Below are positions 1-38,754 of a stretch of 38,754 nt of DNA, in pieces. A model generated the notes under the pieces. It saw only the letters and a list, made by a program, of their open reading frames with translations. It was not told the origin of the DNA and ran no database searches. Source of the stretch: Segetibacter sp. (lineage in GTDB: Bacteria; Bacteroidota; Bacteroidia; Chitinophagales; Chitinophagaceae); assembly GCA_025963675.1 (NCBI GenBank), contig JAOQAJ010000338.1, positions 1-38,754 of the forward strand, given 5' to 3'. The position numbers and the translations under genes are program-made. How positions within the stretch are numbered: position 1 is the stretch's first letter; each line of letters starts with the position of its first letter.

Positions 1-80
1 ACGCGAATAATATTATGCTGTATGAACCGGGGAGATAAGAAGAATTATGAGCCGGGCGATAGGACCTACGATTCAACTTT

Positions 81-101
81 TGTTGCGTCGCACTCTTGTA
101 C
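81..101 (-). repeat. Dispersed repeat copy R1 (GCGACGC variant)
   Basis: On the minus strand this reads GTACAAGAGTGCGACGCAAC, the first copy of a family seen ten times in the window. The tail continues with a TTGAAT-like segment. It points away from copy R2 at 625, so the two bracket a gene-free 560-bp stretch in outward orientation. Confidence 0.8.
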
Positions 102-188
102 TTTTTGTACGTTCTTCCACATACCTCGGCGTAAAAGGAGAAATAGAAAATGAAGGTCGATAATGAAAATGAGTGAATGTGTAAAGTT

Positions 189-213
189 CGTCATTGCGGG
201 GAACGAAGCAATC
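189..213 (+). repeat. Short repeat, CATTGCG...GAAGCAATC family, copy 1
   Basis: The stretch from CATTGCG to GAAGCAATC matches, in inverted orientation and with 3 differences over 22 positions, the stretch at 350-371. Short intergenic repeats of this kind occur in many bacterial genomes. No function is visible here. Confidence 0.6.
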
Positions 214-349
214 CGCTGCACTACAAGCACCGCGTTAATTGGTACGGACACTTCAGGTAGTCGCTTTAAGATTGATTGATGATGTTAGGTAATGGGCGAC
301 GGGGACGAATGAATAAATTACAAATAAGAGCTCGAAAATTCATAGAGCA

Positions 350-371
350 GATTGCTTCGTACCTCGCAATC
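350..371 (-). repeat. Short repeat, CATTGCG...GAAGCAATC family, copy 2
   Basis: Inverted partner of 189-213. Directly after it, the plus strand is open without a stop to 483 and could encode the last ~40 residues of a lost gene (residues such as RQLYKSYGEHTSFFGD). I do not recognise that sequence. Confidence 0.55.
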
Positions 372-567
372 ACAGGGAGTGCGTCAACTGTACAAGAGCT
401 ACGGTGAGCACACAAGTTTTTTTGGGGACACGGACAACATGATTGAGAGGATTATGCAGATGACCCAGGGTAAGAAAACCTGAGCCAACCGGTTTTTGTC
501 TGGAAAAACAGCGTTAGCGAAGTGATATTACCAGGGAAACAATTTTAAAATCGGTTTTTATCAGGTT

Positions 568-587
568 GATCCGTGTCATCCGTGTTC
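568..587 (+). repeat. ATCCGTGT direct-repeat motif
   Basis: Two adjacent ATCCGTGT units (GATCCGTGTCATCCGTGTTC). This motif recurs between genes in many bacteria. Together with the neighbouring repeats it fills the gene-free stretch 1-728, which I otherwise read as non-coding. Confidence 0.4.
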
Positions 588-624
588 TATTGTTTCGAGA
601 AAAAAGATGAGTACACACGGTAGT

Positions 625-644
625 GTACAAGAGTGCGACGCAAG
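625..644 (+). repeat. Dispersed repeat copy R2 (GCGACGC variant)
   Basis: GTACAAGAGTGCGACGCAAG on the plus strand, followed by the family tail AATGCTTAATAG. It lies 85 bp before the truncated CusA reading frame. Confidence 0.8.
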
Positions 645-728
645 AATGCTTAATAGAATTTAAAATGCCAGGATCCAAAAAGTCTCTTAGCAGTAAGGAC
701 AAAAAAGATTTATAAAAAGTTATAGGAT

Positions 729-2675
729 ATGTTCAATTTCAAAAAACGTTCTAATACTAACTCCCCTTTAGAGGCTGGGGGCATGCCTGAAGAGGTTCGC
801 TTAAGTATCATTGAGCGGGCTTGCAAACAGGTTTCAAGAGGCGTCTTCTTTTCAACGATCATTATCATTGCTTCTTTCTTACCTGTCTTTATGCTTACCG
901 GGCAGGAAGGAAAATTGTTTGGTCCGCTGGCTTATACCAAGACGTTTATCCTGATTGTTGATGCAATCCTGGTTATTACCCTGGCACCTGTTCTCATTTC
1001 ATTACTTATGAAAGGCCGGTTTAGAACTGAGAATGAAAATCCCATTAATAGATTTCTTGAAAGAATGTATGAACCGGTTATCAGGGCTTGTATCAAATGG
1101 CGCAAAACAACCATAGGCATCAACATTCTCGCACTATTAGTCAGCATACCATTGGTGCTAAGCCTGGGTAGAGAATTCATGCCGGCATTAGATGAAGGCT
1201 CTATTCTTTTTATGCCTGTGACCCTACCTGATGTATCAAATTCTGAAGCAAAAAGAATATTGCAGGTGCAGGATAAACTGATAAAGTCTGTGCCTGAAGT
1301 AGCCAATGTTTTAGGAAAAGCCGGACGTGCAAATACGGCTACCGACAACTCTCCAATAAGTATGATAGAAACAATCATCATTCTTAAACCTCGTGCCGAA
1401 TGGCGTGCAGGCATTACCAAAGAGGAAATCATAATTGAACTAAACAGCAAGCTTCAAATACCAGGTGTAACAAATGGTTGGACACAGCCAATCATCAACC
1501 GGATCAACATGCTTTCTACCGGCATTCGTACAGATGTTGGAGTGAAAGTATACGGTCAGAATTTAGATACAATAAATGTATTTGCTCAAAAAGTTCGTAA
1601 TGCATTACAAGGTATTGAAGGTGTAAAAGACTTATATGTTGAACCGATCACAGGTGGAAAATATATTGACATCATTATCAAGAGAGATGAAATCGGAAGA
1701 TATGGATTGAGTATAGATGATGTAAACACTCTAATCGAAAGTGCGCTAGGCGGTATGAAGTTGACCACGACAATAGAAGGCCGGCAAAGGTTTTCGGTAA
1801 ATGCAAGATTTGGACAGGAATTTAGAAATAGCATTAGTGCAATAAAGAACCTGCAGGTACAAACAATGAATTTTGGACCGATCCCATTACAGGCAGTTGC
1901 CGACGTTAAGATCACAGAAGGCCCGCCGATGATTAATTCAGAAAATGCTTTGCTTAGGGGAACTGTGTTGTTTAATGTAAGAGACAGAGACCTTGGCGGA
2001 ACAGTAGAAGAAGCAAGAGCAAGTTTAGAGCAGATGATTGGCAAAATGCCTAAAGGATACTTTCTTGAATGGAGTGGTCAATACGAAAACTTGTTGCGAA
2101 GTGAGAAAACGCTGAAGCTGATTCTACCAATCGTGCTCATCATCATTTTTATGTGCATGTACTTTGCTTTTCATTCTGCAAGAGAGGCTTTCTTTAGCCT
2201 TATTTCCATACCCTTTGCTTTGATCGGCGGCGCCTTTATGATTTACTTCTGGGGTGTTAATCTTTCCGTTGCTGTGGCTGTAGGGTTTATCGCTTTATTT
2301 GGGCTGGCAGTAGAAACAGGGATTGTAATGGTGATTTACCTGAATGATGCAATGCAACAATTAGTCACATTAAAAGGAAATTCGAAGGAAACGATTACAA
2401 GAAATGATCTGAAAGAATTTGTGATTGCGGGTGCAGCTAAAAGGCTACGACCTAAGGTGATGACAGTTTGTGTTTCCCTGTTTGCATTGATACCCATTCT
2501 ATGGAGCACAGGTGTTGGAAGTGATGTGATGAAACCAATTGTACTGCCAATGGTAGGCGGCGTGCTCACTTCGGCAACCCATATCTTATTAGTAACCCCA
2601 CTGATTTTTCTGATGACAAAAGAATACGAACTAAGAAAGTTTGGAAAAATCGATGTGCTTGAAGTAAAACATTAA
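729..2675 (+). CDS. cusA: CusA-type Cu(I)/Ag(I) RND efflux pump, 5'-truncated
   Basis: C-terminal 60 percent of a heavy-metal RND inner-membrane pump that drives metal ions out by proton exchange. Homology starts near residue 19 and corresponds to E. coli CusA from about residue 430. The first four membrane helices, the first half of the porter region and the proton-relay helix are missing. The signature GQEGKLFGPLAYTKT is at 58-72. Three methionines at residues 162, 212 and 261 keep the exact 50/49 spacing of CusA Met573, Met623 and Met672, which argues for Cu(I)/Ag(I) rather than CzcA-type Zn/Co/Cd export. The C-terminal helices are intact. The next gene starts 2 bases after the stop. The frame begins in repeat DNA (761-782) and nothing in 1-728 encodes the lost part, so the product should be non-functional as a pump unless complemented by another copy. 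Confidence 0.85.
   Translation: MFNFKKRSNTNSPLEAGGMPEEVRLSIIERACKQVSRGVFFSTIIIIASFLPVFMLTGQEGKLFGPLAYTKTFILIVDAILVITLAPVLISLLMKGRFRTENENPINRFLERMYEPVIRACIKWRKTTIGINILALLVSIPLVLSLGREFMPALDEGSILFMPVTLPDVSNSEAKRILQVQDKLIKSVPEVANVLGKAGRANTATDNSPISMIETIIILKPRAEWRAGITKEEIIIELNSKLQIPGVTNGWTQPIINRINMLSTGIRTDVGVKVYGQNLDTINVFAQKVRNALQGIEGVKDLYVEPITGGKYIDIIIKRDEIGRYGLSIDDVNTLIESALGGMKLTTTIEGRQRFSVNARFGQEFRNSISAIKNLQVQTMNFGPIPLQAVADVKITEGPPMINSENALLRGTVLFNVRDRDLGGTVEEARASLEQMIGKMPKGYFLEWSGQYENLLRSEKTLKLILPIVLIIIFMCMYFAFHSAREAFFSLISIPFALIGGAFMIYFWGVNLSVAVAVGFIALFGLAVETGIVMVIYLNDAMQQLVTLKGNSKETITRNDLKEFVIAGAAKRLRPKVMTVCVSLFALIPILWSTGVGSDVMKPIVLPMVGGVLTSATHILLVTPLIFLMTKEYELRKFGKIDVLEVKH
761..782 (+). repeat. 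CTAAAGGG-type repeat inside the start of the truncated CusA frame
   Basis: The DNA CTCCCCTTTAGAGGCTGGGG encodes the non-homologous residues SPLEAGG at the start of the CusA frame. A related sequence in inverted orientation (CCGGCCCTAAAGGGAGAAG, 3920-3938) makes up the last residues of the downstream cusC-like gene. The homologous CusA sequence starts right after this repeat, so it may mark the rearrangement junction. Confidence 0.4.
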
Positions 2676-2677
2676 TC

Positions 2678-3955
2678 ATGAAGAAATTAATAATAGCCTT
2701 TTTAGTACTGTTTTCCTGTAATCTGATAAAAGCCCAAAGCAGGATGTCTTTGCAGGAAATTCTGCAAACGATAGACACAGCCAATCCAACTTCAAAAATG
2801 TTTGCAGCGCAAATTCGTGCGTCAGACGAAGCAGCAAAGGGCGTCAGAAGCTGGATGCCAACAGATTTTAGCACTGGTTTGTGGATGACTCCATACAACG
2901 TAAAAATGTGGCAGAAGGGAGAACATGGAGAGAATGGCATGGGGCAATATATGCTCTCCATACAGCAGATGTTTCCAAACAAAAAGAAGCAGGATGCCGA
3001 GGCTGCTTACATGGAAGGAATGTCTTCGGTAGATAAAGAAAGGGTGCGGTATGAGTTGAACCTTTTGTATGCTGACGCAAAAAAAAATTATTATGAATGG
3101 ATCGTAGTAGAAAAGAAGCTGAAAATTGTAAATGAGAATGAAAAGGTGCTAGCCTTTATGATCAAAGATGCTGAGATCAGGTATAGAAATGGGCTGGATA
3201 AACTAAGTGCCTACTACAAAGCAAAGGCTGAATTAGGGAAGATGGTCAACATGAAATTGATGTTAGAGAACGAGATACACCACAAACGGCTCAGGCTAAA
3301 TACTTTGATGAACCGCAATAAGATGGTAGAATTTGAGATTGATTCTTTATACACCATTAAAGAGTATGCAGAGAGCTCTTTTGATACAACAAACCTCGCT
3401 GCAAGAAGTGATGTACGGGCAATAGATAGAGAAATTGAACTAACATTTTTGCAACAAAATTCAGAAAGAGCTAAAACGAAACCAGAGTTTGGTGCACGCT
3501 TCGATCACATGTTTGGTTTTGGTGGATTGCCAATGCAATACAGTTTGATGGGTATGGCAAGAATACCGATTGGCAGGGCAAACCGAATGTCAAAGGCAAC
3601 TGTTGAAAGTTTAAAATGGAAGTCAGAAGCGCTTAGCCAACAAAGGCAAATGGTTTTAAATGAAGCATCAGGTATGGCCGTCGGAATTGGTAATGAAGTA
3701 GAATCAAAGAAAAGACAGGTGAAGCTTTTTGAAGAAAACATTATACCCGCATTACGCAAAAATTACCAGGTGATGCAATTAGGTTACCAGCAAAATACAG
3801 AGCAGTTGTTTACGCTTTTTGACGCCTGGGATACATTAAATAAAACACAGCTCGAATACCTCGACCAATTGCAACAATTATTGAACATGCAGGTGGAGCT
3901 GGAAAGAATATTGGAAGCTCCGGCCCTAAAGGGAGAAGAGCGGCCCCGGCCGTAA
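2678..3955 (+). CDS. TolC/CusC-like outer-membrane efflux protein
   Basis: 425 aa with a signal peptide (residues 1-19, MKKLIIAFLVLFSCNLIKA). The rest is mostly long amphipathic helices with heptad-like spacing and a repeat of the helix-strand-helix pattern (about 25-230 and 240-415), as in TolC/OEP proteins. It would form the outer-membrane duct of the Cus-type tripartite pump. It starts 2 bases after cusA, so translational coupling is likely. The last dozen residues (PALKGEERPRP) are encoded by a CTAAAGGG-type repeat, so the natural C-terminus may have been replaced. The family is usually 400-480 aa, so the length is normal. Confidence 0.85.
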   Translation: MKKLIIAFLVLFSCNLIKAQSRMSLQEILQTIDTANPTSKMFAAQIRASDEAAKGVRSWMPTDFSTGLWMTPYNVKMWQKGEHGENGMGQYMLSIQQMFPNKKKQDAEAAYMEGMSSVDKERVRYELNLLYADAKKNYYEWIVVEKKLKIVNENEKVLAFMIKDAEIRYRNGLDKLSAYYKAKAELGKMVNMKLMLENEIHHKRLRLNTLMNRNKMVEFEIDSLYTIKEYAESSFDTTNLAARSDVRAIDREIELTFLQQNSERAKTKPEFGARFDHMFGFGGLPMQYSLMGMARIPIGRANRMSKATVESLKWKSEALSQQRQMVLNEASGMAVGIGNEVESKKRQVKLFEENIIPALRKNYQVMQLGYQQNTEQLFTLFDAWDTLNKTQLEYLDQLQQLLNMQVELERILEAPALKGEERPRP

Positions 3956-3981
3956 TGGGAGGAGAGAGAACCTGGACTCTT

Positions 3982-4050
3982 AGCTCCGTAGGAGCTACCT
4001 GTTTGTAGCCAAAATGTAATTATAGAATTAAAGGCTTCGTAGGTGCCACC
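3982..4050 (+). repeat. Two GCTCCGTAGGAGC-type repeat units
   Basis: AGCTCCGTAGGAGCTACC (3982-3999) contains the perfect odd-centred palindrome AGCTCC-GTA-GGAGCT. A degenerate second unit, GGCTTCGTAGGTGCCACC, lies 51 bp downstream (4033-4050). They fill the gap between the efflux duct and the first adaptor gene, next to repeat R3. Confidence 0.55.
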
Positions 4051-4094
4051 CAAAAAAACATGGGCTTTGTTCATAAAAGAACCAAAAGATGAAC

Positions 4095-4113
4095 GTACTG
4101 CGACGCAACGATG
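4095..4113 (+). repeat. Dispersed repeat copy R3 (internally shortened)
   Basis: GTACTGCGACGCAACGATG, then the family tail ATTAAT. Compared with the other copies, the AAGAG segment after GTAC is missing. The ATG in its tail opens the reading frame of the next gene, but this start belongs to the repeat; the internal ATG at 4159 fits a signal peptide better. Confidence 0.7.
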
Positions 4114-4158
4114 ATTAATCAGGGAACAAAACCTTGGATCAAAAAAAGATTTAAAAAC

Positions 4159-5421
4159 ATGAGGTTATTTTTAAACTATAAAACAGCTTTTTTCATTGGC
4201 ATTCTGATAATAACCCTATTGGTTACATCGTCATGCAAGCAAAAAAAGCATGAACATGTAACAACCGAAGTTGCTGAAAATAAGCCAGCTTATACCTGTC
4301 CTATGCATCCGGAAATTGTAAAAGATAAGCCTGGCGATTGCCCTATCTGCGGAATGAACCTGGTAGCGCAAGTAGTAAATGCGCAGAAAGTAAATAGCAT
4401 AGAACTGGAAGATCTGTTGAAGCCAACCAATGAATTTGTCATTACTTCCGTGCCCGTAACTACTATACAAAATCAGCATGTGGATATACCAATCGAGGCG
4501 ATAGGTAGCATAGAAAACGATACAAAACAAACCGGTGCAATCTCAGCAAGAGTAGCAGGACGAATAGAACGATTGTACGTGCGTTACAGGTACCAGATGA
4601 TAGAGCCCGGACAAAAAATCATGGAGATTTACAGTCCTGAAGTTGCTACTTCTCAACAAAATTTGTTGTTTCTTTTAAAAAATGATCCTTCAAATACATC
4701 GCTGATACAAGCCGCAAAACAAAGGCTTTTGTTTTTTGGAATGAGCAACCAACAATTAAACGAACTCATACGAACAAGAAAAGCATCGTTAACAATTTCA
4801 GTTTTTTCAACAGTGATGGGTCATGTACATGAAGCAGGGCAGGAAACAATGAACCAACCGGGAAGTATGGCAGCGACGACATCCACAACAGCACCATTAA
4901 GCATCAGGGAAGGAATGTATGTGACAGCAGGACAGCGAATTTTTTCTATCACAGATCCTTATAAAGCCAGGGCAATCTTAAATATTTTTCCCGAGAACCA
5001 GCACATGGTTAAGGTTGGAAATACAGTGAAGCTTACACCTGAGGCGATGCCACATAAAGCATTCAGGGCTAAAATAAATTTTATTGAACCGTTTTTTCGC
5101 GAAGGAAATAAAACACTTACGGCTCGTGTAACTTTCGATAACTCAGAACTACAAATCCCGATCGGTAGCCAGGTGCGTGCAGATATTTTAGGACGGAGTG
5201 CAGAGGCAAATTGGCTGCCAAAAGACGCAGTGCTTTCGCTTGGGATTAACCAGGTGGCTTTTGTAAAAACCAGCGGTGCATTTGTCGCAAGGAAAATTCA
5301 AACTGGTATGATTCAGCAAAACCTTGTGCAGGTGATCGGTGGATTATCAGTGAAAGATACAGTTGCTGCAAATGCCCAATACTTAACGGACAGTGAGAGT
5401 TTTGTAAAAGTAAAACAGTAA
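4159..5421 (+). CDS. CusB-like membrane-fusion lipoprotein with heavy-metal-binding domain (first copy)
   Basis: Periplasmic adaptor of an RND metal efflux pump. With the start at 4159 the protein is 420 aa, beginning MRLFLNYKTAFFIG, with a lipobox ending in Cys26 (VTSSC). The frame is open to an ATG at 4111, but that lies inside repeat R3 and would place 16 odd residues before the signal peptide. A heavy-metal-binding domain follows at about 45-69, with the pattern YTCPMHP...PGDCPICGMNL (two CxxC/CPMH metal sites). Then come the lipoyl/barrel-sandwich and beta-barrel regions of membrane-fusion proteins. A His/Met-rich insert (VHEAGQETMNQPGSM) sits mid-protein. It lies 2 bases upstream of a second adaptor gene; two adaptors in one operon is uncommon. 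Confidence 0.88.
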   Translation: MRLFLNYKTAFFIGILIITLLVTSSCKQKKHEHVTTEVAENKPAYTCPMHPEIVKDKPGDCPICGMNLVAQVVNAQKVNSIELEDLLKPTNEFVITSVPVTTIQNQHVDIPIEAIGSIENDTKQTGAISARVAGRIERLYVRYRYQMIEPGQKIMEIYSPEVATSQQNLLFLLKNDPSNTSLIQAAKQRLLFFGMSNQQLNELIRTRKASLTISVFSTVMGHVHEAGQETMNQPGSMAATTSTTAPLSIREGMYVTAGQRIFSITDPYKARAILNIFPENQHMVKVGNTVKLTPEAMPHKAFRAKINFIEPFFREGNKTLTARVTFDNSELQIPIGSQVRADILGRSAEANWLPKDAVLSLGINQVAFVKTSGAFVARKIQTGMIQQNLVQVIGGLSVKDTVAANAQYLTDSESFVKVKQ

Positions 5422-5423
5422 GT

Positions 5424-6743
5424 ATGCGATCATTCTTTTTTTATACCAACGTAGGTTTTTCAATGAAGCAACTGTTGCGACGCTCCGTTGTATCAGTTGT
5501 AACAATAGCATCGGGGAAGTATGCCGGAAGCCTTACAAAAGGAGCAAAATTGTTGCTTTTAATAATAGCTTCAACACTTTGTATAAGCATTTTATCGTGC
5601 AAAAATAAAAAAGTGGTAAAGCAGGAAGCGAATACTTTTTACACCTGCTCAATGCATCCTCAAATAATGGAACCACATGAAGGCAAATGCCCGGTTTGTG
5701 GTATGGACTTAATTCCGGTAACAAAAAATAATACACCTGCAACTGATGAAATCAAATTGAGTGATCAGCAAATACAACTAGGAAATATTCATGTCGATAC
5801 GATAGGCAAAGGGATAATGGGAAATGAAACAGTACTGAACGCAACATTAAATTTCGACCAACAAAAATTAACTTCGGTAAGTGCCAGGTTGATGGGACGG
5901 ATTGAAAAATTATATTTTAAAAACATCGGGGATTACATTGCAAAAGGTGCTGCATTATTAGATGTATACAGTGAAGAATTAAACAATGCAAAACAAGAAT
6001 ATTTACTTGCATTAGAACGACGTACTGTCTTAGATAATTCCCTTATAAATTTCGACCAGGTCATTCAAAGTGCAAAGACAAAACTCTTGCTATGGGGAAT
6101 GACTGAAGGCCAGGTAAATACACTTGCCAGAACTAAAAAGGCTTCACCAACGACAACTGTTTTTAGCAAAGAGAGTGGTTACATAACAGCACTCAATGTA
6201 CAGGAAGGAGATTACATCAGCGAAGGCGCAACTGTGGTTGAGTTAGCTAATTTATCTACCCTTTGGGCTGAGGCACAGGTGTACACAAGTCAGATGGCCC
6301 AGTTAAATGCTTCAGGTATGGTTACCGTACAAATTCCCGATCTGCAGGGGAAAGAATTGAGGGGTAAGGTAGAATTTGTGAACCCTGAAATCAATGCGGA
6401 TAAAAGACTAAGTCTCATCAGGGTTCCAATCTCAAATCAAAACAATCAGTTGAAACCTGGGATGTCGGCGTATGTTATCATAAAAGGTCAGCAATCAAAT
6501 GCATTATCGCTGCCGATAGATGCTGTGCTAAGAAATGGCAATAGTGCAACGGTTTGGGTGCAAACAGGAACCAATACTTTTAAAAATAAAATGGTGACCG
6601 TTGGTATGGAAAGTAACGATCGCATCGAAATAACGGGCGGCTTGAATGATGGCGACGCTGTTGTTACTTCAGGAGCATATTTGATAAACAGCGAGTATAT
6701 TTTCAAGAAGGGATCATCACCGGTAGCAGGAATGAAGATGTAA
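5424..6743 (+). CDS. CusB-like membrane-fusion lipoprotein with heavy-metal-binding domain (second copy)
   Basis: 439 aa adaptor of the same kind as its upstream neighbour but clearly diverged. The lipobox is SILSC (Cys59 from this start; Cys46 if the ATG at 5463 is used, which gives a more usual signal peptide). A heavy-metal-binding domain at about 73-98 carries YTCSMHP...GKCPVCGMDLIPV. The adaptor body ends with the typical C-terminal GLNDGDAVVTSGAYLINSE segment. It likely delivers Cu(I)/Ag(I) to, or stabilises, the RND pump. It is the last gene of the operon; a strong hairpin terminator follows 36 bp after the stop. Confidence 0.88.
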   Translation: MRSFFFYTNVGFSMKQLLRRSVVSVVTIASGKYAGSLTKGAKLLLLIIASTLCISILSCKNKKVVKQEANTFYTCSMHPQIMEPHEGKCPVCGMDLIPVTKNNTPATDEIKLSDQQIQLGNIHVDTIGKGIMGNETVLNATLNFDQQKLTSVSARLMGRIEKLYFKNIGDYIAKGAALLDVYSEELNNAKQEYLLALERRTVLDNSLINFDQVIQSAKTKLLLWGMTEGQVNTLARTKKASPTTTVFSKESGYITALNVQEGDYISEGATVVELANLSTLWAEAQVYTSQMAQLNASGMVTVQIPDLQGKELRGKVEFVNPEINADKRLSLIRVPISNQNNQLKPGMSAYVIIKGQQSNALSLPIDAVLRNGNSATVWVQTGTNTFKNKMVTVGMESNDRIEITGGLNDGDAVVTSGAYLINSEYIFKKGSSPVAGMKM

Positions 6744-6778
6744 CTTTCGAACCATCTTTTTCCATTAATATTAAAACT

Positions 6779-6807
6779 AAAAGGACAAGCTGATCACTTG
6801 TCCTTTT
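6779..6807 (+). terminator. Rho-independent terminator of the cus-like operon
   Basis: An 11-bp perfect stem AAAAGGACAAG / CTTGTCCTTTT with a 7-base loop, 36 bp after the last adaptor stop codon. The A and T flanks would let it work in both directions. Confidence 0.85.
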
Positions 6808-6827
6808 AAAGTGTTATCGCACCAAAG

Positions 6828-6852
6828 CAACCGTTTCTATTCTTCTTCGTAA
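6828..6852 (+). promoter_or_regulatory. Possible ECF-type promoter before the cupredoxin gene
   Basis: CAACCG-N14-CGTAA, 70 bp before the ATG at 6922. It resembles the CAACCC-N15-CGTAT pairs at 8058 and 12755, but has one base change in the first box and a spacer one base shorter, so it is weaker evidence. Confidence 0.3.
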
Positions 6853-6921
6853 TAACAATCGAAGCTACACTGAAAAGCCTGAAGCTCGATTTCGTTTAAC
6901 CCAAAAATTAAAACCGTCATT

Positions 6922-7842
6922 ATGAAAAGACTTGTACTACTTCCCCTCTGTATCTTTTTATTCTCTCTTGCAAAAGCAACAACCCACATAGTAGAAGTTT
7001 CCAATTTTCAATTTTCGCCTGCCAATATATCAAATGTACTAGTTGGTGATAAAATTCGCTGGGTTTGGGTTTCCGGATTTCATACAACCACTGCTGATAA
7101 TGCTATACACAATGGTGCAACTACTTCTGTGCCTCCTGGTGCAGACACGTGGAATGCGAATATAAGTGCTAACAGCCCATCGTTTGAATATGGGGTAACG
7201 GTTGCCGGGGTATATGATTATGTGTGCGCGCCACACGCTCCTGGTATGAAAGGCACTTTTACTGCTTCGAATTTTGTAACGCCAATAACTCTTTCCTCGT
7301 TTGCAGTTACTGGAAATAGCGGAAAAGCTGTTGTAAAATGGAATACAATGACAGAACAAAACACTGATTATTTTTCTGTTCGTCGTAGCTTAAATGGAAC
7401 AAATTATACAGAAATCGGAAAAGTGCCGGCGGCAGGAATTTCGACCTTAGAAAAGCGCTACTCCTTCGTAGATCAAAATGTTCAGAAAGGGAGATATTAC
7501 TATTATACAATTGTAACTGTTGATAAGGATAAAAAACAGCAATTTTCAGAAACGAAGATTTTCAAAGGGGAAGGGGGAATGACCAAATTGGTATTAACAC
7601 TTAGCCCAAACCCGATAAGCCGACCAGGTCATTTAATGATGACATTTAATTCAGAAAAAGAAGGAAAAATGAGTGTAAACGTTATCAATCCGCAAGGCCA
7701 AATCGTTATAAGAAATCAAATGCAAGCATATCCCGGAGTAAACAATGGGCATGTCCACATGGGTAACTTAGCTCCCGGAACTTACACGCTTGTTTGTGTA
7801 ATGAACGGAGTGAAGGAAACGCACAAGATCGTCTTTAAATAG
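6922..7842 (+). CDS. Secreted cupredoxin (type 1 copper protein) with C-terminal sorting module
   Basis: 306 aa. Signal peptide 1-19. Residues 20-115 form a plastocyanin/azurin-like fold with all four type 1 copper ligands visible: His54 (GFHTTT), then Cys102, His105 and Met109 in the C-APH-APG-M loop. Residues ~120-215 resemble the fibronectin-like region that precedes type IX sorting signals. The last ~75 residues (LSPNPISRPGHLMM... to KIVFK) form a C-terminal sorting domain, so export to the cell surface is expected. It lies between the cus-like operon and an ECF sigma gene. Likely role: electron carrier or copper sequestration outside the cell (inference). Confidence 0.85.
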   Translation: MKRLVLLPLCIFLFSLAKATTHIVEVSNFQFSPANISNVLVGDKIRWVWVSGFHTTTADNAIHNGATTSVPPGADTWNANISANSPSFEYGVTVAGVYDYVCAPHAPGMKGTFTASNFVTPITLSSFAVTGNSGKAVVKWNTMTEQNTDYFSVRRSLNGTNYTEIGKVPAAGISTLEKRYSFVDQNVQKGRYYYYTIVTVDKDKKQQFSETKIFKGEGGMTKLVLTLSPNPISRPGHLMMTFNSEKEGKMSVNVINPQGQIVIRNQMQAYPGVNNGHVHMGNLAPGTYTLVCVMNGVKETHKIVFK

Positions 7843-8057
7843 ATACTAATTCCGGGAATGCTCACGGAGATAATAATGTGGTAATTGAAAAAATTATGGG
7901 TGCTGATGGTTTGTTTGACGGACCGCGTAAATGGTTATCATCATGCGTTTCTAAAACGTATGTCAGGCTTACATTTTCTCTGCTTCCGCGACAAATAATA
8001 ACTTTAGTTTCGATTTGATTATTTGAAGAGTATTTACAAAAAAATTTTGACAAGAAC

Positions 8058-8083
8058 CAACCCAAAGATTTAAAGTAACGTAT
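8058..8083 (+). promoter_or_regulatory. Candidate ECF sigma autoregulatory promoter
   Basis: CAACCC (8058-8063), 15 bases, CGTAT (8079-8083), 51 bases before the sigma gene start. The same two boxes with the same 15-base spacer occur at 12755-12780 before the CHRD gene. ECF sigma factors typically recognise an AAC-containing -35 box and a CGT-containing -10 box and control their own gene, so this fits autoregulation. Confidence 0.55.
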
Positions 8084-8134
8084 CCACTTATATAGGAAAC
8101 CAGAAAACCAGAATCTCGAAACCACTACAAAAAT

Positions 8135-8710
8135 TTGGAAGATCTACATTCCATAATTGATAGATGTCTGACAAACGATCATAAGTGTCAGAAAACTCTT
8201 TACGAGCGATACTATGGGTATGCCTTAAAGGTCGTCTTCCGATATATTTATAGATACGAGAAAGCTGTTGATGTGGTAAATGATGGTTTTGTAAAAATTT
8301 TCCGATCACTGGAAAAATTTGATTGTACCGAAAAAGAACATTTAGAGAAAATCTGGATGGGATGGATCAAGAGAATAATGATTAATACCGCCATTGATGA
8401 ACTAAGGAAAAGTAATATGATCCCTGAAATCGGAGGGTTACCGGATTATATATGGGAGATACAGGATAAAAGCCAGGGGGCAGACCAGAGAATCTTATAC
8501 AAGGAAATCATTGAGCAGGTAAAAAAGTTACCTCCCTCGTATCGGGTTGCTTTTAATATGTTTGTAATAGACGGCTTTTCACACCAGGAAATTGCAGAAA
8601 AACTGGGCATAACTGTAGGCACCTCGAAATCCAATTTGGCAAAAGCAAGAATTCAATTAAAAAAATTTATAGATAAGGATGTACAAGAAGCAGATATATG
8701 CAGCCGTTAA
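8135..8710 (+). CDS. ECF RNA polymerase sigma factor
   Basis: 191 aa. Sigma region 2 spans about 20-95 (LYERYYGYALKVVFRYI, then the -10 recognition helix with DVVNDGFVKIFRSL). Sigma region 4 is at 125-178, with the helix-turn-helix SHQEIAEKLGITVGTSKSNL that reads the -35 box. The start is a TTG; no ATG or GTG lies between it and the in-frame stop at 8093. The gene overlaps the next by 13 bases, so the sigma factor and its presumed membrane anti-sigma partner are translationally coupled. A candidate self-recognised promoter is at 8058-8083. Confidence 0.9.
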   Translation: MEDLHSIIDRCLTNDHKCQKTLYERYYGYALKVVFRYIYRYEKAVDVVNDGFVKIFRSLEKFDCTEKEHLEKIWMGWIKRIMINTAIDELRKSNMIPEIGGLPDYIWEIQDKSQGADQRILYKEIIEQVKKLPPSYRVAFNMFVIDGFSHQEIAEKLGITVGTSKSNLAKARIQLKKFIDKDVQEADICSR

Positions 8711-10071
8711 ATGAAGATATGGATGAATTGTTCAGGCGCGCGGGGGAGGAGTATCCGTTAAACACGGATGGCGCTGACTGGAATAAAGTGTTGCAGCAAC
8801 TGCATCATAATGCCGGCGGTTTTCCCAAAACGAACCAAAAGAAAAAAGACTTTAAGTACTTACTGTTACTCCTGCTTTTACCCATTGGTTTTATTTGTGG
8901 CAGATACGTGGGCAATGACAAAAATGTAACAAGTGTAAAATCCAATAAAGAGCCAGCGGTAGCCGCTGCGCCAAAAAATACTACTAGCAACAAAGTGCCT
9001 GCTCCGGTAAATTCAGGTGTCACCGTGAAAAATGGCAATAGAGCGCAAGGTACTGAAGCGCCAGCGTCACAAGCATTAGAAAGCAGGGTTCACAATACTG
9101 TTACTGCTGTTGCAAATACCCGGAGGCGTTCGATTAAAAATCACAAAATAAAAGGGGATCAGGCAAATCTTAACTCTCGCATTTCTTCAACGAGTAATTC
9201 CGAATCAGGAAAAGCAGGAAATGGTATTGAAGCGCCCAGGGCCACCAGTAACTCTACTACTGCTGGTAACAATACTACAAAACCAGGTGTTGAAGTTGGA
9301 GATAAAGATAACGTTGCAGCAACTGTTCCCGGGAAGTCGGAACCCATTGCAAGTCCGTCGCCTTTACAAGCACCAATTGCTGCAATTGCTGATTCTATTA
9401 GTGAAAATAATAAGCAACCAGACCAACCAAATAACCAGGTAAGTAGTAAGGAAATCAACAATAAAAACCAAAATTCTTTTAGAAAGAGCTTGTCTTATTC
9501 TTTTGTGATAGGACCAGATGTAAGTACTGTAAAAGCTCAAAAGACAAGCAAGGTTGGTTATAGTCTGGGAGTGATGTTGAGGTATCAATTTAGCAAAAGA
9601 TTTTCGGTAGAAGCAGGTGCTATGTGGGATAGAAAAAACTATTATACCGATGGAAGATACATGGATACTACGATGCTAACATTGCCTATGCATAGTATTG
9701 TTAAGAGTGCCGTGGGGTATTGCAATATGGTAGAAATTCCGATCAACGTTAGATACGACTTCAGTATTCAGCAAAAGCATTTGTGGTTTCTTTCAGGGGG
9801 CGTGTCTTCTTATCTTATGAACAATGAAGATTACCAGATTGTATACGAACGATATAGTCAAATTTACTCGAAAGATTATGAGTATATGAAGTCAACTAAA
9901 GACTGGTTTTCGATAATGAACTTAAGTGTGGGATATCAAAAGGCATTGGGCAAGTATACCAGTTTCAGCATTGCACCATATGTAAAAGTCCCACTGCGAG
10001 GTGTTGGTATTGGCAAATTGCCGATATCAAGTACAGGCATATTCTTAAGTGTGAGCCGGTCTCTAAAATAA
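8698..10071 (+). CDS. Dual-membrane anti-sigma protein (cytoplasmic segment, inner-membrane helix, linker, outer-membrane beta-barrel)
   Basis: 457 aa with no signal peptide. Residues 1-50 are a charged cytoplasmic segment (DMDELFRRAGEEYPLN). One membrane helix lies at about 53-71 (YLLLLLLLPIGFICG). A long low-complexity Ser/Thr/Asn/Ala/Pro-rich linker runs from 74 to 265. The last ~190 residues form an outer-membrane beta-barrel (SYSFVIGPDVST..., alternating aromatic strands ending FLSVSRSLK). This matches the Dma-type dual membrane-spanning anti-sigma factors described in Bacteroides, where an outer-membrane barrel is tied to an anti-sigma segment across the periplasm. It overlaps the sigma gene by 13 bp. 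Inferred role: hold the sigma factor at the inner membrane and release it on envelope stress. Confidence 0.8.
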   Translation: MQPLNEDMDELFRRAGEEYPLNTDGADWNKVLQQLHHNAGGFPKTNQKKKDFKYLLLLLLLPIGFICGRYVGNDKNVTSVKSNKEPAVAAAPKNTTSNKVPAPVNSGVTVKNGNRAQGTEAPASQALESRVHNTVTAVANTRRRSIKNHKIKGDQANLNSRISSTSNSESGKAGNGIEAPRATSNSTTAGNNTTKPGVEVGDKDNVAATVPGKSEPIASPSPLQAPIAAIADSISENNKQPDQPNNQVSSKEINNKNQNSFRKSLSYSFVIGPDVSTVKAQKTSKVGYSLGVMLRYQFSKRFSVEAGAMWDRKNYYTDGRYMDTTMLTLPMHSIVKSAVGYCNMVEIPINVRYDFSIQQKHLWFLSGGVSSYLMNNEDYQIVYERYSQIYSKDYEYMKSTKDWFSIMNLSVGYQKALGKYTSFSIAPYVKVPLRGVGIGKLPISSTGIFLSVSRSLK

Positions 10072-10098
10072 CCTGTTATTTATTGCAAAAATTTTAGC

Positions 10099-10515
10099 AT
10101 GAGAAAAAAGGGATACATTTTTTCACTGGTAGTACTATGCCTTTTAATTATTGCTGCCACAGCTTTTTACTTATATCAAAAGCCACGTACCAGCTTAACT
10201 AATATAAAGCCCGCTTTTACTTTATCTGCCAGAGAATTGTATGAAGCATTTAAACAGGACGAACAAAAGGCCAACAAGCAGTTTCTTGAAAAAATAATTC
10301 TGGTATCAGGTACTGTAGACAATGTACAGGTAACCGACAGTACGGTTAGCCTTTTATTAACCGGTGATGAAATGGGCGGTGTAAACTGTAGTGTAAAAAA
10401 AAGCAGGCATGATGAACTGCAGATACCTTCAAAAGGTGCCACGGTTAAAGTAAAAGGCAGGTGTGTTGGTTTTCTAATGGATGTTAATCTGGTAGATGCA
10501 ATTATTGAAAAATAA
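10099..10515 (+). CDS. Membrane-anchored OB-fold (tRNA_anti-like) protein
   Basis: 138 aa. An N-terminal hydrophobic helix (7-25) acts as signal or anchor. The rest has the tRNA_anti-like OB-fold pattern: helix SARELYEAFKQDEQKANKQF, then strands KIILVSGTVDNVQV, VSLLLTG, GVNCSV, and the closing GATVKVKGRCVGFLMDVNLVDAII. This family is common in Bacteroidota next to periplasmic cytochrome/YceI clusters. The ligand is unknown. It lies 27 bp after the anti-sigma gene and 23 bp before the cytochrome gene, so it is co-transcribed with both. Confidence 0.75.
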   Translation: MRKKGYIFSLVVLCLLIIAATAFYLYQKPRTSLTNIKPAFTLSARELYEAFKQDEQKANKQFLEKIILVSGTVDNVQVTDSTVSLLLTGDEMGGVNCSVKKSRHDELQIPSKGATVKVKGRCVGFLMDVNLVDAIIEK

Positions 10516-10538
10516 AAATTGATAATAAAAAGAAAAGA

Positions 10539-10928
10539 ATGAAGAAACTTTTTATTTGCTTATCTGTGATTAGCCTTTTTCTTATAGGTTGTTCGAAGAC
10601 TAATGAAGTAGCCGAAAGTAAAAACGCCCCGCCTAATGCGGGCGGTAGCACAGGCAACTGCGATACGATTTATATGCGATACAATGCCGATGTCAAGCCT
10701 ATCCTTCAGGCAAATTGCTATAGCTGTCACGGAAATGGCATGGCTGAAAGTGGCATAACCCTCGATGCGTATGCCAATGTAAAGCGACTTGCAGATGCGG
10801 GAACATTACTAGGCGTAATCACTCATGCCAGCGGTTACCCTCATATGCCGTATCAGAAGCCAAAGTTGTCAGATTGTGACATTAATAAAATAAGAGACTG
10901 GATCAACTGGCACGCCCTCAATAATTAA
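10539..10928 (+). CDS. Lipoprotein c-type cytochrome
   Basis: 129 aa. Lipobox FLIGC with Cys18 as the lipidated residue. One heme-binding site C60-YS-C63-H64 follows the VKPILQANC lead-in typical of planctomycete-type cytochrome c domains. Met103 in GYPHMPY is the likely distal heme ligand. The tail SDCDINKIRDWINWHALNN is the usual closing helix. Periplasmic electron transfer, attached to a membrane. Its neighbours, a YceI and a DUF5777 protein, often occur with such cytochromes in Bacteroidota. Confidence 0.9.
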   Translation: MKKLFICLSVISLFLIGCSKTNEVAESKNAPPNAGGSTGNCDTIYMRYNADVKPILQANCYSCHGNGMAESGITLDAYANVKRLADAGTLLGVITHASGYPHMPYQKPKLSDCDINKIRDWINWHALNN

Positions 10929-10945
10929 TTCTTCAAATAGCTATT

Positions 10946-11485
10946 ATGAAAACACTAATCTGGATCCTGTTACTATCAGCATCCACCTGTACGGCATATT
11001 CGCAAACATTTATTACACGCAACGGTTATATTGGTTTCTTTTCAAAAACCCCGTTAGAGGATATCAAAGCAGAAAATCGGCAGGTTTACGCTGTTATTGA
11101 TGCTCCAAAAAAAAACCTTGCATTCACCTGCCTTGTCAAAGGTTTTCTTTTTCCAAAACAATTAATGCAGGAGCATTTTAATGAGAATTATATAGAAAGT
11201 GATAAATATCCGAAGGCCAATTTCCTGGGTACTTATTCGGGAGATGTTAATGTAGGTAAGGATGGAACATATCCTGTGCAGATAAAAGGGCAACTCACAT
11301 TGCATGGCGTAACTCAAACGATCGATGTACCCGCAATCATAGAAGTAAAGGGAAATAAATTGGTCGGCACTTCCGAATTTAAGCTTACCCCTGGTGATTA
11401 TAATATTAAAATACCTGGTTTAGTAAAAGAAAAAATAGCGAAACAAATTGATGTTCGTGTATCTGTAGAATGTAATCCAAAATAA
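10946..11485 (+). CDS. YceI-family periplasmic protein
   Basis: 179 aa with signal peptide 1-19. YceI lipocalin-like barrel: opening ITRNGYIGFFSKTPLEDIKAEN, central FNENYIESDKYPKANFLG, GQLTLHGVTQTIDVPA and the closing EFKLTPGDYNIKIP. YceI proteins bind isoprenoid-type lipids in a closed barrel; the exact role is unknown. It starts 17 bp after the cytochrome gene and ends 3 bp before the DUF5777 gene, so the three form one unit. Confidence 0.9.
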   Translation: MKTLIWILLLSASTCTAYSQTFITRNGYIGFFSKTPLEDIKAENRQVYAVIDAPKKNLAFTCLVKGFLFPKQLMQEHFNENYIESDKYPKANFLGTYSGDVNVGKDGTYPVQIKGQLTLHGVTQTIDVPAIIEVKGNKLVGTSEFKLTPGDYNIKIPGLVKEKIAKQIDVRVSVECNPK

Positions 11486-11488
11486 ACT

Positions 11489-12382
11489 ATGCGTAAAATT
11501 TTCGTTACCACTGCACTTTGTGTATTCATCCTTGTTGCCTCTTCCGTTGCACAGGATAGCTCGCTGCTCTCAATGCTTAACGACTCTTTAAGCAACAATG
11601 CTGCACCTGATGTTATTACAGGCACTTTCAAGGCAACGCAGATAGTAAATACTCCAACGGTAGAAGCACCGGGAAAAAATAGCCTGCAATTTTTAATTAT
11701 GCATCGCTTCGGCAAGTTGAGCGATGGGGGACATGAGTTATTTGGTCTCGATAACGCTGAGATTCGTTTCGGTTTAGATTACGGTATTACAAACCGTTTG
11801 TCTATTGGTATCGGACGCAGTTCCACAGATAAAACTTATGATGCAAATTTTAAACTAAAGTTGTTAAGGCAAACTGCAGGGAAAATGCCCGTATCAATCA
11901 GCCTGTATGAGTTGCTAACTTATACTACCTCTCCCGGAAAAGCCGATAAGCCTTTTTTAAATGCACGTTTGCGAACAGCCTATACTTCCCGGTTATTAAT
12001 TGCAAAAAAGTTTAGCCGAAGTCTCTCATTGCAACTGACTCCATCGCTTATTCACTTCAATATGGTACCGACACCAAATGATAAAAACAATTTGTTTGCG
12101 ATGGGGGTTGCTGGCAGAATGAAGATTACAAACCGTATGAGTATTACCGGCGAATACAATCTGGTTCCAGATGAACAGGTTGTCTCGTCAGAGATTTATA
12201 ATTCTCTATCGTTTGGCCTTGATATAGAAACAGGGGGACACGTATTTCAATTTGTTCTGTCGAATTCGCGAGGCATGATTGGTCCGTGGTACCTGACTAA
12301 AACCACCGGAAAATGGAACGACGGTGACATATATTTTGGTTTCAACATTTCACGCTCTTTCAATTTCAAAAAGAAAGAATAG
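11489..12382 (+). CDS. DUF5777-type beta-barrel protein
   Basis: 297 aa, signal peptide 1-21. The sequence pattern (TFKATQIVNTPTVEAPGKN, then IMHRFGKLSDGGHELFGLDNAEIRFGLDYG, RLSIGIGRSS and many alternating strands to a final YFGFNISRSFNFKKK) is that of the DUF5777 outer-membrane beta-barrel family, which usually lies beside YceI and cytochrome c genes. Function is unknown. It is the last gene of the plus-strand block that begins with the sigma factor; a terminator follows. Confidence 0.85.
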   Translation: MRKIFVTTALCVFILVASSVAQDSSLLSMLNDSLSNNAAPDVITGTFKATQIVNTPTVEAPGKNSLQFLIMHRFGKLSDGGHELFGLDNAEIRFGLDYGITNRLSIGIGRSSTDKTYDANFKLKLLRQTAGKMPVSISLYELLTYTTSPGKADKPFLNARLRTAYTSRLLIAKKFSRSLSLQLTPSLIHFNMVPTPNDKNNLFAMGVAGRMKITNRMSITGEYNLVPDEQVVSSEIYNSLSFGLDIETGGHVFQFVLSNSRGMIGPWYLTKTTGKWNDGDIYFGFNISRSFNFKKKE

Positions 12383-12413
12383 TAGTGGTAAATCTGGTAA
12401 CTGTGTGAAATGT

Positions 12414-12445
12414 AGCAGGCCTGTTCTCAGGCCTGCTCTTTTTTA
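12414..12445 (+). terminator. Rho-independent terminator after the DUF5777 gene
   Basis: Perfect 10-bp GC-rich stem AGCAGGCCTG / CAGGCCTGCT, loop TTCT, then CTTTTTT. It closes the sigma/cytochrome operon 31 bp after the stop. Confidence 0.9.
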
Positions 12446-12488
12446 TGTTTGATTTTTTAACCCGCCATCTCTCTTTGATGGAACCTCC

Positions 12489-12508
12489 GTTGCGTCGCAC
12501 TCTTGAAC
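12489..12508 (-). repeat. Dispersed repeat copy R4 (GCGACGC variant)
   Basis: Minus-strand GTTCAAGAGTGCGACGCAAC (one change, GTTC for GTAC). It lies in the 440-bp gap between the DUF5777 terminator and the CHRD gene. It faces R3 and brackets 4.1-12.5 kb with it. Apart from this copy and the promoter at 12755 I see nothing else in that gap. Confidence 0.75.
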
Positions 12509-12754
12509 ATTTAATCTTTGACCTGGCAAGCCTATGCGGCCAAGTGAAATCATGGATTCTATGAGACGTCAGTAGAAATAATTAAGCCCCTTTCGATGCC
12601 TCACTGGCAACTCGCGACTTAATGTCTAACTCAATGCTTCTGTTTCGTTCGCCTTTTCAACCACGGTAAACAACTCCAAAACAGCAGAAAAGACTATGTC
12701 TTTCTAATGGCCTACGGCTATATTAGTAAACTCGCTTATTAAATTTTGAAATAG

Positions 12755-12780
12755 CAACCCTTTATCTGTTTGTTACGTAT
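12755..12780 (+). promoter_or_regulatory. Candidate ECF-sigma-dependent promoter of the CHRD gene
   Basis: CAACCC, 15 bases, CGTAT, 42 bases before the ATG. Box sequences and spacer length are identical to the site before the sigma gene, while the spacer sequences differ, as expected for two promoters read by one sigma factor. Confidence 0.55.
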
Positions 12781-12822
12781 TTATTAATTGCCTGTTAATA
12801 TTTCTTAACCAAACTGTACCGT

Positions 12823-14913
12823 ATGAAACAAATTTTTACTCTAAGCCTGCTTCTTGTGCTGACAATTACAGCACAGGCACAAATCCGCTATTTAAAAGGC
12901 GTGTTCAAAGGTGCCAATGAATCAACTCCAAATGCTTCTACTGCAGGAGGCGTTGTTATCATAACATACAATACCGCTACAAACTTCTTAAAGCTGGTAG
13001 GAAATTATCGCAGTCTTTCAAATACAATAAGCGGTTCTCATATTCATGGACCTGGTGCGCCGGGAGCCGATGCAGATGTGCTTTGGAACCTTACAAATAC
13101 GGGTGGAACAAGTGGCGGGTTAACCGGAACGGCCACCCTTACAGATGCACAAGAAGTTGATTTGCTCAATGGTAACATGTATGCAAACGTTCATAGCACC
13201 GGTACGTATGAGGCAGGTGAAATCAGGGCGCAGATTACTCCAATTGCGCAGGATAAAGCTGTCATATTATCCGGAAGGTTACAGGCTGCGCAACAAACAC
13301 CGCCAGCCAACTCTCTGGCCACCGGCACAACCACAACATTATTAGATACATCAACGCATACTCTATGGATAACTGCTGTTTATTCCGGTCTGACAGCTAA
13401 TGCTAATAATGCTCACATTCATGTTGGTGCCCCGGGGGTAGCCGGAGGGGTGATTGTTTTTGTGAAATATGTTCCCCTCACCGCTGGTTCAATTGATACT
13501 TCCCGTGTTATCACTGTTCAAAATGAAACAGATATTTTGAATGGAAATACTTACCTGAATGTTCATACGGTCGGCACTTATGCGGCCGGTGAAATCAGGG
13601 CGCAGCTTTTACCAAACACCCAGTTAAGATATTTTGCCAATTCCCTGTCTGGTGCCAATGAAAGGCCGACTTCTAACGGGTCTACTGCAAGAGGTACTGT
13701 AATCGTAAGATACAATACTGACACTAATTTGTTTGAGTTGTGGGGCGACTATCAAAACTTAAATAATGCCATAAGTGGCTCGCATATTCACGGCCCCGCA
13801 GATGCAAATTCGTTTGCAGGTGTTCTTTTTAACCTTACTAACACTGGCGGAACTACAGGTACGCTTTCAGTAAAACGTACCCTCACCGAAGCGGAAGAAT
13901 CTGCTTTGTTTAACGGGCTTTGGTATGCAAATGTTCATAGCACGGATACTTATGCGGCCGGAGAAATCAGGGGACAATTACTGCCAACTTCAAGTGGAGA
14001 AACGCAATACTTAACCGACACTTTAGAAGGTAGGCAATCTGTTCCGACAAATACAACAACGGCAGGTAAAGGCCGTGGGGTCGCTCTATTGGATAAGGTG
14101 ACACGAAATATTTTTGTGACAGGTTATTTTACCGGCCTCGGAAGTAATATCGCCGATGCCCATATTCACCGCGGAACATCTGCAGAAAACGGCCCCGTAG
14201 CCTTTCAATTGCTATTTAGCGGAACAACCGCCGGCAGTTTAACCGGTGCAGGAACCGTCTCTCAAACATTGGTCGATTCTATGATCGCGGGTCTTACCTA
14301 TATTAATATTCATTCAGTTAATAATGGCTCCGGTGAAATAAGAGGACAACTTGGAGACCTCGTTTTACCTGTGAAACTCGAATACTTCAATGGGTATAAA
14401 GATCAAAACAAGGTGGTAGTAACCTGGCAGGCTGCACAGGAAGTGAACGTAAAGCATTATGAAGTGGAGCAGCAAAATGAATCGGGTGAATGGATTAAAA
14501 AAGGCACCGTAGCTGCCACTGGCGCGAGTTCAGTAATGAAATACAGGTTTAGCGATATTCCATTAAGCGGAAAAAAAGACTACGTATTGTATAGATTGAA
14601 AACAGTTGATCTTAATGGAAACGTAAGCTACTCTTCAATCATTAAAATCATTTATACTAAGTCGCAGGTGGCGCTAACCATACTGCAAAACCCTGTTATT
14701 AATGGTAGCCTGGCACTTACTGTAACCGGTCTGATAAACAATCAAAAGGCAGAAATATCTGTTATTGACTTTTCAGGAAGGCTGCTGAAAAAAGGCGTTA
14801 TATCAACTATGTCAAATAACATCATTGATATAAGCAGACTTTCAAGTGGTATGTATAGAGTAATGGTCAAGCTGAATGACAGTGTTTTACAGGAAAGCTT
14901 TATTAAACAATAA
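12823..14913 (+). CDS. Secreted four-repeat CHRD-domain protein with C-terminal sorting domain
   Basis: 696 aa, signal peptide 1-19. Four CHRD repeats (about 22-145, 148-267, 269-388 and 393-507), each with the motifs SGSHIHGP or NAHIHVG, a Gly/Thr-rich stretch, NxNVHS and GEIRxQL. The His residues lie at matching places in each repeat. A region beginning LPVKLEYFNGYKDQNKVVVTW follows, then a type IX C-terminal sorting domain from about 610 to the end. CHRD domains were first defined in animal chordin; their bacterial role is unknown. It is monocistronic, with its own candidate ECF promoter and a strong terminator. Confidence 0.88.
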   Translation: MKQIFTLSLLLVLTITAQAQIRYLKGVFKGANESTPNASTAGGVVIITYNTATNFLKLVGNYRSLSNTISGSHIHGPGAPGADADVLWNLTNTGGTSGGLTGTATLTDAQEVDLLNGNMYANVHSTGTYEAGEIRAQITPIAQDKAVILSGRLQAAQQTPPANSLATGTTTTLLDTSTHTLWITAVYSGLTANANNAHIHVGAPGVAGGVIVFVKYVPLTAGSIDTSRVITVQNETDILNGNTYLNVHTVGTYAAGEIRAQLLPNTQLRYFANSLSGANERPTSNGSTARGTVIVRYNTDTNLFELWGDYQNLNNAISGSHIHGPADANSFAGVLFNLTNTGGTTGTLSVKRTLTEAEESALFNGLWYANVHSTDTYAAGEIRGQLLPTSSGETQYLTDTLEGRQSVPTNTTTAGKGRGVALLDKVTRNIFVTGYFTGLGSNIADAHIHRGTSAENGPVAFQLLFSGTTAGSLTGAGTVSQTLVDSMIAGLTYINIHSVNNGSGEIRGQLGDLVLPVKLEYFNGYKDQNKVVVTWQAAQEVNVKHYEVEQQNESGEWIKKGTVAATGASSVMKYRFSDIPLSGKKDYVLYRLKTVDLNGNVSYSSIIKIIYTKSQVALTILQNPVINGSLALTVTGLINNQKAEISVIDFSGRLLKKGVISTMSNNIIDISRLSSGMYRVMVKLNDSVLQESFIKQ

Positions 14914-14931
14914 ATTCAATTCTCAATCGTC

Positions 14932-14969
14932 AAAAGCCGCATCCACATTTTATTGATGCGGCTTTTTTT
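14932..14969 (+). terminator. Rho-independent terminator of the CHRD gene
   Basis: Stem AAAAGCCGCATC / GATGCGGCTTTT with an 11-base loop, followed by further T residues. It sits 19 bp after the stop codon. Confidence 0.9.
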
Positions 14970-15013
14970 GCTGGATATTGAATAATATAAAAACTGCTGA
15001 TTAAAAAACTAAA

Positions 15014-15042
15014 AGTAAAAGTGAGTGACACAACAAAAGACG
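15014..15042 (+). repeat. Dispersed repeat copy R5 (GTGACAC variant)
   Basis: GTAAAAGTGAGTGACACAAC followed by AAAAGACGC. The whole 29 bases match copy R9 with a single difference. It lies between the CHRD terminator and the 3' end of the frameshifted DUF1232 gene. Confidence 0.8.
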
Positions 15043-15124
15043 CTTTCAAAATTAAAAGCTGGGTAACAAATAAAATAGTAAAATAAAGTTTTAAGTACGT
15101 TTATTCAAAGTAAAATAGTAACCC

Positions 15125-15513
15125 CTACCGAAATAAATAACTGAAATTCCTGTACAAAAAATAAAGAAGCAATAACCAAAGTGCAACGATTACGAGCGTT
15201 AACAAAAGGTTACCTTTTATTAACTTATTGGGGCTGTCCCTCACTCTTTCCCCTGCGTCAATTAAAACATTTGAAGGAATGAGTTTTAGTGGATGGTGAT
15301 GAGGAAAGGAACAATTACCAGATCATCCGGCAGACCAACCACAGGTATGAAATCTGGAATCAGGTCAATTGGACTTAGCAGATAACTAACTGTAATTGCT
15401 ATTAAAATTTTAGCTGTGGCAGGAGTACGTTTGTCTTTGTACGCAATTAGAAGAACTTGTGCTTCAGACTTCAATTGTCTTGCCTGTTGTTTTAATTTGC
15501 CTATTAGATGCAC
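15125..15513 (-). pseudogene. DUF1232 (YkvA-like) small membrane protein, broken by a one-base frameshift
   Basis: From a GTG start at 15513 the first 75 residues carry the family hallmark SPIDLIPDFIPVVGLPDDLVIVP and then stop at 15286. The reading frame resumes at once in another frame: KLIPSNVLIDAGERV, then RDSPNKL and a second hydrophobic helix VIVALWLLLLYFLY, ending at a TAG at 15125-15127. Joining the two needs one extra base near 15288-15292 and gives about 129 aa, a normal family length. The intact second half shows that the break is recent or a sequencing error. The family is of unknown function with one or two membrane segments. The minus strand upstream (15540-15670) is open for ~42 codons without an ATG; I could not name it. 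Confidence 0.8.
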
Positions 15514-15698
15514 TTGCTTTGATAGTAGTTTAGCTGCATTTCAAAATCCACCGTTTACTATAAAAACTTCGGCCCCCATGTATAGTTGTTTGCTTTTACC
15601 TTTAATAGAAGATCCTATAAAAACAGTGAGCCAGTCAACAATGGCGTTAATAATTTTCTGATTTGATATGAGCTAAAAAAGCCTGATCAGTCGAAAGA

Positions 15699-16922
15699 TT
15701 ATTCCAGAAAAACCTGTTTAAATAAAATATGGTTCTTGTTATTAATACTTTGAGTATAGGCCACTACAACTGTATTAGTATCGACTGGGTAAATAACAGG
15801 GAAAGTAGCATCACTATCATCAGAAGTAATGTATGCTCTGCCGGTTCTGTTTCCGTTCGCATTACGCTTTTCAAAACCAATCCGGCTGCCAAATTTGGTG
15901 CCCTTTTGAAAACTTTCATTCCAAACAATTAATACATTATCATTAGGGAGTGAGGCAATTTGACAATGTTTCGCTGCTTTGCCGCTTACGCTGTCCCGGT
16001 TGGTGAAGGTCTTTCCATTGTCTCTGGAGCTGTTGTAATAAATACCTGCACCACTACCGCCGGTAAACCATGTAAAATGTATTCCCTCTTTGTTTTCCGC
16101 CATCGCTGGACCAGTATGAGGACAACCGCTGATCACCCAATTGTCCTGACTTATTCTTTGTGGCTGCGAGAAAGACTTGCCTTCATTGTTTGAAACGATA
16201 TGAACCATATCCCTAATGCTATCATTAATGATTGCCCTGTATAAAACATGAATGTTTTTGTTCCTGTCAATAAACAAATCTGTTCTGCAACATTGACAAC
16301 ATGGGCCGCTGATCAGCTTCTCGTTTTTGAAGCCGCTCTTTCCATTTGTTACGGCATAGTATAAACCTGAACCTTCTTTATCCCACTGCTTTCTATTGTC
16401 TAACCATGTAATGCCTGCTTCACCATTTGGCAACAATGCCATGTCGAAATAACGCTGATCGAAGCTTGCAGTATCATCTGTCAAGCTCCTTGGCCTCGTC
16501 CATGTTTTGCCTTCATCGAATGATTGGCTGTAATAAACCCAACCAGAGTATTTATTTTTAGGATTAGGATTGGCTGCACCCCAGGCAGCAATGATTTCTC
16601 CTGAAGGTTTGAAAATAACCTTGGGCATATTTTCGCCGTGTGGATGCACGTTTGTGCTGCCAGGTACCTCAACAGCTTTTCCAAATGTCTTTCCTTCATC
16701 GTTTGATATAGCATAACAGAAAATGTTAGTTGCTGTATCTAGCTGTTTAATCCAGCTCAGTACCACGTTATTTTTACTGTCTTTAGTTAGATAAGGACAT
16801 GAGCCGGAAGTTGCATCTACCATTGTTTCTTGGGATGCTATTATAGCCTGCTTTTTGTGTTGTGTCCTACATGAAAACAAGAGGACAACCGGGGCAAGAA
16901 TTATTGCTAATTGTTTTTTCAT
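15699..16922 (-). CDS. Asp-box (sialidase-like) beta-propeller lipoprotein with Cys cluster
   Basis: 407 aa. Lipobox LLFSC, Cys18. At least four Asp-box motifs: SNDEGKTF (73), SFDEGKTW (134), SNNEGKSF (244) and SRDNGKTF (299), typical of six-bladed propellers. The catalytic Arg triad of true sialidases is not evident, so enzymatic annotation is unsafe. A CCQCC cluster (208-212) and GCPH (266-269) are shared, at nearly equal spacing, with the other propeller at 24690. Last gene of a minus-strand series that starts with a TonB receptor and metal-binding proteins, so a role in binding copper outside the cell is plausible (inference). Confidence 0.8.
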   Translation of the reverse strand: MKKQLAIILAPVVLLFSCRTQHKKQAIIASQETMVDATSGSCPYLTKDSKNNVVLSWIKQLDTATNIFCYAISNDEGKTFGKAVEVPGSTNVHPHGENMPKVIFKPSGEIIAAWGAANPNPKNKYSGWVYYSQSFDEGKTWTRPRSLTDDTASFDQRYFDMALLPNGEAGITWLDNRKQWDKEGSGLYYAVTNGKSGFKNEKLISGPCCQCCRTDLFIDRNKNIHVLYRAIINDSIRDMVHIVSNNEGKSFSQPQRISQDNWVISGCPHTGPAMAENKEGIHFTWFTGGSGAGIYYNSSRDNGKTFTNRDSVSGKAAKHCQIASLPNDNVLIVWNESFQKGTKFGSRIGFEKRNANGNRTGRAYITSDDSDATFPVIYPVDTNTVVVAYTQSINNKNHILFKQVFLE

Positions 16923-16947
16923 TTATGAATTATTGTTAGTGAGAACT

Positions 16948-17018
16948 TGAACCACAGAGACACAGCGACATAGAGTCACACAACGAGTCTCTGTGTTCTC
17001 CCTGCCTCTGTGGTTCAA
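16948..17018. repeat. Inverted repeat, ACCACAGAG family, between TonB receptor and propeller genes
   Basis: 13-bp perfect arms TTGAACCACAGAG (16948-16960) and CTCTGTGGTTCAA (17006-17018), with further partial pairing inside. This matches a short intergenic repeat type known from many bacteria. In the transcript of the TonB receptor it would fold directly after the stop and could protect or attenuate the mRNA. Confidence 0.6.
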
Positions 17019-17021
17019 ATT

Positions 17022-19307
17022 CTAATTGTTTCTAAAATTGTAAGCTAAACCTACATTTATTGTTCTTAACTGACCGGGACGGTAAGAAGTACCAAACGCG
17101 CTTTTCTCAACCACTGTTGCAAAAACCTTATCTGCAACATTTATGCAGTTTGCCCAAATTTCAAACCCTTTTATGTTATACGCCGCCCTCAAATTGAAGG
17201 CAGTAAAGCCATTGTAGGTAGCTGTATTTTGAGGGTCTGTAAAATATTTGCTCATGCCCTGCATTTCTACGGCTATTCTGAAGCCTTTGAAATAATGTGG
17301 CTTATAAGTGATTTCGCTGTTATAAATGAAAGGCGGCGCCTGTGCCATTTTATGCCCCGAATAGTCTTTGCCTCGCTCGATATAATCAACGTACCGGTGT
17401 TGGGCATAAGCGCTTGCGAGTCGAATGCTAAGGTCTTCTACAGGAGCATATTTTATGTTTACTTCAACTCCTTTGTGACTTGTTTTTCCCGCATTTTGGT
17501 TTTGGTATGTACCATCCGCCAGCCTTACACTTACAATCTCATTTTCTCCATCTAATTTGTATAACGATACTTCTGCATAACCTTTATTGGCCGCAAAAAA
17601 AACCCAGCCACCTATTTCATAATTGTTGTACGACGATGCTTTTAACACTGGCACTTTTACGCCAGTGTACAAGTCCGTAATATTTGGCGGAGCAAAGCCT
17701 ACACTATAATTAAGATAAGCGCCATTATTTTTACCAAAATCATAGGTAAGACCCAGCTTAGGTGTAAAGTGATCGAAGTGATCGGTAGCATCAGGAGCGC
17801 CGGTAAAAGCACCTGGTAATAAATGATTATCAAATTGATAATCGAGCCTGTCATATCGAGCTGCAGCTACCAGCTTTAGTTTGTCTGTTGGCTTGTATTC
17901 AACCTGGGTAAACACTGCTGTATTTAAAAGATCAACATTGTAGTTGGTTAATAGGCTGTCTTTCGGTCTATAGTTGTAATAAACTTTGTTTGCATCTCTA
18001 TCTACATCTATAAACTGAGCTATATAAGTAGCGGGGCTGATATCAAGGCTGACACCTGAAATCAGTTTTGCATTTATTGACCTTAGTTTGGTTGTGTGCT
18101 GTAACACTGAACCATAACTTTTAAAGCCATCTTCATTAATCTGACCTTTTGCCTTAAGTGGATTCGCAGAAATGTTACTTATGGAATAGAAGGGATTTTG
18201 ACCAATGACTGAATTGCGATGAAAAACCGTAAAAGTGGTTTTATTGTAATCGCTCCATTCTCTTGAAAGTGTACTTCTGAGTCGAAACGCATCTACTTTT
18301 CTATAAGTAAACCGGTAAAAACTGATGTAATCTTTATTGTAAAAATGAGCACTGTCAAGCCCACCTTTCTGATCCGTTTTGTAAGCTATGTAATCAGTAA
18401 CTGTAGAGAGTTTGATTTTTTCCGTAAAATCATAATCAGCTCTTAGGGTTAAGGCTGTTTTTTCGAAATCGTTGTGTTCCTGGTCCGGCTGATTTTGGTT
18501 CGCATAATATCCGCCTACAAAAAATCCAAACTTTTTGTGAGTATTACTAAGGCTGAAGTCAGTTCGCTTATAACCTCTGCTACCTACTTCTGCCTGCACT
18601 TTGCCTGAAAGGAAAGGTGAAGGCAATTGAGTAATAAAATTAATTGCACCGCCTACTGCTTCACTTCCGTACAACGACGATGCAGGGCCTTTAATCACTT
18701 CAATTCTTTCCAATGAAGCCTGGTTGATTTCAATCAATGCATTGTGATTAAAGTCTCCCGTTGTTCTAATGGGAATGCCATCTTCTAAATAAAGAAAAAG
18801 ATTTTTGGTTCCCAAAGGCTGTCGTACCGACATTTCATGTTGCTCGTTGCCCAGATCAACCATGTACGCGCCGGGCACTTTGTTTATCAGCATATCAAGT
18901 CTTGTAGCTTTCGTTTCATTAATGGTAGTTTTAGAAATAACATTTATAGCAACCGGAATTTCTGTGCGCCGTTGAAAGTCTCTGCTTCCTGAAACAACTA
19001 CGTCGTTTAGGTTTGCAAAAGAAGGAGTTAATGAAACGAATAAATGAGATCCAGAAGCAACCACAATCTTTGGATTGTAGCCAATGGAAGTAAGTTGAAG
19101 ACTATCGCGAACCGAAATGACATTCAGAACGAAGTTGCCGTTCTCGTCAGCGGTAGTATTTGCCCGGTTATTTAAAACAGAGATAGATGCCCCTGTAATA
19201 GGTTGGTTAGTAGTAGCATCAATTACCATTCCTTTTATAGTTATTTGAGAATATGCAATATTAAGTGCCATTAATAGCAGCACTAATAAGCCTGTTCGCT
19301 TATTCAT
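17022..19307 (-). CDS. TonB-dependent outer-membrane receptor
   Basis: 761 aa. Signal peptide 1-20, then a CarbopepD-like domain (21-110; ITIKGMVIDATTNQPITGASISV), a plug (about 118-225; DVVVSGSRDFQRRTEIPVAINV... to EVIKGPASSLYGSEAVGGAINF) and a 22-strand barrel to a C-terminal NVGLAYNFRNN. It imports a ligand using TonB energy. There is no SusD-like partner, which argues against glycan uptake. Neighbours (HMA protein, Cys-rich protein, Cys-rich propeller, CopA further upstream) point to copper or a copper complex as substrate; this is inferred from context only. Confidence 0.9.
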   Translation of the reverse strand: MNKRTGLLVLLLMALNIAYSQITIKGMVIDATTNQPITGASISVLNNRANTTADENGNFVLNVISVRDSLQLTSIGYNPKIVVASGSHLFVSLTPSFANLNDVVVSGSRDFQRRTEIPVAINVISKTTINETKATRLDMLINKVPGAYMVDLGNEQHEMSVRQPLGTKNLFLYLEDGIPIRTTGDFNHNALIEINQASLERIEVIKGPASSLYGSEAVGGAINFITQLPSPFLSGKVQAEVGSRGYKRTDFSLSNTHKKFGFFVGGYYANQNQPDQEHNDFEKTALTLRADYDFTEKIKLSTVTDYIAYKTDQKGGLDSAHFYNKDYISFYRFTYRKVDAFRLRSTLSREWSDYNKTTFTVFHRNSVIGQNPFYSISNISANPLKAKGQINEDGFKSYGSVLQHTTKLRSINAKLISGVSLDISPATYIAQFIDVDRDANKVYYNYRPKDSLLTNYNVDLLNTAVFTQVEYKPTDKLKLVAAARYDRLDYQFDNHLLPGAFTGAPDATDHFDHFTPKLGLTYDFGKNNGAYLNYSVGFAPPNITDLYTGVKVPVLKASSYNNYEIGGWVFFAANKGYAEVSLYKLDGENEIVSVRLADGTYQNQNAGKTSHKGVEVNIKYAPVEDLSIRLASAYAQHRYVDYIERGKDYSGHKMAQAPPFIYNSEITYKPHYFKGFRIAVEMQGMSKYFTDPQNTATYNGFTAFNLRAAYNIKGFEIWANCINVADKVFATVVEKSAFGTSYRPGQLRTINVGLAYNFRNN

Positions 19308-19380
19308 AATTTCCGGTTTAAAGCATTAAGATTCATCTTCCAAATAGCCAGAAGATGGTGAACATGTTGGGGTTTCCGCT

Positions 19381-19749
19381 TTAAGCGATAGGGGGACGAA
19401 AGATAGAACGGGGGTAAGATGACAACTGCGACGGATGCTTATGCTTACAATTTCTAAAGCTATCTTGATTATAGCCAGCTATTTTTATTGGTTCTGAAAG
19501 ATCGAGCCATTGTAGATCAATATTCGATTTTTTATTTACCGGTACCTGCCGGTCTTGTTTGTCCTGTTCCTTCAATTGCTTTGCGAGGTAACATTTGCCG
19601 TTACAATGCATTTTTGGCTTCTCCTTATTAATGCAGAGAACCCGGGCTATATAACTTTTATTAAGAAAATAATCGGCCTCGATCGCAAACCTGCTAAAGG
19701 TTTGTAGAAAGATAATTAGTAAAAGTGATATGGTGCAAAGTTGCTTCAA
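19381..19749 (-). CDS. Small exported Cys/His-containing protein next to the TonB receptor
   Basis: 122 aa with a hydrophobic N-terminus (signal peptide, 1-21). A conserved-looking central block reads YIARVLCINKEKPKMHCNGK followed by CYLAKQLKEQ, with Cys39, Cys49 and Cys53, and a second site near the C-terminus FRNCKHKHPS (Cys101, His103, His105). Spacing and residue type would suit metal binding. I do not know a named family. It lies 73 bp upstream of the TonB receptor on the same strand, which fits an accessory role in metal uptake or sensing. Confidence 0.65.
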   Translation of the reverse strand: MKQLCTISLLLIIFLQTFSRFAIEADYFLNKSYIARVLCINKEKPKMHCNGKCYLAKQLKEQDKQDRQVPVNKKSNIDLQWLDLSEPIKIAGYNQDSFRNCKHKHPSQLSSYPRSIFRPPIA

Positions 19750-19820
19750 TTACATGCCGGGTTAAAGGAATAAGATGATGGGTAAAAATTTTGCGAAAAT
19801 AAATACTTGAAGTATGCAAT

Positions 19821-20237
19821 TTAATGTTTCATAAGTTGTACCGTTGACTTACTTCCAACGGACGGATCTTTAAGATCAATAATATATTCAGAAATATTTT
19901 CCACTTTCCATACACGGTTTACATTTTTTAAGCTGGAACTGGCAGTTGTAATATTTATCGTAAGGGTATTATTACCAGCAGTATTTTTTTCAGTCCAGGT
20001 ACCATTATAATCTGTACCCTCCTGGGTCGCCACTAAAGAACCTGTTGAATTAAATTTGATAAAGGTCATGCCAATGTCAATTGACCTATTGTTTTCAAAA
20101 TAAGTCACCATCCAATCGCCCGTTTTCACTGCTTCGGTAACCGGTAAACGGCCTTCCTCTGTTTTATTAACCTCACTCTTATCACAAGATGCAAGTGCAA
20201 AAGTCATTAGAAGTAAAAAAGGGATTGTAAGTTTCAT
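19821..20237 (-). CDS. Lipocalin-like small lipoprotein
   Basis: 138 aa from the ATG at 20237 (MKLTIPFLLLMTFALASC; lipid Cys18). The frame runs 8 codons further up but that start would spoil the signal peptide. After it: a WMVTYFENN strand, FIKFNSTGSLVATQEGTDYNGTW and ISEYIIDLKDPS, a pattern seen in lipocalin-like domains of Bacteroidota lipoproteins. No metal motif is seen. It lies 42 bp after the beta-barrel gene on the same strand. Confidence 0.65.
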   Translation of the reverse strand: MKLTIPFLLLMTFALASCDKSEVNKTEEGRLPVTEAVKTGDWMVTYFENNRSIDIGMTFIKFNSTGSLVATQEGTDYNGTWTEKNTAGNNTLTINITTASSSLKNVNRVWKVENISEYIIDLKDPSVGSKSTVQLMKH

Positions 20238-20279
20238 AACTAGTATTTTAATAAAGATCAATTTTTATACTCTTAACAA

Positions 20280-21098
20280 TTACTTCCAAGCATTCAAAAT
20301 GGTTCTTTCTAAACCTACTTCCAAAGCGTGTTGACCCACCCGAGTCATATTACTTTGAAGCTGGAAACGACCACCGATATTTATTTTAGTATTGCTATTG
20401 AAAATGAATTGAACTGCAGGAGCAATATCAACAAAATGGCGATTATTATCCAAACACTTCGACCCTAATAGCTCAAGATATATATTGAGGTTCATCTGTT
20501 TATAATCTACATATTCTTTTGGTAGCAATAAATACCCGGCAGACATTGAATAACTAAACATTTGAAGGGAGTGATTTAACAAAGAATGATGTTCTGCGTC
20601 GTTTTTTGTAAAAATTCTTAAATAAGAAGTCGTAGCAGAAACTGCAATTTTGTTTATTAATTGTGTAGCAATTAGTCCGCCCTGTACTCCGTTATTATCG
20701 CCGTCCAGTCCCATTTCATCGTAAACATATTGATGTCGGGTAAAGCCACCCTCCATAAAGGCGGCCATCCTGAAATGTTTGTGAAGGTCATCGTTTGATA
20801 AGAAGCGATATTTAGTGTAAATTCTTGCCCCGTCAAATTGAAGTTTATCGAGACGATAATAGTTTGAAAATGCGGAACCGACATTTACCGTCAGATTTTT
20901 ATTGATACCGACTGTGGCCTGTGGAATATAACGATTACGAAAGTAAGTGTTGTACTTGTTATCGGGAAAGCGGGCTGTCCAATTAAATGCAATTGACCTT
21001 GCAGGTCTCGAGCTGGCAGATTCACTGAATACATAAAGCTCCTGCGAACGGCAGTCAGAAGCCAGTAGCAAAAACAGAAAATAGAGCAGTACTTTCAC
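20280..21098 (-). CDS. Outer-membrane beta-barrel protein of unknown function
   Basis: 272 aa, signal peptide 1-18. Alternating hydrophobic/aromatic strands throughout (AFNWTARFPDNKYNTY, RYIPQATVGINKNLTVNVGSA, YTKYRFLSNDD), ending in VGLERTILNAW. It looks like the transporter/porin-type barrels found with heavy-metal genes, but no family can be named. It lies 49 bp after the secreted HMA gene and upstream of a lipoprotein. Confidence 0.65.
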   Translation of the reverse strand: MKVLLYFLFLLLASDCRSQELYVFSESASSRPARSIAFNWTARFPDNKYNTYFRNRYIPQATVGINKNLTVNVGSAFSNYYRLDKLQFDGARIYTKYRFLSNDDLHKHFRMAAFMEGGFTRHQYVYDEMGLDGDNNGVQGGLIATQLINKIAVSATTSYLRIFTKNDAEHHSLLNHSLQMFSYSMSAGYLLLPKEYVDYKQMNLNIYLELLGSKCLDNNRHFVDIAPAVQFIFNSNTKINIGGRFQLQSNMTRVGQHALEVGLERTILNAWK

Positions 21099-21147
21099 TT
21101 CAGGTAATTTAGCCCATCAACCATAAATCGAATCTTTGTATAATCTG

Positions 21148-21630
21148 CTATATCATTACGTAATAAATACCCAAAGGCTGCTGCTCCAAATTTATTTTTT
21201 TCAACTCTTTTGCAGAAACAAAGCCTTTGTTCATTACTCTTACCTGTTTCTCGCCATTTAGAGACTGCTCATTTGGGGCAAAAAACCGAAGTGTTATATT
21301 ACCGATTTTGACCGGCGTATTACTTTGAACCTTTACATCTTTGCACCGTACAGTTGCAATAAACTTGGCAACAGAATAACCTGCATCTTCCACTTTATCT
21401 TTTAGCACCGCAAAATCTATTGAAGCCCCTGGCTTAAACGTTATTTCAAAAGTTGAAGTTTTTATGTTGGCTTCGATGTTATGAACGAAATTGACTGTTT
21501 TCAAAGACTTGAAAATAGAATTGCTACACATACTACAGGTAAGACCGTTTGCTTGTAAGGAAACTTTGGTAACCTGCGCGTTTGTTACAATTGAAAATAG
21601 AATTGCTATAACAAATAGAAATCGTTTCAT
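21148..21630 (-). CDS. Secreted heavy-metal-associated (HMA) domain protein
   Basis: 160 aa. Signal peptide 1-18 (cleaved before QVTKVSLQ). Residues 20-92 form an HMA fold with the copper motif GLTCSMC (Cys32 and Cys35) in the first loop. The C-terminal half (95-160) has a small beta-rich part I cannot name, with one further Cys in VRCKDVKV. HMA proteins are normally cytoplasmic chaperones or ATPase domains, so an exported one suggests a periplasmic Cu(I) carrier. First gene of the minus-strand series leading to the TonB receptor. Confidence 0.85.
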   Translation of the reverse strand: MKRFLFVIAILFSIVTNAQVTKVSLQANGLTCSMCSNSIFKSLKTVNFVHNIEANIKTSTFEITFKPGASIDFAVLKDKVEDAGYSVAKFIATVRCKDVKVQSNTPVKIGNITLRFFAPNEQSLNGEKQVRVMNKGFVSAKELKKINLEQQPLGIYYVMI

Positions 21631-21832
21631 AATCGCTGTTAATAATCACCAATTTACTTTATAAATAGCAATTGAAACAAAGGATAAAGTTAAATACTTT
21701 GTTCTTTGATTAGCTATTTAATCACTAGTTGGCCTGGTTGCTTTGCTGACTATAATCCGGATTTACCTGAGGGTAATATAACGTGTTCAGTCAAGGCTTA
21801 CAAAACAAAAACGTTATAGTGAGAAACAGTTA

Positions 21833-22084
21833 TCATTTCAAATGCAGTGAGTTCTTTTTGTGCAGGCGTTTCAGCTTCACTCTAAAATTTTTGTCGGGAT
21901 TGTGATCACATAGAATAATAAAATCAATGTCACTTTTGCTAATATGAAAATCATTTATGGGAATGGACCCGGTAATATAAAATCCTTTAATAAAACCAGG
22001 ATTGATTTCTTCAATTCCTGAAAAAAGATCAGATAAAATCTTATCGACGAGTTCAGAAACTTTTACAGAATTTAAATTATTCAC
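21833..22084 (-). pseudogene. Nucleotidyltransferase-domain fragment
   Basis: 83 aa with the motif GFYITGSIPINDFHISKSDI followed by DFIIL: a Gly-Ser pair, then D-x-D, as in the DNA polymerase beta-like nucleotidyltransferase fold (AadA/DUF4111-type enzymes of about 250 aa). Only the N-terminal third is present; the frame stops after HLK and no continuation is visible in the other frames. It is probably a remnant. Confidence 0.55.
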
Positions 22085-22177
22085 ATCATTAAAGTTGATG
22101 CTTCAGAATTCAAAATACAGCCTTGAAGTCTGCTTTTGTTGCAAGTAATTTAGCGATTTCCTCTTGCATGTTTGCGG

Positions 22178-24598
22178 CTATAATTTCATTGATCGCAGCC
22201 TGAGACTGTTTGAGACTACTGAAACAGAGCTAAGCGCCATTGCAGCTCCTGCCATCATTGGATTCAATAAGAACCCGGTAAAAGGATACAATATACCGGC
22301 AGCAATTGGAATACCGATTAAATTATAGATAAAGGCCCAAAAAAGGTTTTGCCTGATTGTAGCAACCGTATGTTTTGAAAGCTTAATTGCCTTGGGGATC
22401 TTAGCAAGGTCTGAAGAAATTATTGTCATCTTTGCTACGTCCATTGCGATATCACTTCCTTTTCCCATTGCGATACTTACATCCGCCTGCGCTAACGCGT
22501 TACTATCATTAATGCCATCACCTACCATTGCTACAACTTTGCCCTGTTGCTGCAGCTCTTTTACAAATTCCGCTTTATGTGCCGGCAATACTTCAGCTTT
22601 AAAATGCTTTATACCAACTTTCTCTGCGATTGCTCTTGCCGTTGATTGGTTATCTCCTGTTAGCATATACACTTCAATACCTGCTGCCTGCAATTGTTGC
22701 ACTGCTTTAGCCGATGTTTCCTTTATCTTATCAGCGATAGCTATTACCGCCAACGCCTGCTTTTCATCAGCAAAATAAATAACTGTCTTTGCTTCGCCAA
22801 GCCAGCTTGCTGCCAGGCTCTCTAATTGAGCATTAACGGAAATATTATTTGTTACCAGCAATCCTGTACTTCCGGCAAAGTAAATTCTATCATTAATTAT
22901 TGCTTTGGCACCGAACCCTGTTATGCTTTCAAAATGTTCTACAGGAAGCAACTCAACGTTACCAACATGTTGTACCACAGCTTCAGCCAGAGGATGTTCC
23001 GATTGCTTTTCCAAAGAGGCTAATTCCCTTATTTTACTTGTTTCATTATTTAGCCAGAAAATATCTGTAACAACCGGTTTGCCTTCAGTAATCGTTCCTG
23101 TCTTATCAAGAATGATGGCATTTATCTTTTTCGCCATTTCAAGACTTTCTGCATCTTTAATGAGTATACCGTTCTCCGCCCCCTTACCAACACCGGCCAT
23201 TATAGCGGTCGGAGTAGCCAAACCCAGGGCGCAAGGACATGCAATCACCAGAACTGTAACCAGGGCCAGTAGTCCTTGTGTAAATCCGTTTTCCCCACCT
23301 AAAACGATCCATGCTACTAAACTAACAATTGCGATAGCAATAACGATGGGAACAAAAATGCCTGCTATTTTGTCTACCAGTTTTTGTACAGGCGCTTTAC
23401 TTCCCTGTGCTTCCTGTACCATTTTTATGATCTGTGCCAATACAGTGTCTCCGCCTACTTTGTCTGCTATAAACTGGAAGCTGCCTTTTTGGTTGATCGT
23501 ACCTGCAAATACTTTATCGCCTTGTCTTTTCTCCAGAGGAATGGGCTCGCCACTAATCATACTTTCATCAACGAACGAATTTCCTGTGTTGACCGTGCCG
23601 TCCACTGCAATCTTTTCACCCGGCTTTACTAATAACGTATCACCAACTTTCACACTGGTAATTGGCATTTCCATTTGATGCCCTCCATGGTGAACTATCG
23701 TTACTGTTTTAGGCTGTAAACCCATCAGCTTTTTAATTGCTGAAGAGGTATTGCCTTTAGCTTGTTCTTCTAACATTTTGCCTAATAAAATGAATGCAAT
23801 CACAACAGCAGAAGCCTCGAAATAAACGTGCGCATGTAGTCCTTTGCTATGCCAATATTGAGGAAACAAAGTGTTGAAAACACTAAAAATATAAGCAACC
23901 CCTGTGCTTAGAGCAACCAGCGTATCCATATTGGCTGAGCGATGCTTTGTTTGTTTCCATGCGCCAACGAAAAATTGTCTTCCAAATACCAAAACAACCG
24001 GTGTTGCTAATGCCCACATGATATAATTAGCATAAGGAAGATCCATTAAGAACATCCCTATTATTACAGTAGGAATAGAAAGCAAAACCGAACCAATTGT
24101 TTTCTTTTTGAGCTTTTCAAATTTTTGCCTGTGCAATTCTTCCAGTTCGTCTTTTGCCACTTCGCTTTCATCAATCATAAGGTCATAACCGATACCTTGT
24201 AAAGCCGCTTTTAATTTGTGAGGATCCGTAATGGTTGGAATGTATTCTACCTGTGCTGTAGCATTTGCATAATTCACTGCCACATTTACTACTCCTGGTT
24301 GAGTTTCGAGTATGCTCTGTGAACTGCTTGCGCAGGATGCGCAACTCATATTGAGAACCGGAAAATTTTTCTTTACTGTATCTACACCATAACCTAAATC
24401 CCGTATTGCTTTCACTGCATTAGGAACTACTTCAAGCTGGCCATTTGTATCAATGACTGCCCGGCTGTTATTGATGTCTATTTTATGGCTTGTAATGCCT
24501 GGAACCTTGCTTAGACCTCTGTCAACTATTAAGGCGCAGTGTTCATTGTCAACCCCTTCAAGGGGAATATATATTGGGTTATTGATTTCCGTTGCCAT
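22178..24598 (-). CDS. copA: Copper-exporting P1B-type ATPase CopA
   Basis: 806 aa. It pumps Cu(I) out of the cytoplasm using ATP. Two N-terminal HMA folds: the first has lost its CxxC (EHC at 19-21 remains), the second keeps CASC (Cys86, Cys89). Membrane segments start near 167. The actuator loop has SGEP (349-352), the channel helix has CPC (454-456), phosphorylation is at Asp498 (DKTGT), the P1B signature SEHPLAEAV and the hinge [10 protein letters not shown] are present. The last helices carry the conserved N(L)IGIPIAAG and [20 protein letters not shown] typical of CopA. A -7 box TAGCTTTG (24621-24628) and a GTATC/GATAC dyad lie between promoter and start. Upstream are the Cys-rich propeller and the HMA-AraC regulator. 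Confidence 0.95.
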
Positions 24599-24602
24599 AT
24601 TT

Positions 24603-24618
24603 GTATCGTATTAGATAC
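24603..24618. promoter_or_regulatory. Dyad at the copA start region
   Basis: GTATC-N6-GATAC, between the copA -7 box and its ATG, covering the expected transcription start. Placement suits a repressor or a copper-sensing regulator; no second copy was found in the window. Confidence 0.35.
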
Positions 24619-24620
24619 GG

Positions 24621-24628
24621 CAAAGCTA
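24621..24628 (-). promoter_or_regulatory. copA -7 box (TAGCTTTG)
   Basis: Exact match to the Bacteroidota -7 consensus TAnnTTTG on the minus strand, 22 bp before the copA ATG. No convincing TTTG -33 box at 19-bp spacing was seen, which fits an activator-dependent promoter. Confidence 0.5.
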
Positions 24629-24689
24629 CAATTGTTGCCAACGGATGTTGTTACACAATTGTGGTTAAGATTTGTAAGATTTTGAGTTG

Positions 24690-25739
24690 TTATAGTTCAA
24701 CAACAGAAGCATGAATTTGCTGATCATTTTCCCAAACGCAAATAACATGTTCATTATTCAACGCTTTAATTAATGGCAGACTTCCTTTACCCAGGTCTTT
24801 TTTTATACCCTGCGGCTTCATAACGATTACATTTCCATTTTCGCCCCATGCATACACCTTTTTCCCGTTTACGGTTTCAATGGTACATCCCTTGCCTTCG
24901 CCAATTTCCTTTTCTGGTTCACCTGGCGATGAAGCAAATATTTTTCCTTCGCGACGCCATACTGTTTCCGGTGTGCCGGTATTATTGATAGCAAGACCGC
25001 CGCCATCCATAGGACAACCTTTTAATTTCCATGTACCATTTCCCAACTTTTGTACCTGGTTGAATGAATTACCGCCATTAGACGACTTAGCCAGGTATAA
25101 GTCCCTGCTTCCATTTAACCAGTTTCTAAACATCACATACACGTTATTACCCTTAACCAAAACGGAGGGTTTGCAACATTCACAAACCGAACTATCAGGC
25201 GACTCATAAACCAAAATATTTTTACTCCAGGTTTTACCACCGTCTAATGATTTCGCACCATATACATTCTGCCCTTTCGCACCCCTTACCCCAAGCCAAA
25301 CCGTATATGCTTTCATTCCATCTGCACTCAAACCTATTAATGCCTCTTTTGCATTTTCGTCGACTTCATTCACTTTTATTGCCTTTGTCCATTTGCCTGA
25401 TGCTTCTTTTTTATAAGAATAAATGTTCCCTTTCTGAGTACATGCTGTAACCACAACTCCATTGTCTGCAGCGGCTATCTGCGGACCGCGCATCGCTGAA
25501 GCAAATACCCCTGGCAAAACCCCGATCAGGGTTGGAGATGTAAAAGAGGTTCCATTTTTAGACACTGCATACATAATACTGTCACCGGTTCCATACACCA
25601 GGTGAATATTATTGTTCTTATCTTTTGTGATGTTAGGCATCCTTCCATGGGCCACAACAACTTCATCAGGCTCTTTCTTTTTAGCAGCAATTATTAAAAA
25701 AAAGAAAACAGGGATGAAAAATATGGTTACGATTTTCAT
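24690..25739 (-). CDS. Asp-box (sialidase-like) beta-propeller protein with Cys cluster, next to copA
   Basis: 349 aa from the ATG at 25739. The frame can be extended to a TTG at 25793, but that overlaps a likely TACTTTG -7 box and spoils the signal sequence (MKIVTIFFIPVFFFLIIAA). Asp-box motifs SLDGGKTW and SSNGGNSF are clear. The Cys cluster CECC (186-189) and GCPM (241-244) align with CCQCC and GCPH in the propeller at 15699, with the intervening R-x(2-7)-RD and W-x-I/L-x-GCP pattern conserved. No catalytic sialidase set is seen. It sits 91 bp upstream of copA and 107 bp after the HMA-AraC regulator. Likely exported, possibly copper-binding (inference). Confidence 0.8.
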   Translation of the reverse strand: MKIVTIFFIPVFFFLIIAAKKKEPDEVVVAHGRMPNITKDKNNNIHLVYGTGDSIMYAVSKNGTSFTSPTLIGVLPGVFASAMRGPQIAAADNGVVVTACTQKGNIYSYKKEASGKWTKAIKVNEVDENAKEALIGLSADGMKAYTVWLGVRGAKGQNVYGAKSLDGGKTWSKNILVYESPDSSVCECCKPSVLVKGNNVYVMFRNWLNGSRDLYLAKSSNGGNSFNQVQKLGNGTWKLKGCPMDGGGLAINNTGTPETVWRREGKIFASSPGEPEKEIGEGKGCTIETVNGKKVYAWGENGNVIVMKPQGIKKDLGKGSLPLIKALNNEHVICVWENDQQIHASVVEL

Positions 25740-25846
25740 GACAATTTTTTTAGAACGTATTTGAGAGTGAACCGCGAATTTTGCGACAAGCAAAGTAGCA
25801 TTATTTATCTTTTATTGTCCATTTTTTGAATAATCGTTTATAACCT

Positions 25847-26407
25847 TTACACCATATCCAGGGGCTTGCGTTTGTTTTCACCCACCTGCTTAAAATGACT
25901 TGGGCTAAGTCCGGTTACTTTTTTAAACTGATTTGAAAGGTGAGCAACACTGCTATAGCCTAACTTATATGCGATCTCGCTTAAGTTTAACTCGTCGTAA
26001 ATCAACAGCTCTTTTACCTTCTCAATTTTTTGATTGATAATATACTTTTCAATGGTAATGCCTTCAACTTCAGAAAAAAGACCGCTTAAGTAAGAATAAT
26101 CTTTATGAACCGTTTTTGATAAAATGTCAGAAAAGTTTTGTCGGTGTTCTTCCTCACTGTGATGAACGTGATGAATGATAGTGTTTTTTATCTTTTCGAT
26201 CAACTGTTGCTTGCCACTATCGAGTAATTCGAACCCGAGTATTTGTAAGTTTTTGTCAAGCCTTTCTATCTGGTCTTTAGATAGTTCCTTATCAGTTTCA
26301 ACTTCGCCGAGCGCCACGTTACAGGCAGTAATCGCAAGTTTTTCCAGCTCTTGTTTTACCACAAGTATGCAGCGGTTACAAACCATGTTTTTAATGTAGA
26401 GGTGCAT
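25847..26407 (-). CDS. HMA-AraC fusion: copper-binding domain joined to an AraC-type regulator
   Basis: 186 aa. Residues 1-63 form an HMA-like fold with the metal motif M8-V-C10-N-R-C13. A His-rich linker follows (HHVHH, 79-83). Residues ~103-176 form an AraC DNA-binding domain with two helix-turn-helix units (LNLSEIAYKLGYSSVAHLSNQF, then the AraC signature). It has no sugar-binding arabinose-type domain. Its position, upstream of a Cys-rich propeller and copA on the same strand, makes it a strong candidate for a Cu(I)-responsive regulator of this island. The -7 box is only 4 bases before its ATG, so the mRNA may be leaderless. Confidence 0.8.
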   Translation of the reverse strand: MHLYIKNMVCNRCILVVKQELEKLAITACNVALGEVETDKELSKDQIERLDKNLQILGFELLDSGKQQLIEKIKNTIIHHVHHSEEEHRQNFSDILSKTVHKDYSYLSGLFSEVEGITIEKYIINQKIEKVKELLIYDELNLSEIAYKLGYSSVAHLSNQFKKVTGLSPSHFKQVGENKRKPLDMV

Positions 26408-26411
26408 CGGG

Positions 26412-26419
26412 CAAAGTTA
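26412..26419 (-). promoter_or_regulatory. -7 box of the HMA-AraC gene (TAACTTTG)
   Basis: Exact TAnnTTTG match on the minus strand, ending 4 bases before the ATG at 26407. With transcription starting 4-6 bases after this box, the mRNA would begin at or next to the start codon. Confidence 0.5.
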
Positions 26420-26473
26420 CAGAGATTAATGAGTTTGAAAATTTTTGGGCCGCGCTGTCATGCTACTATGATA

Positions 26474-26499
26474 CATTGTTGCGTCGCACACTTTTACAG
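26474..26499 (-). repeat. Dispersed repeat copy R6 (GCGACGC variant)
   Basis: Minus-strand GTAAAAGTGTGCGACGCAAC with tail AATGTATCATAGTAG. It lies between the cyclase fusion and the HMA-AraC gene. Confidence 0.75.
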
Positions 26500-26569
26500 T
26501 TTTTTCTTTATTCATCAAAATACAACTACCGTAAGTTAGGTTGGAAGATAAGAGTTTCAGCCAGAGAGA

Positions 26570-27505
26570 TCAATAATATTTCTCTCCAAACAAATACACG
26601 CTTTGCTCACCATCAATCCCTTTCAACTCTATGTTTTGCCTCTCATATTCCTTCGCAGTAGGCCAATACCCGGCTGCGGTTTCCGAGACGATAAAACTGT
26701 TATTTAAGGCCTTCGTTGCTGCCTGCAATCTTGATGCAATGTTTACCGGAAGTCCCATTGCCGTTAGGTTATTATTCATGCCTACGCCTGCATTTCCTAC
26801 AACTACTTTACCGGTATGTATACCTATACCGAGATGAAACGAAACATTAAAAAAAGGCTGTAGATATTGTTCATTAAAATCTGCTACTTCAGCATGTATA
26901 GCAAATCCTGCCGTGATAGCCGCGTTTGCCGCAGAGGTTATATCAGTCTTTAAGCCGAAGACAGCATAAAAACCATCGCCTGCCGTGTCTATTATGTTGC
27001 CTTGATGTTTTGCAATAGCTTTTTTGAAAATGCGAAAAAGTCTTCGAATAATGTGCATCACGTCAAACGGTAATGACGATGCAACAAAGGGTGTAAAATT
27101 TCTGATATCCAAAAAGAACAGCGCAAGTTCTCTCTCTTCTCCAAGTTCCTGGTCTTCATCTTCCTCATCTGCTTTGCCAACATATACAAATACATCCGTT
27201 TGGTCGCGGATAACTCTATGAACCCGAACTGATCCGTTCTGAAGGGTTGTTTGACATGCAAGTCTTGTATTAAATGTGCCCGGAATTCTCATTCTCAGGG
27301 CTTTCTCTTTTTCATTCGGAGGACTAAGATTCTCTAAACCTTCCGCTACCAGTACCCGGCAGGTCGAACACTGCGCCATACCACGACATGCATGAAAATG
27401 AGGAATTCCTGCTTGTAATGAAGCACCAAGAATAGTTTGCCCCTCTTTAATTGGAACTACCTTTTCGCCAATAAACTCAATGCTACATGTTTTTTCTAAA
27501 TCCAT
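26570..27505 (-). CDS. 2Fe-2S ferredoxin fused to a class III adenylate/guanylate cyclase domain
   Basis: 311 aa. Residues 1-100 are a plant-type ferredoxin fold with cluster ligands Cys40, Cys46, Cys49 (ACRGMAQCSTC) and Cys84. Residues ~125-310 are a class III nucleotide cyclase: metal-binding Asp133 (FLDIRNFT) and Asp177 (AGDGFYAVFG), and the transition-state Asn255/Arg259 (NIASR) are present, so it should be active as a dimer. An acidic linker (EEDEDQELGEE) joins the two. A redox-controlled cAMP or cGMP signal is the natural reading. A Crp/Fnr-type gene starts at the right end of the window, but a link is unproven. Confidence 0.85.
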   Translation of the reverse strand: MDLEKTCSIEFIGEKVVPIKEGQTILGASLQAGIPHFHACRGMAQCSTCRVLVAEGLENLSPPNEKEKALRMRIPGTFNTRLACQTTLQNGSVRVHRVIRDQTDVFVYVGKADEEDEDQELGEERELALFFLDIRNFTPFVASSLPFDVMHIIRRLFRIFKKAIAKHQGNIIDTAGDGFYAVFGLKTDITSAANAAITAGFAIHAEVADFNEQYLQPFFNVSFHLGIGIHTGKVVVGNAGVGMNNNLTAMGLPVNIASRLQAATKALNNSFIVSETAAGYWPTAKEYERQNIELKGIDGEQSVYLFGEKYY

Positions 27506-27589
27506 TCTAAATGGTTGAATTGAGTAAAATTACTGTTCAATAATTAGGCCTGTGATATTGAATTTAATTAATCGAAAAATCGATTGTTC

Positions 27590-27626
27590 AAACAAAAAAG
27601 CCTGTAAGTCTAATTTTACAGGCTTT
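27590..27626 (-). terminator. Rho-independent terminator of the isomerase-like gene
   Basis: 11-bp perfect stem AAAGCCTGTAA / TTACAGGCTTT with an 8-base loop (27597-27626). On the minus strand it is followed by a T-rich run, matching the gene that ends at 27651. Confidence 0.88.
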
Positions 27627-27650
27627 GAAATAAACATTAAATATTGTTCT

Positions 27651-28601
27651 TTAGGCTAAACTGGCAGCCACTTTTTCAAGCAAGGCTTTTGTTTTACGCA
27701 CACCTTCATCTTCACTCAATTTTTCACCTTCATATTCAATACCAATATAACCATGGAACCCATAATCCTTAAGGATCTTCAGCATTTTGTAATAGTCTGT
27801 TTCAACGCAATTGCCATTCGCATCGAACTCAAGTGTCTTTGCGCTGGCACCTTTTGCAAAAGGCAGCATCTCACTAACACCTTTATATTTGTCGTATACC
27901 TCGGCACAATTGCGACCCGATCTCTTTATACAGAAGTTATTAAAGTCGGGCAACACACCTACATTAGGCCGGTTGATATTCTTCATCACACTGGTGATCC
28001 ATTCGCCGTTTGATGAATAGCCGCCGTGATTTTCGACAATTACATTAATGTCTTCTTTAGCAGCATATTCTCCAAGCCGACCTATACCTTCAACGGCGGC
28101 TTTCTTTACATCTTCTGCACTTCCTTCGCCAGCGGCATTGACCCGGATGGTACGACATCCCAAATATTTTGCAGCATCTACCCACTTGTAATGATTTTCT
28201 ACGGCCTGCAATCTTTTTGCGTTATCCAGGTTACCCAAATTCCCTTCTCCATCAATCATGATCAAATGGTTTTTTACACCATTATCCTTACAACGTTTTA
28301 ATAATTCATTCAGGTAAGTTGTGTCTTTTGCCTTGTCTTTAAAAAACTGGTTCACATATTCAACTACACTTATTCCGTATTGTTGTTTAGCAATACCGGG
28401 AAAATCAAGGTTGGTCATTTTGTTAGCGAATAATGCTTTATGCAAACTCCATTCGGCTAAAGAGATTTCAAAGAAACCACCCATAGAATTGTTGCCGGTG
28501 GGGGAAATTCTTTTGCTCATAGCACAAGAAGTGGCGCCAATGCCAAGAGCAGCAACACCTGCTAGCTGGGTTATAAATTGTCTGCGCGTTTTGTTTGACA
28601 T
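27651..28601 (-). CDS. Tat-exported sugar phosphate isomerase/epimerase-like TIM-barrel protein
   Basis: 316 aa. Twin-arginine signal TRRQFITQLAGVAALGIGATSC with a possible lipid Cys (Cys26). The rest is an AP-endonuclease-2-type TIM barrel (xylose-isomerase-like): YGISVVEYVNQFF, GEGNLGNLD, RTIRVNAAGEG, INVIVENHGGYSSNGEW (metal-binding Glu-His region), VGVLPDFNNF and GYIGIEYEGE. Substrate unknown; proteins of this type act in sugar or inositol metabolism. No functional link to the metal genes is seen. Confidence 0.85.
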   Translation of the reverse strand: MSNKTRRQFITQLAGVAALGIGATSCAMSKRISPTGNNSMGGFFEISLAEWSLHKALFANKMTNLDFPGIAKQQYGISVVEYVNQFFKDKAKDTTYLNELLKRCKDNGVKNHLIMIDGEGNLGNLDNAKRLQAVENHYKWVDAAKYLGCRTIRVNAAGEGSAEDVKKAAVEGIGRLGEYAAKEDINVIVENHGGYSSNGEWITSVMKNINRPNVGVLPDFNNFCIKRSGRNCAEVYDKYKGVSEMLPFAKGASAKTLEFDANGNCVETDYYKMLKILKDYGFHGYIGIEYEGEKLSEDEGVRKTKALLEKVAASLA

Positions 28602-28697
28602 GCAATAGTTTTTTAGAGATTAAAAATAATGTATTGACGATAATCGGAAGTCAATTGTTTAGAAATCGAAAATCGGATTTTCCTTATTAAGATTTAA

Positions 28698-28826
28698 AAT
28701 AAACGCTGCCTGCAATTATTCTTTCCCGAATACGAGAACCCGGTGAATGGTTACGAGAGGATATATGGTGCCAGGCTGAGGACCGAAAAGCAGCTTAAAA
28801 GATCATTGAAAGAAGATCGAAGATAA
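28698..28826 (+). pseudogene. Possible C-terminal remnant of a lost gene
   Basis: A stop-bounded plus-strand stretch of 42 codons without a start codon. The part YENPVNGYERIYGARLRTEK and then QLKRSLKEDRR looks like real protein sequence rather than random translation, but I cannot assign a family. It lies in the 570-bp gap between the isomerase-like gene and the small protein at 29170, 59 bp before repeat R7. Confidence 0.25.
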
Positions 28827-28884
28827 ATGAGCTAAACTAACGGAGGCTAATAAAACACGGCTTCTGCCGAGTAAAACAAAAAAA

Positions 28885-28916
28885 GTACAAGTGTGCGACG
28901 CAACGGGGTTTAATAG
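28885..28916 (+). repeat. Dispersed repeat copy R7 (GCGACGC variant)
   Basis: GTACAAGTGTGCGACGCAAC followed by GGGGTTTAATAG. It shares the AAGTGTGC form with R6 and the TTTAATAG tail with R2. Confidence 0.8.
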
Positions 28917-29121
28917 TAGACATTAGCCCGGCTCAAAAAAAAACTCATAATCACTGCACACAAAAACTAAACGATATTGGTGAATACCGGTTGCGAGGTT
29001 TATTAATGGCAGTTCGTCGCATTCCCGCAAGACAACCGGAATGGTTGTGTGGTTTGGGAAAATACAGAGTAAGCGTTTGGATATTGGCGCGGATACCAAC
29101 ATCAGCGTAAATACCGGAGCA

Positions 29122-29149
29122 TAAAAAAAGGCTGATAAAATATCAGCCT
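29122..29149 (-). terminator. Rho-independent terminator of the small basic protein gene
   Basis: 9-bp stem AGGCTGATA / TATCAGCCT with a 3-base loop; the minus strand continues with a T-run. It lies 21 bp after the stop at 29170. Confidence 0.85.
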
Positions 29150-29169
29150 GAATAAGCAAAAAGAGCAGA

Positions 29170-29388
29170 TTATTTTGAAGAACCTGTACTTGGAGCAGCA
29201 ACCTTATGCTTAACCTTTACTCCCTTATATTTCTTATTTCGTTTTTTACGAAACGTGTTCGCCACTTTCTGACCCGGTGTTGAAGTTTTTTTGACCTTTA
29301 CTTTTTCAACCGTTTGAGCGATTGAAACTGAAGGAGTTGCAATAGCAGTTGCCAGTGAAACAATTAATAGGAAAATTATCTTTTTCAT
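29170..29388 (-). CDS. Small exported lysine-rich protein
   Basis: 72 aa: signal peptide 1-24 (MKKIIFLLIVSLATAIATPS...IAQ), then a mature part of ~48 residues, strongly basic (KVKVKKTSTPGQKVANTFRK and KRNKKYKGVKVKHK). No family recognised. A clear signal peptide and its own terminator support a real gene. Confidence 0.65.
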   Translation of the reverse strand: MKKIIFLLIVSLATAIATPSVSIAQTVEKVKVKKTSTPGQKVANTFRKKRNKKYKGVKVKHKVAAPSTGSSK

Positions 29389-29437
29389 AATCGGTTTTTC
29401 GAATCAGTAAAAAAACCGTGCCTGTAAAGTTGCAACC

Positions 29438-29626
29438 CTATGTCTTACCACATAATTCTATAAGACGGTCGCTAACTCTTATCAGCATTTCAATTAGCTC
29501 GTTAGGTTGGTACAGCTGAGCTTCTTCTCTTAATTGTAAAGAAATCTTTCTTACCTCATCCATATTACTGTGAGGCAAAATTTGAGTTAACACTTCTATT
29601 GTAAACGTTTTCGTTTTTACTTTCAT
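29438..29626 (-). CDS. Small hypothetical protein
   Basis: 62 aa, predicted mostly helical (ILPHSNMDEVRKISLQLREE, then NELIEMLIRVSDRLIELC). Soluble, no signal peptide. Family unknown. The composition looks like real coding sequence, but the support is only the open frame and its position between two minus-strand genes. Confidence 0.4.
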   Translation of the reverse strand: MKVKTKTFTIEVLTQILPHSNMDEVRKISLQLREEAQLYQPNELIEMLIRVSDRLIELCGKT

Positions 29627-29796
29627 TAACCGAAATTTTCAAGGCGAATTTTTGGAAAATCTGATTGAACTGTAAAACTAAACAATAGTAAATTCTGTTA
29701 ATAACATCACTGGTAAATTAAGTAGCGGAGAACTAATTATCGTAACAGGTATTAGGGTTGCAATCTTTCTAAAGAAGTATTAAAATTATTGTCCCG

Positions 29797-30978
29797 TCAT
29801 GATAATAGTAATTTCAGAATTAATCCAATGATAGCTGCAACTAAGATCACTTGTGGCTCTTTGACCTTTTTGATTTTTAAGAGAATTACGATTGTTATAA
29901 TCGCAATCAAAGCCGTTGGAATATCTTTTATCGTACGAATGGCAATTACAATTACCGAACCTGCCAACGCTCCTACAACTGCTGCTGTGATCCCGTCGAC
30001 AAATGCTTTAATACTTGGGTGTTTACCGTATTTTTTAAAATATGGAGCTGGTAAAACTGTAAAGAGATAGCAAGGCAAAAAAGTAGCTAAAGCCGCAACA
30101 GCCGCTCCGGGAAATCCTGCCACTAAGTATCCAATAAAACCAACTGTAATTACAACCGGACCGGGTGTTATCATCGCCACTGCAACCGCATCAATAAATT
30201 CATGTTCATTCAACCACTGGTATTCTGTAACTACTCCACTATGTAAGAATGGAACAATTGCCAATCCGCTTCCAAAAACAAATGCACCTGCTTTTGTAAA
30301 GAACCATGCAATTTGCCCCAGCGTGTTTAATTCAAATTGCCAAAAGCCTATCCCTGCCAGGAAGACTGAATTTGCTACCGATGGCTTTCTTAGTCCTTTT
30401 GGCGGTGCTTTTACAAACATGTATAACAAGCCTGCTGCAACAAACAATAATACTTGTTCCTGTTCTGTTACGATAGTTACAATTGCAGCTAATAAAAAGA
30501 ATATCCACAGCATCCACTTTTCAGTGATAGATTTTATGTTGACTTTGCTGATTGATTTTTCTGTGAGCTTATAACTACTTATGGCAATGATACCCACCAC
30601 TGCTGCACCTACTCCGTAAAAGATTGCCTGCATCCACGGTAGGCCTCCAAACAATTTATAAGCTATGCCAATTGCTACCACCATAAAGAATGACGGAAGC
30701 ACAAAGGCTAACCCGCATAAAGTGGCTCCTAAAACTCTATAGTGAACATAGCCTAAGTAGATGCCTAGCTGTGCTGCCAGCGGTCCGGGAGCAAGTTGTG
30801 CTAAGGCTAATCCGTCTTTGTATTCTTCTTCGGTGATCCATTTGCGCTCTTCTACCAGGTCGCGATACATGTAACCGACTAATGCAACCGGGCCGCCAAA
30901 ACCGGCGTAGCCCAATTTTAAAAAGTATAAGATTATTTGTCTTAATGTATAAACCGGTTTTACAGACGTTTCTTCCAT
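29797..30978 (-). CDS. chrA: Chromate transporter ChrA
   Basis: 393 aa with two homologous CHR halves (about 10-180 and 215-390). Family motifs: FGGPVALVGYM and LAQLAPGPLAAQLGIYLGY in the first half; FVFGSGLAIVPFLHSG and AMITPGPVVITVGFIGYLVAG in the second. About 10-12 membrane helices. Exports chromate from the cytoplasm; bidomain proteins of this length are the standard long ChrA. A DUF1259 gene is divergent to it, a pairing common in Bacteroidota. A TTCAGGT/ACCTGAA dyad lies 14 bp before the start. Confidence 0.92.
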   Translation of the reverse strand: MEETSVKPVYTLRQIILYFLKLGYAGFGGPVALVGYMYRDLVEERKWITEEEYKDGLALAQLAPGPLAAQLGIYLGYVHYRVLGATLCGLAFVLPSFFMVVAIGIAYKLFGGLPWMQAIFYGVGAAVVGIIAISSYKLTEKSISKVNIKSITEKWMLWIFFLLAAIVTIVTEQEQVLLFVAAGLLYMFVKAPPKGLRKPSVANSVFLAGIGFWQFELNTLGQIAWFFTKAGAFVFGSGLAIVPFLHSGVVTEYQWLNEHEFIDAVAVAMITPGPVVITVGFIGYLVAGFPGAAVAALATFLPCYLFTVLPAPYFKKYGKHPSIKAFVDGITAAVVGALAGSVIVIAIRTIKDIPTALIAIITIVILLKIKKVKEPQVILVAAIIGLILKLLLS

Positions 30979-30991
30979 TCTGATAATTTAG

Positions 30992-31012
30992 TTCAGGTTT
31001 ATTTTACCTGAA
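30992..31012. promoter_or_regulatory. Operator-like dyad before chrA
   Basis: TTCAGGT-N7-ACCTGAA, perfect 7-bp arms, 13 bp before the chrA start in the chrA/DUF1259 divergent gap. It could be a repressor site or a small hairpin in the chrA leader. The other part of the gap shows no further signal. Confidence 0.45.
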
Positions 31013-31155
31013 AATAGTTGATTCATTTTATTCCAATAAATCAATAAACAAAGGTTAAGTGAAAGTGTAAATATTTGGGGCACTTAGAGCAACTGAATAA
31101 ATAAGGAACATTAACTTGCTACATCATTTCCCGCAAAAGAAATAATTAACCACTC

Positions 31156-32130
31156 ATGAAAAGAACAAACCTCAGGATACAGAAGTTATCAATACTAATA
31201 TTGGCAGTATTATTAACATCAGTGCAAATGGGCATGGCTCAAAACAGTAAACAGAAGTCTGCAGCAAAGCAAAACTTTAAACCTATTGACACTTTGGCAA
31301 TTGAAAGAATAATGGGCGTTAAAGGCAAATCTAATAATGGGGAGTACAAAATCACCATTCCTCAAAATGATTTAGATGTTAAGGTAGATGGGTTCAAGAT
31401 TATACCGGCAATGGGTTTAGGTACCTGGGTAGCTTTTACGCCCACTAAAGACGGTGCAATGGTTATGGGTGATATTGTAATTACCGAAAATGATCTAAAA
31501 CAAGTACAGCAGGAAATCATCAGGCAGGGACTAACCAGTACGGCCATTCATAATCACTTCGTTCGCAATCATCCCAACATCATCTTTATGCATATGGGTG
31601 GTGCGGGAAATACTGAAGTGATGGCTCAAAAAGCAAAAGCTGTCCTGGATAAAGTAAAAGAAGTACGGGGCGGTGATCCTTCAAAGGGCACAGCTTCTGC
31701 AGAGCCGGTAGCCAATTCACTAGATACAAAAAGACTGGATGAAATACTTGGTTATAAAGCCGAAATGACCAAAGGAGTTTATAAATATACCATTGGTCGC
31801 CCTGATGTAAAACTGACTGAACACGGGGCACCTGTTACAACGTTTTTAGGTTTCAATACATGGGCTGCTTTCCAGGGAACACCTGATAAAGCTGCGGTTG
31901 CAGGAGATTTCACCATGCTTGAAAATGAAGTTGAGCCCGTATTAAAAGCTTTGATTGAAAATGGAATTGAAGTAGTGGCTTTACACAATCATATGGTGCA
32001 TGAGCAACCTCGTATTTTCTTTTTACATTATTGGGGTATCGGACCCGCTGAACAACTGGCCCAGGGACTTAGAGCAGCTTTAGATCAAACAGGTAAAAAG
32101 CAGGCAAATTCGATGAAAATGAAAATGTAG
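31156..32130 (+). CDS. DUF1259 (LppY/LpqO-like) exported protein with two domains
   Basis: 324 aa, signal peptide 1-28. Two similar DUF1259 halves: about 45-170 with AIHNHFVRNHPNIIFMHMGG and 190-315 with ALHNHMVHEQPRIFFLHYWG. The repeated H-N-H plus downstream H pattern could bind a metal. Family function is unknown; it is often adjacent to chrA, as here (divergent, 177-bp gap). A Met-rich tail (SMKMKM) ends the protein. Confidence 0.85.
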   Translation: MKRTNLRIQKLSILILAVLLTSVQMGMAQNSKQKSAAKQNFKPIDTLAIERIMGVKGKSNNGEYKITIPQNDLDVKVDGFKIIPAMGLGTWVAFTPTKDGAMVMGDIVITENDLKQVQQEIIRQGLTSTAIHNHFVRNHPNIIFMHMGGAGNTEVMAQKAKAVLDKVKEVRGGDPSKGTASAEPVANSLDTKRLDEILGYKAEMTKGVYKYTIGRPDVKLTEHGAPVTTFLGFNTWAAFQGTPDKAAVAGDFTMLENEVEPVLKALIENGIEVVALHNHMVHEQPRIFFLHYWGIGPAEQLAQGLRAALDQTGKKQANSMKMKM

Positions 32131-32229
32131 GAGAATGTGAAGAAATATATTGAAGAGAGGCTGTCGCAGTTAGACTAATAATAAGCAGGAATTATTTTGG
32201 TTACCAGCATTTAATCTCAATTGAACAGG

Positions 32230-32249
32230 CCTGTGCCGTTTCGCACAGG
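32230..32249 (+). terminator. Possible hairpin after the DUF1259 gene
   Basis: CCTGTGC / GCACAGG with a 6-base loop, 100 bp after the stop and without an immediate T-run. In the 400-bp gap 32131-32528 I see no other clear feature; a plus-strand frame at 32332-32523 is weak. Confidence 0.3.
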
Positions 32250-32558
32250 TGTCACACCCTTTTGCGTTTGTATCTATATTCATTAACAAGGCACAGTAAC
32301 GGTTAGGCGACATATAATAGATGTACTAGCCTTGAACAGGTTCATGCCTTTTGCACCTCTTGTAAAATTTAGTAAGATTCATTTTAGTGTTCACGACAGC
32401 AAAAGGTATCCAGATAATCAGGGAAGTAATGACCTCCGGTTTATTTGCAGGGCATTAGTAGCGCCAGCTTGTTTCCCTAAAATAATATCTTCAATAGAAA
32501 AGTTATTTGAAAAGGAATACTAACTTTCATGACTGCTTATAAAAAGGCACTATACTTC

Positions 32559-33641
32559 ATGAAAAAAACTTTTTTAGCTTCCTCTCTTTTAATTGCTGCT
32601 TTAAGTTCAAACGCCCAGGTGATGGATTTTGAAAAATACGATCCACCTTCTACGTTAGTTGTTGCTGAACATAAAATTACCAAAGCCAAATTTCCTTTTA
32701 TCGATGTACACAACCATCAGTCTGGTTTGGGCAGCTCAAACGTGGATGGGCTGGTAAAAGACATGGACAAACTAAACATGGCAGTAATGGTTAATCTAAG
32801 TGGCTCAAACGGAAATGCACTAAAGCAAGCTGTTGATAACACTAAAGCAAATGCACCAAAACGCTTCATCATTTTTGCCAACATCAACTTCAGCGGAGTT
32901 GGCCAGGACGGGTGGACTGACAAAGCAGTTAAACAATTGGAAGATGATGTAAAAAATGGAGCCAATGGATTAAAGATCTTTAAATCGCTTGGCTTTTCGG
33001 TGAAAGATAATACCGGTAAAAGAGTTACCGTTGATGATGTTCGGCTTGACCCAATTTGGAGGAAATGCGGCGAACTAAAAATCCCTGTCCTTATTCATAC
33101 TGCCGACCCAAAATCGTTCTGGGACCCAATGGATGAACGAAATGAAAGATGGCTGGAGCTGAAAACACATGCGGGGCGAAAAAGAAGTGATACTGACCCG
33201 GCACCTTTTGAAACACTTATCCAGGAACAACACAACATATTTAAGAAGCATCCTAATACAACATTTATTGCTGCGCATTTTGGCTGGTATCCCAATGACC
33301 TGGTAAGACTTGGTAAGTTACTCGATGAACGGAAGAATGTAGTTGTTGAATTCGGTGCAGTTATCGCCGAGTTAGGCCGCCAGCCGAAAGCAGCCAAAGC
33401 TTTTTTTACAAAATACCAGGACCGGATTCTATTTGGAAAAGACAGTTGGATTCCCGAAGAATACTCCACCTACTTCAGAGTTTTGGAAACCGAAGATGAA
33501 TACTTCCCCTACCATAAAAAATACCATGCTTTCTGGAAGATGTACGGAATAGGTCTGCCAGACGACATTCTAAAAAAAGTCTACTACAAGAATGCTTTGA
33601 GAATTGTTCCGAATATTGATAAGAGTTTATTTCCTGGGTGA
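32559..33641 (+). CDS. Exported amidohydrolase (TIM-barrel, amidohydrolase_2 type)
   Basis: 360 aa from the ATG at 32559, which gives a clean signal peptide (MKKTFLASSLLIAALSSNAQ); the frame opens 10 codons earlier. Metal motif FIDVHNH (His51/His53), then IHTADP, AAHFGW and ILFGKDSW at the usual third, fourth and Asp positions. Family members cleave C-C or C-N bonds in cyclic or aromatic substrates. Substrate unknown. It lies 75 bp before the TolB-like gene, same strand. Confidence 0.85.
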   Translation: MKKTFLASSLLIAALSSNAQVMDFEKYDPPSTLVVAEHKITKAKFPFIDVHNHQSGLGSSNVDGLVKDMDKLNMAVMVNLSGSNGNALKQAVDNTKANAPKRFIIFANINFSGVGQDGWTDKAVKQLEDDVKNGANGLKIFKSLGFSVKDNTGKRVTVDDVRLDPIWRKCGELKIPVLIHTADPKSFWDPMDERNERWLELKTHAGRKRSDTDPAPFETLIQEQHNIFKKHPNTTFIAAHFGWYPNDLVRLGKLLDERKNVVVEFGAVIAELGRQPKAAKAFFTKYQDRILFGKDSWIPEEYSTYFRVLETEDEYFPYHKKYHAFWKMYGIGLPDDILKKVYYKNALRIVPNIDKSLFPG

Positions 33642-33716
33642 GAATTATAATGTACGATTTTAAGAACCTCCTCTTTCATCAATCGCTCATCCTTCAACAT
33701 CATTAAAACTGCCATT

Positions 33717-35261
33717 ATGAAAATCGCATGCTTTCTTGCCTTGTTTGTTTTTTTCAGCCCCTCTTTTAGTCAAACTAAGAGCATTGGCATTTTTGATAAT
33801 GCTGCAGATATTGGGAAGCCAAAAAATGCAGGATTTTCAAGGTATGATGAAAATACACAAACATACTTTCTCAAAGGGTCCGGTTATAACATCTGGTTTA
33901 ACCGGGATGAGTTTCAATACCTATATAAAAAAATTGGTGGAAATTTTATTCTTACAGGCAATTTTGAATTCACCGGGGGTGCGGGTAATAGTCACCGTAA
34001 GATTGGGTGGATGATAAGAGAATCTTCAGATGAAGGGGCTGCAAGCGTTAACGCAGTTGTACATGGAGATGGGCTTACCGTACTACAATGGAGACCATTG
34101 AGAGGCGCTTATATGAGAGATCCGGAAGATGAGGTTTTTTATGCCAAAAAAAGCGTTTTTCGTACTATTCAGTTAGAACGTACGGGAAATAAGGTAACTA
34201 TGCGGGTGGCTAATTGGGGCGAACCACTACAGGAAGTTGCTGGCCAGGAAATGCCGAACTTAAAAGATTCTGTTCTTGTCGGCTTGTTTATTTCGTCTCA
34301 CGACTCTGATAAAATTGAAGAAGCAAAAGTTTGGAATGTACGCCTGGATAAACCTGTTCCTGAAACCTATCATCCAAATCCCCAGGTTAAGTTACCACGT
34401 GTAGCTGGAGTGGTTGGCTGCCGGCTGGAAACAATGGATGTATTTACCGGAAACAGAAACGTTATAAGAGAATCGGCAACCAGATTCGAAGCACCGAATT
34501 GGATGCCTGATGGCAAAAGGCTTTTGTATAATGAAGGCGGATCACTCTATACAATTGCTGTTGAAGGCGGAACACCTGAAAAATTAAATACAGGAACTGC
34601 TGACAGAATAAACAATGATCACGGTATTTCGTTTAACGGAAAAATGCTTGCTATAAGTCATTCAACACCAGGGCCGGGTGGTGGATCAACAGTTTATGTG
34701 TTGCCTCTTGCGGGTGGAACGCCAAAGCAGGTTACAGAACAAACCCCTTCGTATTGGCATGGCTGGGCACCAAACGGAAAGGACGTAGTATTGGTAGGAA
34801 TGAGAAACGGAAGCAAGATTTATAACCTTTATAAAGTCGATATAAACACGCTTGCTGAAACGGCACTAACAGCAAATACTACCGGTCATGTGGACGGACC
34901 TGAATACTCTCCTGACGGTAGATACATCTATTATAACGCTAACCCGACAGGAACAATGCAAATCTGGCGAATGAAGCCCGATGGAACTGCTAAAGAACAA
35001 CTCACCTTTGATGAATATCATAGCTGGTTCCCTCATATTTCTCCGGATGGAAAATGGATGACCATGATCTCCTTCCCGACAGATATTGAACCTAATTCAC
35101 ATCCCTCTTATAAAAAGGTCATGCTAAGATTAATGCCTGTTAGTGGTGGAGCTCCGAAAGTAATAGCATATCTCTATGGTGGCCAGGGAAGTCTTAATGT
35201 AAACTCATGGTCTCCTGATAGCAGGCATATTGCCTTTGTCTCTAACTCTGAAAAAAAGTAG
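33717..35261 (+). CDS. Exported TolB-like (PD40 repeat) beta-propeller protein with N-terminal DUF1349-like domain
   Basis: 514 aa, signal peptide 1-18. Residues 20-215 resemble a concanavalin-like DUF1349 domain (GNFILTGNFEFTGGAGNSHR... TIQLERTGNKVTMRV). From about 230 to the end are PD40/TolB repeats (APNWMPDGKRLLYNEGG, GWAPNGKDVVLVG, PEYSPDGRYIYYNA, PHISPDGKWMTMIS, WSPDSRHIAFVS). Binding rather than catalytic; possibly sugar-related. Likely co-transcribed with the amidohydrolase. Confidence 0.85.
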   Translation: MKIACFLALFVFFSPSFSQTKSIGIFDNAADIGKPKNAGFSRYDENTQTYFLKGSGYNIWFNRDEFQYLYKKIGGNFILTGNFEFTGGAGNSHRKIGWMIRESSDEGAASVNAVVHGDGLTVLQWRPLRGAYMRDPEDEVFYAKKSVFRTIQLERTGNKVTMRVANWGEPLQEVAGQEMPNLKDSVLVGLFISSHDSDKIEEAKVWNVRLDKPVPETYHPNPQVKLPRVAGVVGCRLETMDVFTGNRNVIRESATRFEAPNWMPDGKRLLYNEGGSLYTIAVEGGTPEKLNTGTADRINNDHGISFNGKMLAISHSTPGPGGGSTVYVLPLAGGTPKQVTEQTPSYWHGWAPNGKDVVLVGMRNGSKIYNLYKVDINTLAETALTANTTGHVDGPEYSPDGRYIYYNANPTGTMQIWRMKPDGTAKEQLTFDEYHSWFPHISPDGKWMTMISFPTDIEPNSHPSYKKVMLRLMPVSGGAPKVIAYLYGGQGSLNVNSWSPDSRHIAFVSNSEKK

Positions 35262-35308
35262 TTCTATCATAACCGTGTAACACATTGACCGTTTTAGACA
35301 AATTAGCG

Positions 35309-35379
35309 AGGTTTTTTGTCGTTTAAATAATTTGGCCTTTTCGCAAAAAGAGGTGCTTTTTTGTTTAAACGAAAAACCT
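35309..35379 (+). terminator. Long imperfect hairpin downstream of the TolB-like gene
   Basis: AGGTTTTT (bulge TGT) CGTTTAAA pairs with TTTAAACG AAAAACCT: 16 base pairs around a 36-base loop that itself holds a smaller CCTTTT/AAAAGAGG stem. It starts 48 bp after the stop. It may end transcription or be a repeat. Confidence 0.4.
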
Positions 35380-35431
35380 GCAGTTTCAGATAATATTTAC
35401 CACGCTGAAAAAAGATGAGGCTGGAGATTTT

Positions 35432-35460
35432 GTACAAGTGAGTGACACAACGATGTTGAA
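35432..35460 (+). repeat. Dispersed repeat copy R8 (GTGACAC variant)
   Basis: GTACAAGTGAGTGACACAAC with tail GATGTTGAA. It faces R9 (same variant) across the dienelactone hydrolase gene. Confidence 0.82.
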
Positions 35461-35647
35461 GAGAGTTCTACGGTTTGTCTCCAACTGTTTACCGAAAAGT
35501 TTATGAATTCAAACCCTTTTTACTTAACGTTATAAAAATATTGCCTGGAAGACTTTTACGAAAAGTGCGGCAATTTGTAAAAGACAGAATAAGATCTTTT
35601 TTCAAATATAGAATTGTCTTATTGTAAACCTAATACTCCAATCTAAC

Positions 35648-36535
35648 ATGAACGAAATTAAGAAAGAAGACATACAACAGGAAGTGTTTGACCTTTATGA
35701 CGACTATGCGCACAACCGGGTCAACAGGCGCGAGTTTGTGCAAAAGCTATCCACCTACGCGGTAGGAGGCGTTACCGTGGCGTCCCTTATGAGTTTTTTG
35801 ATGCCGGATTATAAAGGCGCGATTAAGATCAAAGCAGATGATGCACGGTTAAAATCAGAATACATCAATTATCCGTCTCCGAAGGGCGCAGGTACGATCA
35901 AAGCCTTACTGTCGATGCCGGTGGATAACAAAAAGAAACTGGGTGGAATTGTAGTTGTTCATGAAAACCGTGGGTTAAATCCCCATATCGAAGACGTTGC
36001 ACGAAGAGCTGCCCTTGCGGGATTTGTTTCTCTTGCTCCTGATGCCTTAACTCCATTAGGCGGCTATCCGGGAAATGATGACCAGGGTCGGGAAATGCAA
36101 AGTAAGCGGGACAGAAATGAAATGTCAGAAGATTTTATAGCAGCATACGAATACCTCAAAAACCACAAAGACTGTAACGGTAAAGTTGGTGTCGTAGGGT
36201 TTTGCTTTGGCGGCGGTATAGCAAATATGATGGCAGTAAGAATTCCCGGTTTAGCGGCGGCAGTTCCGTTTTATGGAGGCCAGCCAGCGAAAGAAGATGT
36301 TCCGAAAATAAAGGCTCCCTTGCTCTTGCATTACGCCGCGCTTGATACACGAGTCAACGAAGGCTGGCCTGCATATGAAGCCGCTCTGAAAGAGAATGGC
36401 AAAGACTATACTGCTTACATGTATCCTAATGTAAACCATGGATTTCACAACGATACAACACCTCGCTATGACAAAGCTGCGGCAGAACTTGCATGGAGCC
36501 GTACCATTGATTTTTTCAAAGCTAAATTGACCTGA
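35648..36535 (+). CDS. Dienelactone hydrolase family protein
   Basis: 295 aa alpha/beta hydrolase. Catalytic triad visible: Cys186 in GFCFGG, Asp233 (AALDTRV) and His264 (NVNHGFHN), with Glu106 in VVHENRG as in DLH enzymes. An N-terminal [20 protein letters not shown] segment with a hydrophobic stretch (36-52) looks like a Tat-type signal or anchor after a 26-residue lead. Cleaves cyclic esters (dienelactones) or related compounds; true substrate unknown. It stands alone between inverted repeats R8 and R9. Confidence 0.88.
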
Positions 36536-36612
36536 TAAGGCCGGGATGGATTACAGATTCTAATGAAGAATTTAGAGTAAATCTTTCCGGTCTTCCGGCA
36601 TTACTTTCCATG

Positions 36613-36641
36613 GCGTCTTTTGTTGTGTCACTCACTTGTAC
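36613..36641 (-). repeat. Dispersed repeat copy R9 (GTGACAC variant)
   Basis: Minus-strand GTACAAGTGAGTGACACAAC followed by AAAAGACGC; 28 of 29 bases equal R5. Inverted relative to R8. Confidence 0.82.
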
Positions 36642-36680
36642 TCACTGATCTGTTGTCATCTTCTGCTTTAAAATTAAAAT

Positions 36681-36720
36681 TGCTAACGTCACTTTCATTT
36701 GTCTTAAAGTCACGTTAGCA
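36681..36720. terminator. Bidirectional hairpin
   Basis: TGCTAACGTCACTTT and AAAGTCACGTTAGCA pair along 15 positions with mismatches at the central C/G positions and a 10-base loop. A-rich on the left, CTCTTTTA on the right; it may serve the HsdR-like remnant or the hydrolase gene. Confidence 0.5.
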
Positions 36721-36778
36721 CTCTTTTATTTGCCGGTTTTGGTAAAATCCCTACTGCACATAGCCTTTTATCAAAGAT

Positions 36779-36988
36779 TTATTCACTCCGCAAACTCTTC
36801 ACCAGATTGGCAATTGCAGCTTTGACCGGCTGGAAGCCAACGGTTATGGCTTCTACAAGTCTATTAGTAATAATGTGGCTAACAGGGTCTAAATCTGGTT
36901 TTATAACGCTACCGTTTAAATATGCATAACCTAACTCCTGCATTAATTCTATAGCAGGTAGTTCGGAACAGATGTACCCGGTATGTAC
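36779..36988 (-). pseudogene. Remnant resembling the N-terminus of a type I restriction subunit HsdR
   Basis: A minus-strand open stretch of ~69 codons with no start codon: ELPAIELMQELGYAYLNGSV, then IKPDLDPVSHIITNRLVEAI. HsdR proteins begin with a similar E-x-PAIEL-x-x-LGY block followed by a leading RL-x-x-AI segment. The body of the gene is missing and the frame ends in unrelated residues. Fic genes are often found inside type I restriction loci, and one follows here, so this may be a decayed locus. Confidence 0.4.
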
Positions 36989-37106
36989 TCATTCTATATA
37001 TTAGTGTATTACATGGTATGTCAAATGCAATACCCCTCTATGTTAATTGTTTCTATTTAGTTTATTATCTTTAATCCCTTATTTTACAGCGTTTGCCACA
37101 GTTGTG

Positions 37107-37160
37107 TGTTAATTGTGGAAACCATTGCTGTTAATTGTTGAAAAAGCCGTTGTTAAATGT
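37107..37160 (+). promoter_or_regulatory. 22-bp direct repeats over the Fic start (iteron-like operator)
   Basis: TGTTAATTGT at 37107 and 37129 and TGTTAAATGT at 37151, exactly 22 bp apart (two helical turns), the last overlapping the ATG at 37157. Another TGTTAATTGT lies at 37041, 66 bp (three times 22) before the first. This pattern suits cooperative binding of a regulator, possibly the Fic protein itself through its C-terminal winged helix. Confidence 0.6.
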
Positions 37161-38314
37161 CTACAAATCGATTCAATCATTTCGACTTACAACTAACTGA
37201 ACCTTCATTTGGGTCTTCGCTGACTGATTTAATCATCGAGCTCGACTATTTGCGCAAAAAGCCGCTCGCCGGTACAACCCATCCAAAAGTATTTTTTCAG
37301 CTTAAGCATTTGTTTCACACTCTGGAAAGTGTCGGTTCTGCCAGAATTGAAGGTAATAATACCACTATTGCAGAGTATATTGAAACAAAACTGGAAGAAA
37401 AAAGGTCACTGCCGTTAGGAATAATGGAGATAAGGAACATAGAGGAGGCAATGACTTTTATAGATGAGAATATCAAGCAACATCCTATTAATCGGATTTT
37501 TGTTAGCGAACTACATAGAATGGTAGTTGAAGGGTTAGTGCCCCCACCAGATGGGGAAGGAGACCATACACCGGGCGTTTATAGAACAAAGAACGTGACA
37601 ATAGCAACATCTACCCATAAGCCTCACGAAGCAGTTACAGTGGATGAATACATGGATGAACTATTCAGCTTTATTAACGCTAATGACAGCCCTAAATACG
37701 ACCTTTTAAAAGCTGCTATTGCACACCACCGGTTTGTTTGGGTACACCCTTTTGGCAATGGTAATGGCAGAACAGTCCGCTTGTTTACTTATGCAATGCT
37801 GGTAAAGCTTGGCTTTAATGTCGACGTTGGACGAATACTTAATCCTACCGCCGTTTTTTGCAGTAATAGGGATGAATACTACCGGCATTTAGCAGCAGCA
37901 GATACCGGTACTGAGGAAGGAATGCTGGAATGGTGCGAATATGTTTTAAAAGGATTGAAAGAGGAGATTGAAAAGATTGACAGGCTACTTGATTATACTT
38001 TTTTGAAGAAAGAGATATTGCTACCTGCCTTAACCCATTCTACCGAAAGAAAGTACATAACCGAATTAGAAGGCAAGGTGTTAAAGCGTGTTGTTGAAAA
38101 GCAAGTGATACAGGCAGGTGATGTTAAAGACATTTTTGAAGGGAAACTAAATGCAGAAGTAAGCAGGCAGTTAAGAAAACTTATAGAGCGCAAAATGCTT
38201 GTACCTGAACAAGAGGGAACAAGAAAATACATTATTCGCTTTGATAATAATTACCTTTTACGAAGTGTAATTAAGATGTTGGGTGATAAGGGATTTTTGC
38301 CCGTAAAAGATTAG
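37157..38314 (+). CDS. Fic-family AMP-transferase with N-terminal inhibitory helix and C-terminal winged helix
   Basis: 385 aa. Fic motif H197-PFGNGNGRTVR, fully conserved, so it can transfer AMP (or another nucleotide part) to protein hydroxyls. The inhibitory helix is N-terminal (S61-ARIE65-G66, matching (S/T)xxxE(G/N)), making it a class II Fic enzyme, self-inhibited by Glu65. Residues ~310-375 (VLKRVVEKQVIQAGDVKDIF... RKLIERKMLVPEQEG) are a winged helix typical of Fic proteins next to restriction systems. Starts within a 22-bp repeat array. Confidence 0.9.
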   Translation: MSTNRFNHFDLQLTEPSFGSSLTDLIIELDYLRKKPLAGTTHPKVFFQLKHLFHTLESVGSARIEGNNTTIAEYIETKLEEKRSLPLGIMEIRNIEEAMTFIDENIKQHPINRIFVSELHRMVVEGLVPPPDGEGDHTPGVYRTKNVTIATSTHKPHEAVTVDEYMDELFSFINANDSPKYDLLKAAIAHHRFVWVHPFGNGNGRTVRLFTYAMLVKLGFNVDVGRILNPTAVFCSNRDEYYRHLAAADTGTEEGMLEWCEYVLKGLKEEIEKIDRLLDYTFLKKEILLPALTHSTERKYITELEGKVLKRVVEKQVIQAGDVKDIFEGKLNAEVSRQLRKLIERKMLVPEQEGTRKYIIRFDNNYLLRSVIKMLGDKGFLPVKD

Positions 38315-38365
38315 CCAGATAAAGAGTAAGATTTTTCCGGAACCGTCTGTAGGAATGCTAATACA

Positions 38366-38391
38366 GCTGTTGAGCCGCCGCACTCTTGTAC
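38366..38391 (-). repeat. Dispersed repeat copy R10 (divergent GCGGCGGCTC variant)
   Basis: Minus-strand GTACAAGAGTGCGGCGGCTC followed by AACAG. The 5' half equals R1/R2; the core is altered, but GAG...CTC arms remain complementary. Confidence 0.65.
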
Positions 38392-38579
38392 GTTTTTATC
38401 GCTACTGAACAACGAAAAGTAGTGCCTTAATTAATCCATAACTAATGCTGCTTCGTTTTGATTAACCCTTATTTTGCCTGTTAATAGTTGTTGCATTAAG
38501 CCTTGTTTGAGTTCCTGAAATACAATCTTTTGATTTGCTATTGCTCACCCAAAAAGTGCAACTTTGCCCTGCAATAGCT

Positions 38580-38754
38580 ATGACTATGGACAAAAACAAT
38601 CTCAGGCACCTTTTTCCTACACTTGAAGAACCGCTATTTGAGGAAATGATGAAACATGGAACCATAAAAGAGGTAAAGGCAGGTGAAACCCTTCTTAAAG
38701 TAGGGCAAACCATCCGCTCTACCATGCTAATATTAGATGGCCTGGTGAAGCTGT
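38580..38754 (+). CDS. Crp/Fnr-family regulator, N-terminal part (runs off the window)
   Basis: 58 residues to the window end, from ATG 38580 (or 38586, same frame). The start MTMDKNNLRHLFPTLEEPLF, then KEVKAGETLLKVGQTIRSTM and LILDGLVKL is the beginning of a cyclic-nucleotide-binding (cNMP) jelly roll as in Crp/Fnr proteins. The ligand pocket and the DNA-binding part are outside the window. A near-consensus -7 box (CAACTTTG) lies 12 bp upstream of the start. Confidence 0.75.
   Translation, partial: MTMDKNNLRHLFPTLEEPLFEEMMKHGTIKEVKAGETLLKVGQTIRSTMLILDGLVKL

Follow-up and report, generated by a model that had tools for sequence, protein, structure and literature searches.

What kind of sequence recurs between the genes of this 38,754-nucleotide stretch of Segetibacter DNA (hereafter the window), and how did it come to be there in so many copies? 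A preliminary description had listed ten copies of a 20-nucleotide consensus. Eight of them match it at 0-1 mismatches in a search allowing three, against 0.01 matches expected from shuffling, while those placed at 4095 and 38366 are broken. Some starts were shifted (15014 to 15015, 26474 to 26478, 36613 to 36622 and 81 to 82), and a profile search added two fragments absent from that list, starting at 5436 and 32249. The 20-mer itself is real, but it is only the centre of an element of about 80 nucleotides (profile bounds -22 to +57), whose copies in the window are:

43-121, minus strand: full element, C-type core 82-101 (profile E 3.7e-15; 0 mismatches to the consensus)
622-681, plus strand: element, C-type core 625-644 (profile E 1.6e-12; 1 mismatch)
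4099-4146, plus strand: broken copy, right part kept, core without its left bases (profile E 1e-5)
5436-5479, minus strand: fragment, right part (profile E 6e-4)
12452-12517, minus strand: element, C-type core 12489-12508 (profile E 7.8e-10; 1 mismatch)
14994-15072, plus strand: full element, T-type core 15015-15034 (profile E 4.5e-11; 1 mismatch)
26439-26518, minus strand: full element, C-type core 26478-26497 (profile E 1e-12; 1 mismatch)
28864-28941, plus strand: full element, C-type core 28885-28904 (profile E 6.5e-14; 0 mismatches)
32249-32282, minus strand: doubtful fragment, left part (profile E 0.017)
35431-35484, plus strand: element, T-type core 35432-35451 (profile E 1.6e-10; 0 mismatches)
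36595-36659, minus strand: element, T-type core 36622-36641 (profile E 2.7e-8; 0 mismatches)
38379-38412, minus strand: broken copy, left part kept (profile E 8.5e-4)

The core reads GTG-A-CAC in three copies (15015, 35432 and 36622) and GCG-A-CGC in the remaining five of the eight, as originally reported. That no copy lies in a gene is true for all eight matching copies, but the first codons of ORF 4111-5421, called mechanically, are overlapped by the broken copy at 4099, and those of ORF 5424-6743, called in the same way, by the 5436 fragment.

The copy number is far above chance. Using the 20-nucleotide core with at most three mismatches and the reversed core as control, we counted 770 core copies in the window's genome against 3 for the control, and nine congeners range from 7 to 1405. 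The family maximum is 2404 copies per genome (at most two mismatches); genome G172, a single contig of 5.53 Mb, carries 2358, G033 carries 325 and G008 only 7. At least one match was found in 225 of 394 genomes of the family, which the named matches suggest to be Chitinophagaceae, and 169 are matchless; outside the family, matches stand at control level (16 versus 19 control matches). The mismatch spectrum of the copies is bimodal, which indicates that they spread by copying. Copies are also present in viral contigs predicted by IMG/VR, and a tail tube protein and a terminase are encoded on one of these; at least one prediction (L179), with a gene that we take to be lpxB-like, may be host DNA, and some contigs may be contaminated. 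When empty sites were sought among viral contigs, the relatives found were either near-identical or no more than 63% identical. Single queries of phage records and of plasmid records returned no match to the element, and a literature search retrieved no description of this repeat.

The element is near-invariant over the 20 nucleotides of the core, and its flanks are degenerate, still recognisable, and far more diverse than a recent spread from a single sequence would leave them. Training of the profile used core-found copies with GAC in the middle of the core, and elements lacking GAC are invisible to it. The division of this dispersed intergenic family into at least two core subfamilies, C-type and T-type, was confirmed. 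In 465 copies, found with a pattern that permitted all four combinations of positions 12 and 16, CG occurred 320 times, TA 140, TG 4 and CA 1. The proposed covariation is therefore real, but position 10 changes too without pairing (TCG 312, ATA 138), and mostly two haplotypes are seen. Since the covariation is essentially a two-haplotype difference, the idea of a dimer reading both half-sites has weaker support than was first assumed. No covarying helix beyond one base pair was detected in these copies. A by-eye impression that the core is one of three tandem modules was rejected (likeness of head to core 5.53, versus 5.78 reversed), and the head resembles module 3 weakly (7.54 of 15, versus 6.80 for shuffled heads).

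The dyad had been described with a one-base loop, but the loop may instead be the three-nucleotide GAC, because a longer hairpin occupies that place in several copies, and the core may then be a GAC triloop mini-hairpin. Eight of the ten listed candidates for such longer hairpins were judged real, and two more were found by eye. Support from folding is weak: the GAC hairpin was absent from the minimum free energy folds of isolated plain cores, the proposed stem was missing from the folds of two of the five extended copies, and no loop extension was judged real in G172, against 482 plain cores there. Given these minimum free energy folds of plain cores, a dimeric protein may instead read the dyad in double-stranded DNA.

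Comparison of intergenic with genic matches bore out the claim that copies avoid genes. In a G172 sample of 62 stretches (1.24 of 5.53 Mb), 14 of 187 matches at 0-4 mismatches fell inside genes, these being crude ORFs called mechanically, as throughout. Of the 557 intergenic regions sampled that were at least 100 bp long, 357 were occupied, and occupancy was 64 of 89 in convergent regions and 44 of 99 in divergent ones. Among the 269 G172 units with a facing stop codon at most 90 nucleotides from the core end, that codon lay 36-43 nucleotides off, at the tail's edge, in 111, and in compact viral contigs copies often sit between a stop and a start. Strand relative to genes showed no clear preference in 11 genomes (++ 79, -- 80). 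A replichore strand bias, suggested among the G013 matches listed, was not borne out by further counts, one of them mixed and one giving 98 plus and 100 minus in G172.

The adjacency to stop codons, the frequent position between stop and start in compact viral contigs and the filling of intergenic regions in G172 are what would be expected of a functional gene-end site, whose dyad is bound by a putative host protein (nucleoid, gyrase- or termination-related) and whose copies are selected as 3'-end boundaries, dispersal being secondary. An orthologous copy in G033 and G152 (locus B), which keeps the core with one difference while the tail module differs, points the same way. At locus A, however, the core is more divergent than its flanks, and the range from 7 to 1405 copies within one genus, together with the matchless genomes of the family, shows that the site is not essential. 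The information in the core would also be far above the need of a protein finding about 1000 sites. We consider such a site possible, although on the doubtful side.

Close neighbours are arranged head to head in 182 of 187 cases, 119 of 121 in G172 and 63 of 66 elsewhere, the latter count made without certain loci that overlapped or were duplicates and without the small samples from G001 and G034; once profile hits as weak as E 10 are admitted, this holds for only 51 of 77. One T-type and one C-type core are combined in 80 of 112 G172 pairs (7 of the 119 were untyped and left out), against 52.8 expected, and none of 20000 shuffles reached this value. Outside G172 heterotypic pairing is not significant (19 of 56, versus 16.3 expected, P 0.23). 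An origin of the pairs by inverted duplication was rejected, as the tail likeness within 39 pairs (0.578) is not above random (0.590). Most sampled units are single; a search for MITE-like terminal inverted repeats at 110 of the 112 G172 singles gave one opposite-strand hit on the head side, a weak one (E 0.14), and none on the tail side.

We conclude that the repeat is probably a non-autonomous family of interspersed elements of the REP/BIME kind. Copies would be spread by a trans-acting copying or transposition process, which would read the core either as a very small hairpin in single-stranded DNA (TGC-GAC-GCA or GT-GAC-AC) or as a dyad; the flanks would add weaker contacts. Insertions into genes would be lost, and copies behind stop codons would survive and may be kept for helping to define gene ends. 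REPs and BIMEs (E. coli Y and Z2 units, Pseudomonas, Stenotrophomonas), as described in PMC2817692 and PMC3733652, share with the element a high copy number, an intergenic position, mostly downstream of genes and in convergent or co-directional gaps, and the inversion of close units; they also combine two unit types, as seen in G172. Like REPs, the element exceeds 100 extragenic copies in the window's genome, and like BIMEs it forms closely spaced alternating or inverted units, although the counterpart of the Y+Z combination is significant in G172 only. With up to 2404 copies, it surpasses the REP numbers in one part of Table 1 of PMC2817692. Whereas REPs are long palindromes, the element has at most a short core hairpin; an imperfect palindrome of 20-40 bp with a substantial stem was not found, given one covarying pair and weak folds. 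It also differs in having no GTAG/CGTC tag, either at the dyad or where the element ends (position profile, 89 copies), and no detected linkage to a RAYT gene.

BOX of Streptococcus pneumoniae is a modular intergenic element. Both BOX and the Correia elements of Neisseria are, like the present element, short, multicopy and near genes, a likeness by description only, and the element differs from them in the predominance of single units. Correia elements are named as MITEs in PMC2817692. A new class of mobile gene-end element, with a T-type unit at one end and a C-type unit at the other, is rather unlikely; a putative non-RAYT enzyme would then read the mini-hairpins and place the mobile unit after stop codons, both in host chromosomes and in phages, and in some genomes it would fill the majority of intergenic regions.

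A RAYT/TnpA-REP partner was searched for in the window's genome and 59 relatives, then in 10 copy-rich genomes and then at 33 Y1_Tnp loci, a subset of all matches, and was not supported. Mobilisation by a transposase of Bacteroidetes TnpAREP subclass 2.6, now lost in some genomes, would explain the distribution, the inverted pairs and the two unit types, which resemble REPs and BIMEs as described in PMC3733652 and PMC2817692. Subclass 2.6 shares the phylum and has unusual, "atypical" structures that flank its genes and have copies elsewhere in the genome (PMC6006769), and PF01797 genes are widespread, with matches in 44 of the 59 relatives and in 9 of the 10 copy-rich genomes. Unlike those repeats, which were compared by description only, copies flanked the transposase gene on both sides at none of the 33 loci; one unit was nearby at 5. 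No PF01797 match was found in G172 or in G033, while G008, despite its 7 copies, has 7 matches, and the consensus lacks the tag. RAYT was thus rejected as the explanation on the grounds of G172 and the unflanked loci: no PF01797 Y1 transposase can be the mobilising protein in G172 today, and the subclass 2.6 scenario is very unlikely.

Other sources of mobility were also sought. Between head-to-head units 300-3500 bp apart, 80 intervals with 127 ORFs contained no recurring transposase-like gene; an autonomous element in the wide intervals was rejected, the recurrences being one phage's genes and four two-member clusters, not transposase-like by eye. Inspection by eye of 11 loci from genomes with few copies showed no obvious autonomous gene next to the copy. 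At four loci of one syntenic block, intergenic regions were altered where the element was absent, and neither a clean empty site nor a target duplication was seen.

A DNA-uptake or self-recognition sequence of the Haemophilus or Neisseria type, which accumulates because uptake favours it, would account for the density, equal strand use, unrelated flanks between copies and presence in viral contigs. Such a sequence should have a large pool of near matches, also inside genes, but the copies are rare in genes, partial matches with 5-8 mismatches are not in excess in coding DNA, the small non-coding excess (for example 12 versus 3 in G000 at 6 mismatches) is what decayed copies would give, and the core tolerates long hairpins inside; we rejected this highly improbable explanation. 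Hardly credible is a cis-acting RNA read in neighbouring transcripts, which the loop-extended variants, resembling RNA stem-loop variation, and a weak polarity (C>T pairs between co-directional genes, 38 versus 19, P 0.016) would suit, but singles have no significant sense or antisense preference (C 61/77, T 16/29), and a structured RNA is ruled against by the missing covarying helix and by Rfam, where the window has no gathering-level match and the copies in 8 loci have matches below threshold only.

The 2358 copies in a 5.5-Mb genome represent a density beyond the REP copy numbers in the part of the table cited above (PMC2817692, Table 1). If the preferred reading, a REP/BIME-like element family, is right, one bacterial family has very dense interspersed elements without a visible tie to the REP-linked transposase. 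With 7 to 1405 copies per genome, a single genus would offer a natural setting in which to look for the mobilising machine and to ask whether gene-end repeats affect transcription at all.

Ten intergenic copies of GTACAAGWGWGYGACRCAAC had been listed in the preliminary description of the window; eight of them were recovered with at most 1 mismatch when up to 3 were permitted, against 0.01 expected, and the other two proved to be broken copies. A profile search added two element fragments. The window's own draft genome, 4.93 Mb in 444 contigs, holds 770 core matches with up to 3 mismatches against 3 for the reversed pattern, which bears out a copy number well above chance. Other features found in the window and in one sampled locus are as follows.

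Window 190-217 and 346-373: two inverted copies, 86% complementary, of another short palindromic repeat (GTCATTGCGGGGAACGAAGCAATC-like), which may resemble CGTC-type REPs
Window 12823-14913: ORF that encodes four CHRD domains plus a Por secretion C-terminal sorting domain and contains segments recurring every 372 nt
Window 26570-27505, minus strand: fusion of a 2Fe-2S (Fer2) domain with an adenylate/guanylate cyclase domain
Window 37157-38314: Fic/DOC family protein, with a T-type copy on one side and a broken copy on the other
L036 (locus in genome G033) 2692-2751: queA RNA (RF03093), E 1.3e-11

Nine congeners carry from 7 to 1405 copies each (up to 3 mismatches), and within the family at least one match was found in 225 of 394 genomes and none in 169 (up to 2 mismatches). 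The highest counts at this second threshold were 2404 (genome G238), 2358 (G172, one contig of 5.5 Mb) and 2237 (G180), the reversed control giving 0 in all three. A class-wide draw revealed a match in 22 of 395 genomes, 7 of which are family members; the remaining 15 held 16 matches in total by table count, versus 19 reversed-control matches outside the family. The named records with extended-pattern matches (34 loci) were Chitinophagaceae (Segetibacter, Foetidibacter, Flavisolibacter and MAGs) or MAGs whose label gives Bacteroidetes and nothing finer, and these records are the basis for the family name used here. A genome outside the family (G661, 71% complete; contig C129, 4238-4374) also holds two matches facing head to head at a distance of 117 nt, perhaps through contamination or transfer.

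Across 89 copies taken from sampled stretches, the conserved region spans roughly positions -22 to +57 relative to the core and goes no further. It comprises a G-Y-T-G-A-A-like head bearing an A-rich run, then the core, and then a tail whose end is GCCGG-n-n-CAAAA-like. The proposed covariation of core positions 12 and 16 holds as a paired change: of 465 aligned copies, 464 have a standard pair there (CG 320, TA 140, TG 4) and one has CA. No other column pair in this alignment behaves likewise. Position 10, however, varies together with them without pairing, so that the copies fall in essence into two haplotypes, C-type (TCG, 312 copies) and T-type (ATA, 138). A third core form, GCGAGCGTGGCAAC, occurs in G005 and also in G152, there at an orthologous site.

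In several copies a longer hairpin replaces or extends the three central bases, while the left (GTACAAGWGWGY-like) and right (GCAAC/G-like) parts are kept. Ten candidates were listed and eight judged real (two each in G033, G180 and one MAG, one in G152 and one in a viral contig), those at loci L276 and L216 being judged chance or ordinary; two more extended copies, at L208 and L283, were found by eye. The position of these hairpins suggests that the three central bases form a loop. In support of such a loop, a GAC triloop forms in the fold of a longer-stemmed G172 variant. Three results speak against it: the GAC hairpin was not formed in minimum free energy folds of plain T and C cores, the proposed stem was unused in two (G180, L162) of five extended copies folded, and the two loop-extension candidates in G172, beside 482 plain cores, both appear to be chance. 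An identical 26-nt hairpin insert is present at the core loop in L251 (G180 chromosome) and L196 (viral contig).

Analysis of the gene context in an own-genome sample showed, outside crude ORFs, both flanking genes running along the element in 20 cases and opposite to it in 22, with 8 divergent and 7 convergent; 8 more copies lie inside short ORFs of 80-124 aa, possibly spurious. Across 11 genomes the directions were ++ 79, -- 80, convergent 42 and divergent 26; of 292 midpoints, 23 fell within crude ORFs of at least 100 aa. The same was true of 41 core midpoints among 558 G172 units (62 stretches), where the element occupies 357 of 557 intergenic regions of at least 100 bp: 249/369 co-directional, 64/89 convergent and 44/99 divergent. 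For 269 units a facing stop codon lies no more than 90 nt from the end of the core (any open frame of at least 100 aa counted); in 111 of these the distance is 36-43 nt, which places the stop right where the tail ends. Among single units, sense and antisense orientations did not differ significantly (C 61/77, P 0.20; T 16/29, P 0.07).

Neighbouring units whose cores lie no more than 200 nt apart are head-to-head in 119 of 121 G172 cases and in 63 of 66 from other sets; counting weak profile matches too (E up to 10, at distances up to 250 nt) gives 51/77. Among G172 spacers the shortest class is exactly 24 nt long (14 pairs) and the next 30-32 nt (16 pairs). With 7 of the 119 pairs excluded for an untyped unit, 80 of 112 combine T and C, a number reached in 0 of 20000 shuffles (52.8 expected), the rest being CC (30) or TT (2); outside G172, in sets mostly of one type, the excess was not significant (19/56 versus 16.3 expected, P 0.23). 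Where a heterotypic pair lies between co-directional genes, the C unit comes first in the direction of transcription in 38 of 57 (P 0.016). Tails within a pair are no more alike than random tails, and none of 110 G172 single units examined (of 112, first sample) has a convincing second inverted copy. In G172 pairs and at L208 of G180 (8246-8423, 11640-11846), some of the longer spacers are built of degenerate repeats of short period (GTCGAC-, AGCT- and TTCAC-like), a different repeat nested inside the pair.

Mismatch counts form a bimodal spectrum, one group at 0-4 mismatches and then background, and partial core matches show no excess inside genes; this favours multiplication of the element by copying over a gradual origin of copies through point mutations. 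The small excess outside genes (e.g. 12 versus 3 at 6 mismatches in G000) is what decayed copies would give. The element also occurs in 26 viral stretches, 2 of which match in the core only; some have several copies, often between a stop and the following start codon, and some copies overlap called ORFs. Genes for a tail tube protein and a terminase lie on one such contig. When four loci in one 20-kb G033 block were compared with congeners, some copies were common to G152 or G220, with entire segments differing between the shared copies, namely the core at loci A and D and the tail module at locus B; some sites without the element have an altered intergenic region, and no clean insertion was seen at these loci.

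A RAYT partner, which the preliminary description suggested looking for, was not supported in the genomes and loci examined. PF01797 matches are present in 44 of 59 relatives and 9 of 10 copy-rich genomes, and their number does not track copy number (0 matches/325 copies in G033, 7/7 in G008, 0/2358 in G172). None of 33 Y1_Tnp loci examined, a subset of these matches, has the element on both sides; five have one unit, one of them weak. REPs lie downstream of genes, favouring convergent and co-directional regions, and form inverted pairs (BIMEs), and in E. coli the RAYT gene is bounded by Y and Z2 units (PMC3733652, PMC2817692, PMC6006769). Our element shares the gene-downstream placement, the regional preference and the inverted pairs and, unlike REPs, lacks the tag, the long palindrome and the RAYT link. 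Among the open-access papers that literature searches brought up, none describes this repeat in its title or abstract opening. By the tests that could be run it is not a REP/BIME member, although it is REP/BIME-like in behaviour, and it is a real, very abundant, interspersed element restricted to one family, apparently the Chitinophagaceae.
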